Below, in pieces: positions 1 to 64,000 of a DNA stretch of 64,000 bases. The first letter of the stretch is position 1. Every line of letters starts with the position of its first letter. Origin of the DNA: a virus; IMG/VR virus record IMGVR_UViG_3300022937_003185, positions 1-64,000 of that record, one strand, 5' to 3'. The notes under the pieces were generated by a model. The model searched no databases. It was not told where the DNA came from and saw only the letters and a program-made list of their open reading frames with translations. Both the position numbers and the translations under genes were made by a program.

Positions 1-264
1 TGGAAGCGTAAGGGTCACCCCGCCAACCGGACTCGCTGCGGTGGTACGGACTTCGCTGCTCCGACCGAGCACGCTGGAAAGCACAAGCGGGAGTTCGACG
101 GGTACATCATCCTGACTGATGGCTACGCTCCTGACCCGGGTCCGAGCCGGTTGCCCCGAGCTTGGGTGGTTACCCCTGACGGAGCAGTTCAGGACTGGAT
201 GTTCAACTACAAGAAGGACGTCATCGTAAAGATGACTTGGCCAAAGAGTCTGCAGGAGGCGTAA
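1..264 (+). CDS. C-terminal part of a VWA-like (DUF2201-type) putative metallopeptidase
   Basis: The gene is cut by the left window edge; 87 codons remain and end in TAA. The visible part has G-G-T-D-F at residues 14-18, then F-D-G-Y-I-I-L-T-D-G-Y and a W-V-V-T-P strand. This is the typical end of the von Willebrand A-like domain found at the C-terminus of DUF2201 proteins, where a late Asp sits after a hydrophobic strand (L-T-D-G). In bacteria that family usually pairs with a MoxR-type AAA ATPase, which would lie to the left. The next gene starts inside the stop codon (TAATG), so the two are translationally coupled. The metallopeptidase half is not visible, so the family call rests on the VWA end alone. 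Confidence 0.65.
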   Translation, partial: WKRKGHPANRTRCGGTDFAAPTEHAGKHKREFDGYIILTDGYAPDPGPSRLPRAWVVTPDGAVQDWMFNYKKDVIVKMTWPKSLQEA

Positions 265-572
265 TGAAGTTTAAGAAGGCAAATGAACGAGTGGAATGTG
301 CTGATGGATTCTCCATGAGTGTACAGGCAAGTGAACGCAGCTACTGTACTCCACGTGACGACCAGGGACCCTATACTGCGGTAGAGGTAGGTTTCCCCTC
401 CTCATATGATTACTACCTCCACGAATACGCTGAGACCCCGGAGGATCCAACGGGGACAGTATACGGTTGGGTACCAGCTGATACAGTTATGATGTGTATT
501 GAAGCACATGGCGGCATGATCAGTGGAGAGCTTCCGCCGCTAGTAAAAACAGATTTTGAGAGCATCACATGA
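264..572 (+). CDS. Conserved-looking phage hypothetical protein, 102 aa
   Basis: The start is ATG at 264, preceded by a strong AGGAGG at 254-259; a longer reading from 237 would skip this ribosome site. The protein is acidic with no membrane segment. It begins M-K-F-K-K-A-N-E-R-V-E-C-A-D-G-F-S-M and has the compact stretch T-V-Y-G-W-V-P-A-D near residue 77. I recognise this general pattern from unannotated phage proteins but know no function. It is coupled at both ends: it overlaps the stop of the VWA gene and its own stop overlaps the next ATG. Confidence 0.75.
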   Translation: MKFKKANERVECADGFSMSVQASERSYCTPRDDQGPYTAVEVGFPSSYDYYLHEYAETPEDPTGTVYGWVPADTVMMCIEAHGGMISGELPPLVKTDFESIT

Positions 573-913
573 AAGTAGACGAAGAAAAAGTAGACATTGC
601 CAGAATGTTCTGGATAGAGGACTGGGACAAGATGTCTGCCTTTGATACAGATATAGAGAACGTAGAGTGGCACGTCACAAACTGCATGACGTATCTCATC
701 CAGCTCAGCGAAGAAGTGGTACCTCTATACAAGCCTCCGCCGAACATAGAGCTAGAGGGAGACTGGAACGAGAGAGAGATGCTGACTCTATATAGAGACC
801 TGCTTGAAGCGGCAGAGCGTCGGGGGTACGAACCAGATGCCGGGATGATCACCCGGATTCGGAAAGCTCTACCCCCGAAGCGTGTCCGGGTCCGGAGAGT
901 TGTTCGGCCTTGA
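569..913 (+). CDS. Hypothetical protein, 114 aa
   Basis: It starts with an ATGA overlap on the preceding stop, so it is likely co-translated with it. The first two thirds are acidic and rich in Trp and Tyr. The C-terminus is strongly basic (R-V-R-V-R-R-V-V-R-P), which could bind nucleic acid or another acidic partner. I recognise no family motif. Tight packing and coding-like composition support it as a real gene. Confidence 0.65.
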   Translation: MKVDEEKVDIARMFWIEDWDKMSAFDTDIENVEWHVTNCMTYLIQLSEEVVPLYKPPPNIELEGDWNEREMLTLYRDLLEAAERRGYEPDAGMITRIRKALPPKRVRVRRVVRP

Positions 914-1239
914 GTTCCTGTATAGAGGGGGGCTGGTAAACAGGCCTGGTAAAATGTACAGAGGGGCCCCACTCCGAGCGAGAAAAAGTGGCCCAGATGG
1001 CCCCATCGGGGGCCCCTGAAAACAGGCCCCTTTTGGCCCCTTCTGGTGGCCCCCTGGAGCCTACTCAGTGGGCCTTTCTGGAGGGCATATGCCTAAGCGC
1101 GGTAAAAAATTTTTTCGGAGCGATTTTGAAAACCAAAAGCCCAAAATCCCAAAAAAAATTCTCGGGAAATTTTGAAAACGAAAAGGGTACCCCAAGAGAG
1201 AGACTCAACGCGGTACTAAAGAAAACGAAAGAAGAGCAC
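914..1239. other. Gene-poor stretch with GGCCCC cluster and possible frameshifted gene start
   Basis: About 325 bases with no clearly supported gene. It contains six GGCCCC copies (965-1053), then an ATG at 1089 just after GGAGGG (1080-1085) that opens a basic 28-codon frame ending at TGA 1173-1175. That frame passes an A8 run at 1151-1158. The neighbouring frame is open from a GTG at 988 through to 1479. A shift of reading at the A8 run would join the good ribosome site at 1080 to the gene ending at 1479. Confidence 0.5.
965..1053. repeat. Cluster of six GGCCCC hexamers
   Basis: GGCCCC occurs at 965-970, 999-1004, 1011-1016, 1025-1030, 1035-1040 and 1048-1053 with irregular spacing of 4 to 28 bases. 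It is not a phased tandem repeat and not a CRISPR. Several copies sit within near-palindromes (GGGGCCCC). Confidence 0.7.
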
Positions 1240-1479
1240 ATGAACAATCTCCACATCATTGCCAACTATCTATTCGATAACCCAGGAGCGCGGTACACGG
1301 ATGTCACAAAGCACTTGTGCCAGGAGCGCGGAAAGGTATGGAGCAAAGGGCACTATACTCGGTACTTCACCAACCCGATCTACAGCTCAGGTCGCCGGTA
1401 CGCTCACCACCTCTGGTGCAAGACCCCATGCGGTGGATGGATGTTGACATTGGAAGGATATGGATATGTCCGCAAGTAA
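1240..1479 (+). CDS. Small winged-helix-like hypothetical protein, 79 aa
   Basis: It starts at ATG 1240 with a weak GAAGAG upstream; the same frame is open back to GTG 988, so the start is uncertain. The sequence opens with an I-A-N-Y-L-F-D-N-P-G-A-R-Y-T-D-V helix pattern and ends W-M-L-T-L-E-G-Y-G-Y. A helical DNA-reading part followed by W-x-L-T-x-x-G is common in small winged-helix domains. That is a fold-level guess. The stop overlaps the next gene by 14 bases. Confidence 0.5.
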   Translation: MNNLHIIANYLFDNPGARYTDVTKHLCQERGKVWSKGHYTRYFTNPIYSSGRRYAHHLWCKTPCGGWMLTLEGYGYVRK

Positions 1480-1741
1480 GCTCATAGAGGTCGGAGATCT
1501 GGTCCGGTGGGGCTGGCCCCGCTTCCACAGCGATTCTCGCGTGGGAATCGTGACGCGAGTAGATATCAAACCTCGAGGCGCCGGATTCAGAGTGCCCAAC
1601 CCGCGAGTCCGCTATGTTGTGCAGTGGTTCTACCCAGATGGACAACCCAGCATCACTCAAGAGCACGTCTTCAACAATGAGATAACACGAGTCACAGAGG
1701 ATCGAAATCCATGGCAAGACAAAACAGAGACTTCAAAGTAG
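1466..1741 (+). CDS. SH3-like small protein, array copy 1
   Basis: It is 91 aa from ATG 1466, chosen over the in-frame ATG 1460 because GGAAGGA at 1452-1457 is better spaced to 1466. The pattern G-D-L-V-R-W, then G-I-V-T-R-V, then Y-V-V-Q-W-F-Y-P-D-G is a repeated beta-strand layout typical of small SH3-like barrels. It is the first of six consecutive genes sharing this layout. The overlap of 31 bases with the next gene suggests one transcript. No specific function can be given; such barrels often bind proteins or nucleic acid. Confidence 0.75.
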   Translation: MSASKLIEVGDLVRWGWPRFHSDSRVGIVTRVDIKPRGAGFRVPNPRVRYVVQWFYPDGQPSITQEHVFNNEITRVTEDRNPWQDKTETSK

Positions 1742-1977
1742 GAGACATTGTCCAGTGGGCTCCACCGATCGGCGGCGCCAACTCCGGTCACGTCTTTAGA
1801 GATGCAGTGGGTCTTATTGTAGGTGTCAAGTACCCAGACCCCGACTCACAGCGTAACGAATGGGCAGACCCTCACATGTGGTACACAGTCCAGTGGTTCA
1901 GAGACGGCATTGCATCGGGTCGACCAGATCACATCGTTGAACACCACATTCAGAGAGTTCGAGATGACGCACCATAG
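1711..1977 (+). CDS. SH3-like small protein, array copy 2
   Basis: It is 88 aa, with an AGAGGA ribosome site about 10 bases before ATG 1711. The core motifs are G-D-I-V-Q-W, G-L-I-V-G-V and W-Y-T-V-Q-W-F-R-D-G, which match copy 1 almost position by position (V-Q-W-F especially). It overlaps copy 1 upstream and copy 3 downstream. The protein is short, soluble and mildly acidic. The function is unknown; the likeness to its neighbours points to duplication within the locus. Confidence 0.75.
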   Translation: MARQNRDFKVGDIVQWAPPIGGANSGHVFRDAVGLIVGVKYPDPDSQRNEWADPHMWYTVQWFRDGIASGRPDHIVEHHIQRVRDDAP

Positions 1978-2260
1978 CAAGCTCAGCATCGGCGCGGGAG
2001 ACACAGTGGTCCGGGTTCATGAGCAGGAAGACACCGATCCCTACCCAGGACTCGTTATCAGGCGGGTAGAACCTCGTGAACTCTTGAGTATGGTGTTTGG
2101 AGAGGGAGATGACTTCGAAATGGGGGAAGCTCTATGGATGCGAGATGCAGCATCTGGTCTAGAGGAGTATTCGGGTGAATGGGTCCGCTATGAAGTCCTT
2201 TGGCCGGATGGTCGGTTCTCGATCGAATCGATCGCCCAAATCAGGAAGGCATATTCGTGA
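1964..2260 (+). CDS. SH3-like small protein, array copy 3
   Basis: It is 98 aa from ATG 1964, inside the end of copy 2 (14-base overlap); a longer reading from 1823 would lie almost wholly inside copy 2 and is not credible. The core is G-D-T-V-V-R-V, G-L-V-I-R-R-V and R-Y-E-V-L-W-P-D-G. It has a longer acidic insert between the second and third strands than copies 1 and 2. The stop overlaps the GTG start of copy 4. Confidence 0.72.
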   Translation: MTHHSKLSIGAGDTVVRVHEQEDTDPYPGLVIRRVEPRELLSMVFGEGDDFEMGEALWMRDAASGLEEYSGEWVRYEVLWPDGRFSIESIAQIRKAYS

Positions 2261-2460
2261 TCGGTGTGGGAGACATTGTCTGCGTTGACGGAGATCTACT
2301 GGGTACAGCAATGGGACTCGGTCTTGTTACCCGGGTTTGTGAGTCTCGCTTTTCTAATTCATGTACTCGGTTTGTAGACGTCCTCTGGGCCTCGGGTGAT
2401 ATGTTCAAGGATGTTGATATGAACGTGCTGTTGCTTGTGCATTCTGCCGGCAGCCCGTGA
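2257..2460 (+). CDS. SH3-like small protein, array copy 4 (GTG start)
   Basis: It is 67 aa from GTG 2257, which overlaps the preceding TGA as GTGA and has AGGAAGG at 2243-2249. The core is G-D-I-V-C-V, G-L-V-T-R-V and F-V-D-V-L-W-A-S-G-D. It is the shortest copy and has lost most of the loop between strands. Its start would be missed if only ATG were considered. Confidence 0.68.
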   Translation: MIGVGDIVCVDGDLLGTAMGLGLVTRVCESRFSNSCTRFVDVLWASGDMFKDVDMNVLLLVHSAGSP

Positions 2461-2467
2461 CCTGCTA

Positions 2468-2477
2468 GTATACTTAA
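2468..2477 (+). promoter_or_regulatory. GTATACTTAA box, possible -10 of a leaderless transcript
   Basis: TATACT at 2469-2474 fits a -10 box, and the expected transcript start falls at about 2481-2483, on the ATG of the next gene, which has no ribosome site. The same ten bases occur at the same distance before ATG 2737. No good -35 is seen for this copy. Confidence 0.4.
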
Positions 2478-2482
2478 ATGTT

Positions 2483-2719
2483 ATGGACACCGACTCACGC
2501 TATTCTGATGTTATCATTGGCTCACTTGTTGACCATCCGGTCTACGGCCCGGGGCTGATCACTGCTGTCACGACCGAACCCGCATTTGCGACGCGCCAAA
2601 GCACGCATCGTCCCGATTACATCATTGTCTGTAGCGTCCTATGGAACACGGGTGAGTTGCAAACTGGCTGGCCCGCCAACCGGCTCGTCGATTACCTTGT
2701 GTTAACGTCGATTATCTAG
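2483..2719 (+). CDS. SH3-like small protein, array copy 5
   Basis: It is 78 aa from ATG 2483. There is no Shine-Dalgarno; instead a GTATACTTAA box ends five bases before the start. The core is G-S-L-V-D-H-P-V-Y-G-P-G-L-I-T-A-V followed by V-C-S-V-L-W-N-T-G. The H-P-x-x-G-x-G motif resembles the entry strand of CarD/UvrD-type SH3-like modules and recurs in copy 6 and in the protein at 3804. It is separated from copy 4 by 22 bases, so it may be transcribed on its own. Confidence 0.7.
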   Translation: MDTDSRYSDVIIGSLVDHPVYGPGLITAVTTEPAFATRQSTHRPDYIIVCSVLWNTGELQTGWPANRLVDYLVLTSII

Positions 2720-2722
2720 AGC

Positions 2723-2732
2723 GTATACTTAA
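2723..2732 (+). promoter_or_regulatory. GTATACTTAA box, second copy
   Basis: This box is identical to the one at 2468 and ends four bases before ATG 2737. A TTAACG at 2702-2707, 16 bases upstream of TATACT, could serve as -35. Again no ribosome site lies before the gene. Confidence 0.42.
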
Positions 2733-2736
2733 CGAT

Positions 2737-3018
2737 ATGGCAAAGGAAACTGTATTCTCCCCGCGCGGTGCTCTGCACCGGAACCTTGTTGGGTGCATCA
2801 TCGTTCATCCGCACTTGGGTCACGGGCTCGTCACGAGCACGGATCGCTACTGGACTGAAGTCCGGCAACAGCGACGTCAAGTCTGGACTGTTCTCTGGTC
2901 TGAGACCGGTACCGCTGAAGATGTTGACGAACGCATCATGCAACACTGCATGATCATTGACGACGGAGACGGCGCTAAAGAGTGGGGTTCATGGGCCGAG
3001 GTTGTAGGTCACAAGTGA
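2737..3018 (+). CDS. SH3-like small protein, array copy 6
   Basis: It is 93 aa. The core is G-C-I-I-V-H-P-H-L-G-H-G-L-V-T-S, then V-W-T-V-L-W-S-E-T-G. It is closest to copy 5: both have the H-P-x-x-G-x-G-L-I/V-T strand and V-L-W before the turn. It is the last gene of the plus-strand array; the next gene points the other way. The function is unknown. Confidence 0.7.
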   Translation: MAKETVFSPRGALHRNLVGCIIVHPHLGHGLVTSTDRYWTEVRQQRRQVWTVLWSETGTAEDVDERIMQHCMIIDDGDGAKEWGSWAEVVGHK

Positions 3019-3024
3019 CCCTCT

Positions 3025-3039
3025 GAGACCCGCGGTCTC
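3025..3039. terminator. Short hairpin between convergent genes
   Basis: GAGACC (3025-3030) and GGTCTC (3034-3039) form a six-pair stem with a three-base loop, seven bases after the stop of array copy 6 and ahead of the stop of the minus-strand gene. There is no T run, so it is at best a weak or factor-assisted terminator. Confidence 0.3.
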
Positions 3040-3054
3040 GAGACATGATTGAGT

Positions 3055-3333
3055 CTAAGGTCGGCGAGTCCCGGGACGACTGGAGATGACTCTGAAGCGT
3101 GCCTTGGCACGGAGCTTCTCACCTGTTCGCGGGTGAGTCAAGTCAATTTCTCCCTTGAGTTCCGAGTCTCTATCTGGATCTGACATCATGATTCTGGATA
3201 TCTGCGCCTGTATTTCACTCATTTGCTTTTTGAGCGCCTTGTCAATTGTGATGACGCTCCGCACTACGAAGGCAAGTCCCCCGGTGATCATGATGGCAAT
3301 AGCATAGACCGTTAATTCAAAACCCATATCCAT
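3055..3333 (-). CDS. Small single-pass membrane protein, 92 aa
   Basis: On the minus strand, ATG at 3333 is preceded by AAAGGA, a good ribosome site; a longer reading from 3747 has non-coding-like composition. Residues 5-25 form one hydrophobic segment (L-T-V-Y-A-I-A-I-M-I-T-G-G-L-A-F-V-V). They are followed by a charged helical stretch with K-A-L-K-K-Q-M and an acidic then basic tail. The layout suggests an inner-membrane anchor with a cytoplasmic tail, as in many phage accessory proteins. No family is recognised. Confidence 0.6.
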   Translation of the reverse strand: MDMGFELTVYAIAIMITGGLAFVVRSVITIDKALKKQMSEIQAQISRIMMSDPDRDSELKGEIDLTHPRTGEKLRAKARFRVISSRPGTRRP

Positions 3334-3655
3334 AGGGTATCCTTTCACAACCGATCTACCTTTAAGTATGGTGACTGGATGTATTGTGATTTCTCTTGGA
3401 GTGCGATCCGAGCAAGAAGGCACGCCTTCGGCGCGAGGATGCACCCATGAAACGCAAAAAGTGGGTGTGCCGAAAACGCGTCCCGCGTTATTCACTGTTT
3501 CCAAAAAAACGCGTGTGTCCGGCGCCGACGCGCCGATAAATGAGAAAACCCACTTCACTCTCCGGCGGTGCCATTGTATGAGGGTGGGAAAGGTAACAAC
3601 GTGGGTTTGACTATTATAATAGAGCTGTAATCGTTGAGGAGGAGGCGGATGGGTC
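3334..3655. other. Divergent intergenic region
   Basis: About 320 bases between a minus-strand gene and a plus-strand gene. It holds an inverted repeat AAACCCAC (3546-3553) / GTGGGTTT (3601-3608), a TATAAT (3615-3620) without a clear -35, and a very basic 30-codon frame from ATG 3447 with no convincing ribosome site. The GC-rich left arm gives way here to the AT-richer rest of the window. Confidence 0.5.
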
Positions 3656-3862
3656 GTGTTGGAGCGAATCAAGAAGATCAACAAGACGTTCGCTGTAATA
3701 TCTATAATAGTTGCTGTCTGGTTGCACATGTACGTAAAATCAATCAAGCAACAGAGCGATGATGCTGTATATTTAGAAAAACAACCAGGATGGAGAAATC
3801 AAAATGTCCAACAAAATCAATGCAACCCAGTTGAGAAATCTGATCATGGAAGTGCTAAATGA
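3656..3862 (+). CDS. Possible small membrane protein (GTG start), 68 aa
   Basis: GTG 3656 follows GGAGGAGG at 3637-3645 with ten bases of spacing. Residues 11-27 are hydrophobic (T-F-A-V-I-S-I-I-V-A-V-W-L), flanked by Lys before and a polar tail after, so a single membrane segment is possible. The frame runs 59 bases into the next gene, which is long for a phage overlap. A competing ATG at 3649 is too close to the ribosome site. Low confidence. Confidence 0.35.
   Translation: MLERIKKINKTFAVISIIVAVWLHMYVKSIKQQSDDAVYLEKQPGWRNQNVQQNQCNPVEKSDHGSAK
3768..3775 (+). promoter_or_regulatory. TATATTTA box upstream of 3804 gene
   Basis: TATATTTA lies 28 bases before the ATG at 3804, and the same octamer occurs at 4423-4430 before the 4463 gene. 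It is an AT-rich box in the place where a phage late or middle promoter could sit. It differs from the T4 late box TATAAATA at two positions. Confidence 0.3.
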
Positions 3863-4169
3863 AGAAGCACACGAAGAAGGCGAGCACAATGAGCTAGACG
3901 AGATGGACGCTGCCATGCCCATGCCAAAGGGCGATGCTGAGCGACTACCTGTCGGCACTCGTGTTACGCACCCTGAATGGGGCGCCGGTGAAGTCGTCGG
4001 TCATGGAGACCATGAGTTCGATCACCTTGTTCGATGGGACAAGCTTCCTAACCGCGATCGTCTTGCTCACAGATTCCAGCTTATTCCTGAGAGCGTTGGT
4101 AATGATGATTTGAATGAGTCAGCTGACCTTGCACGTTGGCGTAAGCTAGCAGGCATTCTAGTAGATTGA
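3804..4169 (+). CDS. Protein with CTS-like N-terminal peptide and SH3-like domain, 121 aa
   Basis: Residues 7-17 (N-A-T-Q-L-R-N-L-I-M-E) match the peptide shared by the genes up to 6423. An acidic linker (residues 18-40) follows, then G-T-R-V-T-H-P-E-W-G-A-G-E-V-V and H-L-V-R-W-D-K, which is the same SH3-like layout as array copies 5 and 6. The protein therefore joins the two gene families of the left arm. If the N-terminal peptide is a capsid-targeting signal, the SH3-like part would be carried inside the head; that is inference. The stop overlaps the next ATG. Confidence 0.72.
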   Translation: MSNKINATQLRNLIMEVLNEEAHEEGEHNELDEMDAAMPMPKGDAERLPVGTRVTHPEWGAGEVVGHGDHEFDHLVRWDKLPNRDRLAHRFQLIPESVGNDDLNESADLARWRKLAGILVD

Positions 4170-4420
4170 TGGTCTCGTCTTTCTATTGCGTCTGGTACAA
4201 AGATGCCAGTGTCAATAAGGAGACGTGCGTCGGAGCATGCTCTACTTGGGATGAGGCAAGAAGTCTCGCTGGGCGCCTCTACACGGTAAAGAAAAAGATA
4301 GACGATTCAGAAAATCTCTCTACTGGTATTTTTCTCTTCTCTCCCGGCGAACTTTATACAGCGCGATCTCCCAAAAGGTGGCAGATAATGCCGCTGCTGA
4401 CCAGCAATACACAGCCTTAG
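4169..4420 (+). CDS. Hypothetical protein, 83 aa
   Basis: It starts at ATG 4169, overlapping the preceding TGA (4167-4169); the in-frame TTG at 4166 is less likely. It opens M-V-S-S-F-Y-C-V-W-Y-K-D and has two Cys near residues 7 and 18. There is no membrane segment and no recognised motif. It is tightly coupled to the upstream CTS-like/SH3-like protein. Confidence 0.6.
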   Translation: MVSSFYCVWYKDASVNKETCVGACSTWDEARSLAGRLYTVKKKIDDSENLSTGIFLFSPGELYTARSPKRWQIMPLLTSNTQP

Positions 4421-4422
4421 AT

Positions 4423-4430
4423 TATATTTA
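4423..4430 (+). promoter_or_regulatory. TATATTTA box upstream of 4463 gene
   Basis: This is a second copy of the TATATTTA octamer, 32 bases before ATG 4463 in a 42-base gap. Placement and repetition suggest a promoter element; no transcription data exist here. Confidence 0.35.
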
Positions 4431-4462
4431 CTATTAGTATCTACGCACGGGAGATTTTTTAT

Positions 4463-5416
4463 ATGCGCAACTCAAGAGACAAGATTCGAAAGATCATTGC
4501 TGAACAGCTCGAGATTGAGCTTGAAAAGCTTGAAGACTTAGAGGCTACGGAAGATGCCTGGGCCGGCGGAGAAAACCTCGTCCACGACCTCGACCATTCT
4601 AAGATCACTGGTGGTGAATCGAACGTTGCGAGTCCAGAGACTCTAGAGATTATTGTCGCAGAGGTCCGGCGGCGTATCCAAGAGATGCAGGCTCATTCAA
4701 GGCCTGGAGATCTAAAACAGCCCCGGCCAGAAGAGACTGAATTTCCTGTTGTGGTTGGTTACTCCATCAACGGTCAACCCCAGTCAGAGATCGCATATGA
4801 CGACGAAGAGTTAACTCAAATTTTAGATTACCTCGCGCCGTTAAGTCCTGGCGCAAAGCAGATCCCCTACAGTATAGATTCACTCAGCGATGTAGAAGCA
4901 GCTGACGTTCCTGTTGGTTCTAGAATTGAGCGCTATTCAGAGGCAAAGGATCAGAACAAGGACGGCAAGAACGATTTCGAAGATGTCAAGATTGCCAGAA
5001 TGCGTGCTTCTGGTATGTCCGACGCCGAGATCAAGAAGAAACATCCAGAGCTCTTTGAGGAAAGTGTTGTGCACAAACAACTTAGAAAGATCATCAGGGA
5101 AGCTATCATGGCAGAAAGTGGTATAGACGCAAATAAGCGAGCCGTTGAATTGTTAAATAGAGACTATGACGTTATTTCTGATGACACTAGCTACCCTTAT
5201 GGTCGCTACCGCGGGGATGTTAGGCAGAAGACTGTATACGCCAGAAAAGACGGGCAGCCTGTTCCAGAAGCAGATATTAATCTTCTTAAAACCCGGGATG
5301 CTAAGGTTCGGGAAGCAGGTGGCTCAATGGCAGCTCTATCTGGAGTCTACACATCGAAAGTCTCCAGTGATGGACTCCAGATTATTGTAGATTATTATAG
5401 ACACACGGCGGGGTAA
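4463..5416 (+). CDS. CTS-like protein with two copies of the targeting peptide and an EF-hand-like loop, 317 aa
   Basis: The N-terminus (S-R-D-K-I-R-K-I-I-A-E-Q-L) carries the shared peptide. Residues around 165-180 hold D-Q-N-K-D-G-K-N-D-F-E-D, an EF-hand/dockerin-like calcium loop with Asp/Asn at positions 1, 3, 5 and 9. After a G-M-S-D-A-E-I-K-K-K-H-P-E-L-F segment comes a second copy of the peptide (K-Q-L-R-K-I-I-R-E-A). That copy begins at an internal GTG (5069) preceded by GAGGAAAG. The gene therefore looks like two ancestral CTS-like genes fused in frame, perhaps still able to make the C-terminal 115 residues alone. The C-terminal domain is not recognised. It is preceded by GGGAG ten bases before the ATG. 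Confidence 0.78.
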   Translation: MRNSRDKIRKIIAEQLEIELEKLEDLEATEDAWAGGENLVHDLDHSKITGGESNVASPETLEIIVAEVRRRIQEMQAHSRPGDLKQPRPEETEFPVVVGYSINGQPQSEIAYDDEELTQILDYLAPLSPGAKQIPYSIDSLSDVEAADVPVGSRIERYSEAKDQNKDGKNDFEDVKIARMRASGMSDAEIKKKHPELFEESVVHKQLRKIIREAIMAESGIDANKRAVELLNRDYDVISDDTSYPYGRYRGDVRQKTVYARKDGQPVPEADINLLKTRDAKVREAGGSMAALSGVYTSKVSSDGLQIIVDYYRHTAG

Positions 5417-5418
5417 TC

Positions 5419-5838
5419 ATGAAGATCACAAGAACACAGATTAGAAATATTCTACAAGAAGCAATGGGTCAAGATGGAGTGTTTCCTGATCTAAGCCACC
5501 CTCTGATTGCTCCCTATGCTGACAAAATGCAGGGTCCTATTAAGGGCCGAGAAGGTAAGTGGTTCGTAGAATACCAGAGCTACAAGTACAATGCTGGTGG
5601 TCAAAGCGATCAAGGTATTACTGTATACCTCCTCCCTGATGGTAAATACACTGCTCGAGTTGGGGGTAACTTTAACAATACGATCTCTGGTCGTATAGGG
5701 AAGGATTTTGACGATCCAGAAAGTGCTATCGAAGCTGCCCTTAACTCAGGCCCTTCAGCTACCGGCCCAACAGCCGCAGAGCTTCTCAAGAAGGTCGGCG
5801 AAAAAGTCTCCACTCGCGGATACATAGGACAGGATTAA
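5419..5838 (+). CDS. CTS-like protein, 139 aa
   Basis: It begins M-K-I-T-R-T-Q-I-R-N-I-L-Q-E-A-M. The first 14 residues match the shared N-terminal peptide, and L-Q-E followed by Ala fits the L/I-x-E|A/S/G cleavage pattern of T4-type prohead proteases. The rest is unrelated to its neighbours: a beta-rich central part (G-K-W-F-V-E-Y-Q-S-Y, G-I-T-V-Y-L-L-P-D-G-K-Y) and an Ala/Gly-rich end. It lies two bases after the previous stop. The function of the mature part is unknown. Confidence 0.75.
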   Translation: MKITRTQIRNILQEAMGQDGVFPDLSHPLIAPYADKMQGPIKGREGKWFVEYQSYKYNAGGQSDQGITVYLLPDGKYTARVGGNFNNTISGRIGKDFDDPESAIEAALNSGPSATGPTAAELLKKVGEKVSTRGYIGQD

Positions 5839-5841
5839 ATC

Positions 5842-6111
5842 ATGAAAATCACCAAGAGACAACTTAGAAGAATCATCAAAGAATCGTTCGACGAATTTGG
5901 TATGAGTGAGTACGGTCTTTACAACGATGCTGGATCGTCAGTAGAAGCAGAGTTTGACGCATTGCTTGACGAAGTTGCCTTGTTTATGAGTGATGCAAGA
6001 AAAAGGCTAAATGCCCTAATGGAGAAACACTCGGACGTCGGGGCTTCTGATAGTGAAGCGGTCGATTTGATAAGCGCAGCTTTTGAAGACGCAAAGTCTG
6101 GCATGCGATAG
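5842..6111 (+). CDS. CTS-like protein, 89 aa
   Basis: It begins M-K-I-T-K-R-Q-L-R-R-I-I-K-E-S-F, the clearest example of the shared peptide, with I-K-E|S at the possible cleavage site. The remaining 75 residues are acidic and helical (E-A-E-F-D-A-L-L-D-E-V-A-L-F-M). No known domain is seen. It lies three bases after the previous stop and ten before the next start, so it is part of one operon. Confidence 0.75.
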   Translation: MKITKRQLRRIIKESFDEFGMSEYGLYNDAGSSVEAEFDALLDEVALFMSDARKRLNALMEKHSDVGASDSEAVDLISAAFEDAKSGMR

Positions 6112-6120
6112 GGAGAAATC

Positions 6121-6423
6121 ATGAAGATCACAAAACAACAACTTAGAAGAATTATCTCAGAGCAGCTTACACTAGATGATCTTGTGGTTGGACCTGAACA
6201 GCCTCGACAACTCGGTTACGGTGAAGGTGAGGGTCGCATGTCAAAATCTCAACTTGACAAGATCGCTCGTTATTCTCAATCACTGCATGATAAACTGCTT
6301 GACGATGATGATCTACCAGAATGGGTACAATCAAAGATCGCTGTCGCTGCAGATAACATCGGTAAAGTATACCACTATCTTGATTACAAAATTAGACGTA
6401 TGGAACAAGGAGATGAATCATGA
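6121..6423 (+). CDS. CTS-like protein, 100 aa
   Basis: It begins M-K-I-T-K-Q-Q-L-R-R-I-I-S-E-Q-L; twelve of the first fourteen residues equal those of the preceding gene. The GGGAGAA before the ATG is a good ribosome site. The body is a charged helical protein (S-K-S-Q-L-D-K-I-A-R-Y, W-V-Q-S-K-I-A-V-A-A-D) ending in R-R-M-E-Q-G-D-E-S. The function is unknown. The stop overlaps the start of the Dps-like gene. Confidence 0.75.
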   Translation: MKITKQQLRRIISEQLTLDDLVVGPEQPRQLGYGEGEGRMSKSQLDKIARYSQSLHDKLLDDDDLPEWVQSKIAVAADNIGKVYHYLDYKIRRMEQGDES

Positions 6424-6965
6424 GACTGAAAGAATGCTGCGGTTCGTGTGGCGCTGAACTAGACAATGTTGAAGTTGATGCTCACGTAGAGCTTGATGAT
6501 CTTATGATGCCGGCACCATCCGAAGTACTTGGTGCGTATGTTGGGTTCCTTAGAGCTTACCATCTTTGGATGCACGGCGCGCACAATGTAGTTAGTGGTC
6601 CGTCCTTTGCTGGTGACCATGTAGAGCTTTATGGTAAGATCTATGAAGAGGTACAAGGCTCCGTCGACGGAGTGGTAGAGAAGGGTCTCGGAGTACTTCA
6701 GGATGAGTCTATTGCTTGCCCTATGAAGATTATGGGAGACGCTATGCTTATTCTTGGTGAGTGGGAATCTCCTGTAGGTCTACCAGCTGAGAGGCTTGCT
6801 GCTCTCGCTCTTGAATATACTAAGGCTTTAGTCCAGATAACTGAAGGAACCGCACAAGTTCTAGAAGATATGGGAGTACTTAGCTATGGTATGGACAATA
6901 TGCTCGGAGGACTGGCTGATACTCACGAGAACTATGTCTATCTTCTTCAGCAGCGTAATGGGTGA
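6420..6965 (+). CDS. Dps/ferritin-like protein, 181 aa
   Basis: The central helices match the Dps family. H55-N-V-V-S-G-P-S-F-A-G-D-H67 keeps the H-x11-H spacing of the ferroxidase site. It is followed by L-Y-G-K-I-Y-E-E-V-Q-G-S-V-D83 and E87, close to the D-x3-E of Dps helix B, although D83 is one residue further from H67 than usual. The C-terminus (G-L-A-D-T-H-E-N-Y-V-Y-L-L) resembles the last Dps helix. The N-terminal C-C-G-S-C-G (C6, C7, C10) is extra and could bind metal or form disulfides. Dps proteins bind DNA and oxidise iron with peroxide. A phage copy could protect DNA or package with it. It is coupled to the CTS-like gene upstream. Confidence 0.65.
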   Translation: MRLKECCGSCGAELDNVEVDAHVELDDLMMPAPSEVLGAYVGFLRAYHLWMHGAHNVVSGPSFAGDHVELYGKIYEEVQGSVDGVVEKGLGVLQDESIACPMKIMGDAMLILGEWESPVGLPAERLAALALEYTKALVQITEGTAQVLEDMGVLSYGMDNMLGGLADTHENYVYLLQQRNG

Positions 6966-7016
6966 ACAATATCTTACTACTCGTTAGAATTATATCTAAA
7001 TGAGGAGTGAGTTGAT

Positions 7017-7280
7017 ATGAGAGACATCGCGAGCATTTTGGGAGCAAAGGAGGTTACCTTGACCCCATTTGAGGAAGCAGATTATAATCTTCTCATGTTC
7101 GCCGAGCATGCTGTTTTTCATTCGCAGCTTCGTAGATTGCTTGATAGAATCAAGGTTGTTGATACTCAACTAGAGCACTCTAAAGAAAGCGACCCTCGAC
7201 TTATTGCAGAAAAAGAGTTACTAAACATGACTCTGATCACGTTTTTAGATTCATATGATGTGTTTGTATATGAGGCCTGA
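7017..7280 (+). CDS. Hypothetical helical protein, 87 aa
   Basis: ATG 7017 follows GAGGAG at 7002-7007. The sequence is mostly amphipathic helix (Y-N-L-L-M-F-A-E-H-A-V-F-H-S-Q-L-R-R-L-L-D) with a second helix rich in Leu and Glu, which suggests a small helical bundle. No catalytic motif is visible. The stop overlaps the following ATG (TGATG). Confidence 0.6.
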   Translation: MRDIASILGAKEVTLTPFEEADYNLLMFAEHAVFHSQLRRLLDRIKVVDTQLEHSKESDPRLIAEKELLNMTLITFLDSYDVFVYEA

Positions 7281-7558
7281 TGACACATATACCTGATACC
7301 CACTATGATAGTGTTGTTGTTACCGTGAAGGGATGGGATGGCTCAAGAATTATTGGGGCATTTGCTAATTTAGACTGCGCAAAAACTGCTATTAAGAGTT
7401 ATTACGAGAACACATGTGATACAGGAAGCTTTAAGGAAGAAGTAATTATTGACTTTCTTAAGCTGAACAAGGTAAGTAAGGTAATGACCGTACAGTTTGC
7501 GCGGGATAGTGATCTTCCTTATGAAGACTTGACTCTTCGCTACCATGATTATGTTTAA
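7280..7558 (+). CDS. Hypothetical protein, 92 aa
   Basis: It starts on the last base of the preceding stop. It has alternating beta-like stretches (S-V-V-V-T-V-K-G-W-D, K-V-M-T-V-Q-F-A-R-D) and one helix around residues 25-40. I recognise no family. Coupled translation with the gene before it and lack of stops support it as coding. Confidence 0.6.
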   Translation: MTHIPDTHYDSVVVTVKGWDGSRIIGAFANLDCAKTAIKSYYENTCDTGSFKEEVIIDFLKLNKVSKVMTVQFARDSDLPYEDLTLRYHDYV

Positions 7559-7579
7559 AGTAGCGTAATAATTAAAGTC

Positions 7580-7870
7580 ATGGCCAAAGTAAATGAAAAT
7601 GGGATAGGAAGCAACTATAAGACTCTTGACCCAAACCCTATAACTCACTTTAACGATCCAAGAATCAGTGTTGAGATTTATCCCGGGGCTTGGGGAGATG
7701 TGCACGCAAACGTTTCGTGTAAAGAGTTGAGTTATGACTCAGGCCTTAAGACATTTAAGACCGACCAAGAGGCAAGAACGTTTGCTCTAAACCTACACGA
7801 TCAGCTTGTTACCAAACTTGATTCGTTAATAGAAAACGTTATGTTAAGAATCATCAGGGAGATGAGCTAA
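7580..7870 (+). CDS. Hypothetical protein, 96 aa
   Basis: This soluble protein has a Trp/Gly-rich middle (Y-P-G-A-W-G-D-V-H-A-N-V) and a C-terminal helix ending M-L-R-I-I-R-E-M-S. That ending resembles the core of the shared CTS-like peptide (I-I-R-E), but here at the C-terminus, so I do not count it as a member. The last 27 bases overlap the convergent protease gene, leaving no room for a terminator between them. Confidence 0.55.
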   Translation: MAKVNENGIGSNYKTLDPNPITHFNDPRISVEIYPGAWGDVHANVSCKELSYDSGLKTFKTDQEARTFALNLHDQLVTKLDSLIENVMLRIIREMS

Positions 7871-8638
7871 TAGAAATTCTCTTATTGATCTAGTCTTTGG
7901 TCCAATAGCGTATTCATCAAACCTAACAGCTGCCGCTGACACAATGGAGACAACTTCATTTTTGTGGTTCATTATCGGAGAACCACTTGAGCCACCTACC
8001 GCCGGCACTGTGAATAGACTTATCATCGATATATCACCGATATAGTAACCATCGAAAACAGGAACTGCTAACGGAGAAGATAGCCCAGCTGGGTTGGCCA
8101 TGTTGTATACTTTGGAATGGAGCATCATGTCCTTTTGTGCTATCTCTAAACCGGGTCCTAAGTCCTTGTTCGCTTTGAGGAGACATATGTCATTGTTTGT
8201 ATCGATCGCAACAATCTCTCCTCGTCCTTCTCTGCCAAATCCTGTAGTCAAGCTTATCCTGTAAGCCACCCTGAGATTTGACGCTAATGGCCCGGGTACC
8301 ATTGGCATCTTTGGAGGCATGCATATATGACCTGCTGTAACGATATATTCATCTTTACTTGAGGTCTCTAAAATAAACCCTGAACCCATGCTGGTTTGAC
8401 TTCCCAAGATTCCTTCTACACACCCTTCGCTTTTATCATTTTCGCATGAGATTGAAAAAACAAACTCTTGTGTTGTCATGACAAATGACTCTATGGGGAA
8501 GTATGAGTTCTCTTTTTTGATTACAGTATTGTCTGTTGTTCTTATAATTTTATTCGGAACTTTAATGTTGAGACAACCAGACAGCAGAAAGAATAAAGCC
8601 GTAATCGAGAGTAGCAGCTGAATGATTAACTTTCTCAT
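7844..8638 (-). CDS. Trypsin-like serine protease lipoprotein, 264 aa
   Basis: The N-terminus is a lipoprotein signal: basic start, hydrophobic core, lipobox L19-S-G-C22. The body is a chymotrypsin-fold protease with a full triad: H104 in T-A-G-H-I-C, D150 in N-N-D-I-C-L-L, and S218 in G-G-S-S-G-S-P. Two Cys pairs (65/73, 106/152) could form disulfides, as expected outside the cytoplasm. It should therefore be a lipid-anchored envelope protease. Unlike HtrA it has no PDZ domain. It is one of only three minus-strand genes in the window and is divergent from the phosphomannomutase gene, a typical position for a cargo gene that changes the host envelope (superinfection exclusion or receptor processing are guesses). 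Confidence 0.85.
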   Translation of the reverse strand: MRKLIIQLLLSITALFFLLSGCLNIKVPNKIIRTTDNTVIKKENSYFPIESFVMTTQEFVFSISCENDKSEGCVEGILGSQTSMGSGFILETSSKDEYIVTAGHICMPPKMPMVPGPLASNLRVAYRISLTTGFGREGRGEIVAIDTNNDICLLKANKDLGPGLEIAQKDMMLHSKVYNMANPAGLSSPLAVPVFDGYYIGDISMISLFTVPAVGGSSGSPIMNHKNEVVSIVSAAAVRFDEYAIGPKTRSIREFLLAHLPDDS

Positions 8639-8701
8639 TTGTCAAATGCTCCGCAATGGGATCTTTATTAATAATAAGTATAGAAGGAAGCATAATAAAC
8701 G

Positions 8702-9490
8702 ATGACTGCGAAACAAAAAATTGTCTTGTTTGACATGGACGGTACTCTGACACCAGCTAGAGAGCCAATAGAAGATGATATGATAGCTGCTTTAATACGT
8801 CTCACCAAGCACTCTAGAGTTGGTATCGTGACCGGATCAGACATGGATTACGTAATGCAGCAGATGGGAAGAGCGTTTGATATCGGTGGGGTTCCAGTCA
8901 ATAGGCTAGATGTTCTACCTTGCAACGGTACAAAATTCTATTCGTCAAACAGCTCCAACAATTACGTACTTGTCTCTGAAGCTGATATGCTTAAGGAAAT
9001 TGGTCAGGCTGTATACAATAAGATTATTTCTAGATGTATGAGCTGGCAGACTGCTATCACTACCGACTATCCGAACCTTCCTTTTACCGGTACATTCTTT
9101 CAATACAGGGGCTCGTTATTAAACTGGTGTCCAATAGGGAGATTAGCCGGCCAAGAACAAAGAAGCGCGTGGACCTCTTTGGATCAGCAAGAAGGAATAA
9201 GAGAGAAGTATTGTTCACAATTGTCTTCCCTACTTAAAGAAGATGGTATCGACGTGACTGTTGCTCTTGGGGGTACAACTAGTTTTGATATATACCCGAC
9301 TGGATGGGATAAAACATACGCTCTAAAGCACTACCCTGATCATGATATATGGTTCGCCGGCGACCGCTGTGATCCAGGGGGGAACGATTGGCACATCTAT
9401 GAGAAGCTAATTTCTGACAATCGGTCCTTTAAAGTTGAAAGCACCTCGGAAACCATCGAACTTATCGATTCTCTAATCCTGACTTTCTGA
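8702..9490 (+). CDS. pmm: Phosphomannomutase, eukaryotic (HAD) type
   Basis: This 262-aa protein interconverts mannose-6-phosphate and mannose-1-phosphate. The catalytic D11-M-D13-G-T of HAD phosphomutases is present, followed by G-I-V-T-G-S-D (41-47), N-W-C-P-I-G-R (141-147), S-F-D-I-Y-P-x-G-W-D-K (194-204) and G-D-R-C-D-P-G-G-N-D (220-229). All are signature segments of the eukaryotic PMM family rather than of bacterial ManB/CpsG. The length is normal for the family. The cupin at 11641 could give its substrate, and GDP-mannose dehydratase at 41197 would use the product after guanylylation. GAAGGAAG lies 11 bases before the ATG. Confidence 0.9.
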   Translation: MTAKQKIVLFDMDGTLTPAREPIEDDMIAALIRLTKHSRVGIVTGSDMDYVMQQMGRAFDIGGVPVNRLDVLPCNGTKFYSSNSSNNYVLVSEADMLKEIGQAVYNKIISRCMSWQTAITTDYPNLPFTGTFFQYRGSLLNWCPIGRLAGQEQRSAWTSLDQQEGIREKYCSQLSSLLKEDGIDVTVALGGTTSFDIYPTGWDKTYALKHYPDHDIWFAGDRCDPGGNDWHIYEKLISDNRSFKVESTSETIELIDSLILTF

Positions 9491-9534
9491 ACATGCTTTG
9501 CCCTGCTATTACAATATAGCATCAGGAGTAGTGC

Positions 9535-11160
9535 ATGAATCAAGAAATTATTTCTAAATTTCCGTATAAGTCAATTAGAGATCAGCAGCTTCAAGCTATA
9601 GAATTTTCAATCGACGCTATAAAGTCACAAGGCAAGAAGTTTGTGGTTATCGAGGCTGGTACCGGTGTCGGGAAATCAGCTATTGGATTAACAGTGGCAA
9701 GACTTCTTAGCGATGGAAGTTCAGAAAAGCATGCGCCCGGTGCATACTTTTTAACCACTCAAAAAATTCTACAAGAACAGTATGTCAAAGACTTTGGTGG
9801 ATTTAGCGGACCCATGAAGTCGATTAAATCTTCGTCTAACTACTGTTGCAACTTCAATAAGGGAACTTCTTGTGGAGAAAGCTTAAGAGCTCTAAAGACA
9901 GCAGACAAATCGAGCAGGTTCTTTAAGTCATGCGCGTTTAATTGTGTATATAAGAAAGCCAAAGAATCTTTTGTCAATGGAACAGAGGGAGTTACTAACT
10001 TCCCTTACTTTCTAGCAGAGACACAATACTCTGGCAAAATTACGCCAAGAGATGTTCTGGTAATTGATGAGGCCCACAATATCGATTCAGAGTTGAGCAA
10101 ATTTATTGAGATCACCATCTCTGATAAGTTTTGCATGTCATTCTTGAATATGTCTATCCCGAATGGGATGACGCAACTACAGTACATTAAATGGATCAGT
10201 GATGTATATTTGAAGACAACAGTTTCAAAACTTACTCATCTTGAGAAGATGATGGAAAAATACATTGGGTTGAAGGAGAAAATTCGATCAGGCGAATTTG
10301 CATCAATTGCAAAAAAGTTTGAGATGCTTGATAAGCATGTGTGTAAGCTAAGAAGGTTCTTAGATTTGTATGACGGAAATAATTGGGTTATGAATGACAT
10401 ACCAAAAGACAATATGTCAAGTAGAAAACTACAATTTAAACCAATTGATGTAGCACCGTATGCAAATGAAATGCTATATGATCATGGTCGTTACGTCGTA
10501 TTAATGTCTGCGACAATTCTTGATAGAGATGCGTTTGCTTTGTCGGTCGGTATCCCTTCTCAGGATATGGCTTTTATATCTCTCGAGTCGCCGTTTCCTG
10601 TTGAGAATATGCCGATCATCTACGCCGGTATCGGAAAGATGACGTACTCTGCTATTGACGGTACTTTGCCTAAGATGGTACAAGCTATTAAGCAGATCAT
10701 TGATGAACACAAGAATGAAAAAGGCATCATACATTGTCATTCGTATAAGGTCGCTAGCTATATTAAGAAGAATATCAGAAGCACGAGAATCTTGATCCAT
10801 GGATCTGATAACCGGGACGAAGTCTTGGAAAAGCACAAGAAGTCTAAAAAACCGACTGTTCTAATTTCTCCTTCAATGACAGAGGGTGTTGATCTAAAGG
10901 GAGAGTTAAGTAGATTTCAAGTTATCTGTAAAGTACCGTACCCTTACCTCGGTGACAAACTAATTAAAAAGAAGATGAATAAGTGGCAGTGGTGGTATCC
11001 GCTTCAGACTGCTAAGACCATCGTACAGTCTGTTGGAAGGTCAGTCAGGTCTAACGAGGATAGAGCAGTGACGTATATTCTGGATTCAGATTTCGAGAGG
11101 TTCTACAAATCTAATTCATCTCTTTTTCCAGCTAAGTTTAGGGAGTGTTTAAAATTATGA
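9535..11160 (+). CDS. XPD/DinG-type superfamily 2 DNA helicase, 541 aa
   Basis: The Walker A is E-A-G-T-G-V-G-K-S (residues 40-48), the Walker B is V-I-D-E-A-H (176-181), and motif VI is Q-S-V-G-R-S-V-R-S near the C-terminus. Five cysteines between motifs I and II (104, 105, 113, 133, 137) sit where XPD/DinG helicases hold a 4Fe-4S cluster. These enzymes unwind DNA 5' to 3' in repair and replication. The protein is shorter than cellular DinG (about 700 aa) but contains both helicase lobes. AGGAG precedes the ATG. The stop overlaps the next start. Confidence 0.85.
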   Translation: MNQEIISKFPYKSIRDQQLQAIEFSIDAIKSQGKKFVVIEAGTGVGKSAIGLTVARLLSDGSSEKHAPGAYFLTTQKILQEQYVKDFGGFSGPMKSIKSSSNYCCNFNKGTSCGESLRALKTADKSSRFFKSCAFNCVYKKAKESFVNGTEGVTNFPYFLAETQYSGKITPRDVLVIDEAHNIDSELSKFIEITISDKFCMSFLNMSIPNGMTQLQYIKWISDVYLKTTVSKLTHLEKMMEKYIGLKEKIRSGEFASIAKKFEMLDKHVCKLRRFLDLYDGNNWVMNDIPKDNMSSRKLQFKPIDVAPYANEMLYDHGRYVVLMSATILDRDAFALSVGIPSQDMAFISLESPFPVENMPIIYAGIGKMTYSAIDGTLPKMVQAIKQIIDEHKNEKGIIHCHSYKVASYIKKNIRSTRILIHGSDNRDEVLEKHKKSKKPTVLISPSMTEGVDLKGELSRFQVICKVPYPYLGDKLIKKKMNKWQWWYPLQTAKTIVQSVGRSVRSNEDRAVTYILDSDFERFYKSNSSLFPAKFRECLKL

Positions 11161-11660
11161 AAGTCTACAACAACATAGAAGATTTCTTGAAAGAGTCATG
11201 GGTACAAACAGAAAACCCTATATACATGACATCTGGTGGGTTTGATCCTTTACATATCGGACATCTTAGATGTATTTTAGAGACCGCTGACATGGCAGAT
11301 CTTGATGGCGGACATGTCGTCGTCATTGTCAACGGTGACGGTTTCCTAAACAGAAAAAAAGGAAAGCCGTTCATGAATGAGGCAGAACGTGCTGAAATTA
11401 TTGCTGGTATTCGTGGTGTTGATGCTGCTATCATTTGGGATGATGGTGGCCAAACAGTAATTGGTGCCATTGAAAAACTTAAACCGACATTTTTTACCAA
11501 GGGTGGAGATAGAGCGGCACCTGAGGACATTCCTGAATGGGACATTTGTCAACAAGTCGGATGTGAAGTGTTGTTTAACATTGGTGGAGAGAAAATCCAG
11601 AGCTCTTCTTGGTTAATTGAAAACGCAGCTAACGAGGAAAATGATGAGAAAAAAGATTGA
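11157..11660 (+). CDS. HIGH-motif nucleotidyltransferase (RfaE2/TagD-like), 167 aa
   Basis: ATG 11157 overlaps the helicase stop. G-G-F-D-P-L-H-I-G-H is the nucleotide-binding motif of the cytidylyltransferase superfamily. F-T-K-G-G-D-R and the late K-I-Q-S-S-S-W-L-I resemble the sugar-1-phosphate/glycerol-phosphate transferases such as the C-terminal half of HldE. The enzyme should join a nucleotide to a phosphorylated sugar or polyol. Flanked by a cupin isomerase and near phosphomannomutase, it may belong to the nucleotide-sugar route. It is not the GT-A-fold mannose-1-phosphate guanylyltransferase, so its substrate is open. Confidence 0.8.
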   Translation: MKVYNNIEDFLKESWVQTENPIYMTSGGFDPLHIGHLRCILETADMADLDGGHVVVIVNGDGFLNRKKGKPFMNEAERAEIIAGIRGVDAAIIWDDGGQTVIGAIEKLKPTFFTKGGDRAAPEDIPEWDICQQVGCEVLFNIGGEKIQSSSWLIENAANEENDEKKD

Positions 11661-11985
11661 TAAGCCCTGGGGATTTGAGTTAATTTGGGCCCAGACAGAA
11701 GATTATGTAGCCAAGCTTATTGTTATCGAAGCCGGCCAACGGCTTTCGAAGCAATACCACGAAAAAAAGACAGAGACAGTGTATGTCATGGAAGGTGTGT
11801 TGTTGAATTATGACAAAGATGATAATGAAACAAGACTGATGCAAGGTGAAACGTTACATGTAGAACCTGGACAAGTTCACAGATTCTGTGCACCAGAAGA
11901 TCGATATGTGAAAGTGATCGAAGTAAGTACGAACCACTTAGATGATGTTGTCCGAATTAGCGATGATTACGGCAGGGGAGAATGA
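11641..11985 (+). CDS. Mannose-6-phosphate-isomerase-type cupin, 114 aa
   Basis: The start is ATG 11641 or 11644 after GAGGAA; the frame is open further back to a TTG at 11617 that lacks support. K-P-W-G-F-E near the start is the hallmark of the type II phosphomannose isomerase cupin domain. It is followed by cupin motif 1 (Q-Y-H-E-K-K-T-E-T-V-Y-V-M-E-G) and motif 2 (H-V-E-P-G-Q-V-H-R-F), which supply metal ligands. It would turn fructose-6-phosphate into mannose-6-phosphate. Free-standing cupins of this size are known. A related sugar isomerase/epimerase role cannot be excluded. It overlaps the nucleotidyltransferase by 20 bases. Confidence 0.75.
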   Translation: MMRKKIDKPWGFELIWAQTEDYVAKLIVIEAGQRLSKQYHEKKTETVYVMEGVLLNYDKDDNETRLMQGETLHVEPGQVHRFCAPEDRYVKVIEVSTNHLDDVVRISDDYGRGE

Positions 11986-11988
11986 ATA

Positions 11989-12396
11989 ATGGCTGGATCG
12001 GGATTCGTGCTATTTCGAGAAGACACTATTAGCAGCCCCTCGCCGCTGATGTTAGCATTAATTCGGAAAGATGGCATATTCGATATACCGAAAGGTCACA
12101 AGGAAAAGGGGGAGGATGATATTACTACAGCCACCAGAGAGTGCTTCGAGGAGTGTTCAGTGATGGTTAGGAGTGGTGATATTCTCTACAGCCCTTTCAC
12201 CAACGGTGAGCTAACTTCATTTTGTGCTAGCACAAATCAAACTCCGACCATCACAAAAAACCCATCATCAGGTTTAGTTGAGCATGCAGGCTGGCGGTGG
12301 GTTACAAAGGATGAGTTTGTACAAAACTGCTTAAGCTACCTGAGACCTGGCGTTGAATATTTTTATTCAGAGCACTCTAGGAAATATAATCCATAG
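11989..12396 (+). CDS. Nudix hydrolase, 135 aa
   Basis: Residues 36-58 form a Nudix box: G36-x5-E42-x7-R50-E51-x2-E54-E55-x-S-V. The only departure from the consensus is Ser for Gly at position 57. The family hydrolyses nucleoside diphosphates linked to another group. Preceding D-G-I-F-D-I-P-K is the usual lead-in strand. The substrate is unknown: nucleotide sugars would fit the neighbours, dinucleoside polyphosphates or capped RNA would fit other phage Nudix enzymes. It follows the cupin by three bases. Confidence 0.85.
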   Translation: MAGSGFVLFREDTISSPSPLMLALIRKDGIFDIPKGHKEKGEDDITTATRECFEECSVMVRSGDILYSPFTNGELTSFCASTNQTPTITKNPSSGLVEHAGWRWVTKDEFVQNCLSYLRPGVEYFYSEHSRKYNP

Positions 12397-12439
12397 TTAG
12401 TAATATGTAGAATGGTTTAGGATCCAAGGATACAAAAGA

Positions 12440-13609
12440 ATGTCGATATTCAAGAAGCATAAAACTATCGCAGACCGATCAGCTAGCGACAGAGCACGTC
12501 ATAGAAAAAAGATCGAAAAAGCGATAAAAGACGGCATTCACAATATCGTAGCAGAAGAATCTATCATCGGAGAAAGTGGAAAAAAGAAGTTTAAGATTCC
12601 AGTTAGGGGAATCAAAGAACATCGCTTTGTCTATGGAGACAACGGATCCAGAAGAGCTGGTTCTGGTGAAGGCAACGATATTAGTCGCGGTCAAACAATC
12701 GGAAAAAAGAAGAAGCAAAAAGGTCAAGGAAACCCTGATAAACCTGGTAACGAAAAAGGCGAAGAGTTCTACGAAGTAGAGTTAACTCTTGATCAAGTCG
12801 CAGAATATCTCTTTAAAGACTTAAAGCTTCCAAACTTTGAAGACAAGAAGAATGCTCAAGTAATAACCAAGAAAATCAGAAGGAAAGGTTACAGGACAAA
12901 AGGCATCAGACCAAGACTAGATAAAAAGAAGTCTGCAATTCAACGTATTAAGAGAATGAAGAAAGATGAGTTCGCGGGCAAAAGAGACTCCGACTCTGAT
13001 GAGAACTTTAGTTTCTTGGAAAAGGATTTACGTTACAAGCACTTTAAAGTTACCGAAAAGCGTACTTCGAATGCTGCTATCTTCTTTTTGATGGATATAT
13101 CTGGGTCTATGACTACTGAAAAGAAGTTCCTGTCGAGAAGCTTTTTCTTCCTACTTTATCATTTCATCCGTTCAAGATACGACACCGTTGAAATAAATTT
13201 TGTCGCATATGAATCTCAAGCTTATGAAGTGGATGAAAAAAGCTTCTTTGAACGTGGCTCATCTGGAGGTACGATCACATCAACTGGTGTCAAGATGGTG
13301 AACGAGATCATTGACTCCCGATACCATCCATCATCATGGAATATATATACTTTTCACGCGTCTGACGGCGATAACTGGCCAAGTGATAATGAGGCTTTGC
13401 TAAGCCAAATTGATGAGATGATCCCGAAGGTTCAATTCTATGGCTATTGTGAAATTGAGCCAAGCGCAGACAGGATACAGTTTTTAAGAGATAAAAGCTT
13501 AGGAGTACTCTTTGAAGGTTTAGTGTATGACAAGTTTAAGTCTTCCTCTATTACTTGTAAGGAAGATATATGGGAGGCATTCAATAGTTTCTTTGGGGGT
13601 GAGTTGTGA
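12440..13609 (+). CDS. yeaH: YeaH/YhbH family (DUF444) VWA protein, 389 aa
   Basis: The long basic N-terminal half contains a Gly/Lys-rich linker (residues 60-105) and R-R-K-G-Y-R-T-K-G-I-R-P-R. A VWA domain follows, with the MIDAS motif M-D-I-S-G-S-M at 218-224. T-F-H-A-S-D-G-D-N-W supplies the late Asp/Ser metal ligands. This order is that of the DUF444 family (E. coli YeaH, 427 aa; B. subtilis YhbH, 392 aa). In bacteria these proteins work with the kinase PrkA/YeaG and with SpoVR/YcgB in starvation or sporulation. Here all three genes are adjacent. The stop overlaps the GTG of the SpoVR gene. Confidence 0.9.
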   Translation: MSIFKKHKTIADRSASDRARHRKKIEKAIKDGIHNIVAEESIIGESGKKKFKIPVRGIKEHRFVYGDNGSRRAGSGEGNDISRGQTIGKKKKQKGQGNPDKPGNEKGEEFYEVELTLDQVAEYLFKDLKLPNFEDKKNAQVITKKIRRKGYRTKGIRPRLDKKKSAIQRIKRMKKDEFAGKRDSDSDENFSFLEKDLRYKHFKVTEKRTSNAAIFFLMDISGSMTTEKKFLSRSFFFLLYHFIRSRYDTVEINFVAYESQAYEVDEKSFFERGSSGGTITSTGVKMVNEIIDSRYHPSSWNIYTFHASDGDNWPSDNEALLSQIDEMIPKVQFYGYCEIEPSADRIQFLRDKSLGVLFEGLVYDKFKSSSITCKEDIWEAFNSFFGGEL

Positions 13610-14910
13610 ACTTCTTTGATGAACTAGCAGAGTGGGATGAAAAGCTTTGTAAGATGGCAAAAGAGCACGGACTAGATTGGTTTCCGCTTGCTTACGAGAC
13701 TTGTGATTACTACGAAATGATTGGAGCTATGGCTTATCACGGCATGCCGTCGCATTACAGTCACTGGAGCTTCGGTAAGTCTTTTGAAAGAAACCATACG
13801 ATGTATGGAATGGGAATGCAGGGGTTACCTTATGAGATGATCATCAATAGTAATCCATCGCTAGCTTATCTCATGGAAGAAAATCCGATGTACCTACAGG
13901 TTCTAATCATGGCTCACTGTATTGGACACTCCGACTTCTTTAAGAATAACATTACCTTTAAGCATACACACCCAGAAAACATTATATTAAGGATGAGAAA
14001 TGCTAAGAGGTTTATCGATAAACTGATCGAAGATCCAAGCATAGGGATCGATGCAGTAGAAGATATTCTAGATTCAGCGCACGCTTTATCAATGAATGTT
14101 CCTCACAGGTATGTACCGTATGTTTCACAGAAGGACCAAAAGCGACAGTTAGTCAGTGACATCAAGGGTGGTTTATACGATAACTCTTTCCATGTTCCTG
14201 ATCCGGAAAAAGTTCCAGTCTCTAATGAAATAAATATTCTAGCATTCTTGGCAGACCAAAGCCCGATCTTGGAAGAGTGGCAAAGAGACCTACTGTTGAT
14301 TGTAGAAGAAGAAGCTCACTACTTCATGCCACAGATAAGAACTAAGATTATGAACGAAGGATGGGCGAGTTATTGGCACTATCGTCTTATGCATGAGCTC
14401 GAGCTTCCTTCGTCGATGCATATACCTTTTCTTAAAACTCACAATGAGGTTGTAAGACCTCATCCAGCATCCATTAACCCATATCATCTAGGGTTTCATT
14501 TATTTAGAAAGATAGAAGAAAGACATGGGTTAGAGGAATGCTTTATTGCCAGAGAATCTTTAAATGATGAAAGCTTCATAAGGCAGTATTTAACACAAGA
14601 AGACTGCGAAGAGTTAGAGCTGTTTAGCTTTTCGCTAAAAAAAGATGAATACGTTGTTGACGATGTCTCTGATGATGAGGGGTGGAAAAATATCAAGGAA
14701 GACCTAATCAAACAGGTCGGAGGTAATAGTATACCAATAATAGAGATTGACAATGTGGACGAATCTAATGTGCTTTGCTTAATTCATGAACATGATGGAA
14801 GGGACCTAGAGCTAGACTACGCAGATGCAGTTGTGCACCATATTAGCAAGCTATGGGGCGATGTAGTAAAGCTTGATACCATCATTGAAGACGAACCTTT
14901 TGAGATCTAA
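13606..14910 (+). CDS. spoVR: SpoVR/YcgB family protein, 434 aa
   Basis: It starts at GTG 13606, overlapping the YeaH stop as GTGA. The N-terminus has the family signature: Y-E-M-I-G-A-M-A-Y-H-G-M-P, then H-W-S-F-G-K-S-F-E-R and M-A-H-C-I-G-H-S-D-F-F. A later N-E-G-W-A-S-Y-W-H is the second conserved block. B. subtilis SpoVR is 468 aa and E. coli YcgB 510 aa, so the length is slightly short but covers the core. SpoVR is needed for spore cortex formation; its biochemical activity is unknown. A phage copy in one operon with YeaH and PrkA suggests the three act together during infection. Confidence 0.9.
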   Translation: MNFFDELAEWDEKLCKMAKEHGLDWFPLAYETCDYYEMIGAMAYHGMPSHYSHWSFGKSFERNHTMYGMGMQGLPYEMIINSNPSLAYLMEENPMYLQVLIMAHCIGHSDFFKNNITFKHTHPENIILRMRNAKRFIDKLIEDPSIGIDAVEDILDSAHALSMNVPHRYVPYVSQKDQKRQLVSDIKGGLYDNSFHVPDPEKVPVSNEINILAFLADQSPILEEWQRDLLLIVEEEAHYFMPQIRTKIMNEGWASYWHYRLMHELELPSSMHIPFLKTHNEVVRPHPASINPYHLGFHLFRKIEERHGLEECFIARESLNDESFIRQYLTQEDCEELELFSFSLKKDEYVVDDVSDDEGWKNIKEDLIKQVGGNSIPIIEIDNVDESNVLCLIHEHDGRDLELDYADAVVHHISKLWGDVVKLDTIIEDEPFEI

Positions 14911-14922
14911 CCCGGGGAAAAC

Positions 14923-16851
14923 ATGTCTGATAAAAACTTTCTAGAAATCATTAAGAGCCAAAGAGAAGAGAAGAAGCGCGAGAAGTTCGCCGGTACTTTT
15001 CTTGAATATCTTTCTTTAGTAGAGGAAGATCCAAGTATTACTGACCACGCGCATAAGCGTCTGTATGACGCTGTAGTTTCTCACGGGACAGGGGTGATGG
15101 AAGACTCTGATCCTCGAAAGCACAAATTGTTTGATGGTGATAACGTAAAAACCTACGAATACTTTCAATCAGAATTTTTTGGAATGGAATCAGTTATCGC
15201 GAAGCTTATGAGGTTTATGCGCTCTGCTGCTCTTAAGGGTGAAGAAAGTCGACAAGTTCTATTGTTGATGGGTCCTGTAGGAGCTGGTAAGTCTGCGCTA
15301 ACAGAGCACATTAAGAAGTCTTTGGATGGGCAACCATACTATCACCTTGTAGGAGACCCTCAGCGAGGAGAGCCACTTCAGTTGTTACCTCGTTCCCTAA
15401 GAGACCGATTTAATGAAATGCTGGGTGTCAGTATCGAGGGTGACCTTTCCCCAGTCGCTAGACATCTACTATTTGAAGAATACGATGGTCAATACGAAAA
15501 GTTTAAAGTAAAAGAAACTACATTCTCCCAACGGGCTCGTCGAGGTGTTGCATCTGTTCCGCCAATGGACGCAAACTCACAAGATGTATCAGTGTTGATC
15601 GGTTCAGAAGATATTTCGAAACTTGATAGGTATTCAGAAGACGACCCACGAGCGTTATCTCTAAATGGCGCCTTCAACGTAGGTAATAGAGGTATTGTTG
15701 AGCTTGTGGAGGTCTTTAAGAATGAAATTGAGTTTCTCCACACAATCATTACAGCGACCCAGGAGAAGAGAGTTCCTGCCCCTGGAAAGCACGACATGAT
15801 TTACTTCGATGGAGTCATTCTCGCGCATTGTAATGAAGCTGAATGGAATCGATTCCAGAGCGAGCACACTAACGAGGCTATCTTAGACCGTATTGTTAAG
15901 ATTGATGTGCCATACGTTTTGGAGCTAGAGCAAGAAATTAAGATTTATGAAAAGATTCTTTCTCGCTCTAACTTTAAAGCCCACATTGCTCCTCATACGA
16001 TTAGAATTGCTTCGATGTTTTCCGTGCTTAGCCGGCTTAAGGAAAGTCAAAAGTGCGATCTTCTTACGAAGCTTAAGCTTTACAACGGCGAAGAAGTTGT
16101 TGAAAAGGGTAGAGTTAAGAAGATCGATATTAAAGACCTTCGTGATGAAGCACCGAATGAGGGTATGAATGGTATTTCTACAAGATTTATTATGAAAGCC
16201 GTCGATAATGCATTGAGCGATTCTGATAAAGACTTCATCACTCCAATCTCAATATTAGATTCTCTCGTCAAGCAGGTCAAGGATCAGATTATAGATAGAG
16301 AGTTCCAGAGTCGTTGTCTTGAGTTGATAAGGAACGTAGTAAGAGGTGAATACCTCAAGATGCTTGAAAAAGAAATTGCTAAGGCGTTCATCACAGCATA
16401 TGAGCCGCAAGCGCAGTCTATCTTTGAAAACTATATGGATCATGCAGAGGCTTACACAACGAAGAGCAGGCTTAAGGATCGTATCACAAAAGAAGAGATG
16501 CAGCCTGATGAGAACTTTATGAGGTCTATTGAGTCAACAATCGGAGTCAGTGGTTCGGGTAAGGATGGCTTTAGAGCTGACGTGACTGCTTACATGTTCT
16601 CTAAGATGAGAAGAGGGGAGAAGGTAGACTATACTTCCTATGAGCCTCTTAAGGAAGCTATCGAGACCTATCTAATCACGTCAGTAAAAGACTTGGCCAG
16701 GATTGTTACTAAGTCTAGAGCAAGAGATGAAGAACAGCAACAGAAATATTCAGAGATGGTTCAGACGCTAATTGATGAATATGGATACACTGCTGACTCT
16801 GCAGAAGAAGTTCTAACTTACGCCAGTAATAATCTCTGGAGAGACAGTTAA
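14923..16851 (+). CDS. prkA: PrkA-type AAA+/serine protein kinase, 642 aa
   Basis: The length is close to that of E. coli YeaG (644 aa). An N-terminal segment ends with F-F-G-M-E (residues 85-89), then the PrkA AAA+ domain has Walker A G-P-V-G-A-G-K-S at 117-124. Further family segments are G-N-R-G-I-V-E-L-V-E-V-F-K and F-D-G-V-I-L-A-H-C-N-E-A-E-W. The C-terminal half has the helical kinase-like region of PrkA. The family has been described both as a serine kinase and as an ATP-dependent protease-like AAA+ protein. The gene sits 12 bases after SpoVR with GGGGAAAAC before the ATG. Confidence 0.93.
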   Translation: MSDKNFLEIIKSQREEKKREKFAGTFLEYLSLVEEDPSITDHAHKRLYDAVVSHGTGVMEDSDPRKHKLFDGDNVKTYEYFQSEFFGMESVIAKLMRFMRSAALKGEESRQVLLLMGPVGAGKSALTEHIKKSLDGQPYYHLVGDPQRGEPLQLLPRSLRDRFNEMLGVSIEGDLSPVARHLLFEEYDGQYEKFKVKETTFSQRARRGVASVPPMDANSQDVSVLIGSEDISKLDRYSEDDPRALSLNGAFNVGNRGIVELVEVFKNEIEFLHTIITATQEKRVPAPGKHDMIYFDGVILAHCNEAEWNRFQSEHTNEAILDRIVKIDVPYVLELEQEIKIYEKILSRSNFKAHIAPHTIRIASMFSVLSRLKESQKCDLLTKLKLYNGEEVVEKGRVKKIDIKDLRDEAPNEGMNGISTRFIMKAVDNALSDSDKDFITPISILDSLVKQVKDQIIDREFQSRCLELIRNVVRGEYLKMLEKEIAKAFITAYEPQAQSIFENYMDHAEAYTTKSRLKDRITKEEMQPDENFMRSIESTIGVSGSGKDGFRADVTAYMFSKMRRGEKVDYTSYEPLKEAIETYLITSVKDLARIVTKSRARDEEQQQKYSEMVQTLIDEYGYTADSAEEVLTYASNNLWRDS

Positions 16852-16923
16852 TACTAGTCTTGAAAATTAACTGCTGTCTCGATTACAATTATCATTATCC
16901 ATTAGACATAAGGGAGTAATGAG

Positions 16924-17202
16924 ATGAAGATCGGTTATGCTGAAACACTATTGGCTTTTGCGGCTGTTACAACGTACCACAGTCTAACGTGGGGCCTTTC
17001 AATTGCAGCGTTAAGCTTGTTCATAGCATTTTGTAGATTTGCAATCAGCTTTCAAGAAAAGAAAGAAGAAAAAGAAAAGCTACAAAACGCAACAAAGGTA
17101 TTGAATGAACAAGCAGAAGAGCTTGGTAGCGCACTATCAAAACTATTTAACAATGTAACGACGGATATCAACCAAAAGAACAGCAATAAGAAGTATCACT
17201 GA
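16924..17202 (+). CDS. Small membrane protein with coiled coil, 92 aa
   Basis: GGGAG precedes the ATG by 8 bases. Residues 7-48 contain two hydrophobic stretches (T-L-L-A-F-A-A-V-T-T-Y and L-S-I-A-A-L-S-L-F-I-A-F) that may form a membrane hairpin. They are followed by a Lys/Glu-rich coiled coil (E-K-K-E-E-K-E-K-L-Q-N-A-T-K-V-L-N-E-Q) and a basic end. It probably anchors at the inner membrane with a cytoplasmic tail. No family is recognised. It lies between PrkA and the GroEL-like gene. Confidence 0.6.
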   Translation: MKIGYAETLLAFAAVTTYHSLTWGLSIAALSLFIAFCRFAISFQEKKEEKEKLQNATKVLNEQAEELGSALSKLFNNVTTDINQKNSNKKYH

Positions 17203-17219
17203 ACATGTAGGGGTACGTT

Positions 17220-18476
17220 ATGAAAAACAAAGTTATTGCTGGTACCTCACTTGATCGAATTAATTCTGATCTACTAGATCATATCAAGTCATTTGTTGAA
17301 TCTATAGATAGCAAGAGTTATTCGCTTGTTGCGGAAGGCGGCCTATATTCATTAGGGTGGCTTGATTCATTTCGTTTGTTTTTAGAGCAGTATAAAGATA
17401 ACGACTCTCCTCAAAAGAAGATGATTGTCTCATCTTTGCACAACCTTAACAAGACATGCCCATGGGCAATACCTTTATACTTCGAAGAATTTTTTAGTTG
17501 TAATAAGGGGTTTGGCGTCCCAAAGAGAATTAGCTCTTTAGAGTTGTTTAATGGTATGAATAGAGTTAATGATGAGTTCATAACAGCCAATTCATCTACG
17601 CTCTATGACGCAATTCTACAATCAGGCTCATCAGGAAGTTTAACTCTTAAGCACCACGATGATGCATCTCCTTTTGTAGAAACCCACTTGGGATTTAAAA
17701 CCCTAGTATCTCTAAATGAGTTTTTTCATGGTTATGTTGGTTCCAGAGAAATAAAGGACTGTAAAGTACTTGTTGTAAACGGGGCTATTATAGATGTCAG
17801 TGAAATACATCATATCCTAGAATATGCATACGACACCAAAGACAACATTATCATAGTGTCCAGCGCGTTTTCAGATGATGTTTCAAATACACTCTACGTA
17901 AACTGGAGCTCTGGTAAGACTCATATCATACCTTTTGTGTTACCAGATTCAATAGAAACGATAAATGAAGCAAAAGATATATGCACAGCTTTGGGTATAG
18001 TTCCAGTTGATAAAGCAAATGGACTAAGACTTAGTAACATCGACTTGAAAGAGCACAAGGGAATAGATGTGTATTATGACAGTAGCAAAGATACGCTTAG
18101 ACTTTTACTAGATGATGTTGGCAGTTTACGAATCCACAAAGCAAAAATGAGTCTACAGGACCAGTACGAAAACGAAGAAGTTGATGATGTGAAAAGTATA
18201 CTCTCAGAAAGAATAAGCAGAATGTCTGCTAGAAATACTGTCATCTACACGAGACTTTCTAACACGAGCAAAGGCCTGCTAGAGGATCGAGCAGGAGCAG
18301 TGTTCTCGTACTTTTCAAGATGTGCTAAGCAGAATGTAGTAGAAATGAATGACGAATATTTCGTAAAATATCTACCAGCTAATGATGCTGCTAAAGCAGT
18401 CAACATGGCAAAATCTGATCGTAGATCCTTAAGTAGTATTAAGGCCATCTTAAGGATAGATGATGAAGCATGTTGA
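17220..18476 (+). CDS. Divergent GroEL-like chaperonin, apical and intermediate domains, 418 aa
   Basis: Residues 150-300 follow the GroEL apical domain in order. P-F-V-E-T-H matches the S-P-Y-F-I-N region. [22 protein letters not shown] matches [33 protein letters not shown] matches [21 protein letters not shown] matches D-I-A-T-L-T-G-G-T-V-I. Residues 326-375 ([17 protein letters not shown]) match the returning intermediate segment L-Q-E-R-V-A-K-L-A-G-G-V-A-V-I-K. The equatorial G-D-G-T-T-T ATP motif is not seen, and only about 43 residues follow, where GroEL has about 150. It may be an adaptor to host GroEL or a chaperonin without ATPase. Confidence 0.65.
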   Translation: [418 protein letters not shown]

Positions 18477-18936
18477 TTTAACACAGCTTACTTGGTGTAA
18501 TGCAAGTTCTGACGTGGTTGAATTTAACGAAGTTCTAAGTGCTGTTGAGCTATCAAGAGGAAAAAAAGAACTACATGTTGGATGTGATTCACACTTCATA
18601 GGAAATCGATGTATTTTTGCTGTTGTGGTAGCGCTATACGAAAAGGGAAAAGGCGGGACCTACTTTTTTGCTAGAATCAAGAAAGATAGAAAGCTGTTCC
18701 ACAATTTGAAGATCAGACTCTTGAAAGAGACGGAATACTCGATCTCTTTGGCGGGACTTATAGGTGATACCCAAAGTGATGTTAATGTTCACTTAGATAT
18801 CAACCCTAATGAAGCCTTTAAATCTAATGTAGTTTTTACTTCTGCGACGGCATGGGTAAAATCACTAGGTTACCAGTGTATTGTAAAGCCTGATTCTTGG
18901 GCCTCATCATGGTTAGCAGATGCGTACGCTAAGTAG
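18463..18936 (+). CDS. YkuK/DUF458-type RNase H-fold protein, 157 aa
   Basis: The start may be ATG 18460 or 18463; both overlap the chaperonin-like gene. H-V-G-C-D-S-H near residue 40 is the first strand with the acidic residue. It is followed by F-F-A-R-I-K and the DUF458 signature V-H-L-D-I-N-P, S-A-T-A-W-V-K-S-L-G-Y, V-K-P-D-S-W-A-S-S-W-L-A-D-A. The B. subtilis YkuK family has an RNase H-like fold of unknown role. Catalysis is not proven in the family. Confidence 0.72.
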   Translation: MKHVDLTQLTWCNASSDVVEFNEVLSAVELSRGKKELHVGCDSHFIGNRCIFAVVVALYEKGKGGTYFFARIKKDRKLFHNLKIRLLKETEYSISLAGLIGDTQSDVNVHLDINPNEAFKSNVVFTSATAWVKSLGYQCIVKPDSWASSWLADAYAK

Positions 18937-18973
18937 AAAAGATAAATGCATCGATTTTTTTAGGAGAATATTC

Positions 18974-19201
18974 ATGCCAAGAAAAAATTCAGCACCATCA
19001 GTGCCTGTTATTGAAAAGTCAAAAGTCAAAGAAGCATTCTTAGACTGTAAAGCTCTCTGTGAAGACTCTGTTTCCAGAGCAGTTGCAGAGATGGTTGCTC
19101 AAGAGCAAATAACTAGAGAACAGGCCGAAAGAATCTCAGCAGTCCTTCAGCCCGTCCTTGCAGACTCTATATTCAGAACGATGAGTAATAGAGGCTTCTA
19201 G
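18974..19201 (+). CDS. Small helical hypothetical protein, 75 aa
   Basis: The start is ATG 18974 with TAGGAGA at 18961-18967; a longer frame from 18920 lacks a ribosome site. It is helical and charged (V-K-E-A-F-L-D-C-K-A-L-C-E-D-S-V, I-T-R-E-Q-A-E-R-I-S-A-V-L-Q-P-V-L). Two Cys (C18/C22 approximately) are one helical turn apart. No family is recognised. The stop overlaps the GTG of the next gene. Confidence 0.65.
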   Translation: MPRKNSAPSVPVIEKSKVKEAFLDCKALCEDSVSRAVAEMVAQEQITREQAERISAVLQPVLADSIFRTMSNRGF

Positions 19202-19680
19202 TGCAAAAGCAAGGGATCAAGCATCTTATAAAATGCAGATGCATACTTCCAACGATGAAAAGACTCAGTGATCCGCCGGCTCACTCATTTGTTGTATTTT
19301 CTGTTGTGGGAGAAGATGGGGTGATGATCCCAAAAAAAGCTAGTTGTAATAATTGTGGTATCATGCACGAAGTTATAGAGGCATGTACGTCCAAGATTAT
19401 TACCAGTGCCGAAGGTTCTGCTTCTGAAATGTCTCTCGAAGACGTGGCAGTTTTTTTACCTGAGAGCGTCCGAAATGTATTATCATCTTACAATCTAGAG
19501 TTGCCAGACTACGAATACGTTAGGTTTATGATCGAAGAAAATAAGGTCGGAGAATGGTTAATTTTAGGTAGCGAATTAAACGATACAAGAAGGTCAGGTA
19601 AAATCCTAAAGTATAAAGGTGATAACCGGTTTGAGGTTGAGCCATTTTCTAGGGAAGAATTTTTTGGTAATAGCAAATGA
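19201..19680 (+). CDS. Zinc-ribbon-like hypothetical protein (GTG start), 159 aa
   Basis: GTG 19201 shares its G with the previous TAG. Cysteines are arranged K-C-R-C near residue 13 and C-N-N-C-G near residue 50, with another C and H following (H-E-V-I-E-A-C). They look like a zinc-binding knuckle pair. P-P-A-H-S-F-V-V-F-S lies between them. The C-terminal half is acidic and globular. This arrangement is familiar from unannotated marine myovirus proteins, but I know no function. The stop overlaps the next ATG. Confidence 0.7.
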   Translation: MQKQGIKHLIKCRCILPTMKRLSDPPAHSFVVFSVVGEDGVMIPKKASCNNCGIMHEVIEACTSKIITSAEGSASEMSLEDVAVFLPESVRNVLSSYNLELPDYEYVRFMIEENKVGEWLILGSELNDTRRSGKILKYKGDNRFEVEPFSREEFFGNSK

Positions 19681-19961
19681 ACGCTAACAAGAATATGAAT
19701 AATGACAAGCTTCATAATGAAGATGTCAATTGGTTAAACGACACTAAGAAATCTAGAGAAATTGTTACTGAGATTTTAAGGTTTGGTGTGACACAAACAC
19801 AAATGAAGAAGATTATTGGTTTACTAGCATTAGAGCTAGAAGATAGATCTCTGATGATTGGCATTAGAAATCTAGTAGAGCCTTCCGAAGAATCTGAAAG
19901 CTCTGATAGTGAAAATTCACAAACAAAATTGATATACCCAGGAGGAATGGAAGATGAGTGA
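19677..19961 (+). CDS. Hypothetical protein, 94 aa
   Basis: ATGA overlap with the zinc-ribbon-like gene. The central part (V-N-W-L-N-D-T-K-K-S-R-E-I-V-T-E-I-L-R-F-G-V) is a conserved-looking helical block, and the C-terminal third is Ser/Glu-rich and probably disordered. No function is known. It contains the AGGAGG ribosome site of the next gene near its 3' end. Confidence 0.65.
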   Translation: MNANKNMNNDKLHNEDVNWLNDTKKSREIVTEILRFGVTQTQMKKIIGLLALELEDRSLMIGIRNLVEPSEESESSDSENSQTKLIYPGGMEDE

Positions 19962-20145
19962 ATCTACTAGCATTTTAGAGAGTTGGGAGTCTCTTAAGAC
20001 TCTAGTCGAAGAGCTTGAGCTTGACGTGCATAAAAACGCTCATGGCAATAAGTCAGCCGGTGTGCGAGCTAGAAAGGGTCTTCGGGCTCTTAAGTCAGCA
20101 GCTGGAGATCTTGTTAAGCTAACTCTCGAAGCCCAGAAAGATTAA
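19954..20145 (+). CDS. Histone H1-like (Hc1-type) DNA-binding protein, 63 aa
   Basis: ATG 19954 follows AGGAGG. W-E-S-L-K-T-L-V-E-E-L-E-L-D-V, then K-N-A-H-G-N-K-S-A-G-V-R-A-R-K-G-L and L-K-S-A-A-G-D-L match the short N-terminal domain of bacterial Hc1-like histone H1 proteins. It lacks the long Lys/Ala/Pro tail, so only the helical head is present. It may bind DNA or help organise nucleoids. It is the last gene of the operon and precedes a strong terminator. Confidence 0.72.
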   Translation: MSESTSILESWESLKTLVEELELDVHKNAHGNKSAGVRARKGLRALKSAAGDLVKLTLEAQKD

Positions 20146-20171
20146 GTTTTTAAAGTCATTTTGGCAACATA

Positions 20172-20198
20172 AAAGAGAGGCATCGCCTCTCTTTTTTT
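20172..20198. terminator. Bidirectional intrinsic terminator
   Basis: GAGAGGC (20175-20181), loop ATC, GCCTCTC (20185-20191), then seven T. Preceding A residues extend the stem and give a short T run on the other strand. It sits between the plus-strand operon ending at 20145 and the minus-strand gene ending at 20219 and so can stop both. Confidence 0.9.
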
Positions 20199-20218
20199 GT
20201 GTTCGAAGATAGTTAATA

Positions 20219-20533
20219 CTAGCAAGGATTGTCAACTGTCTCTATTGAGGTTTTTAAGATTTGTTTAGCTATTTTCTCTATTTGACATATCCTCATCCTG
20301 GTCACATCAAAAATGTCACCAACCTCTTGAAGAGTAAGCGGTCCTTGCTCAGAAGCGTTGATGATACAATTTTGAAAATTTCCAGCCATATCTTGGAAAT
20401 AACGGCATTCAGAAACAACACAACTTACATCAAAGTTTTTGCATGCAGAAAAACATGTCTCTCCTTTTATTGGTTGAGCATTGTCTCTTAAATTTATTAA
20501 TGATGGTTCTTTCTTATTTGTTTTCTTACCCAC
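20219..20533 (-). CDS. Sigma-70 region 4-like regulator with Cys cluster, 104 aa
   Basis: The C-terminal half (T-L-Q-E-V-G-D-I-F-D-V-T-R-M-R-I-C-Q-I-E-K-I-A) is the helix-turn-helix of sigma-70 region 4, where V-T-R-x-R-I-x-Q-I-E contacts the -35 box. The N-terminal half has C-F-S-A-C and S-C-V-V-S-E-C-R-Y-F, four or more Cys that may bind zinc. There is no region 2, so it cannot be a full sigma factor. It may act as a transcription regulator. The gene is on the minus strand, divergent from PhoH with 70 bases between starts. Confidence 0.75.
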   Translation of the reverse strand: MGKKTNKKEPSLINLRDNAQPIKGETCFSACKNFDVSCVVSECRYFQDMAGNFQNCIINASEQGPLTLQEVGDIFDVTRMRICQIEKIAKQILKTSIETVDNPC

Positions 20534-20603
20534 TAACGAAGTCCTCCATGAGGTTTATTGATTATTTTAAGTTGGAACTACCGGATTTTTCAAGGAGTTT
20601 ATT

Positions 20604-21923
20604 TTGAGTAACGTCAGAAAAAGGTTCGTATTAGATACTAGCGTTCTGTTATATGACAAAACAGCAATACATTCTTTTCCCGGAAATGATGTCATCTTGC
20701 CGCTCCAAGTGATGGATGAGATTGATAAATTCAAGGAAAAGCCGGGAGTTATTGGAGAGTCAGCCAGATACGTTAACAGGTTTCTAGATGAAATGCGAGA
20801 TTTTGGTAGACTAGATGTGGGAGTAGAAGTTCCAGAAGAATTCGCGGTCTCGCAAACTGTTATGATTAAGATTGAGGATAGAGTTGATTCTCTACCTAAC
20901 GGATTAAAGGCCGACCGCCCCGACAACAAGATACTAGCAACTTGTCTCAACGAGGCTCAGAATGACGATCAGAGGCCCCTTGTCGTAATTACCAAAGACA
21001 TTAACCTCCGAGTTAAGTGCGATGCACTGGGGATAGCTTCAGAGGACTACTATAAGGACCATATCGAGCAGGACAGCGCTGCCTTTACGGGGAGGAGAGA
21101 AATAGAGGTTACCAAGTCACAGCTTGACCTGTTTTTCCTTGAAGGAGAAGTAAAACTCACCGACCCGGCGCTCATCTTAATGCCTAATGAGTTTGTTGTG
21201 CTTAAGTCTGCTGAGAGTGGTGGATCTGGCTTAGGCATGTTTGATGGAAACCAGATTGTTAAACTTAGACATGAGCCAGGAAAAGCAATGTCTGATTTTC
21301 AATCAAAAAATAAAGAGCAGAGATTTGCCGTAGAAGCATTGTTAGATAGTGACATAGAGCTGGTAACACTGACAGGCTTAGCTGGTTCAGGAAAGACTTA
21401 CGTTGCGCTGATGGCTGGCCTTGACGGATTACAAGAGGGAAGGTACAACAGAATCGTAATCAGTAGGTCCATTCAACCTGTTGGTCGCGATTTAGGTTAT
21501 TTACCCGGTGACGTCGACGAAAAAATGGCACCGTGGTTAGCTCCTATTATGGATAACTTTAGAACCATGATGGGTGATAAGGACTTTACGTATTTCAATA
21601 TCATGATGGACAAGGGAGAGCTTGAAGTTGCTCCTCTATCATTTATTCGCGGTCGGACTTTCAATGATGCCTATGTAATAGTCGACGAGGCTCAAAACGC
21701 CACAATCCATGAGCTAAAGACTATCATCACCCGTGTTGGCAAGAATTCTAAAATCGTTCTTCTTGGAGATACAGATCAAATTGACACTCCGTACATCGAC
21801 AGGCTAAGCAACGGATTGTCAATCGTTATCGATAAATTCAAGGACAGAAAAGAACACGCGCATGTTCAGCTCGCCAAGGGACAGCGCTCCAATATAGCTT
21901 CAATTGCCTCAGAAATTCTTTAA
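20604..21923 (+). CDS. phoH: PIN-PhoH fusion ATPase (TTG start), 439 aa
   Basis: TTG 20604 with AAGGAG six bases upstream; no ATG alternative keeps the PIN motif. The N-terminal PIN domain has D11-T-S-V-L-L and acidic residues at about 38-41. The C-terminal PhoH ATPase has Walker A G-L-A-G-S-G-K-T (258-265) and Walker B V-I-V-D-E-A-Q-N-A. The fused form is the YlaK/PhoH2 type, proposed to act as an RNA helicase-nuclease. PhoH genes are frequent in marine phages. It is a stand-alone gene between a regulator and structural genes. Confidence 0.92.
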   Translation: MSNVRKRFVLDTSVLLYDKTAIHSFPGNDVILPLQVMDEIDKFKEKPGVIGESARYVNRFLDEMRDFGRLDVGVEVPEEFAVSQTVMIKIEDRVDSLPNGLKADRPDNKILATCLNEAQNDDQRPLVVITKDINLRVKCDALGIASEDYYKDHIEQDSAAFTGRREIEVTKSQLDLFFLEGEVKLTDPALILMPNEFVVLKSAESGGSGLGMFDGNQIVKLRHEPGKAMSDFQSKNKEQRFAVEALLDSDIELVTLTGLAGSGKTYVALMAGLDGLQEGRYNRIVISRSIQPVGRDLGYLPGDVDEKMAPWLAPIMDNFRTMMGDKDFTYFNIMMDKGELEVAPLSFIRGRTFNDAYVIVDEAQNATIHELKTIITRVGKNSKIVLLGDTDQIDTPYIDRLSNGLSIVIDKFKDRKEHAHVQLAKGQRSNIASIASEIL

Positions 21924-21961
21924 ACGCTTCTTGCTACATATTTAAGCAAGAGGTGTAAATT

Positions 21962-22312
21962 ATGGCTGTTAGAACAAAGTCTATAGACAGAAACCGATGG
22001 CGTAAGACGTACCCGAGGTTTCGCAAAGAGCCCAAGCCTGGTCTTCAAGCGGATGGGCATGTCGTGCTAGATGGTATATTGGTCGACTTTAATAACGAAG
22101 ATTCCAAGACAGCAACTTTCAAGGGATACTATAAGAACGAAATACCAACAGTCACTTTAACACCATACGGCGATATAAACAACGTAAATCTCTTCATAAC
22201 GGGTATAGTTTTATCGGGTGTACCTTCCAGCGGAGGGCGTGAAGTTACAGTAACTATAGAGGCTAGTGCACCATTCACGGGACAAGTCCATGTGCAGGTG
22301 GTGCAAGTATGA
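21962..22312 (+). CDS. Probable virion-associated beta-sandwich protein, 116 aa
   Basis: The first 25 residues are basic (R-N-R-W-R-K-T-Y-P-R-F-R-K-E-P-K-P), the rest is all beta: G-I-L-V-D-F-N-N, I-P-T-V-T-L-T-P-Y, R-E-V-T-V-T-I-E-A. The late pattern resembles H-type lectin-like or small fibre-associated sandwiches. It is adjacent to and coupled with a similar gene and the fibre genes, so a tail or fibre role is likely but unproven. AGAGGTG precedes the ATG. Confidence 0.6.
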   Translation: MAVRTKSIDRNRWRKTYPRFRKEPKPGLQADGHVVLDGILVDFNNEDSKTATFKGYYKNEIPTVTLTPYGDINNVNLFITGIVLSGVPSSGGREVTVTIEASAPFTGQVHVQVVQV

Positions 22313-22668
22313 TAGGAGATAGCATCTACATAGCTTCTGGAGTCGGTGTCATACCAGCAGGACAGGAAGACTTACTGGATCCTGTAGAGTTAGATTTCCC
22401 GTCAGACTATTTTCCGGTTATAACTGTAATTCCGTACAGGCCTGCAGTGGGCGCAGACTACGAAGATGATAATGCAAACATCAACATTCATTTATTCACG
22501 AGACTTGAATTTGATACTTCTGACGACAAGTGGAAATTCAATGTAAGAAGAAGTGTTGGGGAAAATCTTGTAGATGACGGTGGCATAGAAACCATGTCTT
22601 TTATGTGGAAAGCTATTGGGGTCAAAAACAAGACGCTAAGCACGACAACAGTTACTGAGAATGCGTGA
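22309..22668 (+). CDS. Probable virion-associated beta-sandwich protein, 119 aa
   Basis: It overlaps the preceding gene by four bases (ATGA). The layout is like that gene: F-P-V-I-T-V-I-P-Y-R-P parallels I-P-T-V-T-L-T-P-Y, and W-K-F-N-V-R-R-S precedes a last strand F-M-W-K-A-I-G-V. The two may be paralogous subunits of a small fibre or fibre-attachment ring. It precedes the first large fibre gene by 29 bases. Confidence 0.58.
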   Translation: MIGDSIYIASGVGVIPAGQEDLLDPVELDFPSDYFPVITVIPYRPAVGADYEDDNANINIHLFTRLEFDTSDDKWKFNVRRSVGENLVDDGGIETMSFMWKAIGVKNKTLSTTTVTENA

Positions 22669-22697
22669 AGATATAAGACAATTGGAGCTTTTAAGAT

Positions 22698-25600
22698 ATG
22701 GCAAAAGACTTTAGAGCAGACAGAATTAGAATAAAAGCTATTGTGGGCACAGGCTCTATTGCTAGCACAAAACCCCACCTCGGCTTGCTAATATACAGCT
22801 CCTCCATAGCATCTGACTGGAGAGGTAACGTCACTGATTCCGCCATACTATCTAATGTTGGTGATGACGTTTGGATGTTTGTAAGCGGAGCTGCCAATCC
22901 AGGACTTACAAGAGCTGATGGTTCTTCTGTTCTTTTCGGTGGAGATGTTGTTGTCAGTGGTACTCTTTGGGCTGAAAGAAGTGTCATTGAAGTGTCAGAT
23001 ACTGTTGTCGGTGACTTTAAGGTACCTAATAAGATCATACAGGGATACACTACGGATCCAACTACAGGTAAAGCGTTATTTCTCGCAGATCCCACAACCA
23101 GTAATAACGGAAGCAGCAACGGTGCTGGAAACATATCTTTTAAGATCGTCGACGGCGTAGCCGGAGCGTTCGCGTATCCCGACGACGGGTCAACGAACAC
23201 AGACGTCTTTTTCCACGTGTCTGGTTCACGAGGAGTTAAGGGAACGGATGATCGTGGTCTCGCTCTTTTCGATGGTGATGTCTTTATTTCTGGTAACTTT
23301 GAGCTGTCTCCAGAGTCTGCTTTCTCACTGGCGGGGGACTTCACAATTGGTGGTGACCTAACCGTTGGTGGAAATGACATTCTCGGGTCCGCTGGTAATG
23401 CTCTGAGCTTCGGAGCCGTAGATCCTGATGTCACCATTACCAGAGGACTTAAAATAGGAAACGACGCCCTTACAGGGTCTGATGGTACGGTTTTTCTTGT
23501 TCACACTGGAGCGGGAAATACCGGAATATACGGTATGCTGCAAGTAGCTGGTAACGAAATCAAGAACTCTCAATGGGACACGGTCTTGAGGTTCTCAGAA
23601 TATAGTGGAACTCCAGGTACTATATATGGTCAAGGGGTGGGAGGAAAGCCAGGGCCCTTATTGGGAGAAGTGTATATAACCGGTTCAGGAGTAGGGTATG
23701 GCGCCGCAGAGCTCTTCATTGATGGTGATCGAAAGCAGGGCGTTTTAAATCTTTCGAATATCAACGCTGGTATTTCAAGCGAGGACCCACTCGGAGTAAT
23801 CAAGTTTGGCTCCAATAATGGAGGCTCAGGTCGTTCCGATGCAGCTTACATAGGTGCACGAGCAAAATCAACCTGGAGTACTGTACCAGATTTTAACACA
23901 GCGATTGAATTCTGGACAAGAGGAACTTCTGACAGCGGATTTGGACCCCCTAAGCTAAGAGCAACTATAGAAAACAACCCCAACGTCTCAGACAGGATTC
24001 AGCTCACGATTAGCGGAAACCTTAAGCTAGCTGACGGCCTCTCCCCTGGCGGTGGGAGTAGTTTTGGATCTAGTGTTCTTAGTGCTGATGATGTTGTTTC
24101 GTTCAGCGTTTTAGACAACGGAACAGTCCGCTTTTTTGAGGACGCTATTATAGATAGTGATGTTTACATCGGCGGAAATCTAGACGTTAACGGTACGTTG
24201 ACAACGATAGATACTGTAAACCTGCAAGTTAAGGATGCCCTAATCGAGCTAGCTAGCGCTGGCGGAGGCGGTTCAAATAACACAAATGGCGGTATTGCAA
24301 TTGCCAGTGGTTCTAGTATAAATGATGTATCTCTGGTGTTCGGGCGAGGTAGCGCAAATGATACGTGGCGCGCTGGTATAAAAGATACCGTTGAAGGAAC
24401 TATAACTGATGTATCCGATTCTGAACCTGTTAGGGTAGAAATGGCTGGCGTCAGTATCCCAGCGACTGCACCCGGAGTTGGTTACCTGCTAATAACAGGT
24501 TCTGACAATGCTCTCGGTACCGTAACTCACTTAACAGCGTCGACAGGAAACGGACTAGGTAGAGGCGGTATTCTGTTTAATCCAGGACCTAGCTATGGTA
24601 CAACATTCAAAAATCAGATCAACTTAGACCCGGGTAATCAAATCAATGCCGGTGACAATCCATTGATGGTTACCTCTGATGGAAATGATTTAAGCTTCTA
24701 CGCTCCAGCCGGTTCATTCCAGGTACGGAATGTTCAGAGTCAACTTGCGGGAGCAACTCCCGCTGATGATGACACTGATCTCCAGATTGGTATTCCCACA
24801 ACTAAATTGAGGTCTGAGAGACTTGGATCTACATGGTTCTATGGTTCACAGCTTTTCGTTTCCGGTACTCATATTAACATAATAGCAGACAGACCAGCCG
24901 ACGGCGGCGGGGGAAGTTACTTGAATAATATACCGGCACAAAGCATCGTTCTTAGTGCGTCTTCAGATGAGCAAGCCGGTGGAGCAGTTATAATTCTTAG
25001 CTCCAGTCAAGAATATGCTGGTGGACCGGGTAGCGGATTCGAAGGATTCATATCTATCGGTGGGAACCAAGCAGACGTCGATCGTGACTTTACCATGCTT
25101 CGACATCGGGACGTAAGGACACTATTGAGTGGAGCTGTTGGTACAACCAACTCTAACACAAGAGGGGTTACCTTAGTCGGAGGTGACTTGGTTGTCTCTG
25201 GTAACACTGATTTTAAAGGCGCTGTTGCTATTGGTTCAATCTCTTCAGATAACTTGACACTCGCATCCGTGAGCTCAAATGAACCATATCTCAGATTTAG
25301 AGACAGTACTGTACAAATCAATAGAAGAACCGGAGATGACGCTTTAGTGTTTCTTGATGGTGACTTAGGTATATCTAAATCTCTTAGAGATCTGGCTTCC
25401 TTATCTGTCACTGACAATACTGACGTCTTTACAATCAGTGGTGGTGAACCATCGTACATAAAGACGACTGGCTCGTTCTCATTCGATTCAGATGATCAGT
25501 ATACGACCGCTGTGAATGGCGGTAACTCAGATACATATTTCTACGTTAGTGGATCAATAGGTTCTGCCGTCAAATCCTACCGACCAGCCAGCAACTTGGA

Positions 25601-26327
25601 TAGAGGAACAGCAGTGTTCGGTGGTGATGTACACATATCTGGTTCAATATTCACTGACAATCCTCAATTCTATATGACACTCCACACTGCATATAATACG
25701 CCTGGCTATGGTTATCCGGTACCGTTTTCCGGGCTCATGGCAGGTGCTGGTGCAGTAATTGATACGGACGGATCAGGAATTCCAGTTCAGGTGAGAGGTG
25801 CAAATGCAGGTAATGAACACCTGTTAGCTCTCACAGGAAGTATGGCATTTGCGTATCCGGGTAGCGGTGATAATGTCAAGATAGAGATGAAGACAGACAA
25901 CCGGCTCGAATTTCACAACAGCGCCGGCGAAGTTTTCAGGATGACAGGCGCGAGTGGCGGACAAGCTGTCTGGTTTACGGGTAACAACAGAATCTATTTT
26001 GAGGATACATCTAGATATGTTTATGGCGTCACGCAAGACTCAGTCAAGAAGTTGAAACTTGAAAACACTGATTCAGGCGGAACAGTCGCTGTCTCCACAA
26101 ATTCAGGACGAATGGAAGTCACCGGGAGTCTTTACCCGGGTGCAGACAACACCTACGATCTTGGGTCCAATGATTACAGGTGGGCAAACATCTATACAGG
26201 CGACTTACACCTGCAAAATGAACGTGGCGATTGGACTGTGATCGAGGAAGAAGACTTTCTCACTTTGCGAAACAATAAGAACGGCAAGAGATACAAGCTC
26301 TTGATGGAACTTATGGACGAGGAATAA
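22698..26327 (+). CDS. Large tail fibre protein, 1209 aa
   Basis: Beta- and Gly-rich throughout with no membrane segment. A recurrent unit G-G-D-V-x-x-S-G appears at least four times (near bases 22940, 23270, 25180 and 25620), with related units G-G-D-L-T-V-G-G-N-D-I-L and G-N-L-D-V-N-G-T-L; such strings form triple-stranded fibre shafts. The C-terminus (Y-D-L-G-S-N-D-Y-R-W-A-N-I-Y-T-G-D-L-H) and R-G-D-W-T-V-I-E-E-E-D is a conserved end found in marine myovirus fibres. It most likely contacts the host receptor or forms the proximal shaft. It is followed after four bases by the second fibre gene. Confidence 0.85.
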   Translation: MAKDFRADRIRIKAIVGTGSIASTKPHLGLLIYSSSIASDWRGNVTDSAILSNVGDDVWMFVSGAANPGLTRADGSSVLFGGDVVVSGTLWAERSVIEVSDTVVGDFKVPNKIIQGYTTDPTTGKALFLADPTTSNNGSSNGAGNISFKIVDGVAGAFAYPDDGSTNTDVFFHVSGSRGVKGTDDRGLALFDGDVFISGNFELSPESAFSLAGDFTIGGDLTVGGNDILGSAGNALSFGAVDPDVTITRGLKIGNDALTGSDGTVFLVHTGAGNTGIYGMLQVAGNEIKNSQWDTVLRFSEYSGTPGTIYGQGVGGKPGPLLGEVYITGSGVGYGAAELFIDGDRKQGVLNLSNINAGISSEDPLGVIKFGSNNGGSGRSDAAYIGARAKSTWSTVPDFNTAIEFWTRGTSDSGFGPPKLRATIENNPNVSDRIQLTISGNLKLADGLSPGGGSSFGSSVLSADDVVSFSVLDNGTVRFFEDAIIDSDVYIGGNLDVNGTLTTIDTVNLQVKDALIELASAGGGGSNNTNGGIAIASGSSINDVSLVFGRGSANDTWRAGIKDTVEGTITDVSDSEPVRVEMAGVSIPATAPGVGYLLITGSDNALGTVTHLTASTGNGLGRGGILFNPGPSYGTTFKNQINLDPGNQINAGDNPLMVTSDGNDLSFYAPAGSFQVRNVQSQLAGATPADDDTDLQIGIPTTKLRSERLGSTWFYGSQLFVSGTHINIIADRPADGGGGSYLNNIPAQSIVLSASSDEQAGGAVIILSSSQEYAGGPGSGFEGFISIGGNQADVDRDFTMLRHRDVRTLLSGAVGTTNSNTRGVTLVGGDLVVSGNTDFKGAVAIGSISSDNLTLASVSSNEPYLRFRDSTVQINRRTGDDALVFLDGDLGISKSLRDLASLSVTDNTDVFTISGGEPSYIKTTGSFSFDSDDQYTTAVNGGNSDTYFYVSGSIGSAVKSYRPASNLDRGTAVFGGDVHISGSIFTDNPQFYMTLHTAYNTPGYGYPVPFSGLMAGAGAVIDTDGSGIPVQVRGANAGNEHLLALTGSMAFAYPGSGDNVKIEMKTDNRLEFHNSAGEVFRMTGASGGQAVWFTGNNRIYFEDTSRYVYGVTQDSVKKLKLENTDSGGTVAVSTNSGRMEVTGSLYPGADNTYDLGSNDYRWANIYTGDLHLQNERGDWTVIEEEDFLTLRNNKNGKRYKLLMELMDEE

Positions 26328-26331
26328 GAAT

Positions 26332-29016
26332 ATGTCAATTTGGGTAACAGGATCTTTAGAAGTCAGAAACACATCAGGTGACCTCGTTTTCCAAGTAGGG
26401 GACAGCGCCGTTGCTAATCCAGATCCCACTCCTATGAACTTTAGATCCTCTATTGTCGAAGGGTCTTTTGAGGTTATTGGTGATCAGAATGTCAGCCATA
26501 AAATCCTTACAGCATCTTATGCTGGTGGCACTAACGGTGCCCGGGTTGGAGTAGGTGTAAGCGCAGAAACAAACGTAGCTTTCGCGGTAGGTGGAGACTT
26601 AGGATTAAGCGATACTTCTAGTGATCGCAGGATTGTAGTAGAGTCAGCTAGCGCTTTAGGAGATGCTTATATAAACGCTGGGTATGATAACAGTAACCGT
26701 CTTTTCATAATGTGGGAAGGTCAAGAAAAACGCATACGGATGGGTACCAGGGAAAGTGGTAGTACGTACTTCAGCTCTTTTATTATTAAATCTGGAAGCG
26801 CTGATTTACAAAACACTTTTACGGCCGGCGGAGATATAAAGGCTGGTGGTTCATTACAAGTCGGCGGTAATGTTATTCAAGCTTCAGACGGTGGAAACAC
26901 CATCATCATGGATACGGATGATAACGTTACAATACGTGGTGACTTAACAGTCAATGGTGGAGACATTCTTGGACCCACTGCCGGCCAATTAGCAATCAAG
27001 TCAGATGGTAATGCTATCATACAGGTTGATGCAGATAGCACCGGTGGAACCCCTGTTTTTGCTGTTTGGGATGAGTCTCAAAATCCCCAGTTTAGAGTAC
27101 AGCTAAATGCTGCTGACGGCGGCACTAATAGCGTGACAACCACATATGGGCACGCCCATGTGGGAGAGAACTTAAACGTTACCGGATCTTTTGAGATGGG
27201 TAGTAGCGCAGTAGCCAACTTCGGCGCGGGTTCGACCCTAAACTTTGGAGCGAACTCTTCTATTGATTGTGCTGCTTTCACTATTGACTCCACGTCAAAC
27301 ATAACGCTAGATTCTGACTTAAGTCAAATATACATCAAGGATAACGGTGCTGATCGTTTCTCTTTCACCGCTGCTAACTTAAAAATACATAATGAGAGCA
27401 ATACTTCAGACTATTTTGCTATTGATGTTGGAGCAAATGGGGCGACTACGCTGTCTACTGTCGATGATGGTGTCACTGCTACTGGTCACCTTTATGTAAA
27501 TCCAGACGGTATCATACAACTACAACCGATCGGTGGAGTCAGGATCGTTGGAACCAACCCTTACTTGAGAATTGGTGATGGTGGGGCAGAAGACGTTAAG
27601 GTTGAGTTTTATTATCAAGCAGCTGGTACTCTTTACTACCATGCCGGTGTGGATAATACTGACAGTATCTTCAAGATTGGACATGGGAATGTTCTTGGTA
27701 CAGATTCAGCTATAGAGGTTGACACAACAACATCTGTTAACGTGAATCTTCCCATGACAGTTAATGACACGATCACTCTAGAGAATGGCGCAACAATAGG
27801 TAATGGAGTCTCAGGACGGATTGATCTTGCCGCCGCCACGACACGCTTGAGTGGTGACTTACAAATTGCAGGAAACGACATCTTGAACAGCGGTGGTACC
27901 GCTGTGATGTCTATTAGCACTGGTAATGTCGTTGCCACCGCGGATGTTGAGGCCCAGAACGTTCTAGCTGGAGGCTTGACTAGTACTAATTTGACTAGGG
28001 ATAGAGTTGTGATTGCTGGGACTGGTGGTTTGCTAGATGATAGTGCTAACCTAACTTATACTACTAACAGACTAGCCATGGAGGGTGGCGGAACTCCATC
28101 AGTAGTGCTCATGTCAGATAGTACAAGTATGAATAATGGCGCCGGTTTGTACCTAAAGAGATATGTACCAAGTTCTACGACGCCTGCAGCAGGATATAAC
28201 GTTGGTGAGCTAAACTTCCAAGCCTCCACCGATGATATTACATATCATGACGTCGCAAACGTTATAGTAGAGTTTTCTGAAACCTTCCAGCCAGCTACGG
28301 CGGAAGGAACTAGAATTGTTTTCAACTCCACGGCCAACGGAGCGACGTCGACCACTCAACACTTACAGGTCGGAGGTATGGATAATGCTCATGTTGCTGT
28401 TGGGTCTAATCCCCTAACAAATGGTGGTGGAAACGCAGGACTTTTAATTGGTGTTGGTTCCGGTAATGAAGCTAGATTAGACTTGATTGAGAACACTATT
28501 TCTACAACAGAAGGCTTTGGAACCGTTGGAGCTTACGGCTTCAGGGTGATGTACGATGGGACTGCTAATGACCTTATAATACAAAGCGGAGAGGCGACGA
28601 GCGTCGTCAATCGGATCATAGTTGATCGAGCCAGTGGGCTATTACAGGTACCGTCGGTGTACACTTTATCCACCGCCTCCTCCGCGAATGTCAATGTCGA
28701 TGTCGCCGGACAGATTAGAAGATCTACTTCCGACCGTAGAGTAAAGAAAGATATATCTGATTTGTCTGCTAGTCTCGATCAGGTGACAAGTCTTTTACCA
28801 CGTCTGTTCTATGACATATCCGATGATACCAATAGTGTACATATACCTGGGTTTGTAGCTGACGAAGTTGTTGATATTTTTCCAGAACTAGTCCCAGAAA
28901 GAAATGAGCCTGTAGAGATCACGAGGTCAGTATCTTATGACAGAGTGACAGCTTACATAGTTTCAGCGCTAAAAGAAGTAAAAGATAGATTAGAGGCTTT
29001 AGAAAGCTCTAACTAA
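26332..29016 (+). CDS. Tail fibre protein with C-terminal S74 intramolecular chaperone, 894 aa
   Basis: The shaft region has repeated G-G-D-I/L-x-x-G-G and G-D-L-T-V-N-G-G-D-I-L units like the preceding protein. The last 110 residues are a peptidase S74 domain: T-S-D-R-R-V-K-K-D-I opens it (the Ser-Asp and Lys are the self-cleavage residues). It continues with P-G-F-V-A-D-E-V-V-D-I-F-P-E-L-V and ends in a coiled coil (V-S-A-L-K-E-V-K-D-R-L-E-A-L). S74 domains trimerise the fibre and then cut themselves off. The shared shaft units suggest the two fibre genes arose by duplication or form one long fibre. Confidence 0.9.
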   Translation: MSIWVTGSLEVRNTSGDLVFQVGDSAVANPDPTPMNFRSSIVEGSFEVIGDQNVSHKILTASYAGGTNGARVGVGVSAETNVAFAVGGDLGLSDTSSDRRIVVESASALGDAYINAGYDNSNRLFIMWEGQEKRIRMGTRESGSTYFSSFIIKSGSADLQNTFTAGGDIKAGGSLQVGGNVIQASDGGNTIIMDTDDNVTIRGDLTVNGGDILGPTAGQLAIKSDGNAIIQVDADSTGGTPVFAVWDESQNPQFRVQLNAADGGTNSVTTTYGHAHVGENLNVTGSFEMGSSAVANFGAGSTLNFGANSSIDCAAFTIDSTSNITLDSDLSQIYIKDNGADRFSFTAANLKIHNESNTSDYFAIDVGANGATTLSTVDDGVTATGHLYVNPDGIIQLQPIGGVRIVGTNPYLRIGDGGAEDVKVEFYYQAAGTLYYHAGVDNTDSIFKIGHGNVLGTDSAIEVDTTTSVNVNLPMTVNDTITLENGATIGNGVSGRIDLAAATTRLSGDLQIAGNDILNSGGTAVMSISTGNVVATADVEAQNVLAGGLTSTNLTRDRVVIAGTGGLLDDSANLTYTTNRLAMEGGGTPSVVLMSDSTSMNNGAGLYLKRYVPSSTTPAAGYNVGELNFQASTDDITYHDVANVIVEFSETFQPATAEGTRIVFNSTANGATSTTQHLQVGGMDNAHVAVGSNPLTNGGGNAGLLIGVGSGNEARLDLIENTISTTEGFGTVGAYGFRVMYDGTANDLIIQSGEATSVVNRIIVDRASGLLQVPSVYTLSTASSANVNVDVAGQIRRSTSDRRVKKDISDLSASLDQVTSLLPRLFYDISDDTNSVHIPGFVADEVVDIFPELVPERNEPVEITRSVSYDRVTAYIVSALKEVKDRLEALESSN

Positions 29017-29213
29017 GAATTAACTTATATAATATATAGATTAATAGTATTTAATAAGTAATAAGATTCAGTAATACAGTAGTTCAGTTATTCAGTTACA
29101 GAAATATATTAGCAGTCTTTCCAGAATTTGTACAAGCACTTTTCGAAAAAAACTTGACGTATACAACCTCAGACCCCTCTCTATTATTGATGGAGTAAGG
29201 TTAGAGGTCGTAT
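29017..29213. other. AT-rich intergenic region before the glycan island
   Basis: This 197-base gap is one of the longest in the window. It starts with very AT-rich sequence, then T-T-C-A-G-T-type near-repeats (29068-29098). It ends with TTGACG (29154-29159) and TATTAT (29182-29187), 22 bases apart, which is too far for a standard sigma-70 pair. It probably holds the promoter of the 29214 operon. No hairpin terminator for the fibre genes is evident. Confidence 0.5.
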
Positions 29214-31163
29214 ATGTCAGTATTCAAAAGTCCATTTGAGCAACAGCAGCCTTCTGTCAATTTGATCGATGACAGTACAGATGTGGTTGTAGTTGCAGAT
29301 TTATTTGTAGAAGATTATGTCGGTGGTGCTGAGCTAACAACCGAAGCTCTAATTCAAGCCGCAAGTGATGTCAAGGTACAGAAGGTTTATGCTAGAGATG
29401 TAAGCATGGCAATGCTAAAGTCCGGGCATGGGAAGCATTGGGTTTTTTGTAACTCGACTTCTATGAATCCATCTCTTATTCCGACCATCATCGCTAACAT
29501 GGAATATTCAATAATCGAATATGACTACAAGTTCTGTAAATTCAGAAGCATAGAGAAGCATGAGTTAGAGACTGGTACTCAATGCGACTGTCATGAAGAT
29601 CTTCACGGTAAGATGATATCAGCTTTCTTCCATGGCGCAAAGAGCCTATGGTGGATGAGTGAAGATCAAGAAGCAAGATACTTAGCACGTTTTCCTTTCC
29701 TAAGAGAAAATGATTCAGTTGTGCTTAGCAGCGTTTTCGATGATAGCTTCTTTGCATATGTCAACTCCGTGAAGTATGAAAATGAGAATCAAGACCGTCA
29801 GGGGTGGATTGTTCTCGGCTCAAATTCTTGGATCAAGGGGTTTGAAGATGCCGAGCAGCACTGTAAAGATAACGACTTGGAATACGAAGTCGTGTGGGGA
29901 GTTCCTCATGAAGAACTGCTTCAAAAGCTTTCTGCTGCTGAGGGTTTTGTGTATCTGCCTAAGGGAGGAGACACATGTCCAAGAATGGTTATCGAAGCCA
30001 AGGCTTTAGGATGCGAACTGGTCTTAAATGAGAACGTTCAGCACGCTAATGAGGAGTGGTTCACTGGATCTGATATCGACATGCTGTCATATCTCTATGC
30101 AGCCCGCGAAAGATTTTGGAACGCAATCAAGTCTATCATGAATTATACTCCTACACTTTCTGGCTATACCACTGTTAGGAACGCAAATCGTATGAAGTAC
30201 CCTTGGCAGGCGACTGTAAGGTCCATGCTTGGCTTCTGTGATGAGGTAGTTGTTGTCGATGGTGGTTCCGATGACGATACATGGGAAGAACTACAGACCA
30301 TGGCTCAGGGTCAGGAAGACGGACGTCTTAAAGTATACCAGCATTCTGTTCCGAATGATCACCCCTCATTTGCGTATGAGACAGACGGTAAGCTAAAAGC
30401 TACAGCTAGAAGCTATTGTACAGGTGATTTCTGCTGGCAGATGGATGCCGATGAGATAGTCCACGAAAATGACTATCAAAAAGCTAGAAATGTCATGAAG
30501 GCTTTCCCACCACAGTTTGACATCATGTCGTTACCAGTTATCGAGTACTGGGGCGGTGACGAAAAAGTTCGTATGGATATCAATCCATGGAAGTGGCGGA
30601 TAAGCAGAAACAAACCATATGTTACGCAAGGTATCCCGAGTGAACTTCGAAGATGGGATGAAGAAGGTAACATATATGCTGCTTTAGGGACAGACACATG
30701 TGATTACATACACTCTGAGACAGGTGAAAGAATACCCCACGTCGGCTTCTACACTGAGGATGCGCATAGGGTTAGGCTAGCTGCTTTGATGGGTAATGAT
30801 GAAGCGATGTCCGCATATCAAAACTGGTTCCAGCAGGTTGTAGATCAGATTCCATCAGTTCACCACTATTCATGGTATGATATTTCTAAGAAGATTAAGC
30901 AGTACAAGCTTCATTGGGCATCATTCTGGAAAAGCCAGTATCGTCATGATGCAGAGGATACCACAGAGAACAATGTCATGTTTGATAAGCCGTGGAGCGA
31001 AGTAACTGATGAAGACATCGAAGCTTTAAGCAAAAGGTTGGCTTCTGAGTTAGGGGGGTGGATATTCCACACTAAAGTTGACTTCTCTGCGAATGTTCCT
31101 CATGTAACTCTTAATACAACTCATCCTGTAGAGTTCTTAAATTTACGAGAGAAAAATGAATAG
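29214..31163 (+). CDS. Two-domain glycosyltransferase (GT-B-like plus GT2), 649 aa
   Basis: The N-terminal half (residues 1-290) looks like a GT4-type domain: V-V-V-V-A-D-L-F-V near the start, Y-V-G-G-A-E, then G-W-I-V-L-G-S-N-S-W-I-K-G and L-S-A-A-E-G-F-V-Y-L-P-K-G-G-D-T-C-P-R-M-V-I-E-A-K, the donor-binding E of GT-B enzymes. From about residue 310 a GT2 domain follows with D-E-V-V-V-V-D-G-G-S-D-D-D-T and W-Q-M-D-A-D-E. The fusion suggests two successive sugar additions to one glycan. It is the first gene of the glycan island and overlaps the next gene by eight bases. Confidence 0.82.
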   Translation: MSVFKSPFEQQQPSVNLIDDSTDVVVVADLFVEDYVGGAELTTEALIQAASDVKVQKVYARDVSMAMLKSGHGKHWVFCNSTSMNPSLIPTIIANMEYSIIEYDYKFCKFRSIEKHELETGTQCDCHEDLHGKMISAFFHGAKSLWWMSEDQEARYLARFPFLRENDSVVLSSVFDDSFFAYVNSVKYENENQDRQGWIVLGSNSWIKGFEDAEQHCKDNDLEYEVVWGVPHEELLQKLSAAEGFVYLPKGGDTCPRMVIEAKALGCELVLNENVQHANEEWFTGSDIDMLSYLYAARERFWNAIKSIMNYTPTLSGYTTVRNANRMKYPWQATVRSMLGFCDEVVVVDGGSDDDTWEELQTMAQGQEDGRLKVYQHSVPNDHPSFAYETDGKLKATARSYCTGDFCWQMDADEIVHENDYQKARNVMKAFPPQFDIMSLPVIEYWGGDEKVRMDINPWKWRISRNKPYVTQGIPSELRRWDEEGNIYAALGTDTCDYIHSETGERIPHVGFYTEDAHRVRLAALMGNDEAMSAYQNWFQQVVDQIPSVHHYSWYDISKKIKQYKLHWASFWKSQYRHDAEDTTENNVMFDKPWSEVTDEDIEALSKRLASELGGWIFHTKVDFSANVPHVTLNTTHPVEFLNLREKNE

Positions 31164-31938
31164 AGTTTCCGTATTGATACCCTTATACAACTGCGAATCG
31201 ACAGTTCGTAGAGCATTAGTATCAGTAAAAAATCAGACCTACAAAGACTTTGAAGTCATCGCCGTCGACAATAACTGTACAGATAGCACTATCGAAATAG
31301 TCGAAGAATTTATTGACGATATGGACATAAAGATAGTGAGCTGTAAAGAGCCGGGTATTGTTCCTGCCCTCAATGCAGGTCTTAAACATTGCCATCTTGA
31401 GTTTGTGGCGCGCCAGGACGGAGATGATTACTGGTATCCTGAAAAGCTAGAAAAGCAAGTTGCTTTTATGGACGAAAATCCTGAAGTGTCAGTCTTGGGA
31501 ACGCAGATACAGTTACTTGACGAAGAAGGTAACTTACAAGAAATGGGTACGATGGGAAGAAAAGTTGATTACCCAACTGATGACAATACAATTAAGGCGT
31601 TTTTTCTTTATGGTCAAAATTCAATATGTCACCCATCTGTGCTGATAAGAAACAAAATGTTTGGTATAGTCGGAGGCTATGAGCAGCTTTTTCCAAAAGC
31701 TGAAGACTTACATCTCTGGCTTAAGCTTTTACCACATACAGATTTTGCTAACTTAGAAGATGTTCTTGTTGATTATACTCAAAGAAAAGACCCTGACTAT
31801 GACGCTAGAATACCGATTTTTATGAGCGATACATACTACACGATGTATAAGACAGCAGGTATTGTTCATGGAGAAAGAGAGAAAAAGATTTATGATTGGC
31901 AACTCGATCCTACTGCACATGGTAACAAGAGGGTGTGA
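31156..31938 (+). CDS. GT2 family glycosyltransferase, 260 aa
   Basis: The N-terminus V-S-V-L-I-P-L-Y-N-C-E-S-T-V-R-R-A-L and V-I-A-V-D-N-N-C-T-D-S-T bind the nucleotide-sugar. R-Q-D-G-D-D-Y-W is the D-x-D metal site. The enzyme is about the normal length for a single GT-A domain and has no membrane segment. The acceptor and donor are unknown. It is followed by another GT2 gene with overlapping ends. Confidence 0.88.
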   Translation: MNRVSVLIPLYNCESTVRRALVSVKNQTYKDFEVIAVDNNCTDSTIEIVEEFIDDMDIKIVSCKEPGIVPALNAGLKHCHLEFVARQDGDDYWYPEKLEKQVAFMDENPEVSVLGTQIQLLDEEGNLQEMGTMGRKVDYPTDDNTIKAFFLYGQNSICHPSVLIRNKMFGIVGGYEQLFPKAEDLHLWLKLLPHTDFANLEDVLVDYTQRKDPDYDARIPIFMSDTYYTMYKTAGIVHGEREKKIYDWQLDPTAHGNKRV

Positions 31939-31940
31939 CT

Positions 31941-32693
31941 ATGCAAAAAATGAAGATAGTGGTTCCCACCTACAATACAGAGAACTGGATAGAGCGTTGT
32001 CTTAAGTCTATTTCTACTCAGACTTTTGTGAATTGGGAGTGTGTCATAATAAACGATGCTAGCACTGACAAGACAGGAGAAGTTATCGATAGCCTTCCCT
32101 TTGTGAAAGATGACAAAAGGTTTAAAGTCGTTCACAACCAAGAGAATGTTAAAGCGCTTAAGAATATAGTCGACGGTTTTAATATACTGAAGTGCCATGA
32201 AGATCCGGATAACATCATGATGGTAATCGATGGAGACGATTTTCTGTATTCAGATTCTAGCCTGTCTATAATAGAAGCAGTGTATACGCAAAACCCTTCT
32301 TTCTTGTTGACTTACGGTGACTGGATTGGCCACCCCTATGGTGATCGTAGCAATTGCAGACCCTATGCAAGAGAAGTGGTTATTGGAAATGACTATAGAA
32401 ACGTCCCTTTTTGCGCTTCGCACTTAAGAACATTCAAGAGCCGATTGTGGTACTCGATTAAAGATGAAGATCTACGTGACAACAGTGGAAAGTACTTTTC
32501 GGCTGGCTGGGATGTTGCATTCATGGTACCAATGTTAGAAATGGCTCAAGAGCGTCATGCGTTCTTACCGTATGTTATGTATTGCTATAATAAGGAAAAC
32601 CCTTTGTCGGATTATAAGGTAAACTCCAAAGAGCAAAATGATGCAGTCACGCTAACGAAAAGTCGTAAAAAGTACGAAAGACTTTCTTGGTAA
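31941..32693 (+). CDS. GT2 family glycosyltransferase, 250 aa
   Basis: ATG 31941 is preferred over GTG 31935 because AAGAGGG at 31927-31933 is better spaced to it. K-I-V-V-P-T-Y-N-T-E-N-W-I and I-I-N-D-A-S-T-D-K-T-G are the donor-binding segments; V-I-D-G-D-D-F-L is the D-x-D site. It resembles the preceding gene in length and layout, so the two may be ancient duplicates with different specificity. Confidence 0.87.
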   Translation: MQKMKIVVPTYNTENWIERCLKSISTQTFVNWECVIINDASTDKTGEVIDSLPFVKDDKRFKVVHNQENVKALKNIVDGFNILKCHEDPDNIMMVIDGDDFLYSDSSLSIIEAVYTQNPSFLLTYGDWIGHPYGDRSNCRPYAREVVIGNDYRNVPFCASHLRTFKSRLWYSIKDEDLRDNSGKYFSAGWDVAFMVPMLEMAQERHAFLPYVMYCYNKENPLSDYKVNSKEQNDAVTLTKSRKKYERLSW

Positions 32694-32716
32694 AAAAAGA
32701 ATAACGGAAGAAGAAT

Positions 32717-33919
32717 ATGGAAGATAATCAACTACTGCAACTATATAGAAGATCTTTGGTGCATCTATCAACTTCAAATATTAATTCTACTAGGGTCCAC
32801 ACTCTCAAATCACTTGAAAAAGACAAATTTCGATTGTATGAAGAAGATCAAAGCTGCGAGTTGCTAATAATAGTGCCTGTCCATAAAAGAGGTAACCACT
32901 TAAAAGCAACAGTTAGATGTCTAAAGTCTCAAATAAATAATTTGGAAGATCCAACCGCTGTTGGGTTGATAGTGTCCGAGATGGATGATGAGCCCTTACA
33001 TAACATTTTCTGTACAGAGGAGAAAACAAGCTATCACTTTATGAGAAAAGTGAAGGGTGAATTTAATAAATCTGTTACGATGAACGCCGCAGTAAATCAC
33101 TTTATTGGAGACACTAGTCATATCCCTTCCTACATTTTGTTTCATGATGTAGACATTGTTACAGACGATGGGTGGGTTAAAAGTTGCTTGGACAATGCTA
33201 GAAATTTTCAAGCATCACTACCTGCTGGTGAAGGATGGATATGCCAAACTATAAAAGACAGAAAGCTAGAATACGTTTCAAAAGAAAATACAGAAAAATA
33301 CTTTTCGAATGAATTGAGTACCAAAGACTTGAGTCAGATATCACATAACATAAGCAGCAGGTGGTATGAACAAGTGTATCCACCTGGTGGTAGTATAATG
33401 GTGAACGCTCTCCTTCTATATGCTAGTGGTGGTTATGATGAAGCTTTGTTCTGGGGTTACAGTCCAGAAGATAAGCACTTTTTAGATATATGTCAAATCT
33501 TGGCCCCCAACTGTTTTTTTACGTTTGAAAGTGAGAAGAGGTCTTATCATTTGCACCATGAAAACCTAGAGCTCACCAACAATAGTTTGGAACACATGGT
33601 CGCGATAAGTGGCATGATAAAAGCAGATATATCTGTATTTTGCTATCACCAAGCTATGAAATTAGCCGCGCACATTATTTTTCCCAAAATCAACCACATC
33701 GCTTTCTATAGTTTGCTAGACACATCTGGAAAGGATGGGTACCTAGATTTCTATAAAAACGCTTTTTCTGATATCGATGGCGAGACTTTTGTTCTTGTTC
33801 ACCGTGCGAACAGGCCTCTTGCTAGGTTTATATTAACTTACTTGGCTCAAATTATACCAGACCATAAGTTGGTCCAACAATTTAACACAAGCGCCGGCCC
33901 AAAGCCCGGTGTTCAGTGA
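32717..33919 (+). CDS. GT-A glycosyltransferase, galactosyltransferase/chondroitin-polymerase-like, 400 aa
   Basis: L-L-I-I-V-P-V-H-K-R-G-N-H-L starts the GT-A fold near residue 50. Y-I-L-F-H-D-V-D-I-V-T contains the D-x-D. P-P-G-G-S-I-M-V-N-A and G-G-Y-D-E-A-L-F-W-G-Y-S-P-E-D resemble the C-terminal block of GT7/GT27 and chondroitin synthase enzymes, where G-W-G-x-E-D binds acceptor (here G-Y-S-P-E-D). This suggests transfer of galactose, GalNAc or a uronic acid. About 100 C-terminal residues are not recognised. Confidence 0.72.
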   Translation: MEDNQLLQLYRRSLVHLSTSNINSTRVHTLKSLEKDKFRLYEEDQSCELLIIVPVHKRGNHLKATVRCLKSQINNLEDPTAVGLIVSEMDDEPLHNIFCTEEKTSYHFMRKVKGEFNKSVTMNAAVNHFIGDTSHIPSYILFHDVDIVTDDGWVKSCLDNARNFQASLPAGEGWICQTIKDRKLEYVSKENTEKYFSNELSTKDLSQISHNISSRWYEQVYPPGGSIMVNALLLYASGGYDEALFWGYSPEDKHFLDICQILAPNCFFTFESEKRSYHLHHENLELTNNSLEHMVAISGMIKADISVFCYHQAMKLAAHIIFPKINHIAFYSLLDTSGKDGYLDFYKNAFSDIDGETFVLVHRANRPLARFILTYLAQIIPDHKLVQQFNTSAGPKPGVQ

Positions 33920-34602
33920 GGACGATTTTGCAACACAAGATTAAATACAACAGTGAAAAATACAATTTTGTAGGCCTTATATCAGATCTGTTTGAAGCTG
34001 AAGATTTGCAGGTCTTGCATAATCACCTTGAAGAGATTTATGTAGCCCCAGATGGAAATACTGGTTTGGGAAATGATACACACAGTAAATACCACAAACT
34101 GTTTTATGATAAATTGAGATCTGGATGGGACGAGTTTTTGAGTTCTTACAAATCATTCATAAAAGATGAAGTTGCTTCTAAGTTTAAAGACGAGAAAAGA
34201 ATCATATATCAAACATTACCGTCATTTCGAATACAGTATCCCACAGGAAAAGCCGTTACTACCTGGCATTGTGACAATGATGAAAGACACAAGCATCCGC
34301 TGGGTGAATTGAACATATTATTACCTTTGACACAGATGAGAGATGAAAGTGCTGTCTGGGCTGAGTCGTTACCAGGATTAGGTGATTTTTCTCCGATGAA
34401 CTGTGAGTATGGCGAGTTTATAATCTGGAATGGAAACAGGTGCCGCCACGGAAATAAGCCAAACACTACTGGGCTAACTCGCGTTAGTCTTGATTTTCGT
34501 GTGCTTCCTGAAATGTACTACAACGAAGATTATGACTTATCAACTGCCACTACAAATATGAAGTTTAAAATTGGTGAATACTATTCCGCCTTAGGAGTTT
34601 GA
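33916..34602 (+). CDS. StrG-like 2OG-Fe(II) oxygenase family protein (GTG start), 228 aa
   Basis: It starts on the GTGA overlap with the previous stop. F-R-I-Q-Y-P leads into H118-C-D120, with a distal H178 in C-R-H-G-N and R189 in T-R-V-S-L-D-F-R: the facial triad plus 2-oxoglutarate Arg of a jelly-roll oxygenase. Intervening E-L-N-I-L-L-P-L-T and S-L-P-G-L-G-D-F are as in the streptomycin-cluster protein StrG and relatives. It probably hydroxylates or oxidises a sugar or lipid part of the glycan. Activity is inferred from conserved residues only. Confidence 0.72.
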   Translation: MRTILQHKIKYNSEKYNFVGLISDLFEAEDLQVLHNHLEEIYVAPDGNTGLGNDTHSKYHKLFYDKLRSGWDEFLSSYKSFIKDEVASKFKDEKRIIYQTLPSFRIQYPTGKAVTTWHCDNDERHKHPLGELNILLPLTQMRDESAVWAESLPGLGDFSPMNCEYGEFIIWNGNRCRHGNKPNTTGLTRVSLDFRVLPEMYYNEDYDLSTATTNMKFKIGEYYSALGV

Positions 34603-34603
34603 G

Positions 34604-35269
34604 ATGTTTGTTTCTTTAGAAGATGTGATACCGTACCTGAAGAAAAAAGGGTTTACTATCAATGATCCATGGGACGTTGTTGATGCCTTCGAAAAAATGG
34701 TAGCAGAATACGCAGGAAGTAAATTTGCAGTATCAGTAGATAACTGCACAGATGCTATGTTTCTTTGTCTAAAGTATCTCGACGCAAAAGGTACCATTAC
34801 TGTTCCGTCTAAGACTTACGTTTCCGTCCCACAGACTATTATACATGCTGGGTGTAGGGTAAAGTTTGAAGATGTTGAGTGGTCTGGTGCATACCAACTT
34901 CACCCGTATCCAGTAATTGATGGTGCAACAAGGTTTACTAAAGGAATGTATGTTCCAGGGACATATCAGTGTTTGTCATTTCATATAAAGAAAATCCTGA
35001 ATATTGGTAAAGGTGGTATGATTCTAACAGATGATCCAGAAGCAGCAAGGTGGTTCAAGGTTGCGCGTTACGAAGGCCGTCACATAGACGTACCGTATGA
35101 CAAAGATGAGATAGAGATGCTAGGTTGGAATATGTACATGCCACCTGAGCAAGCTGCAAGAGGAATTCAAATCTTTAAAGACTTACCAGAAGAAAATAAA
35201 GACTGTGGTGGCTCATGGAAGTATCATGATGTCTCTAACTTGAGCGTATTCAAGGGGTTCGTAGACTAG
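34604..35269 (+). CDS. Short DegT/DnrJ-fold PLP protein with Lys retained, 221 aa
   Basis: The large PLP domain of sugar aminotransferases is present: V-D-N-C-T-D-A-M near residue 46, P-S-K-T-Y-V-S-V-P, and S-F-H-I-K-K-I-L-N-I-G-K-G-G-M-I-L, where the first Lys of K-K is in the PLP-binding place. Normal family members are about 370-400 aa; this one stops after the large domain and lacks the C-terminal small domain. The conserved Asp that binds the PLP ring nitrogen is only weakly visible (P-V-I-D-G-A). It may be a minimal aminotransferase, or a partner of the full-length enzyme at 39992. AGGAG precedes the ATG. Confidence 0.75.
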   Translation: MFVSLEDVIPYLKKKGFTINDPWDVVDAFEKMVAEYAGSKFAVSVDNCTDAMFLCLKYLDAKGTITVPSKTYVSVPQTIIHAGCRVKFEDVEWSGAYQLHPYPVIDGATRFTKGMYVPGTYQCLSFHIKKILNIGKGGMILTDDPEAARWFKVARYEGRHIDVPYDKDEIEMLGWNMYMPPEQAARGIQIFKDLPEENKDCGGSWKYHDVSNLSVFKGFVD

Positions 35270-35295
35270 AATGAGTCTAATGAAAGTGGTTTAAT

Positions 35296-35892
35296 ATGAA
35301 TGATAGCGAAAGAAAGTTCTATAACGAAGACTATTGGTTTAAGAACACTCATCTTCATGGAGAAGTTAACGGATACGGCTTAGAATATTATGTCTGTAAG
35401 ATCTACAGAGATGTCATATTCAAGATTAATGACATTCCCGATAACGGATACATAGTGGTTCTTGGAAGCAATAATTGCGTTTCTTTTAACTTGCTTTGTG
35501 AAAGATATGGTAAAGAAAGATGCATCGGGTATGACATAGCTAATCCGACCAACCACGAAAAAGTGATAGTCAAGAATGTCTTAGATTTCAATTCTAGTGA
35601 TGACATACCCATAGCTTTTGTTCATAACGATATTGGCTCTTTTCCGACCACGCCGATAGCAAAGTTCGCAGCGCAAGACTGGGCAGCCAGAAATGTCGTA
35701 GAAGGAGGTTATTTTTTAAGCAGAAATAATTTTAACGCAGCGAAATATCCACTTGAGCAGCACTTAGAGAGGCATGGCTTCATAAACACTCACTTTCTAG
35801 GTTTACAACCCTTCATGGACTTGAGCTCTTTGGACTCTGCTTGCGTAGAGGGTCATATGATATCAAAGAAGAATCGGCCGAAACTAAGATAG
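35296..35892 (+). CDS. Methyltransferase-like hypothetical protein, 198 aa
   Basis: A Rossmann-like segment Y-I-V-V-L-G-S-N-N-C-V-S-F starts near residue 52 and is followed by R-C-I-G-Y-D-I-A-N-P, which resembles motifs I and II of SAM-dependent methyltransferases (D or E after the second strand binding ribose). I-A-F-V-H-N-D-I-G could be motif IV. The glycine loop is poor (G-S-N only), so binding of SAM is uncertain. In this operon it may methylate a sugar. Confidence 0.45.
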   Translation: MNDSERKFYNEDYWFKNTHLHGEVNGYGLEYYVCKIYRDVIFKINDIPDNGYIVVLGSNNCVSFNLLCERYGKERCIGYDIANPTNHEKVIVKNVLDFNSSDDIPIAFVHNDIGSFPTTPIAKFAAQDWAARNVVEGGYFLSRNNFNAAKYPLEQHLERHGFINTHFLGLQPFMDLSSLDSACVEGHMISKKNRPKLR

Positions 35893-35902
35893 AGGATACA
35901 AC

Positions 35903-36775
35903 ATGGGTTCTAATAAAGATAATGATGTGCTTGAAGTCAACTTGTTTGACTATAATATTGCCCACGCTACTAGCTATGACGACTCTTTAGAGAAGGGAAG
36001 GATAGAGCCCGGTATCAAATACATTAGAGATTATGACCCTCAAAGAGTAAGCGTATTTACCGATAATATGCTGAGTCAAGTTGATAACAAACCGGGAATT
36101 ATTAACGTAGCTTGGATAATGGAACCCATAGACTTCGCTCCAACTTCTTATAAGTACCTTTCGCAAAATTACAAGAAGTTTGATTTAATCTTAACCCATA
36201 ACCTAGATGTTATTGATAAACACTTATCAGAAGTTGACTGTCGATACGTAACAGCAGATGGTATTTTTTTAGACACTCCTGCTCTTGATAAAGCAAACCA
36301 CAATAAAAGCCGACTTTGCTCACATATTTTCTCTAGCAAAAGGTCTCTTCCTGGGCATAGGTTAAGACACGACATCGCCACGATGTTACCTAATTCTTTT
36401 GATATGTTCGGATCAGGAACAGGAAAATGGCTAGAAAAAAAGTCGGATGCTCTAAGAGATTACTATTTTTCTGTTTCAATAGAAAACAGCAGGTCTAGAG
36501 GCTACTTTACAGAGAAGATTATGGATTGTTTTGCAACAAGGACGGTGCCTATCTATTGGGGAGATGCTCATGTGTGGGAGTATTTCAATAAAGATGGAGC
36601 AATCAGGTTTGATACCCTAGAGCAGCTAAAAGACATAATCAATGGTATCAATAAAGAGATGTATGATGAGATGCTACCGGCTATTGAGCAGAACTACGAG
36701 CTATGTATTAAGTCGTGTTATAGCGTAGACCGTCAAGTAAAGCAACACATACAAGAATTTATTAAGTCTAGATAA
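35903..36775 (+). CDS. GT10 family alpha-1,3-fucosyltransferase-like protein, 290 aa
   Basis: The GT10 donor-binding block is clear: S-I-E-N-S (192-196), G-Y-F-T-E-K-I-M-D (200-208) and T-V-P-I-Y-W-G (214-220), which bind GDP-fucose in bacterial and animal alpha-1,3/4-fucosyltransferases. The N-terminal acceptor domain is shorter than in H. pylori FucT and has no heptad tail, so it is probably soluble. The donor would come from genes at 38293-42177. It is preceded by a 10-base gap after the methyltransferase-like gene. Confidence 0.87.
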   Translation: MGSNKDNDVLEVNLFDYNIAHATSYDDSLEKGRIEPGIKYIRDYDPQRVSVFTDNMLSQVDNKPGIINVAWIMEPIDFAPTSYKYLSQNYKKFDLILTHNLDVIDKHLSEVDCRYVTADGIFLDTPALDKANHNKSRLCSHIFSSKRSLPGHRLRHDIATMLPNSFDMFGSGTGKWLEKKSDALRDYYFSVSIENSRSRGYFTEKIMDCFATRTVPIYWGDAHVWEYFNKDGAIRFDTLEQLKDIINGINKEMYDEMLPAIEQNYELCIKSCYSVDRQVKQHIQEFIKSR

Positions 36776-36790
36776 ACAAAGGAAAATAGC

Positions 36791-37504
36791 ATGTATGACA
36801 TAACGCAACAGTTAGAGGATAGAAACATATTCGATGATATGTCTTTTCCAAGATTGGTTTCCTACCCAAGAACAGGCTCACACTGGCTAAGGATGATGCT
36901 GGAGGTCCACCTGGGCATGCCTTCTTACGTTCAAAGTTTTTTTGATCCGAATCCCGTTAAATGCTGGGGATTTCATATCCATAATAGGTTGATAAAAGAA
37001 CCACACCATACAGAGGGTCCTGTTATAGGACTAAAGAATGTGTTATACCTTTACAGGGATCCAATAGACACGATATTCTCACAACTTAGGTACGAAAAAA
37101 ATCTACTACCTTCCTGGGACGGCAAGACTAATGAACGTTTAGACCAGGACGTTGAAAAGATATCACAAGAATACTACGCTCATCTTAAGCGTTGGTTATC
37201 CAATAACAGTGATGTCAAGAATTTTATGTCATTGACGTACGAGGATTTGAAAGACGATCCTGTTGGAAAGCTGATGGCAATATCTACTTTTTTGGGAATG
37301 GGCGGTACTGTTGATACGGCTAGCGAGGCAGTGAGAAGATGTGATAAGTCTTTGACAAAAAAACTTACACCACATGACAATAGCGCTTTGAACGACCAGT
37401 CTTTAAATCGTCCAGATCAATATGCTGACCAAAAACGGCTCTTTGCGTCCAGATATGGAAGCGCAATAACTGAGAAGTTCAAGGGTGTATATTATGTCAA
37501 GTAA
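36791..37504 (+). CDS. Sulfotransferase, 237 aa
   Basis: S-Y-P-R-T-G-S-H-W-L-R (residues 24-34) is the 5'-phosphosulfate loop that binds PAPS. L-Y-L-Y-R-D-P-I-D-T-I-F-S near residue 89 is the 3'-phosphate-binding segment with Arg and the later Ser. Length and layout fit cytosolic-type sulfotransferases (Sulfotransfer_1). The acceptor is presumably a glycan made in this island. No PAPS synthesis gene is seen, so PAPS would come from the host. The end overlaps the next sulfotransferase. Confidence 0.85.
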   Translation: MYDITQQLEDRNIFDDMSFPRLVSYPRTGSHWLRMMLEVHLGMPSYVQSFFDPNPVKCWGFHIHNRLIKEPHHTEGPVIGLKNVLYLYRDPIDTIFSQLRYEKNLLPSWDGKTNERLDQDVEKISQEYYAHLKRWLSNNSDVKNFMSLTYEDLKDDPVGKLMAISTFLGMGGTVDTASEAVRRCDKSLTKKLTPHDNSALNDQSLNRPDQYADQKRLFASRYGSAITEKFKGVYYVK

Positions 37505-38162
37505 ACTAGAGCATAATGAACACTGGAATTTAGAGCAAGGTATATCGGAAAGTAATAGCTTATTTTTTGTAGGTGTGCCGAAAACAGGTAGTCAGACTTT
37601 CGCTTCTATCCTCGGCGCAGGAGGACCTAACAAGATAAATTCCGGTAACTTTACGTTAGAAGACTTTTGCTTAATGCACGGAATAGAAAAAGTAAGAAGG
37701 TTTAAGAAGGTAGCCTCGATCAGAAATCCGTATGATAGAATATATTCGTGTTGGACATACGCCGCAAAACCGAGAGGCATTAGCTTCAAAGAATTCACCA
37801 ACCTCTTGAAATCACACTCTAATAGAATAAAGAATTTAGACGAGCTTTCGTCTATATCTTCTCTAGACTTGATAAGAGAGAACTTTCCTTTTGGGAACTG
37901 GACGATGCATGGGTTGGCTTCAATGCACAACTTTATTAAGCATCCTGAGATTGGCATAGATCTAATCGTTTCGATTGACGATATGGATCATTCTATAGAG
38001 GGAATAAAGGGCTTACTAAAAAAAGACGTCAGCCCTATACATGTTAATAAGAGTAGTAAACCAGTAGACTCTAGCTCTATGAAACGCGACCCTGAATTTA
38101 TTTCAATAGTGAACGAAATATATGAGAGAGATTTTGCAGAGTTTGGTTATGAAATGCTGTGA
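37494..38162 (+). CDS. Sulfotransferase family protein (type 2-like), 222 aa
   Basis: ATG 37494 is chosen over GTG 37485 because AAGGG at 37480-37484 is better spaced. F-F-V-G-V-P-K-T-G-S-Q-T-F binds the 5'-phosphosulfate and V-A-S-I-R-N-P-Y-D-R-I-Y-S-C-W is the 3'-phosphate site. This pair (G-V-P-K-T-G and R-N-P-Y-D-R) is typical of the Sulfotransfer_2 carbohydrate group, different from the neighbour. Two unlike sulfotransferases suggest two sulfated positions. It is the last gene before a 130-base gap with a late-type promoter box. Confidence 0.83.
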   Translation: MSSKLEHNEHWNLEQGISESNSLFFVGVPKTGSQTFASILGAGGPNKINSGNFTLEDFCLMHGIEKVRRFKKVASIRNPYDRIYSCWTYAAKPRGISFKEFTNLLKSHSNRIKNLDELSSISSLDLIRENFPFGNWTMHGLASMHNFIKHPEIGIDLIVSIDDMDHSIEGIKGLLKKDVSPIHVNKSSKPVDSSSMKRDPEFISIVNEIYERDFAEFGYEML

Positions 38163-38229
38163 GTAGCTATACAGACAGCTTTACAACTATCTAGAGTGTT
38201 GTATTTCACTATTCCTTCGTTTTTCTTAA

Positions 38230-38237
38230 TATAAATA
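38230..38237 (+). promoter_or_regulatory. T4-type late promoter box TATAAATA
   Basis: An exact match to the T4 late promoter octamer, 55 bases upstream of the GDP-fucose synthase start in a 130-base gap. A gp55-like sigma factor is encoded at 46480. Confidence 0.55.
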
Positions 38238-38292
38238 GAAGTAGTACGTAGCGTAATGTGTAAACATGTCGTTCCGCAAATAAGGTTTATCT

Positions 38293-39222
38293 ATGAAGAT
38301 ACTAGTTACAGGTGGGCATGGGATGGTTGGATCTGCATTTAACCGTGTAGACACCACTCACACAATCATCACTATAGGCCGCCAAGATGCGGATTTAGCA
38401 AATCGGTCCGAAGTATTATCAGTGATTGATAAAGTGGAGCCTGATGCCGTTATACATCTTGCTGCAAAGGTGGGTGGTGTCAAGGGTAACACTGATTTCG
38501 TCGCAGACTTTTATACCGAGAATACCTTGATGAATACCAATATCCTTGACTGTTGTCACGAGGCTGGTGTAACAAAAGTGCTATCGCTACTTTCTACGTG
38601 TATATATCCAGATGACGCAGTTTACCCATTAACTGAAGATCAAATTCATCTTGGTCCACCTCATGTAAGCAACTTTGGATATGCGTATGCAAAGAGGATG
38701 CTAGATGTACACTCTAGAGCACTTCGAAGACAATATGATAGAAACTACATCTGCGCCGTGCCAAACAATCTGTATGGCCCTTATGACAACTTTGATCTTG
38801 AGAATAGTCATGTGATTCCAGCCATCATAAGAAAGATATGGGAAGCGAAAATTAATAATAGCACACCAATTTTCTGGGGAGACGGTAGTCCCTTAAGAGA
38901 GTTTACTTTCTCTGACGATATAGCTAAGTGTTTGATTTTTTTACTTGAAAAGTATGAAGATGCCGACCCTGTGAACGTAGGAAACATAGGGGAGGTTAGT
39001 ATCAAACAAATCGTGGAAAAGACATGCGATATTTTAGATTACAAGGGTAGTATAGAGTGGGATCCAACAAAGCCTGCTGGACAGTTTAGAAAGCCAAGCG
39101 ACAACTCTAAATTCATAGGTTTAGGCTGGTCTAACGATATGTATACAGACTTCGATACAGGACTGAAGGTAACAATCGATTGGTTTAAGAAAAACTACCC
39201 AAATATAAGGGGAGTTAGATGA
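38293..39222 (+). CDS. fcl: GDP-L-fucose synthase family epimerase/reductase, 309 aa
   Basis: N-terminal T-G-G-H-G-M-V-G binds NADP(H). All five catalytic residues of E. coli GDP-fucose synthase are present with constant spacing: S101, C103, Y130, K134 and H173 (each six below the E. coli number). I-H-L-A-A-K-V-G-G-V and L-S-T-C-I-Y-P are family signatures. The enzyme makes GDP-L-fucose from GDP-4-keto-6-deoxymannose. The close relative ColC makes GDP-colitose and shares these residues, so given the ColD-like gene at 39992 either or both products are possible. The stop overlaps the GT11 gene. Confidence 0.95.
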   Translation: MKILVTGGHGMVGSAFNRVDTTHTIITIGRQDADLANRSEVLSVIDKVEPDAVIHLAAKVGGVKGNTDFVADFYTENTLMNTNILDCCHEAGVTKVLSLLSTCIYPDDAVYPLTEDQIHLGPPHVSNFGYAYAKRMLDVHSRALRRQYDRNYICAVPNNLYGPYDNFDLENSHVIPAIIRKIWEAKINNSTPIFWGDGSPLREFTFSDDIAKCLIFLLEKYEDADPVNVGNIGEVSIKQIVEKTCDILDYKGSIEWDPTKPAGQFRKPSDNSKFIGLGWSNDMYTDFDTGLKVTIDWFKKNYPNIRGVR

Positions 39223-39995
39223 TCACATGTAATCTAAAGGGAAGGCTGGGAAACCAGTTGTTTCAGATCGCAACAGCACACGCTCTCGCTCTAGATAATG
39301 GTGACAGATGCATATTCCCACTTGGCATTGAGGGTGCTACACCCAATATCTATGAAAGAACCTTTTACGCAAATACTGTATTAAGAAACATTGTGTATGG
39401 ATATGACTTTTCGTGGATAAAAAGTATCTATAGAGAACCTGGATTCCATTACAGCAAGATAGGCTATCAAGACGGACTACTATTAGACGGGTACTTTCAA
39501 AGTGAAAAGTATTTTGTACACCAGAGGGATAGAATACTGGAGCTTTTTTCGCCCTCTGAATATATCACTGAAAGAGTGGAAAGATATACTGAAGTTATTA
39601 ACTTTGGTGAGTGTGTAGCGGTTCACGTAAGAAGAGGTGATTATGTGAAGTTGTCTGATGTCCACACAAATCTTGCTGAAAACTCACCGTACTACACAGA
39701 TGCATTAAGTAAATTTTCTAATAAGAAAAAAGTGTTCTTTAGCGACGATATACAGTGGTGCAAGCAGAAGTTCGGAGACCAACACACATATGTTGCTAAT
39801 GAAAACGATGTAGTTGAGTTGTTTCTATTTTCGAAGATGTCGAGTAAGATAATCGCAAATTCATCGTTCAGCTGGTGGGGAGCATGGCTAGGAAGTTTTG
39901 ACGATGAAGTTATAGCTCCAAAGCAGTGGTTTGGTCAAAATAATTCTCACTTAAACACTGAAGATGTGATACCGCAAAGATGGAAAAGAATATGA
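39219..39995 (+). CDS. GT11 family alpha-1,2-fucosyltransferase, 258 aa
   Basis: G-R-L-G-N-Q-L-F-Q (8-16) at the N-terminus, H-V-R-R-G-D-Y-V (136-143) for GDP binding and S-S-F-S-W-W-G-A-W near residue 218 are the three GT11 signatures. The length is typical of bacterial FutC/WbsJ enzymes (about 290 aa). It would transfer fucose (or perhaps colitose) from the GDP donor made next door. It is embedded between the donor-synthesis genes, four-base overlaps on both sides. Confidence 0.94.
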   Translation: MITCNLKGRLGNQLFQIATAHALALDNGDRCIFPLGIEGATPNIYERTFYANTVLRNIVYGYDFSWIKSIYREPGFHYSKIGYQDGLLLDGYFQSEKYFVHQRDRILELFSPSEYITERVERYTEVINFGECVAVHVRRGDYVKLSDVHTNLAENSPYYTDALSKFSNKKKVFFSDDIQWCKQKFGDQHTYVANENDVVELFLFSKMSSKIIANSSFSWWGAWLGSFDDEVIAPKQWFGQNNSHLNTEDVIPQRWKRI

Positions 39996-41158
39996 GCATT
40001 AGATATCCTCTGGTGAAAGATACCATTGATAATTCCGACATCGATGAGCTAATCGAGTGGTTGAAGACGTATCCTAGACTAACAAAGGGACCTTTGACCA
40101 AAGAATTCGAATCAAGGTGGGCTTCTTGGCTTGGGTCAAAAAGAGCAATTTATGTAAATTCAGGAAGCTCAGCGAATCTTCTTATGTTGTATTCCTTGAT
40201 AGTCGATGGAAAAATAAACCACGGCGATTCGATTATCGTTCCGGCAATATCATGGGCTACAGACTTATCTCCCGTAATGCAGTTTGGATTGAGACCGATC
40301 CTTTGCGATTGTAACATGGAAGACCTGTCTGTGGATCTAGAACACCTTGAGCAATTAATTAAGGATAAAAAACCGAAAGCTCTTATGCTAGTCTCTGTAC
40401 TTGGACTTGTTCCAGATATGGATAAGCTCATGAAGCTCTGCGATGATAATAACGTGATTGTCTTAGAAGACACATGCGAATCATTAGGTTCTATGTTCAG
40501 CGGCCGGAAGCTTGGTACATTCGGAACGATGTCGAGTTTCTCTCTTTATTTTGGTCACCACATATCTACCATAGAGGGTGGTATGATATGCACAGATGAT
40601 GATAATTTAGCAGATATATTGTTAAGTATAAGGAACCACGGTTGGGATCGCGACTGGAGCGAAGACAGAAAAGAAAGATACAGGAAAGAGTACAACGTTA
40701 AAGAGTTTGACGCTCTTTACAAATTTTATTATCCTGGATTCAATGTAAGAGCCACAGATCTTCAAGCAAAGTTGGGCTTTCGACAACTAGAAAAATTAGA
40801 CGAAGTTTGCAAAATTAGAGAAAGAAATTTTCAACTGTACATGTCAAACTTAAGTGAATCAGGGATTTGGTTGCCTAAAAACAGTCCAGAGAATTTCACA
40901 TCTAATTTTTGCTTCCCCATCATCCATGAAAATAGAGATAAGATTGCAGGTTCTTTGATATCTGCGGGAGTTGAGTGTCGGCCACTTATCGCTGGTTCAA
41001 TGGGCACTCAACCCATGTACACTCGTAAGTATGGCGTTTTGCATCTCAAGAATGCAAGTGTGGTGGACAACAGCGGAATGTATGTTCCAAACAATCAATC
41101 TTTCAAAGAAGAAGACATAGACAGAATTTGTGAAATCATCATTGGTTCTGTAAACTAG
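39992..41158 (+). CDS. colD: ColD-like GDP-4-keto-6-deoxymannose 3-dehydratase (His in place of PLP Lys), 388 aa
   Basis: ATG 39992 overlaps the previous stop (ATGA); ATG 39980 is an alternative. The protein is a full-length DegT/DnrJ-fold enzyme, with N-S-G-S-S-A-N at residues 56-62 for phosphate and V-L-E-D-T-C-E-S for the PLP Asp. At the Lys position it has S184-L-Y-F-G-H189-H190-I-S-T-I-E-G-G, identical in spacing to S-F-Y-P-A-H-H-I-T-M-G-E-G-G of ColD and the RfbH/E1 dehydratases. In those, His replaces Lys and the enzyme removes the 3-OH instead of transaminating. With GDP-mannose dehydratase downstream, GDP-4-keto-6-deoxymannose is the likely substrate. The symbol is by analogy. Confidence 0.8.
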   Translation: MSIRYPLVKDTIDNSDIDELIEWLKTYPRLTKGPLTKEFESRWASWLGSKRAIYVNSGSSANLLMLYSLIVDGKINHGDSIIVPAISWATDLSPVMQFGLRPILCDCNMEDLSVDLEHLEQLIKDKKPKALMLVSVLGLVPDMDKLMKLCDDNNVIVLEDTCESLGSMFSGRKLGTFGTMSSFSLYFGHHISTIEGGMICTDDDNLADILLSIRNHGWDRDWSEDRKERYRKEYNVKEFDALYKFYYPGFNVRATDLQAKLGFRQLEKLDEVCKIRERNFQLYMSNLSESGIWLPKNSPENFTSNFCFPIIHENRDKIAGSLISAGVECRPLIAGSMGTQPMYTRKYGVLHLKNASVVDNSGMYVPNNQSFKEEDIDRICEIIIGSVN

Positions 41159-41196
41159 ACTTTGAAAAACTAAATTTATTATTTAGGGAGTACTTT

Positions 41197-42177
41197 ATGA
41201 AGACAGCGATGGTAACTGGTATAACAGGACAGGATGGCTCTTACTTAGCAGAACTGTTACTAAACAAAGGTTACAGAGTGGTTGGTCTCAAGAGAAGAAC
41301 AAGTATCCTGTCGACTGATAGAATAGACCACTTGTTCGATAACCCGATGTTATCACTGGAATATTATTCTCTTCACGACGCCACAACGTTATACAGGCTG
41401 ATTGAGAAATATAAACCACAAGAGTTTTACAACTTAGCTGCTCAATCGCACGTTAAGGTTTCATTTGATGTACCTGTCGAGACCGTTGATACTATCGTGA
41501 TGGGTACTTTAAAGATTCTAGAAGCAGTTAGACACGTCGATCCAACAATAAAGGTTTACCAAGCAAGTTCTTCAGAGATGTTTGGAGACAATCCGACTGT
41601 GCCGCAGTCAGAGACAACAGCTCTGCAACCAGCAAGCCCATACGCATGTGCAAAAGTATTTGCCCACAATCTCTGTAGGAACTATAGAGAGTCTTACGGA
41701 ATGCATATATCTAGCGGTATCTTGTTTAATCATGAAAGCCCTCGACGTGGCGAAACATTTGTCACGAGAAAAATTACGCTGGCTGCTGCGAGAATAAAGC
41801 TCGGGCTCCAAGACAAGCTTTATCTTGGAAATCTAGACGCAAAAAGAGACTGGGGTTTTGCTGGTGATTATGTGGAGGCAATGTGGAGAATGCTGCAGCA
41901 GGAATCGCCAGATGACTATGTAATTGCTACAGGCGAAACGTCGACAGTCAAGGAGTTTCTGCACAAAGTCTTTGAGATAGCAGGTCTTGATGTAGAAAAA
42001 TATGTAGAAATAGACTCTCGTCTGTTCAGACCTCATGAGGTTCCTCTTCTTTTGGGAGACGCTACAAAGGCAACAGAAAGGCTTGGGTGGAAAGCAACAG
42101 TTGATTTAGACGGACTAGCTAGGATGATGTATGAGTCAGACCTAAAGATGTTAAGCAAAGAACAAGGAAGACAATAA
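41197..42177 (+). CDS. gmd: GDP-mannose 4,6-dehydratase, 326 aa
   Basis: T-G-I-T-G-Q-D-G-S-Y-L-A-E binds NADP. R-R-T-S, N-L-A-A-Q-S-H-V, S-S-S-E-M-F-G and Y-A-C-A-K (the YxxxK dyad) follow in the order of the GMD family. N-H-E-S-P-R-R-G is its best-known signature. The length is slightly short of E. coli Gmd (373 aa) but covers both domains. The product, GDP-4-keto-6-deoxymannose, feeds the fucose synthase and the ColD-like enzyme. It sits at the downstream end of this subset after a 38-base gap. Confidence 0.96.
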   Translation: MKTAMVTGITGQDGSYLAELLLNKGYRVVGLKRRTSILSTDRIDHLFDNPMLSLEYYSLHDATTLYRLIEKYKPQEFYNLAAQSHVKVSFDVPVETVDTIVMGTLKILEAVRHVDPTIKVYQASSSEMFGDNPTVPQSETTALQPASPYACAKVFAHNLCRNYRESYGMHISSGILFNHESPRRGETFVTRKITLAAARIKLGLQDKLYLGNLDAKRDWGFAGDYVEAMWRMLQQESPDDYVIATGETSTVKEFLHKVFEIAGLDVEKYVEIDSRLFRPHEVPLLLGDATKATERLGWKATVDLDGLARMMYESDLKMLSKEQGRQ

Positions 42178-42740
42178 TGGCAATACCTGAGCAACTTTTA
42201 AAAGAAGTAAAGGAAAAACACAACTGTACTGTCTTTTTTGAGACTGGATTATATCATGGGTATTCTGCGAGGATTGCTCTCGACATGGGTTTTGAAAAAG
42301 TGGTGTCTATTGAGCTGTTGCAAAGATTCGTAGACAGGGGAAAAGACACGTTTAAAAAAGAGATTGCTGAAAATAGATACTTTGTGATACCTGATGACAG
42401 TGCGAATTTAGGCAACCACTTAAGCTCTATATTGGATGACAAGGTTGTTTTTTGGCTGGATGCCCACATAGACAATCCACTAAATGGAGCTGTTTGTCAA
42501 CCACTCGAGACGTGTCCAGTTGTGCAAGAGATTAACTCCCTTAGCGTGATGAGGCAAAAGCCAGTGATCTTGGTTGATGACATAAGCATAATAGAAGGTT
42601 CAGCACCGTGGGGTGATAGATCACCTGATGCCATAAATCTTGAAAAAATAATCTCAGCAATAAACAACTTACCGTTTGACTATAGCATATCCTATTGGCC
42701 ATCTGTTTCTTCTGAGAAAGATATATTGGTGGCTGTGTAA
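42177..42740 (+). CDS. SAM-dependent methyltransferase-like protein, 187 aa
   Basis: It starts on the last base of the GMD stop (TAATG). F-F-E-T-G-L-Y-H-G-Y-S-A-R-I-A near residue 20 is like motif I (E-x-G-x-x-x-G), and V-V-S-I-E-L-L-Q-R is motif II with the ribose-binding Glu. V-F-W-L-D-A-H is motif IV with a possible metal-binding D-x-H, as in sugar O-methyltransferases. V-I-L-V-D-D-I-S gives a second acidic strand. O-methylation of a deoxysugar would fit the neighbours. Confidence 0.62.
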   Translation: MAIPEQLLKEVKEKHNCTVFFETGLYHGYSARIALDMGFEKVVSIELLQRFVDRGKDTFKKEIAENRYFVIPDDSANLGNHLSSILDDKVVFWLDAHIDNPLNGAVCQPLETCPVVQEINSLSVMRQKPVILVDDISIIEGSAPWGDRSPDAINLEKIISAINNLPFDYSISYWPSVSSEKDILVAV

Positions 42741-42768
42741 AGTCACAAAATAAAGTATAATATTCTTT

Positions 42769-43647
42769 ATGAGTGATGAATTAGATAACAGAGTTGCCTT
42801 AGTGCAATTTCCGACTAGTAAACCCCACGTTTCATACTCTGAGATTCGTACATGGAAAGAGTGTCCGTATAGACACAAACTTACTTACATAGACAAGATC
42901 TCTGTTGATGAGCCAAGTCCGTATCTTTCTTATGGTACAGCGGTCCATGCTGCGCTAGAGGATTTTTTAAAGACCCGCTCTATGGACGTTTCTATAGCTC
43001 TTGATCAGATTAAAGCAGAGTGGGAAAAGCACGGCTTCGATTCTGATGTATGGATAAAGGCTCAAGCCGACTATCGCTCTTCACAAGGGTGGAAGCCTAA
43101 GCCGCACAATTATTTAAGTGAATGGCTTGAGTGGGCTGAAAACTGTCTTAATGAAATCCCACAATTTCTAGATTCTGAATTTGATGAGTGGGAAACAGTA
43201 TCAGCAGAAGAAGAACTCTATGAGTTTGTGGAAGGTTATGACATTTTCTTCAAGGGCTTTATCGATGCTCTTCTTAAGGTAAAGATTAAGGGGAAAGAAT
43301 TCTATTATGTTCTTGACTGGAAGACCGCCGGTGATAAAGGGTGGTACGCGTCCAAGAGAAGAGACATACTAACATGGGCTCAAATTGCTTTATACAAGTC
43401 ATTCTGGATGAGAAAGAATGATTTAGATACAAAGCAAGTTAAATGCGGGTTTGTACTTCTCAAACGAGGTGCCAAGAAAGGCAACACTTGTGAGCTAGTA
43501 AAAGTGTCTGTTGGTCCTAAAGCGGAAGAGAATGCTCTATCGATTATGAGAAGTATGGTAAAGACAGTCCGCCGCGGCATTTTTCTGAAGAATAGAGACT
43601 CATGCTTGTTCTGTGAGTTCAAGGGGACAACGAACTGTCCAGGATAG
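42769..43647 (+). CDS. PD-(D/E)XK nuclease with 4Fe-4S-type cysteines (Cas4/RecB-like), 292 aa
   Basis: S-Y-S-E-I-R-T-W-K-E-C32-P-Y-R-H and G-T-A-V-H-A-A-L-E form the N-terminal half. F-K-G-F-I-D-A-L-L and V-L-D-W-K-T-A carry the catalytic D...D-x-K. C279, C282 and C290 near the C-terminus complete a one-plus-three Cys set as in Cas4/AddB nucleases. It is likely a single-strand DNA exonuclease in recombination or repair. It has its own TATAAT-like box (within 42755-42765) and lies inside the glycan island without an obvious link to it. Confidence 0.83.
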   Translation: MSDELDNRVALVQFPTSKPHVSYSEIRTWKECPYRHKLTYIDKISVDEPSPYLSYGTAVHAALEDFLKTRSMDVSIALDQIKAEWEKHGFDSDVWIKAQADYRSSQGWKPKPHNYLSEWLEWAENCLNEIPQFLDSEFDEWETVSAEEELYEFVEGYDIFFKGFIDALLKVKIKGKEFYYVLDWKTAGDKGWYASKRRDILTWAQIALYKSFWMRKNDLDTKQVKCGFVLLKRGAKKGNTCELVKVSVGPKAEENALSIMRSMVKTVRRGIFLKNRDSCLFCEFKGTTNCPG

Positions 43648-43655
43648 TCTCATTA

Positions 43656-43663
43656 GATAAATA
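43656..43663 (+). promoter_or_regulatory. Late-type promoter box GATAAATA
   Basis: It matches the N-A-T-A-A-A-T-A late motif described for T4-like cyanophages, 63 bases before the 43727 gene in an intergenic gap. It fits with the gp55-like sigma factor encoded downstream. Confidence 0.42.
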
Positions 43664-43726
43664 TACTTCTGAAATCGTTTTGATATGATTACTCACAAGG
43701 TACCCAACATTTAGACAGGGCTTACA

Positions 43727-44992
43727 ATGAGTGAAAATCAAAACAAAAAATTAAAAATACTTCTAATATCAGACCACGCCTTGAGCACATCTGGTGTAGG
43801 TTGTCAGTCACGATTCTTGATGAATGGACTGATAGAAAAGGGAAATTGGACAGTCAGGCAGCTAGGTGCCGCAATGAAGCACAGCAGTTATGACGTCCAA
43901 GCACCGCACCCAGAGTTTATCATAAAGCCCATTGACGGGTTCGGTAACCCAGATATGATACGAGTTCTTCTTGCAACAGAGAAGCCAGATGTACTCATGA
44001 TCTTTACCGACCCGCGCTTTTATACTTGGCTGTGGGCAATGGAAGACGAAATCCACCAAGTTTGTCCTATCGCTTATTGGCACGTTTGGGACAACTATCC
44101 GTCTCCTGATTTTAATGACGACTTTTATGCATCAACAGACTTAATAAATTGTCACTCGTACCTGACTTATGGAATAGTCAAAGAAAAGTTTCCTGATAGA
44201 ACAAACTTCATACCTCATGCTCTACCAGATGAATTGTTCTTTAAGCTCCCTGAGAATCAAAAAAAGAGCTTTAGGCAACAACTGCTTGGTCCAAATTCTG
44301 AAGACAAGTTTGTTCTTTTTTGGGTCAACAGGAATGCTAAGAGAAAAAGACCAAATGACGTACTATGGTCTTGGAAGTTGTTTCTAGATAAGCTAGATGG
44401 GGAACAGCGCAAGAACGTGATGTTACTGATGCACACTGACCCTCATGATCAAGAAGGACCGAATTTGATGGCTACTTCTCAAAAGCTGGGTATCTTGGAT
44501 ACTGTGAAATTTTCAAGAGAGCGTGTTGGATTTGAACAGATGAATGTTCTTCACAACATATCAGATGCATGTATTAATATAGCTTTTGCAGAAGGTTTTG
44601 GTCTTGCAACTTTAGAGGCAATGAAGGTCGGGAATCCAATTATCGCTTGTAAGACGGGTGGATTGACAAGACAAGTTGTTGATCATCGTGACGGGTCTGA
44701 AAATGGTGTGGCTCTTGACATTGTAACAAAGACTCTCGTGGGGTCTCAAAATGTTCCGTACATATACGAAGACTATTGCTCTGTCGAAGATACTGCTGAG
44801 GCGATAAATAAGCTGTACTCTATGTCTAAGCAAGAAAGAGAGCAGCTCGGCCAGAAAGCTATGGAATATGTTCAAGAAGAGTTTGCGATGCAAAAAACTA
44901 TTGACTTGTGGCATGATTCTCTTCTTAAACTCGTAGAAGACTGGAAAGAAGGAAAGAGGGTTGTCCCACGTTATGAGATCAAGGAGTTGTAA
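43727..44992 (+). CDS. GT4-type glycosyltransferase, 421 aa
   Basis: K-I-L-L-I-S-D-H-A-L-S-T-S-G-V-G starts the N-terminal Rossmann domain. The C-terminal donor domain has F-V-L-F-W-V-N-R-N-A-K-R-K-R-P, then I-N-I-A-F-A-E-G-F-G-L-A-T-L-E-A-M with the E-x7-E motif, and P-I-I-A-C-K-T-G-G. It is full length for a GT-B enzyme with no membrane segment. Donor and acceptor are unknown. It is followed two bases later by a second GT4-like gene. Confidence 0.9.
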   Translation: MSENQNKKLKILLISDHALSTSGVGCQSRFLMNGLIEKGNWTVRQLGAAMKHSSYDVQAPHPEFIIKPIDGFGNPDMIRVLLATEKPDVLMIFTDPRFYTWLWAMEDEIHQVCPIAYWHVWDNYPSPDFNDDFYASTDLINCHSYLTYGIVKEKFPDRTNFIPHALPDELFFKLPENQKKSFRQQLLGPNSEDKFVLFWVNRNAKRKRPNDVLWSWKLFLDKLDGEQRKNVMLLMHTDPHDQEGPNLMATSQKLGILDTVKFSRERVGFEQMNVLHNISDACINIAFAEGFGLATLEAMKVGNPIIACKTGGLTRQVVDHRDGSENGVALDIVTKTLVGSQNVPYIYEDYCSVEDTAEAINKLYSMSKQEREQLGQKAMEYVQEEFAMQKTIDLWHDSLLKLVEDWKEGKRVVPRYEIKEL

Positions 44993-44994
44993 GG

Positions 44995-46170
44995 ATGATT
45001 GTTTTAATTAGAGGTCCATTGCTCAGCGTAACTGGATATGGATGCCATACTAGGCAGATATGGAAGTGGGCGAGATCGAAACCCGGTTGGCAAGTGTATG
45101 CCAACATCGTCCCTTGGGGAACGTGCACTTATTACGTAGATCCTGAAGCTGAGGATGGGGTCATCGGCGATGTGATGGCAAATTCCAGTCCACCCACTAC
45201 GAAACCAGATTTAACGATTCAAGTGCAGCTGCCAGATGAGTGGGACCCTACCTTGGGCAAGGTTAATATCGGTGTAACAGCAGGAATAGAGGCAGACAAG
45301 TGTAGCATGAAGTGGATTTCTGCTTGCGAAAAAATGGACAGGGTAGTCGTTCCGAGTGAGTACTCAAAAGTGGCTTTGCTTAACGGCGGACTAGCGAAGG
45401 ACAAACTTGTAAATATTCCAGAGGCTACTACATGTGGATTTGAACAGACACCCGGTTCCATTGAGGTTACTAAAAGGCTCGACAAAATTAGCACTGATTT
45501 TAATTTTCTGATGTTCGGTCAGATAACAGCACATAATGCGGAAACAGACAGAAAAAACACTTTTAATTGTCTAAAGTGGTTGTGCGAAGAATTTGAGGGA
45601 AGAGAAGACGTGGGGATTATCATAAAGACTAACCTGGGAAGAATGACTGTCCAGGATCGGTCATATGCAACATCTACAATCACTCAAGTTCTATCTATGG
45701 TCCGAAAAGGTGAGTACCCTCGCATTCATATTGTCCATGGGCTCATGGATCCTAACGAAATCGGTGCTGTATACAGGCATGATAAGGTAAAGGCGCTTGT
45801 AGCTCCCACTAGAGGAGAAGGATGGGGACTTCCAATTCTTGATGCCGCCGCCAATGGTTTACCTGTTATTGCAACAGGACACTCTGGTCATCTAGATTTC
45901 CTAAAACACACGAAGTTCTTAGATATTAAATTTTCCTTAAGGGAAATACCGGAAGCCATGCAAGACGGAAGAATATGGGTAAAAGGCGCAAGATGGGCTG
46001 AGCCTAGCGAAAAGCACTTTAAGAGTCGTGTGAGAAAATTTAAAGACTCTCATCGACCACCCACGGAATGGGCAAGCAATAGCGCAAGCAAGATTAGAGA
46101 ACTTTTTTCTATTGAGTCTGTGTTTACGAAATATGATGAAGCGCTAGGTGACTTAATTGACTTATCTTGA
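44995..46170 (+). CDS. GT4-type glycosyltransferase, 391 aa
   Basis: AAGGAG and a two-base gap link it to the preceding gene. The N-terminus is V-L-I-R-G-P-L-L-S-V-T-G-Y-G. The middle has V-V-V-P-S-E-Y-S-K, and the donor site is V-A-P-T-R-G-E-G-W-G-L-P-I-L-D-A-A-A with P-V-I-A-T-G-H-S-G. The second Glu of the usual E-x7-E is Asp here (E-x6-D), seen in some GT4 branches. It is the last enzyme of the glycan island; the next genes belong to late transcription and the baseplate. Confidence 0.87.
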   Translation: MIVLIRGPLLSVTGYGCHTRQIWKWARSKPGWQVYANIVPWGTCTYYVDPEAEDGVIGDVMANSSPPTTKPDLTIQVQLPDEWDPTLGKVNIGVTAGIEADKCSMKWISACEKMDRVVVPSEYSKVALLNGGLAKDKLVNIPEATTCGFEQTPGSIEVTKRLDKISTDFNFLMFGQITAHNAETDRKNTFNCLKWLCEEFEGREDVGIIIKTNLGRMTVQDRSYATSTITQVLSMVRKGEYPRIHIVHGLMDPNEIGAVYRHDKVKALVAPTRGEGWGLPILDAAANGLPVIATGHSGHLDFLKHTKFLDIKFSLREIPEAMQDGRIWVKGARWAEPSEKHFKSRVRKFKDSHRPPTEWASNSASKIRELFSIESVFTKYDEALGDLIDLS

Positions 46171-46483
46171 GATAATACTTCTTTTTGTTCTGGCTATCCT
46201 CTTATGTTTATTAGGATGGATGGGATTTAAACTGTACACCCTGGGTGTAACGATACTTAACGTACAGGACACTCTGGAAGACAGTATAGAAGTACTTGAT
46301 AGCAAGGTCGAGTCAATGGAGAGAATTCTCGCAATTCCTTTATTTTCTGACAGTCCAGAGATAAAGTCGCTACAAAGGGACATGATAGCGTGTAGGGACG
46401 CAACACTGGACATTGCGTATTCGCTTTCAAATTCTCTGAAAAGAGAAATTGCTGAAGAAGAAGTCGTTGGAGAACAACAGTGA
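46157..46483 (+). CDS. Single-pass membrane protein with coiled coil (TTG start), 108 aa
   Basis: TTG 46157 with AGGTG at 46144-46148; no good ATG retains the membrane segment. Residues 3-28 are hydrophobic (L-E-I-I-L-L-F-V-L-A-I-L-L-C-L-L-G-W). They are followed by a long helical region (V-Q-D-T-L-E-D-S-I-E-V-L-D-S-K-V-E). Probably inner-membrane anchored. It overlaps the GT gene before it and the sigma factor gene after it, so it is part of the late-sigma transcript. Confidence 0.65.
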   Translation: MTYLEIILLFVLAILLCLLGWMGFKLYTLGVTILNVQDTLEDSIEVLDSKVESMERILAIPLFSDSPEIKSLQRDMIACRDATLDIAYSLSNSLKREIAEEEVVGEQQ

Positions 46484-47214
46484 CAATAAAGAAGAAGAAG
46501 ATTATAAGAAGAAAACCTGGTCAAAAAAGAAATATGTATTTCACCAAAGACACTCAGGTTTCAATAGAGTCATACCAGCAAGAGGAAGATAAAGACGCCA
46601 GAGAAGTCATCTACAAAAAAGAGATAGCTCCCGCGTTTGAGCAGCTTGCTGAGAGTCTTATATACGTATACGGGTTTAATTCTCCATATGAGACTGTTGC
46701 TTCGATGAAAGATGATTGCGTGGCTTTCCTTTACGAGACAATACATAAGTGGGATCCAGAAAGAGGAACGAAAGCATTTTCTTATTTTAATGTAGTAGCC
46801 AAAAACTGGCTAATCATAAGATGTAGAAATGCTAAAAAGAATTTCCACCGTCACGTTTCAATGTCAGATATGTCAGTATTGAACTCAAACGATAAGCACA
46901 CTATTGCTAGCCATCAAGTTGTACCCTCACCTGAAGATATATTAGAACAAGCAAATTACAAGAATGAGCTATTTAGTGTAATCACAGAAATAGAAAACAG
47001 AGTTAAAAAGCAGAATGAGGTCACATGTGTAAAAGCAATCCGAACAGTCTTTGAGAATATAGACAATCTGGATTTCTTAAATAAACGTGCAATATACGTT
47101 TATATCCGAGAGATATCTGGCTTAAATTCAAAACAACTATCTGTTGCGATGTCTAGGATTCGAAAGCACTACAAGGACATAGTGAAAGACGAAAGATTGG
47201 TAGATTTATTCTGA
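46480..47214 (+). CDS. 55: T4 gp55-like late sigma factor, 244 aa
   Basis: It starts on a GTGA overlap. After a basic N-terminus, A-F-E-Q-L-A-E-S-L-I-Y-V-Y-G-F, then D-D-C-V-A-F-L-Y-E-T-I-H-K-W-D-P-E-R-G-T-K-A-F-S-Y-F and W-L-I-I-R-C-R-N-A-K-K, give a sigma region 2-like core as in T4 gp55. The C-terminal part is longer than in gp55 (185 aa), with a second helical block. The protein should recruit host RNA polymerase to late promoters such as the TATAAATA box at 38230. Confidence 0.8.
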   Translation: MTIKKKKIIRRKPGQKRNMYFTKDTQVSIESYQQEEDKDAREVIYKKEIAPAFEQLAESLIYVYGFNSPYETVASMKDDCVAFLYETIHKWDPERGTKAFSYFNVVAKNWLIIRCRNAKKNFHRHVSMSDMSVLNSNDKHTIASHQVVPSPEDILEQANYKNELFSVITEIENRVKKQNEVTCVKAIRTVFENIDNLDFLNKRAIYVYIREISGLNSKQLSVAMSRIRKHYKDIVKDERLVDLF

Positions 47215-47221
47215 GGTACGT

Positions 47222-47590
47222 ATGAGTTTAGATAAAGTTTCAAATGCTCTACAAGATTTTGATGAGCTAAAAAAGAAGGTCAAAGATTTTTCTGAAGTAC
47301 TTCAGAAATTAGAGCATGCTGATGCAAAGAAGAAGATTCTCTGGAAAGAGATTTATGAGAATGCGATAACAGACAGACAAAATGCTCACGTTCTATTTGT
47401 AGAGGCATATACAACGATGAGCCAAGGTACAACTGAGCATGCGACGCTGGGATCGACTTTGAGTAAATACCTGGAAAGAATGAACAAAGCGAACGATCAA
47501 TTACTTAAGCTAGCGGAAATAATGGCGCGCTCTGAAGATGACTTCAATAAGATTAACGCTGACGATTTGTTCGATCAAATTCAAGGATAG
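47222..47590 (+). CDS. Conserved-looking helical phage protein, 122 aa
   Basis: All-helical: L-Q-D-F-D-E-L-K-K-K-V-K-D-F-S at the start, then K-K-I-L-W-K-E-I-Y-E-N-A-I-T-D-R-Q-N-A, T-E-H-A-T-L-G-S-T-L-S-K-Y-L-E-R-M and A-N-D-Q-L-L-K-L-A. The pattern is familiar from T4-like marine phages, where it is unannotated. Position between the late sigma factor and baseplate genes suggests a late role. No function is assigned. Confidence 0.65.
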   Translation: MSLDKVSNALQDFDELKKKVKDFSEVLQKLEHADAKKKILWKEIYENAITDRQNAHVLFVEAYTTMSQGTTEHATLGSTLSKYLERMNKANDQLLKLAEIMARSEDDFNKINADDLFDQIQG

Positions 47591-47596
47591 TTTTAG

Positions 47597-49438
47597 ATGG
47601 CTAGCAACGTAGGAAAAGATGCGGTATCGGAATCGTTAGAGACAAGATCTAGCGTAGCTGACGTCGTCCAACAGCAGGCCACGGCCAGTCCTACACAGAC
47701 CTTACTTCGAGCTGTAGTGGTGGAAGTACTTTACGATTTAGCTGCCATACCAGATGAGGACATAGAGGAGCTCAAATCGCTAGTTAATGTTCCTGACTTG
47801 GTCGCCTCAGCACCACGAAATTCAATCATTGCGAGAGTTACCACTGCCGGCGCTGACAAGAAAGCAGAAGTCGCGAGAGAACAAGTCACAGAGGAAGAAC
47901 AGCAAAAAGCTGACGAAAACAAAGAGCCGGTTGAGGAAAAAGACGCGATAGGGAAGGTAGGTATACTGGCTTATCCGTTCTTTCCACCTCATCTCTGCAT
48001 GCCTCTCAAACCTGGAGAGCAAGTCTGGCTGGTCACTGAGTCTCCTGATACACCTTCTAAGATAATGTACTGGATGTGCAGAGTTACAGAGCCAGATCAT
48101 ATAGACGACATTAACTACACTCACTCAGACAGAAAATTTTCTGGATCACTCGCTCCAAAAACATCAAAGGAAAAAGCTGACGCAGCAACTGGTTCATCTG
48201 AAAAAACGGACACTTCACCATCAAGCTCTACAGGACAAGCTGAGGGAAAAAAAGAAACATTCGATAAGAATGAAGACGGAATAGATGATCGTATTTTTGG
48301 CTTTCCCAATGGAACCGGCGAGGCTGATGGTTACACTTTAGCAGAAGAGTTTGCTTACGAAGAGATTGTCAACTTGGCTTCCGCCTATAATCAGTTTCGT
48401 ACTCAAGATGTGCCAAGATATACGAAACGTCCTGGTGACCTAGTGCTGCAAGGTTCAAACAATACTCTTATATGCTTAGGCGAAGAAAGAGGATGGCGCC
48501 ACGATGACAGTCCGGCAGATAGCGAGACCTCAAACGCGACAGAGACAGAAGATCAGCTTACTGAGAAAAAAGATCACGTATGGGGAGCAATCGATATTGT
48601 TGCCGGACGTGGCAGGTACAACTGGAGAATGCTGGGTGAAGAAGTCGAAACTTCAACAAGCTCAGAGCCTCTAAGTCCATCCGCTCGCGTCATACTGAAC
48701 TCTCCAGATGCAGACCAAGGCCGTGAAGCGTGGGTTGAAGTAAACAAGAATCCTCAAGAGTCTGATAACGCAGAGGAGAACAGAAAGGATAACCCGACTG
48801 AAGGCGACCCGGATTTCTTTAGCGACGCTGCAAGAATAATAATTTCTCATGGCTCTAAGACGGACGAAAACTTTAATATTGCGGAGATCGGTGCAACTCT
48901 TCCGACTCCTATCGGCGAATCGTTCGGTCAATACGATTTGGTGAACAAGGAAGGGGAGTATCCTTCTGCGATCACAACAAAGGCTGATGAGATAAGAGTC
49001 ATAGCTCGTAAGCTTGAAGCAGGTTCACCTGTAGAAGGAGCACCAGAAATTAATGGTTCTATACGGCTGGTTAAAGAGGGGACACCAGATGGTGATCTCG
49101 CCACCATCATGTTACTTCCTGACGGTACTGTACAGATAACTGGCTCTAGAATAGTACTAGGTCGGCATCCTGATGATGGTGGACTGGGTGCCGATAACAA
49201 GGGTCCAGGAGAGGGTAATTCTCAACCTTATGTGAAGTACCAGCAGCTAGAAGACTTGTTAACTGCGATGATGAAAGACGTGCAAACATTTTGTGATACA
49301 GTGTTGACTCACACAACACCTGGGTATGGTGCTCCATCAGTTCAATTGAATTCAGCTGCAAACGCATTAAAGGCTGCAATGTCTTCCCGTATAGGCGAAA
49401 TACCAGACTTACAGTCTGAAAGAATATTCGGAGAATAG
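47597..49438 (+). CDS. Virion structural protein, probable baseplate hub/spike (gp5-like OB region), 613 aa
   Basis: Residues 110-190 have V-G-I-L-A-Y-P-F-F-P-P-H-L-C-M-P-L-K-P-G-E and V-W-L-V-T-E, a beta-barrel stretch similar to the OB-fold of T4 gp5-type spikes. Later G-T-V-Q-I-T-G-S-R-I-V-L-G is like the strand repeats before a spike tip. A D-K-N-E-D-G-I-D-D-R EF-hand-like loop occurs near residue 225. There is no lysozyme domain. Its place before the gp25 and gp6 homologues supports a hub or spike role, but this remains an inference. Confidence 0.6.
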   Translation: MASNVGKDAVSESLETRSSVADVVQQQATASPTQTLLRAVVVEVLYDLAAIPDEDIEELKSLVNVPDLVASAPRNSIIARVTTAGADKKAEVAREQVTEEEQQKADENKEPVEEKDAIGKVGILAYPFFPPHLCMPLKPGEQVWLVTESPDTPSKIMYWMCRVTEPDHIDDINYTHSDRKFSGSLAPKTSKEKADAATGSSEKTDTSPSSSTGQAEGKKETFDKNEDGIDDRIFGFPNGTGEADGYTLAEEFAYEEIVNLASAYNQFRTQDVPRYTKRPGDLVLQGSNNTLICLGEERGWRHDDSPADSETSNATETEDQLTEKKDHVWGAIDIVAGRGRYNWRMLGEEVETSTSSEPLSPSARVILNSPDADQGREAWVEVNKNPQESDNAEENRKDNPTEGDPDFFSDAARIIISHGSKTDENFNIAEIGATLPTPIGESFGQYDLVNKEGEYPSAITTKADEIRVIARKLEAGSPVEGAPEINGSIRLVKEGTPDGDLATIMLLPDGTVQITGSRIVLGRHPDDGGLGADNKGPGEGNSQPYVKYQQLEDLLTAMMKDVQTFCDTVLTHTTPGYGAPSVQLNSAANALKAAMSSRIGEIPDLQSERIFGE

Positions 49439-49447
49439 GAGAGAGAA

Positions 49448-49717
49448 ATGCCATTATCAGTTGCAAAAGTACCGTTAGAGACTCAAATAGCCGCCGCTTT
49501 CAAGAGAGTTAGGAATGCTGGCAAAGAAGACGGTGCCAACCCCGACGCTATTATAGACCAGTTGGCTAACGATCTTGCTACAGCTATTAATGCTTATGTT
49601 ACTCAAGCTGTCGTACAAGTTACACTAGTTAATACAGCTGTAGTCGGAGTAGGCGGTGGTGTTCCAGGACCTGTGGTAGGAACAGGCGTCGGAATAGGTT
49701 CTGGGATATTGATATGA
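49448..49717 (+). CDS. Small structural or assembly protein, 89 aa
   Basis: The N-terminal half is helical (L-E-T-Q-I-A-A-A-F-K-R-V-R, A-I-I-D-Q-L-A-N-D-L-A-T-A-I-N-A-Y-V). The C-terminus is a low-complexity Gly/Val run (V-G-V-G-G-G-V-P-G-P-V-V-G-T-G-V-G). Such two-part proteins occur in the baseplate cluster of marine myoviruses without a known role. It lies between the spike-like and gp25-like genes. Confidence 0.65.
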   Translation: MPLSVAKVPLETQIAAAFKRVRNAGKEDGANPDAIIDQLANDLATAINAYVTQAVVQVTLVNTAVVGVGGGVPGPVVGTGVGIGSGILI

Positions 49718-49725
49718 CAAAACAT

Positions 49726-49763
49726 CACCACTATTTTTGAGCAATGGATATTTATGAGTGGTG
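49726..49763 (+). promoter_or_regulatory. Hairpin that could cover the gp25 ribosome site
   Basis: CACCACT (49726-49732) can pair with AGTGGTG (49757-49763) across a 24-base loop. The downstream arm lies in the purine-rich GTGGTGG stretch just before ATG 49776, so folding could limit translation of the gp25-like gene. Weak evidence. Confidence 0.28.
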
Positions 49764-49775
49764 GTGGAACAAGTT

Positions 49776-50273
49776 ATGTCAATTGAACGAAGAGTAAATA
49801 CAAAAACTTACAGTTTCAAATCTGTAGGGAATACAGCCGAGCTAAAGAAGAAGCTCGCGAACTCCGACCTACAGCGTCCACCTGTGGGTATAAAGACTCC
49901 CGTTGCTTTGTCTGAAAAGGGCGGAGCTTTTCTGGAAATGCATGATAATTTTCCAGATCAGATACATGACAACTTATTGAACTTGATACTTTGTAACCAT
50001 GGAGAAAGATTGGGACTACCTGACTTTGGAGCTAACCTGATGGAACTGACGTTCGAACTACAGGAATCAGATACTCAATCTGAAGCGATGTCTAGAATCA
50101 ACTCTGCTGTTTCAAAGTACATGCCCTACGTTTCTTTAGAGACGTTTACACCGATTATTGATCTGTTTGACAACAAAGAAGTCGCAAAGATCGGAGTCAA
50201 TTTAGGCTACACCATACCTAAGCTTCGTACCGACCTTCGTCAAATTGAGGTAATTTTGTATAGTGCAGGATGA
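49776..50273 (+). CDS. 25: Baseplate wedge protein, gp25-like, 165 aa
   Basis: ATG 49776 is chosen over GTG 49758. H-D-N-L-L-N-L-I-L-C-N-H-G-E-R-L-G-L-P-D-F is the core of the GPW/gp25 family (usually I-x-x-I-L-x-T-x-x-G-E-R-x-x-x-P-x-F-G). It continues with G-A-N-L-M-E-L-T-F-E. The family has a lysozyme-unrelated fold and forms the inner baseplate wedge around the tail sheath start. The gp6 homologue follows. Confidence 0.88.
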   Translation: MSIERRVNTKTYSFKSVGNTAELKKKLANSDLQRPPVGIKTPVALSEKGGAFLEMHDNFPDQIHDNLLNLILCNHGERLGLPDFGANLMELTFELQESDTQSEAMSRINSAVSKYMPYVSLETFTPIIDLFDNKEVAKIGVNLGYTIPKLRTDLRQIEVILYSAG

Positions 50274-50277
50274 TTGA

Positions 50278-52122
50278 ATGGCTATTGACGCAAAAAAACA
50301 ATTAAAGAACGCGACGAAAAGAAATTATCTTGCAAGAGATTTTCAATCTTTTAGAAACGAGCTGTATTCACACGCAAAGCTTTTTTTCTCTGACAAGATA
50401 CAGGACTTTACAGAGCCCGGGTTAGGGGGACTCTTACTAGACATGGCTGCATATGTCGGCGACACCATGTCATTCTATCTAGATCATCAGTTCAACGAGT
50501 TAAACTGGTCAACAGCTATAGAGAATAGAAACATCAAGAGACATCTTAGAAACGCAGGTGTTAAGGCTCGTGGCGCAAACCCAGCTGTCGCGATGATAAA
50601 GCTTTATTTTGAAGTGCCAGCAGAGACCGTCGACGACGAAATAATACCTAAGAGAAATCTGCTTCCGATAGTCCAAGCGGCGACAACTTTCGTCTCTAAG
50701 GATGGTGTACCGTTTTCCCTAACTGCGGATGTTGATTTTTCTGAAAAAGATTCTGCTGGTAATTACCTGTATGACTCTATCGTTGTTGAAACAGATGATG
50801 ACTCCAATCCTACTTCATTTGTGGTCGTAAGAAATGGTCTGGTGTTGTCTGGAATAAGAAAAGAGGAGCAATTTGCGATCTCTAACGTTTCTAAACCTTT
50901 TAGAAAGATTATCCTTCCTGATGAGAACATAACATCTATAATAAGCGTGAAAGATAGTGATGATAATCAATATTATGAAGTTGAATCGCTATCACAAGAC
51001 ACGGTATTTAAAAGAGTAGAAAACGTGTCTGTAGACCGAGACGACGTTTCTCATAATTTAGAAGTCATACCAGCTCCCAGGAGATTTGTTTCATATTATG
51101 ATTATGACACTAAGTTGACATCTTTACAATTCGGCTCCGGAGACGCAACCACAACAGATAATGACTTGCTACCTGACCCATCTGAGTTAGCATTACCTCT
51201 TTACGGGAAGACTACTTTCACAAGATTTTCTTTAGATCCTAACAAGCTAATGCAAACGCAGACCTTGGGAATATCACCGAGAAACACGACACTAACTGTA
51301 GCCTATAGAGCTGGTGGCGGATTAAAGCACAATGTAGCGGCAGACATGATAAAGACTGTCACTAAGCTCTTCATAAAGTTTCCACAAAACGCAAGTGCCA
51401 GTGACTCCGCTCTTGTTAGGGCAAGTATAGATGTTACTAACCCTCTCCCGGCGATGGACGGAGATAGAGCGCCAACGCTTGAGGATTTGCGGTCGCAAAT
51501 ACCAGCTGCTAGAAACAGTCAGTCAAGAATCATTACAAAGCCTGATTTAATAGCGAGGATCTACACACTCCCCAATGAGTTTGGAAGAGTGTTTAGGGTC
51601 GGCATAAGACCCAACCCTATAAATTCTCTAGCCAGCCAGATCTTCGTGATTTCTAGATCAAGATCTGGAACTTTAAAAATGTCATCTGACACTTTGAAGA
51701 AAAACTTACGTACTTACTTAAACGAATTCCGAGCCGTTAGCGATGCTTACGATATACTAGATGCTAGAATAATCAATTTTGGAGTACACATCGACGTAGT
51801 TGCCCATCCTGACTCAAACAAAGGTCAGGTTGCGCAAGGGATTATATCAAACCTCACTAACCTTCTGGCACTGAAGAATATGCAAATAGATCAACCGATC
51901 GCATCTGCAGATATAATGAACTCAATATTAAACAGTGCCGGTGTGATATCGCTAATAGACTTTAGGGTGGTAAATCTTTCTGGCACGATAGAAGACAGAA
52001 CTTATAGCGATGTCTCATTCAACGTCGACGCGAATACAATGCAACGAATGGTGGTAGGTCAACCTGGATCGATATTTGAGCTGAAGTATCCAGCAAATGA
52101 TATCGTGGTAACAGTGAGGTAA
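50278..52122 (+). CDS. 6: Baseplate wedge protein, gp6/gpJ-like, 614 aa
   Basis: The N-terminus R-N-Y-L-A-R-D-F-Q-S-F-R-N-E-L, then F-T-E-P-G-L-G-G-L-L-L-D-M-A-A-Y-V-G-D and S-F-Y-L-D-H-Q-F-N-E matches the first domain of T4 gp6 and baseplate J proteins. The rest has the alternating domains expected for a wedge (G-A-G... beta parts and a late helical gpJ-like region near residues 440-560). T4 gp6 is 660 aa. It starts four bases after gp25. Confidence 0.87.
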   Translation: MAIDAKKQLKNATKRNYLARDFQSFRNELYSHAKLFFSDKIQDFTEPGLGGLLLDMAAYVGDTMSFYLDHQFNELNWSTAIENRNIKRHLRNAGVKARGANPAVAMIKLYFEVPAETVDDEIIPKRNLLPIVQAATTFVSKDGVPFSLTADVDFSEKDSAGNYLYDSIVVETDDDSNPTSFVVVRNGLVLSGIRKEEQFAISNVSKPFRKIILPDENITSIISVKDSDDNQYYEVESLSQDTVFKRVENVSVDRDDVSHNLEVIPAPRRFVSYYDYDTKLTSLQFGSGDATTTDNDLLPDPSELALPLYGKTTFTRFSLDPNKLMQTQTLGISPRNTTLTVAYRAGGGLKHNVAADMIKTVTKLFIKFPQNASASDSALVRASIDVTNPLPAMDGDRAPTLEDLRSQIPAARNSQSRIITKPDLIARIYTLPNEFGRVFRVGIRPNPINSLASQIFVISRSRSGTLKMSSDTLKKNLRTYLNEFRAVSDAYDILDARIINFGVHIDVVAHPDSNKGQVAQGIISNLTNLLALKNMQIDQPIASADIMNSILNSAGVISLIDFRVVNLSGTIEDRTYSDVSFNVDANTMQRMVVGQPGSIFELKYPANDIVVTVR

Positions 52123-52129
52123 ATAAAAC

Positions 52130-53683
52130 ATGTTCTATATCATTACAGCTAGCTCTGATACATACATCACTGACAAAATCTTACAAAATAAATTTAGAGC
52201 CACCGACGCAAACGTAGGTAGGGCTGGCACTCTGGATCTGTTTAAGTTATATGATGAGTCGATATTCACGCAGAATGGAACCATAGTGACTAGTTCTGTC
52301 AGTGAGTTATCGAGAATACTGATTAAGTTTGATTATGAAAACTTAGTCTCTCTTACTTCAAGCAGTCTAGATCTGAATAGCGATACTTTTAAAGCCGAAC
52401 TTCAATTAACAGAAGTTAATTCAGGTGTGCCGGTCCCTAGAGATTTTTCCGTCATTGCCAATCCTCTAGCGGTGAAGTTTGATGAAGGTTCTGGAAAGAG
52501 TACTTCACAGTTTTCTGATGTCGATGTTGCAAACTTTATAACTGCTTCCGTAACTGCTGGAACACCTTCTCTATGGAATGTGACGGGCTCAGGCCAGGGT
52601 GGATATCTTAATTCTTCTGGTATCGACTATATCACTAGTGGCTCAATAGGCTCGGCGGAGATTGACTTTGGAGCTTCCAAGACTTTTGTTGAAGGACCCG
52701 GTAATCTGGTGTTAGACGTGACCAAGCAGGTCTCTTCATCATTAGCGAATGATATGGTCAATCACGGCTTCAGAATAGCTTTTAGCGGCTCCTACGAAAG
52801 CGACACTAAAACACGATTTGTGAAGAGGTTTGCTTCTAGACATTCAAGAAATAGACTTCTTGTTCCAAGACTACTTTTGACCTGGGACAACTCAATCCAA
52901 GATCGGCATTTAGACCTACAGTTTAATGTGTCATCATCTTTGTTTTTAAAGAACTTCATTTCAGGACGTCCTGCAAATCTCGTCAGTGGGTCAGCGCTGA
53001 CTGAACTAACAGGACAGAACTGTTTGAACCTGAGGTTCGTATCAGGATCAGGTACGATTACAGAGACGACGTTCAACGTATCTGTGTCTCAACATACTGG
53101 GTCGACAGACGGTTCTGGTATGGTAGGCGTATATTCTGGAACTTTTAACTTAGATGAGTTTAACACAACCTTCTTCGGTAATTCTACGAAATACGTCGAT
53201 GAGATAGAGCTAAAAGAAATTTGGTCCTCTAATGATTTGACTGTTTCATTCTTTAGCGGTTCTGTGAAGATCAGAAAGGGTTCTAGAAGCACAGCGGGAT
53301 TTTCTAATAGAAGATTACATGTTTCTGTTGTGAATGCACAGACGGCATACAGGGAAGGTGATGAAGCGAGTTTTAGACTATTCGTAGAGGACCTCGACAA
53401 GACACTAAATGAGAAAGCCTATAAGCTTCCTAGAAGAAGAACAAGCGAGGTATTTGATGTTGCTCATTATAGACTTGTAGACAAAGAAACAGGCACAATC
53501 ATCGTTCCATTCGACAAGATAAGAAATTCAACTCGCGTTTCAACAGACGCGGATGGAATGTATATTTCGTTCTTGACAGCTGGTCTTCCAAAGGGCCGGA
53601 CGTACACTATACATCTTTTAGTAAATGACCGAGGTATCGAGAGGTTGTTCAGTCTAGATGATATATCTTTCACGGTGGTATAA
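52130..53683 (+). CDS. Virion structural protein, 517 aa
   Basis: The start F-Y-I-I-T-A-S-S-D-T-Y-I-T-D-K and later S-E-L-S-R-I-L-I-K-F-D resemble the DNRLRE-type beta domain seen in surface structural proteins. The middle is Ser/Gly-rich beta sheet, and the last 120 residues (R-R-L-H-V-S-V-V-N, L-P-K-G-R-T-Y-T-I-H-L-L-V-N-D) look Ig-like. In T4-like marine phages proteins of this kind follow gp6 and are baseplate or tail parts. It lies two bases before the next structural gene. Confidence 0.7.
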   Translation: MFYIITASSDTYITDKILQNKFRATDANVGRAGTLDLFKLYDESIFTQNGTIVTSSVSELSRILIKFDYENLVSLTSSSLDLNSDTFKAELQLTEVNSGVPVPRDFSVIANPLAVKFDEGSGKSTSQFSDVDVANFITASVTAGTPSLWNVTGSGQGGYLNSSGIDYITSGSIGSAEIDFGASKTFVEGPGNLVLDVTKQVSSSLANDMVNHGFRIAFSGSYESDTKTRFVKRFASRHSRNRLLVPRLLLTWDNSIQDRHLDLQFNVSSSLFLKNFISGRPANLVSGSALTELTGQNCLNLRFVSGSGTITETTFNVSVSQHTGSTDGSGMVGVYSGTFNLDEFNTTFFGNSTKYVDEIELKEIWSSNDLTVSFFSGSVKIRKGSRSTAGFSNRRLHVSVVNAQTAYREGDEASFRLFVEDLDKTLNEKAYKLPRRRTSEVFDVAHYRLVDKETGTIIVPFDKIRNSTRVSTDADGMYISFLTAGLPKGRTYTIHLLVNDRGIERLFSLDDISFTVV

Positions 53684-53685
53684 GA

Positions 53686-56600
53686 ATGTCAAGAAAAAAG
53701 AACGTTTTCTCAAACCAAAAGTTGTTTACACCAGCTGTTGTAAGAAAATATACAAAATCGTCTGGAGTCTTAAAAGAACAGACATTGGGCTCTGTCTCTG
53801 GATCAAAGGAGGTTAATGATACTCCGTCTGGGTCATTCCGTTATGATCCTCCAGGGTCTCCCCTTAAGTCATCGCAACAGCTTCCTTTAGATTTTTCGAA
53901 GTTTGAAAATCACACGTTCTTTTCTTCTGCTGAGGTAAACGTTAATTTAGCGTACGAAAAAATTATTAACAAGTTTCCGTTTGACGGAACAAAGAAAGAG
54001 TACGAAGACTGGCTTGATGACCTATCAGGATTTGAGAAGTACATTTTAGATATATACCCATCATATACCGGCTATCTGACCTTTCATGGTAACAATGAGT
54101 ATGTGGAAGTCATAGATAAAGCAGGTGTTATATTTCCTTCTATCTCTAAGAAGGTATCTGCCAAGACTGTCTTGAACCCCCGCTCAAATCCAATTTTTAT
54201 TGAGCTAGACTTGGCAATACCTAGCGAAGCATCTAATGACCAATACATCTTATATCATAATTCGAATAATGATGTTGGGTATGCTGCATTCACAAGAGCA
54301 TCAACATCGAGCTCTAAAGCTGATCTAACATTCACAGTCTTTAGTGGGTCGACTACTGCATCTGCAACAACTGAGATTGAAAAGGGTAGCTTTACCCACG
54401 TCTGTCTCTCTTATGATAACTCTATACAGGAGAAGAGAGCAAAGATATTGTCTGGAAGTGTTGTTGTCGCAACCTCGGATAGGGTATCTTTTGATTCAAT
54501 TAGTACTGCGGGAAATTCGTTACTGATCGGATCAGGCTCAACTTTAGCAATCAGTAGCTTTACGCCAACTCAAACGTTTTCAGGGTCAATCAATAACTTT
54601 AGAGTATACCATAAGACAAGAACATCATCTGAAATTGACCGCTATATAAAAAGGACTCTTTTTGCCGACAGTAACAGCATGAACGTCTTAAACTTAAGGT
54701 TTAATGAGGCAACGGGAAGCTATCAAAACAATTCAGTTGTTTTAGATTCTTCTGGTGAGAGTTTACACTCCAGGATTGTCAACTACGACGCCGGAATACG
54801 CTCTGAAAAGCCTTACGACAGTTTATGCTTATTTGAAAGTTCTGTATATCATCCTACGCTGTTTCCAAGTCATCCTGACGTCATTTCTTTAAACGAGCAG
54901 TTGTTGGTTAGCGCTTCTAACTATGATGCCAATAACCCTAACTTGATAACAAAGCTTATTCCTGATCATTACTTTGAAGTTGCAAAAGCCTCAACTGGAC
55001 AAAGCGATTATGGCACAACCTTGAACGGTATAGAACAATCACCTGACGCATATTCTGTTCCTGGCGCAGCCAAGATGGGACAACCACAGATCATATCAGC
55101 TCTGTTGTTTATGTGGGCCAGAATGTTCGACGAATTAAAGCAAATGATCGATCATGCATCTGAACTAGTTCATATAGACTATGAATCAGAGGAATCGATA
55201 GCGAACCAGCTTTTACCAATGTTATCTGAGTATTACGGTTTTGAGCTTTCTAGCATGTTTAGGAACGCAAGTTATGACCAATTCTTTGACGGTGAATCTA
55301 TAGTTGCTGGGAAAGTACCGGGCCTTCTGGCACTACAGAACGAAATATGGCGTAGAATATTAATTAATCTACCTGAGATTGTACGATCGAAAGGGACACT
55401 GCATAGTATAAAATCCCTATTTAGATCCGCCGGTATCGATCCGGATAGGATGTTTCGATTCGTTGAGTACGGGAGTGAAAACCAACTTCGGCTCGGCCGG
55501 TCAAGAAAAAAGATAACAGAAATATCGACGTTACTAGATTTTTCGGGAAGTATCTCCTACACTCCCTCTGCTACAACAGACGTACAGGGATACAACAGCA
55601 ACAAGCCAAACCTAATATCTTCTTTCTTGACTGGGTCTAGGATAGAAGTCGGTTATCCTGACATTTCTGGAGTAATGATACAACAGGAAGAGTATTCTCC
55701 ACACGGCATATCCAACTCTGAAAATGACGGCTTGTTCACATCCGGAAGCTGGTCGATAGAAAGTAGATTTAAGTTTCCTACAACTAGAAATTTTTATGAT
55801 CCACAAAGTCTTTTACGACTACACACAACTGGATCGTCTGTATCGCACAACGTGATTGTGAACTTGGTAGCAGACCCCAATATTGACGAAGATGCCGAGA
55901 ATGGAATAGTGACGCTGTATTGCCGACCCGGCTTTGAAACCTCAGATGATCTATTAACTCTCTCTATTAATGATGTCAACATCTTCGACGGAAATAAATG
56001 GTACGTATCCGCGGGAAGAAAGAGAAATGATGAGATAGACAGCTATGTGTCATCAAGCTACTTTCTGACTCTTGCCAGACAAGAGAATGGCGAGATACTG
56101 GAATATTACACAACATCGTCTTTGTTCTTGGACTCAAATGTCGTTGGAGAAAATGCGTTCCAAAAGAAAGATTATCTTGGCACGACGCTGAACGCATCAG
56201 GCTCTTTCATAGTGGTTGGAAGCCAGACACTAGACGACTCTATTTCTCGCCACTTAAATGATAGCACAATAGTTGAAAAAGCTAGAACAACAAACTTTTC
56301 TGGGCTAATGGGTCACACAAGGTTTTGGTCGAAAGCCTTGACACAAGAAGAAATGAAAGAACACACGAGGAACTTTACTTCTTTGGGTGTAGAAGACCCT
56401 CTAAAGAACTTCGGTTTTTCTCATGAGATCACTGGTTCATTCGAGAAACTGAGACTAGATATCTCGACAGACCAACCTGTTACCACAACAGATGTCAGCG
56501 GTGTAATAGACCCCTTGATAGATTTTTCGCAACAGTTTGCGTCTAGCTCTAACCCAGGAGGGTTCAGCACTCTTAGGGGCTTTGAGGCATCGACTCAAGT

Positions 56601-57195
56601 CATAAAGCCTGAAAGATTCGACTATAGCGCGATATCATATCTTTTTGACGAGCCATCGACATCTAATAAGGTGAGGATATTGGGTATGACAGAAGGCGAG
56701 AACATTGCAGAGTATGACACGCTACCAGCTCCGATATATGAGATTCCAAGAGCCACTGAGCCTGTAGACGATGTAAGATTCTCAATAGAGTTCTCAGTAT
56801 CTCAAGCTCTTAACGAAGACATTATGAAAATCTTTGCCACACTAAACGCCCTTGACACCGCTCTTGGTTCACCAAACACTATGTTTTCAGAAGAGTATTT
56901 CGACCTCCGTCAGATGAGAGAGATATACTTCAACCGCTTGGTCGGGGAAGTTAACTACACTAGCTTTTTTGAGTTTTTTAGATGGATAGACCAGTCCTTC
57001 GATTCGATGGTAACTAACCTAATACCCAAGAAGACTAACTACAAGGGATTCAACATGATTGTTGAAGGTCACGCCCTAGAAAGAAGTAGGGTTCCATACA
57101 ACACCGGTGACATATACCTCGGCGAGAATGATAGAAGAAATCTCAAGGGAACCATACTATTAAGACAGCTGGTCGGTAACATAAGGAAGATTTGA
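53686..57195 (+). CDS. Large virion structural protein with two LamG-like domains, 1169 aa
   Basis: After a basic N-terminus, a first concanavalin/LamG-like domain spans about residues 130-330, ending F-S-G-S-I-N-N-F-R-V-Y. A second lies at about 650-905, ending T-R-F-W-S-K-A-L-T-Q-E-E-M. Between them a helical block (A-L-L-F-M-W-A-R-M-F-D-E-L-K-Q-M-I-D) resembles tail-associated wedge proteins. LamG domains bind glycans, so the protein may attach the baseplate to host surface polysaccharide. The stop overlaps the next ATG. Confidence 0.75.
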   Translation: MSRKKNVFSNQKLFTPAVVRKYTKSSGVLKEQTLGSVSGSKEVNDTPSGSFRYDPPGSPLKSSQQLPLDFSKFENHTFFSSAEVNVNLAYEKIINKFPFDGTKKEYEDWLDDLSGFEKYILDIYPSYTGYLTFHGNNEYVEVIDKAGVIFPSISKKVSAKTVLNPRSNPIFIELDLAIPSEASNDQYILYHNSNNDVGYAAFTRASTSSSKADLTFTVFSGSTTASATTEIEKGSFTHVCLSYDNSIQEKRAKILSGSVVVATSDRVSFDSISTAGNSLLIGSGSTLAISSFTPTQTFSGSINNFRVYHKTRTSSEIDRYIKRTLFADSNSMNVLNLRFNEATGSYQNNSVVLDSSGESLHSRIVNYDAGIRSEKPYDSLCLFESSVYHPTLFPSHPDVISLNEQLLVSASNYDANNPNLITKLIPDHYFEVAKASTGQSDYGTTLNGIEQSPDAYSVPGAAKMGQPQIISALLFMWARMFDELKQMIDHASELVHIDYESEESIANQLLPMLSEYYGFELSSMFRNASYDQFFDGESIVAGKVPGLLALQNEIWRRILINLPEIVRSKGTLHSIKSLFRSAGIDPDRMFRFVEYGSENQLRLGRSRKKITEISTLLDFSGSISYTPSATTDVQGYNSNKPNLISSFLTGSRIEVGYPDISGVMIQQEEYSPHGISNSENDGLFTSGSWSIESRFKFPTTRNFYDPQSLLRLHTTGSSVSHNVIVNLVADPNIDEDAENGIVTLYCRPGFETSDDLLTLSINDVNIFDGNKWYVSAGRKRNDEIDSYVSSSYFLTLARQENGEILEYYTTSSLFLDSNVVGENAFQKKDYLGTTLNASGSFIVVGSQTLDDSISRHLNDSTIVEKARTTNFSGLMGHTRFWSKALTQEEMKEHTRNFTSLGVEDPLKNFGFSHEITGSFEKLRLDISTDQPVTTTDVSGVIDPLIDFSQQFASSSNPGGFSTLRGFEASTQVIKPERFDYSAISYLFDEPSTSNKVRILGMTEGENIAEYDTLPAPIYEIPRATEPVDDVRFSIEFSVSQALNEDIMKIFATLNALDTALGSPNTMFSEEYFDLRQMREIYFNRLVGEVNYTSFFEFFRWIDQSFDSMVTNLIPKKTNYKGFNMIVEGHALERSRVPYNTGDIYLGENDRRNLKGTILLRQLVGNIRKI

Positions 57196-58124
57196 TGACA
57201 TCACAAAGAGTTTTAAGTGGCAGCAAATCAAAAGGTTCTACTGCTACGCTAACAGGATCAGTGCAATATTTCTATCAAGGAACTAGCGTAAGAACGTTCT
57301 CTTCTTTTGTGGGTAGTCTACTCCCAAGGATGGGTTCAGGTGACCGTATCGAAATGTACAAGGACGGCTCCCCGATTGATACATTTGATGGGTTTGATGA
57401 CTCTATAATCATAAATAACAACTCTGCTGATATGGGCGGAGAAAATGATGGAAAAAGAATAGAAGAAAGAGTCAGTCATGACTACGAGAACCGTGGGTTT
57501 GGTCAACCCACACTTACACTGAAGGGCGAGCCTTACGCTGATACTATTAAGTTTGATCCTGTCATCTATATAAAAGACTCTCAAGAAGTCATGTGGCCAG
57601 TTAACATGTGGAATGCTGGGTCATTGGACGATCACGAGTTCGATGGTGTTATTGAGCCTTTAGATATCCGACGAGAAGTGTTTGGAGAGATAATCACAAA
57701 GTATGAGGGTCGTTCTATAAGGGGTGCACTGGTCGGAGCAGCATCGGAACAACCCTGGGGTAGCAAGCAGATAGAAAGCGCTTGGTACATAAGTGACAAC
57801 AGCTGCCGTCCATTTCTAGATGCGCCAACAGTCTTTTCTCTTGATGATAGTGAGACGCCGATAGCAAGTCAGGCATACCAAGACATAGAACAATCAGCAG
57901 ATTCTGCCTTTTTAGAGAAAGATACTTATCATGACAGAGTTTATTTTTCTTTGCTAACTCACAATAATAGTGATATGAGAACAGCCTTACGTCAATTAAA
58001 CAGTTCTTCTTGTGATAGTTTGACTGACCCTTTTGAGAAAAGGGCTAATAGAGGTCTTACTGAAGGTCAGAATGTCGGTTCATTGGCGTTTAGTAATCTG
58101 CTTGTAGTTGGGGAGCAGTCGTGA
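57195..58124 (+). CDS. Virion structural protein, 309 aa
   Basis: ATG 57195 overlaps the previous TGA. It has a soluble beta-rich N-terminal part (G-S-V-Q-Y-F-Y-Q-G-T-S-V-R-T-F) and an acidic C-terminal part. I recognise no domain. Tight coupling to the LamG proteins on both sides (GTGA with the next gene) argues that it is a subunit of the same complex. Confidence 0.68.
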   Translation: MTSQRVLSGSKSKGSTATLTGSVQYFYQGTSVRTFSSFVGSLLPRMGSGDRIEMYKDGSPIDTFDGFDDSIIINNNSADMGGENDGKRIEERVSHDYENRGFGQPTLTLKGEPYADTIKFDPVIYIKDSQEVMWPVNMWNAGSLDDHEFDGVIEPLDIRREVFGEIITKYEGRSIRGALVGAASEQPWGSKQIESAWYISDNSCRPFLDAPTVFSLDDSETPIASQAYQDIEQSADSAFLEKDTYHDRVYFSLLTHNNSDMRTALRQLNSSSCDSLTDPFEKRANRGLTEGQNVGSLAFSNLLVVGEQS

Positions 58125-61100
58125 AAGATACAAAGAACTCACCATTTATACACGATATATCTAAATCTCTTGTCATTACAGGGTCTGCCGTTCCGGCGGC
58201 TGTCTCGTATGTGCGGTTTAATCACTTCCAAGATTCCGATACTGAGACCGGGACGTACATAACTGATTACGGAAACCCTACACAGCCATATAAGGTAGTG
58301 CAAGGAGACCGCGGTAATAACACGGGGAATTTTTGGGCGACGACAGGATCACTAGACCAGCTAGACATATACGGAGAGAAGGTATACACGGATGAGGTTG
58401 TCCAGCCAGGTCTTAAAGTAAGAACTCTAATGAGCCAAAGGGGACTGTCTCTACCGTTAAGCTCAGATCCTGTGTTTATATCAAAAGATATGAAAGACCT
58501 GTATTCGGATACAGATTGCGCATTGACTTTTATGGTCAAGCTGAAGTTGACCAGTGAATTAGAGTCGGATAAAGCTGTCATTATACTTGCTGACCATCCG
58601 CCCCCGGGTCCAGTCGTCGCAGCAACAGACGTTTTCTCTATTGCTCTGGATCATACGGAAGTAAAATGTGATTTCCAAAGTGTGTTCACGGGTGTACCAC
58701 CGTTCCAGCTAAGTCTTTCAACAACTGGTCTCGCAACTTCTACGTTCATAACAGTGTTTGGATCTTTTTCTGTTTCGTCTAGTGGGCTCATGACGGCTGA
58801 AAGATTCGCTGTCTACAGCACAGAGACGGGAGAAGAGCTGCACTATGCATCAACTCTCCCCGCCGTCCTTAACAACGCTCCAACCCTTAATAATCCCGTG
58901 CTTTACGTTGGTTATGGAACAAAGAGCGTTAGCGGAGGGGTAAATAACGAATTTCTTGAAGCAGATTTTGTAGAAGTAGATTTAGCTGAGATCGCAATAT
59001 TCGATTCTGTCCTAACTCAAGAGCAGATGCAGACAATAGCTCGGTCGCATCTAGCAGAAAATCAATACAAGTCTGGATTCAACAACCGCTCACCAAGAAG
59101 AACGCAGCAGCTTTTAGATGCCAGAACTGTCTATCCGGCTTCTTCTAACCCAAGCTCTCCCGTAACTTCTGCTCCTGTCTTTAATGATCAGTTCACCAAG
59201 GTGTATGGAATCCAGCCCCAGTCAGGATCGGTTTCAGGAATTATGTATCCCGAGATGTTACCAGCTTATATGTTTTCTGGAAGTGATGATTCTCGAGGTG
59301 CGGAAGGAAACGTAAAGCCGTTCTACAGAGACTTACATCAGACTGAGTATGACAAAAGGTTGGTCGGCCCTGGTGTAATGAGACAGGGTCTGTCGCATAA
59401 AGAAACAGAGATACTTAATGTAGGTACTAGAAATTCTCCAATTGTGATCGGTGAGGACTCTGACGCTCTTGGCGGTACTATAGAGCCGTTTAATGATAAC
59501 CATCCATTAGCTGATAAAAATGAGCAAGTCGCAGTAAGTGAAGATGTGATACCGGGCTTGAATCAGCGCCTTGGTGATCATGTCGCTATCATAATTGACC
59601 TGAATCCAGTTGATGATACTACAATCGGTGTCGAAAGAACAGGCGGTGCGAAGTCTTGGCTTGGAGAGACCACAGGTCGTGTAACTTCGATGGCTTACTT
59701 TAACTTCGCCACTAGAAAGTGGGAAACAGCAGGCAAGAATAACGACTTCGTGATACCGGGTGCTATCACGGTAAGCACTGGATCTGCTGTTGGTACAGGC
59801 ACGATAGCTGATAAACTCGTCGATATATACACAAATGGATTTCAAGAGCTTGTCAACAGCTCTTCTATCGGGTTTGCTGGTACATCTGGATTCACGATTT
59901 ACGAAGATAAAGGAAGTAGCGCATTTGCACCTCTAGCCTCTAGAGGCGCTCCAGTCACTTCTTATGGTTTTCCGTTACACCAGAAATACGAAGCAAAAGA
60001 CGAACAGCTCATAGACATGTCTGATTATATCGACGCTCCGTTCGTTGTTGAAAGAGTTGCGTTTGAGGTTGGCGTAGCAGTAGAGGACTCTGGACCCCAT
60101 TCGCTGGGCTACAAGTTAGAGACAAATCAAGACAATTCCAACCCGGGCGATAATTCGCAAATGCCGAACTTAAAATTCACGGCTGATGTCGATACTCCGA
60201 TGGCAGCATTTCATGAGCATAATGAGTACGCGAAGCTTGTAGACCATATGAGGGTGGAGGTTTCGAGAGGAAGCTTTATTAATGGCTCGTGGTGCATTGA
60301 CGTCAATGACTTTAGCGCAGGAAGAGGGACTACGGTTGCAAGGTGGAACCGCCCGAGAGATTACCCTTACATGGCGTATTGGGACGCTAACACACTAAAA
60401 AATCGTTGTATAGCTTCAATATTTCTAGGTTATCAAAACCATCCACGCCAAGAGATACCAAACGCAGATTATAATCAACCCTACAGAGGCCTTAGTTTTC
60501 CTGTCCTTCCTGATAGACAAGCAAACCCGGGTTTTAGGTTTGTGATGGGAGCAGGCAGTCTATGGTCATACGCTGATTATTTCGGTCTTAATCCCGGCAA
60601 CTACCCGGCAAGGATGATGCTACCAGTCGTTCCCGGCCCAAGGACGGCTTCTGACCCCGGACACTCTCCCTCTTTACAAGGGTGGAATGATGGTGCCGCG
60701 TTACCTCCATCCAGAGACGAAAATGAGCCCGTTGCTGACTGGGCATTCGCTGATGTTAACGTTTCTTACATACCTCTGCTAGCAGCAGGTGTGAATGGAC
60801 TAGTCACTGGATCAAACGACCCAACTGGTATCCGGAGACCTACCCAGCATCCCATATCGTTCGTTGAGAAGCGTACTTATAAAACTCAGAACTGGGAGGA
60901 CGTTAGCGCAGCTAGTATTAATGACTGGGGTCTTTTTGAAGAGCCTGGTGTTCCTTTCTGGAGAGCTGACACGTTCTTTTTGCTGAGACAGACAAAGTCA
61001 GATGAGAAACTAAAAGTGCAGTTTTCATTTGAGTTTACGTCGGATAGCTCTAAGGTGTTTTTCCCGTTGTGCCCGTGGGCAACCGGGCAGCAGCCTCAGA

Positions 61101-64000
61101 AGATTTACGGTATGCGGTTCGACTCCGGTGGCATAAAATTTAGAAGAACAACCAACCGAGAAATGGAGCAAATGCATGGTTACAGGTGTGTAACATCTCG
61201 CGCGTGGTATGGCGACTTCTCTGGTTATCCTCCTGTTGACCCGACAAACGGTGTCTTGCTCGCCAACGGAGCTGAACTTAAGACATTATATTCTATAGGG
61301 AAGAGTGACCTTAAGGTCGGGTGGGAAACTGAGACAGACACGATCAGAGAGCTAGTCACATTCGGCCAGGTCACACATTACGGGTACTGCGCTGCTCAAG
61401 ACGGCTATGTCGACAAGATAGTAAACACCGCCAACATAGACCGTGGACTCGGATTAACATCAGGATCATGGGATGGCGACTTTCGGACAGCTGTCGTCGA
61501 CACACGTCAAGCGCTATTTGGACAAGCTATGAAGCTCAGCAGGATGCAGACCGCTGGGAACTCTGTAATACCTGCCGACCCTTTCACTGTTAATGCCACG
61601 TACGCAACACAATATTCTCAATTTTCTGACGCACCAAATTCTTTCCAGGGTTCGTGGTCTTTTTCTCCCGGGGAATCCCATCTTGATGGCTTTAGAAACT
61701 GGTTACCGTCTTTTACATGGGCTGATAGCGAGACCAACCCCGCCTCCCCCAATTCCTCCACACCTACTACGGGTATCAATATAAGCGGCCAGGGTCGTTA
61801 TAAAACTATGACGTTCGACGGTGCTTCATACAGTGAACAACTTCTTTCGTTCCCTCGGTGGACCGGTACTTCGTATCATGCGGGTGGCGCCGATGTTTCT
61901 CATACTCTGGATAATTGGCAACCGTTGTTACTTGTGCAGAAGTCGCAGGTCCGAACCTTGTCTGGATCTTGTCTTTGGGATTTATGGGACGCCGTTGATA
62001 ACCAGATGCAAGAATATGCCGGTACCGGCACCTCTGAAAGAGAGATTGAACCATTAATCCCGGGCGGTTCTGGATTTTCAATAATATCTACTCCGGCGTG
62101 GCCAATTGGGTCGACAGATGCAGTTGATCGTGAAATTAATAGTGAAGGTGTTATCAGATATACATCAGCAGGTGATCAACCGTACTTATTTGGCCGTATC
62201 ACCGCAGGTATTGAAGCGGATGGTTTTCCCGGTACGAACGTAGGTAATCCACCCGTCTACCAAAGATATGCCGATTTTAAGTGGTGGGGTGGTTTCGACA
62301 CTCCCCCACTTTCAAGACCATCTCAAATAACGGATTTTCTTGGCGAGCGCCCGTTAACTGGCTGGTTACAGGCTGGGCTAGGCAAGGAAAAGAATATCTA
62401 CATTGGTCAAGGCGCAAAGCACGGAGGTACCAATATAGATTATGATGACAACTGGTCTGGCTTTACGTTAATGACGGCATCCACAGTGTATCGTCCTTGG
62501 GGGATCCCTGGAAGCGAAAATGCCACTCTTCCACTGCACGCTAATGTGTATAAGAGACAGTGGTTAAACTATGAAGAAAACTTAACATTTGAAGTGCCAA
62601 TAAAAACCGTGACGCCGACAACAGCTCATGATTCTGGATACTGGGTTGTGACAGCAGAAGATGTGTGGGGCCCACAGCTGAGTGATGTCGAAGGAACGCC
62701 GGGTGTAATATTTGTGCCATTTTCACCCACAGGCGCGGCCAGCAAGCAGGCTATACCTTGGATAAACAGAACTGCCTCTAACTTCGCTATGCATGCGAAG
62801 AGGTACCACAGAAGGTACACGATGTCACCATCTCGAGGCGGATATAACGTTGGTCCTCTGGCTGATGGATTTAACTCTGGCCGTGTTTTCTTTAGAAACG
62901 TCGCTGCTGCGACCCAGTCTGGTGCGCAGTTTCAGAGAAAATTCACACCAAGCATCTTACATGGCAACGGCCGGATAGAGAATGAAGGTACCATCGACCC
63001 AACCCTCGAAGCCCAACAAATATATTACGAGGATAGGTATAACTCTCAAGATCAGGCTTTAGTGACAGGAAGCATCGCGACAGAGCAGGCGCAGCAGTCT
63101 CTCTATGTGTTAAAGCCGTCTGATAAGCTTATTTTAGGTGTGCAACCTTCTTTACCCGGGTGGAATGCCGGCTCTGGACTACCGAACAACAGGTGGTCAA
63201 ATAAATGGGGTACGTGGGATTATAAAGAATCAAATGCTACAGAGCGTGTAAGAAGCCTAGACGCCGATGTTGACGGAACGCACAAAGACTGCTTGATGAA
63301 CCTAGAAGATCCCTATGAGCCTTGTCACGGCCTGACGATGCTCAAAGGTCCCAGCCGGATTGTTCTGTACGGTTCATTCTTACGTGATAACAAACATTAC
63401 TCTCCAAGCTCTAAGCAACAGCTTCGCTCTGCTGCTGTGCACGAAGCACTTCACTATGACAACCCTGTACTTGATCAGTTCTTAACTGATAACGCATATG
63501 AGTACACAGGTAATACCCTGGCTCAACACATCACTGGTAGCATGTTGGATGGTGATAGAGGCGTTGCGGGTACACTGGCAGCGGGTAACTTAACATTCAG
63601 TGGAAGCTTCCAAAGGTTCACCAGAGCGACTGAAGATAGTCAAGTGTTTTATGACACGCTTTTGCATGATCCTTTTGATATATGCGAAATAGACGGGGTC
63701 GTTCGAAAAGGAATACAAGCAGGAGGCTACGCTGTCATTAACATGTTTATGCCTAATGACTGGTTAATTCCGACGACTGCAGAGTATATTGACACCGCCA
63801 CCATCAACCTCGTCACAGACTACGCTTTTTCTAGTGCATGGCCGCATTCTTTTCCTTTTGAAGAAAAGTATTCTAACGTAAAAAGATTGGTTTCACGAGA
63901 TCTATCGTTCGTCCCTAGAAGATTAGGTTTTGGCTCTCTCCTCGAACCAAATTCCCTCTACTTTGGGCTGTCAAGCGCCATGTATCAGTATCCCCTAGGG
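58121..64000 (+). CDS. Giant LamG-type virion protein, at least 1960 aa, right end outside window
   Basis: GTG 58121 overlaps the preceding stop. I read the frame to base 64000 without a stop, so the gene continues to the right. Residues 100-310 form a LamG-like sandwich ending D-L-A-E-I-A-I-F-D-S-V-L-T-Q-E-Q-M. The rest is rich in Trp, Tyr, Pro and Gly with many short beta strands (W-P-I-G-S-T-D, F-K-W-W-G-G-F-D) and few repeats, as in large phage surface proteins. The shared domain type with the 53686 protein suggests related roles at the tail tip. Minus-strand and other-frame readings here are shadows. Confidence 0.82.
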   Translation, partial: MKDTKNSPFIHDISKSLVITGSAVPAAVSYVRFNHFQDSDTETGTYITDYGNPTQPYKVVQGDRGNNTGNFWATTGSLDQLDIYGEKVYTDEVVQPGLKVRTLMSQRGLSLPLSSDPVFISKDMKDLYSDTDCALTFMVKLKLTSELESDKAVIILADHPPPGPVVAATDVFSIALDHTEVKCDFQSVFTGVPPFQLSLSTTGLATSTFITVFGSFSVSSSGLMTAERFAVYSTETGEELHYASTLPAVLNNAPTLNNPVLYVGYGTKSVSGGVNNEFLEADFVEVDLAEIAIFDSVLTQEQMQTIARSHLAENQYKSGFNNRSPRRTQQLLDARTVYPASSNPSSPVTSAPVFNDQFTKVYGIQPQSGSVSGIMYPEMLPAYMFSGSDDSRGAEGNVKPFYRDLHQTEYDKRLVGPGVMRQGLSHKETEILNVGTRNSPIVIGEDSDALGGTIEPFNDNHPLADKNEQVAVSEDVIPGLNQRLGDHVAIIIDLNPVDDTTIGVERTGGAKSWLGETTGRVTSMAYFNFATRKWETAGKNNDFVIPGAITVSTGSAVGTGTIADKLVDIYTNGFQELVNSSSIGFAGTSGFTIYEDKGSSAFAPLASRGAPVTSYGFPLHQKYEAKDEQLIDMSDYIDAPFVVERVAFEVGVAVEDSGPHSLGYKLETNQDNSNPGDNSQMPNLKFTADVDTPMAAFHEHNEYAKLVDHMRVEVSRGSFINGSWCIDVNDFSAGRGTTVARWNRPRDYPYMAYWDANTLKNRCIASIFLGYQNHPRQEIPNADYNQPYRGLSFPVLPDRQANPGFRFVMGAGSLWSYADYFGLNPGNYPARMMLPVVPGPRTASDPGHSPSLQGWNDGAALPPSRDENEPVADWAFADVNVSYIPLLAAGVNGLVTGSNDPTGIRRPTQHPISFVEKRTYKTQNWEDVSAASINDWGLFEEPGVPFWRADTFFLLRQTKSDEKLKVQFSFEFTSDSSKVFFPLCPWATGQQPQKIYGMRFDSGGIKFRRTTNREMEQMHGYRCVTSRAWYGDFSGYPPVDPTNGVLLANGAELKTLYSIGKSDLKVGWETETDTIRELVTFGQVTHYGYCAAQDGYVDKIVNTANIDRGLGLTSGSWDGDFRTAVVDTRQALFGQAMKLSRMQTAGNSVIPADPFTVNATYATQYSQFSDAPNSFQGSWSFSPGESHLDGFRNWLPSFTWADSETNPASPNSSTPTTGINISGQGRYKTMTFDGASYSEQLLSFPRWTGTSYHAGGADVSHTLDNWQPLLLVQKSQVRTLSGSCLWDLWDAVDNQMQEYAGTGTSEREIEPLIPGGSGFSIISTPAWPIGSTDAVDREINSEGVIRYTSAGDQPYLFGRITAGIEADGFPGTNVGNPPVYQRYADFKWWGGFDTPPLSRPSQITDFLGERPLTGWLQAGLGKEKNIYIGQGAKHGGTNIDYDDNWSGFTLMTASTVYRPWGIPGSENATLPLHANVYKRQWLNYEENLTFEVPIKTVTPTTAHDSGYWVVTAEDVWGPQLSDVEGTPGVIFVPFSPTGAASKQAIPWINRTASNFAMHAKRYHRRYTMSPSRGGYNVGPLADGFNSGRVFFRNVAAATQSGAQFQRKFTPSILHGNGRIENEGTIDPTLEAQQIYYEDRYNSQDQALVTGSIATEQAQQSLYVLKPSDKLILGVQPSLPGWNAGSGLPNNRWSNKWGTWDYKESNATERVRSLDADVDGTHKDCLMNLEDPYEPCHGLTMLKGPSRIVLYGSFLRDNKHYSPSSKQQLRSAAVHEALHYDNPVLDQFLTDNAYEYTGNTLAQHITGSMLDGDRGVAGTLAAGNLTFSGSFQRFTRATEDSQVFYDTLLHDPFDICEIDGVVRKGIQAGGYAVINMFMPNDWLIPTTAEYIDTATINLVTDYAFSSAWPHSFPFEEKYSNVKRLVSRDLSFVPRRLGFGSLLEPNSLYFGLSSAMYQYPLG

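What the first reader, a model, noticed from the sequence alone, without database searches (positions are those of the whole stretch)
8702..42177. Phage-encoded route from fructose-6-P to GDP-L-fucose/GDP-colitose with two fucosyltransferases
In two blocks the window has a PMI-type cupin (11641), a eukaryotic-type phosphomannomutase (8702), GDP-mannose dehydratase (41197), GDP-fucose synthase with all five catalytic residues (38293), a ColD-like dehydratase (39992), and GT11 and GT10 fucosyltransferases (39219, 35903). Single sugar genes are known in large phages, but a near-complete donor pathway plus matching transferases is rare. Only a classical mannose-1-P guanylyltransferase is missing; the HIGH-type nucleotidyltransferase at 11157 or the host could fill the gap.
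Basis: partly seen in the sequence, partly recalled or inferred. Interest (0 to 1): 0.85.

Follow-up and report, generated by a model that had tools for sequence, protein, structure and literature searches.

The report
Jumbo phage's complete GDP-fucose pathway
A very large bacterial virus carries its own predicted assembly line for an activated sugar (GDP-fucose), and the one step that looked missing is probably done by an unusual enzyme that stands in for the standard one in viruses and in some bacteria.

Summary
The window belongs to a 280,913-bp phage record with no classical mannose-1-phosphate guanylyltransferase (PF00483). The "rare pathway" claim is weaker: cyanophages S-SCSM1, ACG-2014f and S-SRM01 carry GMD and fucose-synthase genes with fucosyltransferase-type genes, S-SCSM1 also an isomerase.

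The new part is the "gap". The HIGH-type nucleotidyltransferase at 11157-11660 belongs to a family distinct from HldE. In bacteria, several of them Patescibacteria, and in one virus, members are fused in single frames to phosphomannose isomerase (L181, L194, L215, viral L092), to a PMM-like mutase (L197, L209), or to isomerase plus GDP-mannose dehydratase (L189, next to GDP-fucose synthase). In 116 genomes of one bacterial phylum, 0 of 16 with strong family hits have a ManC-type domain, against 63 of 100 others. It is probably a non-classical GDP-mannose pyrophosphorylase, which would complete the phage route from fructose-6-P to GDP-L-fucose. Its substrate and nucleotide are inferred, not shown.

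The parts
8702..9490 (+). eukaryotic-type phosphomannomutase (PMM); Man-6-P to Man-1-P
   Evidence: PF03332 1e-35; Phosphomannomutase 2 structures 1.1e-35
9535..11160 (+). DinG/Rad3-like helicase, between PMM and nucleotidyltransferase
   Evidence: phrog_2488 1.3e-114
11157..11660 (+). HIGH-superfamily nucleotidyltransferase; proposed non-classical mannose-1-P guanylyltransferase (ORF can start at GTG 11145)
   Evidence: PF01467 1.7e-12; fusions of family members; mutual exclusion with ManC-type domain; AF2 model fold nearest HldC
11641..11985 (+). small type II phosphomannose isomerase (cupin); overlaps the nucleotidyltransferase gene by 20 bp
   Evidence: PF01050 2.1e-11; best NCBIfam match is the C-terminal PMI part of TIGR01479
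11989..12396 (+). NUDIX hydrolase, same run of genes; substrate unknown
   Evidence: PF00293 1.3e-6
29214..31163 (+). GT2-type glycosyltransferase
   Evidence: PF00535 1.3e-8
31156..31938 (+). GT2-type glycosyltransferase
   Evidence: PF00535 2.3e-31
31935..32693 (+). GT2-type glycosyltransferase
   Evidence: PF00535 2.9e-20
34604..35269 (+). short DegT/DnrJ-type PLP protein (221 aa)
   Evidence: PF01041 9.8e-25
35903..36775 (+). GT10 fucosyltransferase-like
   Evidence: PF00852 1.5e-8
36791..37504 (+). sulfotransferase
   Evidence: PF00685 3.8e-16
37485..38162 (+). sulfotransferase
   Evidence: PF03567 4.6e-7
38293..39222 (+). GDP-L-fucose synthase (FCL/GMER) or its ColC-like variant
   Evidence: NF047922 3.4e-80, under its cut-off; GDP-L-fucose synthase 4e5y 1.7e-79
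39219..39995 (+). GT11 fucosyl/colitosyltransferase-like
   Evidence: PF01531 5e-27
39980..41158 (+). ColD-like GDP-4-keto-6-deoxymannose 3-dehydratase (His in place of the PLP lysine)
   Evidence: PF01041 7e-74; ColD 2gms 6.5e-72
41197..42177 (+). GDP-mannose 4,6-dehydratase (GMD)
   Evidence: TIGR01472 449.8 bits, over cut-off 415
43727..44992 (+). GT4-type glycosyltransferase, recurrent in related phages
   Evidence: PF00534 3.7e-14; relatives
44995..46170 (+). GT4-type glycosyltransferase, recurrent in related phages
   Evidence: PF00534 1.5e-7; relatives

Best explanation
The phage encodes the whole predicted route from fructose-6-P to GDP-L-fucose. The cupin isomerase makes mannose-6-P, the eukaryotic-type PMM makes mannose-1-P, and the HIGH-superfamily nucleotidyltransferase at 11157 joins mannose-1-P to a nucleotide, most likely GTP, giving GDP-mannose. 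GMD then makes the 4-keto-6-deoxy intermediate, and FCL epimerises and reduces it to GDP-L-fucose. The ColD-like enzyme can divert the same intermediate towards GDP-colitose. GT11 and GT10 enzymes, with other glycosyltransferases and two sulfotransferases, add the sugars to an unidentified acceptor: a virion protein or the host surface. Shown: family placement, gene order, fusions, co-occurrence. Inferred: every reaction, above all the nucleotidyltransferase's substrates, and the acceptor.
For: Profile and structure-library hits for the pathway enzymes. PMM has the nucleotidyltransferase within about 2 kb in 15 of 20 PMM-bearing viral loci, the window's own phage included. Family members are fused in one uninterrupted frame to type II PMI (bacterial L181, L194, L215; viral L092), to PMM-like (L197, L209) and to PMI plus GMD (L189, with FCL next door). 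Pfam finds both or all three domains in each; L189 scores 587 bits on gmd against a cut-off of 415, its FCL neighbour 505 against 500. GMD is the next gene to the nucleotidyltransferase in L148, L149, L151 and L194 and one gene away in L181; L148, L149 and L151 also have FCL and GT11-like genes. In 116 genomes of one phylum: 0 of 16 with nucleotidyltransferase hits of at least 100 bits have a ManC-type domain, against 63 of 100 others (Fisher p 9e-7; 0 of 15, p 2e-6, without the centre genome, which I chose because it has the family). Among 40 GMD genomes 26 have ManC, 6 the nucleotidyltransferase, none both, 8 neither (p 8e-4; 2e-3 without the centre). Among 49 bacterial genomes chosen because they carry the family, none has TIGR01479 over cut-off, and 16 of the 17 that match it at E<=1e-5 match only its C-terminal PMI part, while 20 of 49 have GMD; all 6 GMD-bearing control genomes match TIGR01479. 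No GmhA-type isomerase (PF13580) match in the phage record.
Against: No enzyme was assayed. The nucleotidyltransferase fold is nearest to HldC and glycerol-3-P cytidylyltransferases, none of which I recall to use GTP. Only 17 of 77 bacterial family loci (3 phage-like ones dropped) have PMM, PMI or strong GMD within 8 kb, and 3 of 77 have a GmhA-like gene, L181 among them. The PMM-like half of L197 is nearer to alpha-phosphoglucomutase 4bnd (3e-32) than to PMM2 (4e-17), so some members may make another NDP-hexose. GMD is no commoner in genomes with the nucleotidyltransferase (6 of 16) than in the rest (34 of 100). Eight of 40 GMD genomes have neither enzyme at these thresholds, so a third source exists or genomes are incomplete. 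The 100-bit threshold and my ManC criterion were set after seeing the lists; with all 22 family hits, 4 have ManC against 59 of 94 (p 2e-4). No genome of the 116 passes the curated TIGR01479 cut-off, the 63 included. Genomes are related, so p-values overstate. COG1208-type pyrophosphorylases were not tested. FCL is under its curated cut-off. A host ManC could make this gene unnecessary.
Confidence: 0.72

Rival explanations
1. The phage relies on host GDP-mannose. PMM, the nucleotidyltransferase and the cupin belong to a separate pathway (ADP-heptose-like or another NDP-hexose), and only GMD, ColD, FCL and the transferases are the fucose/colitose system.
For: The nucleotidyltransferase scores best on TIGR02199 (HldE domain II), far under cut-off (70 vs 181.5 bits); fold nearest HldC. 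GT10, the nearest of the named genes of the second block, starts about 24 kb from the cupin. Bacterial PMM-like fusion partner nearer to alpha-phosphoglucomutase. GmhA-like gene near 3 of 77 bacterial family loci.
Against: PF13580 (GmhA-type) has no match in the phage's 280,913-bp record and exceeds its cut-off in 1 of 19 records. Single-frame fusions to PMI and to PMI plus GMD. ManC exclusion. The cupin scores as PMI.
Confidence: 0.2
2. An ordinary phage surface-sugar cluster of the cyanophage kind, with nothing biochemically new.
For: S-SCSM1, ACG-2014f, S-SRM01 and S-SSM7 carry close counterparts.
Against: It leaves the recurrent PMM-nucleotidyltransferase pair, the fusions and the ManC exclusion without explanation.
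Confidence: 0.2
3. The GMD intermediate goes mainly to GDP-colitose: FCL acts as ColC, and GT11/GT10 are colitosyltransferases.
For: The ColD-like gene with His at the PLP position lies between GT11 and GMD and overlaps GT11. ACG-2014f has the same GMD-FCL-ColD set.
Against: FCL is closest to GDP-L-fucose synthases among solved structures; no ColC was compared.
Confidence: 0.3

Closest known systems
Cyanophage S-SCSM1 sugar cluster (PMC9602691; abstract, section 9 and passages read)
   Same: small monofunctional type II MPI, GMD, FCL, three fucosyltransferase genes, many glycosyltransferases in one stretch
   Different: the paper's main text holds neither 'phosphomannomutase' nor 'guanylyltransferase'; no ColD-like gene is annotated in the stretch fetched; no match to my PMM or nucleotidyltransferase profiles there
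Cyanophages ACG-2014f, S-SRM01, S-SSM7
   Same: ACG-2014f: GMD, FCL, ColD-like, GT11-type, sulfotransferase near a tail fibre; S-SRM01: GMD, FCL, GT10-type, GT11-type; S-SSM7: PMM-like, GT10-type, GT11-type
   Different: no match to the nucleotidyltransferase profile in the stretches fetched; S-SRM01 has an annotated NDP-sugar synthase instead
Classical ManC/AlgA, bifunctional mannose-1-P guanylyltransferase/PMI (TIGR01479)
   Same: same predicted reactions; nucleotidyltransferase joined to a C-terminal type II PMI cupin in L181, L194, L215, viral L092
   Different: the guanylyltransferase half is a HIGH-superfamily domain (PF01467), not the GT-A type
HldE C-terminal domain / HldC heptose-1-P adenylyltransferase
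   Same: same fold and HIGH-type motif
   Different: 70 bits against a cut-off of 181.5; E. coli HldE scores 48 bits on the family profile and lies outside the family's 150-member clade, support 0.69; fusion partners are PMM, PMI and GMD
Chlorovirus PBCV-1 GMD and GMER (PMC5408694; passages read)
   Same: virus-encoded GDP-mannose to GDP-L-fucose, reconstructed in vitro
   Different: eukaryotic algal virus; the passages read start from GDP-mannose

Membership tests
GDP-mannose 4,6-dehydratase | curated TIGR01472 cut-off (415 bits) | tested here: met
   449.8 bits
GDP-L-fucose synthase | curated NF047922 cut-off (500 bits) | tested here: not met
   269.7 bits, best of 14 models
GDP-L-fucose synthase | catalytic Ser, Cys, Tyr, Lys, His conserved (roles recalled) | tested here: met
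   alignment to GDP-L-fucose synthase 4e5y, 1.7e-79
ColD (GDP-4-keto-6-deoxymannose 3-dehydratase) | His in place of the PLP-binding Lys (recalled) | tested here: met
   aligned HHISTIEGG with ColD HHIATMEGG
eukaryotic-type PMM | PF03332 cut-off (22.4 bits) and PMM2 active-site residues (recalled) | tested here: met
   124 bits; alignment
type II phosphomannose isomerase | PF01050 cut-off (23.6 bits) | tested here: met
   44.5 bits; among solved structures the hits are mostly general cupins, one named mannose-6-phosphate isomerase (7zvm, E 0.003)
GT10 | PF00852 cut-off (23.9 bits) | tested here: met
   35 bits
GT11 | PF01531 cut-off (23.9 bits) | tested here: met
   95.3 bits
classical ManC guanylyltransferase | GT-A NTP_transferase domain (PF00483) | tested here: not met
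   no match in the 94-kb or 280,913-bp record; the gene at 11157 is PF01467
HldE domain II | curated TIGR02199 cut-off (181.5 bits) | tested here: not met
   70.2 bits
HldE domain II | heptose pathway partner GmhA (PF13580) in the same genome | tested here: not met
   no match in the phage record; other heptose genes not searched
HIGH nucleotidyltransferase superfamily | fold and HIGH-type motif | tested here: met
   AF2 model pLDDT 88.9; HldC 5xf2 E 5e-9; invariant H-x-G-H in alignment A1
GDP-mannose pyrophosphorylase by function | GDP-mannose from Man-1-P and GTP | not testable with these tools
   needs an assay

The most novel reading that the evidence does not exclude
A HIGH-superfamily enzyme family, found in large phages, Patescibacteria and other bacteria, is a second, independently evolved kind of GDP-mannose pyrophosphorylase that replaces ManC. 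It is built into the same kind of fusion (with PMI) and into new ones (with PMM, with PMI plus GMD), and lets phages make GDP-mannose-derived sugars without the host's enzyme.
Probability: 0.65. Interest if true: 0.82.

Novelty: new variant of a known kind. Interest (0 to 1): 0.72.

Why it matters
If right, it names the gene for a central sugar-activation step in bacteria and phages that carry GMD but no recognisable ManC, and it shows a phage with its own route from central metabolism to GDP-fucose. Such genes are likely to be annotated as heptose-1-phosphate adenylyltransferase, because the best nucleotidyltransferase model is of that type. One in vitro assay with a 167-residue protein would decide it.

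Tried and rejected
Rejected: that the missing step is a GT-A enzyme elsewhere in the phage (PF00483, PF12804). That S-SSM7's annotated "NAD synthetase" gene near its PMM-like gene is the same nucleotidyltransferase: its sequence has no such motif and no profile match.

Led nowhere: the neighbours of L139-L142, the closest bacterial nucleotidyltransferases apart from the phage-like L138, show none of PMM, PMI or GMD in the flanks. Literature: searches for a HIGH-type, HldE-like or non-orthologous GDP-mannose pyrophosphorylase gave 0, 0 and 3 papers, none on this point by listing; two broader ones gave 47 papers (10 listed) and 123 (12 listed), none on this point by title. Only open PMC papers are covered. 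Whether the phage is a moraphage (PMC12619734: abstract, passages, section 13 and part 1 of section 11 read) was not tested. The host was not found.

Rows dropped and parts used: L138, L143 and L144 left out of the bacterial counts as phage-like (PMM over 300 bits; window neighbour genes in 3 bacterial loci; L143 and L144 sit among viral sequences on the tree). L028 left out of the nucleotidyltransferase profile. My ORF filter kept the nucleotidyltransferase frame itself in 78 of 80 viral and 66 of 80 bacterial loci. The tool kept the best 80 of 476 viral and of at least 497 bacterial stretches. Of those 80 bacterial loci I gave 50, picked by hand, to (49 searched; L183 not held) and 49; L189 was not among them. 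Searches were asked for 120 genomes and searched 116. The first hand count was repeated from handles copied by hand.
Full report
What is there. The window is the first 64 kb of a 94,239-bp virus record. A longer record of 280,913 bp holds the same phage: 20,870 of 20,870 bases identical in one stretch and 19,484 of 19,487 in another, the two stretches compared. Tail-fibre and baseplate profiles in the window mark it as a tailed phage. The closest solved structures are Phosphomannomutase 2 for the mutase, GDP-L-fucose synthase 4e5y for FCL and ColD 2gms for the ColD-like protein (source organisms, human, human and E. coli, recalled). GMD passes its curated cut-off. FCL does not (269.7 of 500 bits), although it scores best on that model. 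The same region also has GT2 and GT4 enzymes, a short DegT protein and two sulfotransferases. The PMM, helicase, nucleotidyltransferase, cupin and NUDIX genes form one tight same-strand run; nucleotidyltransferase and cupin overlap by 20 bp.

How unusual is the pathway? The S-SCSM1 paper reports a monofunctional type II mannose-6-phosphate isomerase, GMD, GDP-L-fucose synthase and three fucosyltransferases (PMC9602691; abstract, section 9 and passages read); in the genome the isomerase lies just upstream of the epimerase genes that include GMD. ACG-2014f has GMD, FCL, a ColD-like gene, a GT11-type gene and an annotated sulfotransferase. S-SRM01 has GMD, FCL, GT10-type and GT11-type genes. Of 50,697 phage records, 250 match the window GMD (E 1e-5, related epimerases included), 87 the ColD-like protein (1e-5), 20 the GT10 protein (1e-3) and 14 the PMM (1e-3). 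What the cyanophages lack, in the stretches I fetched, is the window's nucleotidyltransferase.

The gap. No GT-A mannose-1-phosphate guanylyltransferase (PF00483) is found in the phage, nor PF12804. Of the 12 records searched, two have a PF00483 match, one of them over the cut-off. The HIGH-type nucleotidyltransferase scores best on the HldE domain II model but far under its cut-off (70 of 181.5 bits). An AlphaFold model (pLDDT 88.9) has the HldC/glycerol-3-phosphate cytidylyltransferase fold. On a tree of 155 domains rooted on E. coli HldE, 150 form one clade with support 0.69; outside it lie HldE, three other HIGH proteins and a second weak hit from L143.

Gene neighbourhood in phages. Twenty viral loci carry the PMM, the window's own included. 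In 15 of 20 the nucleotidyltransferase lies within about 2 kb of it; L009, L019, L020, L021 and L024 lack it in the flank. Of the 80 best viral nucleotidyltransferase loci, 22 have PMM and 19 a PMI-like cupin within 5 kb. In viral L092 nucleotidyltransferase and PMI are one 277-aa protein.

Gene fusions in bacteria. The family is widespread: at least 497 stretches in genome contigs, the best 80 fetched, about half of them (39 by my count of titles) from groups that I recall as Patescibacteria. L181, L194 and L215 encode nucleotidyltransferase-PMI fusions; L197 and L209 nucleotidyltransferase-PMM fusions; L189 one 665-aa frame of nucleotidyltransferase, PMI and GMD, followed by a GDP-fucose synthase that passes its cut-off. 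L148, L149 and L151 appear to carry a shortened PMI cupin at the N-terminus of the nucleotidyltransferase. That is my reading of the sequence (15 to 18 bits on my cupin profile); Pfam and NCBIfam do not recognise it in L148, the one tested. In these three loci GMD is the next gene, with FCL and a GT11-like gene beyond; in L149 a PMM-like gene follows as well. GMD is also the next gene in L194 and one gene away in L181. Over 77 bacterial loci (three phage-like dropped), 11 have PMM-like, 8 PMI, 7 strong GMD, 17 at least one of these, and 3 a GmhA-like gene within 8 kb.

Mutual exclusion with ManC. I took 116 genomes of the phylum of L148's genome (Yonathbacteria, a Patescibacteria group as I recall). 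Forty have GMD (E 1e-90), 63 a ManC-type domain (my criterion: TIGR01479 match starting at position 5 or before, E under 1e-40; none passes the curated cut-off) and 16 a nucleotidyltransferase hit of at least 100 bits. None of the 16 has ManC, against 63 of 100 others (Fisher p 9e-7). Among the 40 GMD genomes 26 have ManC, 6 the nucleotidyltransferase, 0 both, 8 neither (p 8e-4). L148's genome, the centre, was chosen because it has the family; without it the figures are 0 of 15 against 63 of 100 (p 2e-6) and 26, 5, 0 and 8 of 39 (p 2e-3). With all 22 nucleotidyltransferase hits at E 1e-12 or better, 4 have ManC against 59 of 94 (p 2e-4). Related genomes are not independent and completeness is not given, so these p-values are too small. 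Among 49 bacterial genomes chosen because they have the family, none passes TIGR01479, one has a weak match to its N-terminal part, and 20 have GMD. Against a simple link, GMD is not commoner with the nucleotidyltransferase (6 of 16) than without (34 of 100).

Reading. The likeliest explanation is that the family makes GDP-mannose, so the phage has all five steps to GDP-L-fucose plus a branch towards GDP-colitose, two candidate transferases for these sugars, and sulfotransferases. The sugar (mannose) is supported by the PMI fusions, the nucleotide (GDP) by the GMD fusion and the ManC exclusion. Neither has been assayed. The heptose alternative is weakened by the lack of a GmhA-type match in the phage, but the fold, the GmhA-like gene in L181 and the alpha-phosphoglucomutase-like partner in L197 mean that some family members could use other sugars. 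The acceptor of the sugars is unknown. The cluster lies between genes with tail-fibre (26332-29016) and baseplate (50278-52122) profile hits, which fits a virion glycan but does not show it.

Noticed in passing
window 34604-35269; L037 899-1492; L038 849-1490: A short DegT-type PLP protein of about 200-220 aa, much shorter than the 360-position profile, recurs directly beside GMD in two related phage records.
   Followed up: partly
window 36791-38162: Two adjacent sulfotransferase genes of different Pfam families; ACG-2014f also has an annotated sulfotransferase in its sugar cluster.
   Followed up: partly
L044 1129-6825 (280-kb phage record, about 162.9-168.6 kb): A second sugar locus: UDP-galactopyranose mutase, a glycosyltransferase-like protein, an epimerase, then a DHH-family protein and an MT-A70 methyltransferase.
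   Followed up: partly
window 42177-42740, 35296-35892 and 33916-34602: Three cluster ORFs without Pfam or PHROG hits; by eye the first two look like methyltransferases and the third like a 2OG-Fe(II) oxygenase.
   Followed up: no
window 58121-64000 continuing into L001 1-750; L001 775-8028: Two very long ORFs of about 2,200 and 2,417 codons; of ten other ORFs tested in the rest of the record one has PHROG matches (DNA primase).
   Followed up: no
L138, L143, L144: Contigs in bacterial MAGs (titled Legionellales, Halobacteriovorax, Methylococcaceae) whose PMM scores like this phage group's, so probably mis-binned phage DNA.
   Followed up: partly
L010-L014, L016, L017, L024, L025: A recurrent order PhoH, PD-(D/E)XK nuclease, GT4, in several followed by a second GT, downstream of PMM across much of the related phage group.
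   Followed up: partly
L046 8488-13600: Seven tRNA genes in the 280-kb phage record; none were found in the window.
   Followed up: no
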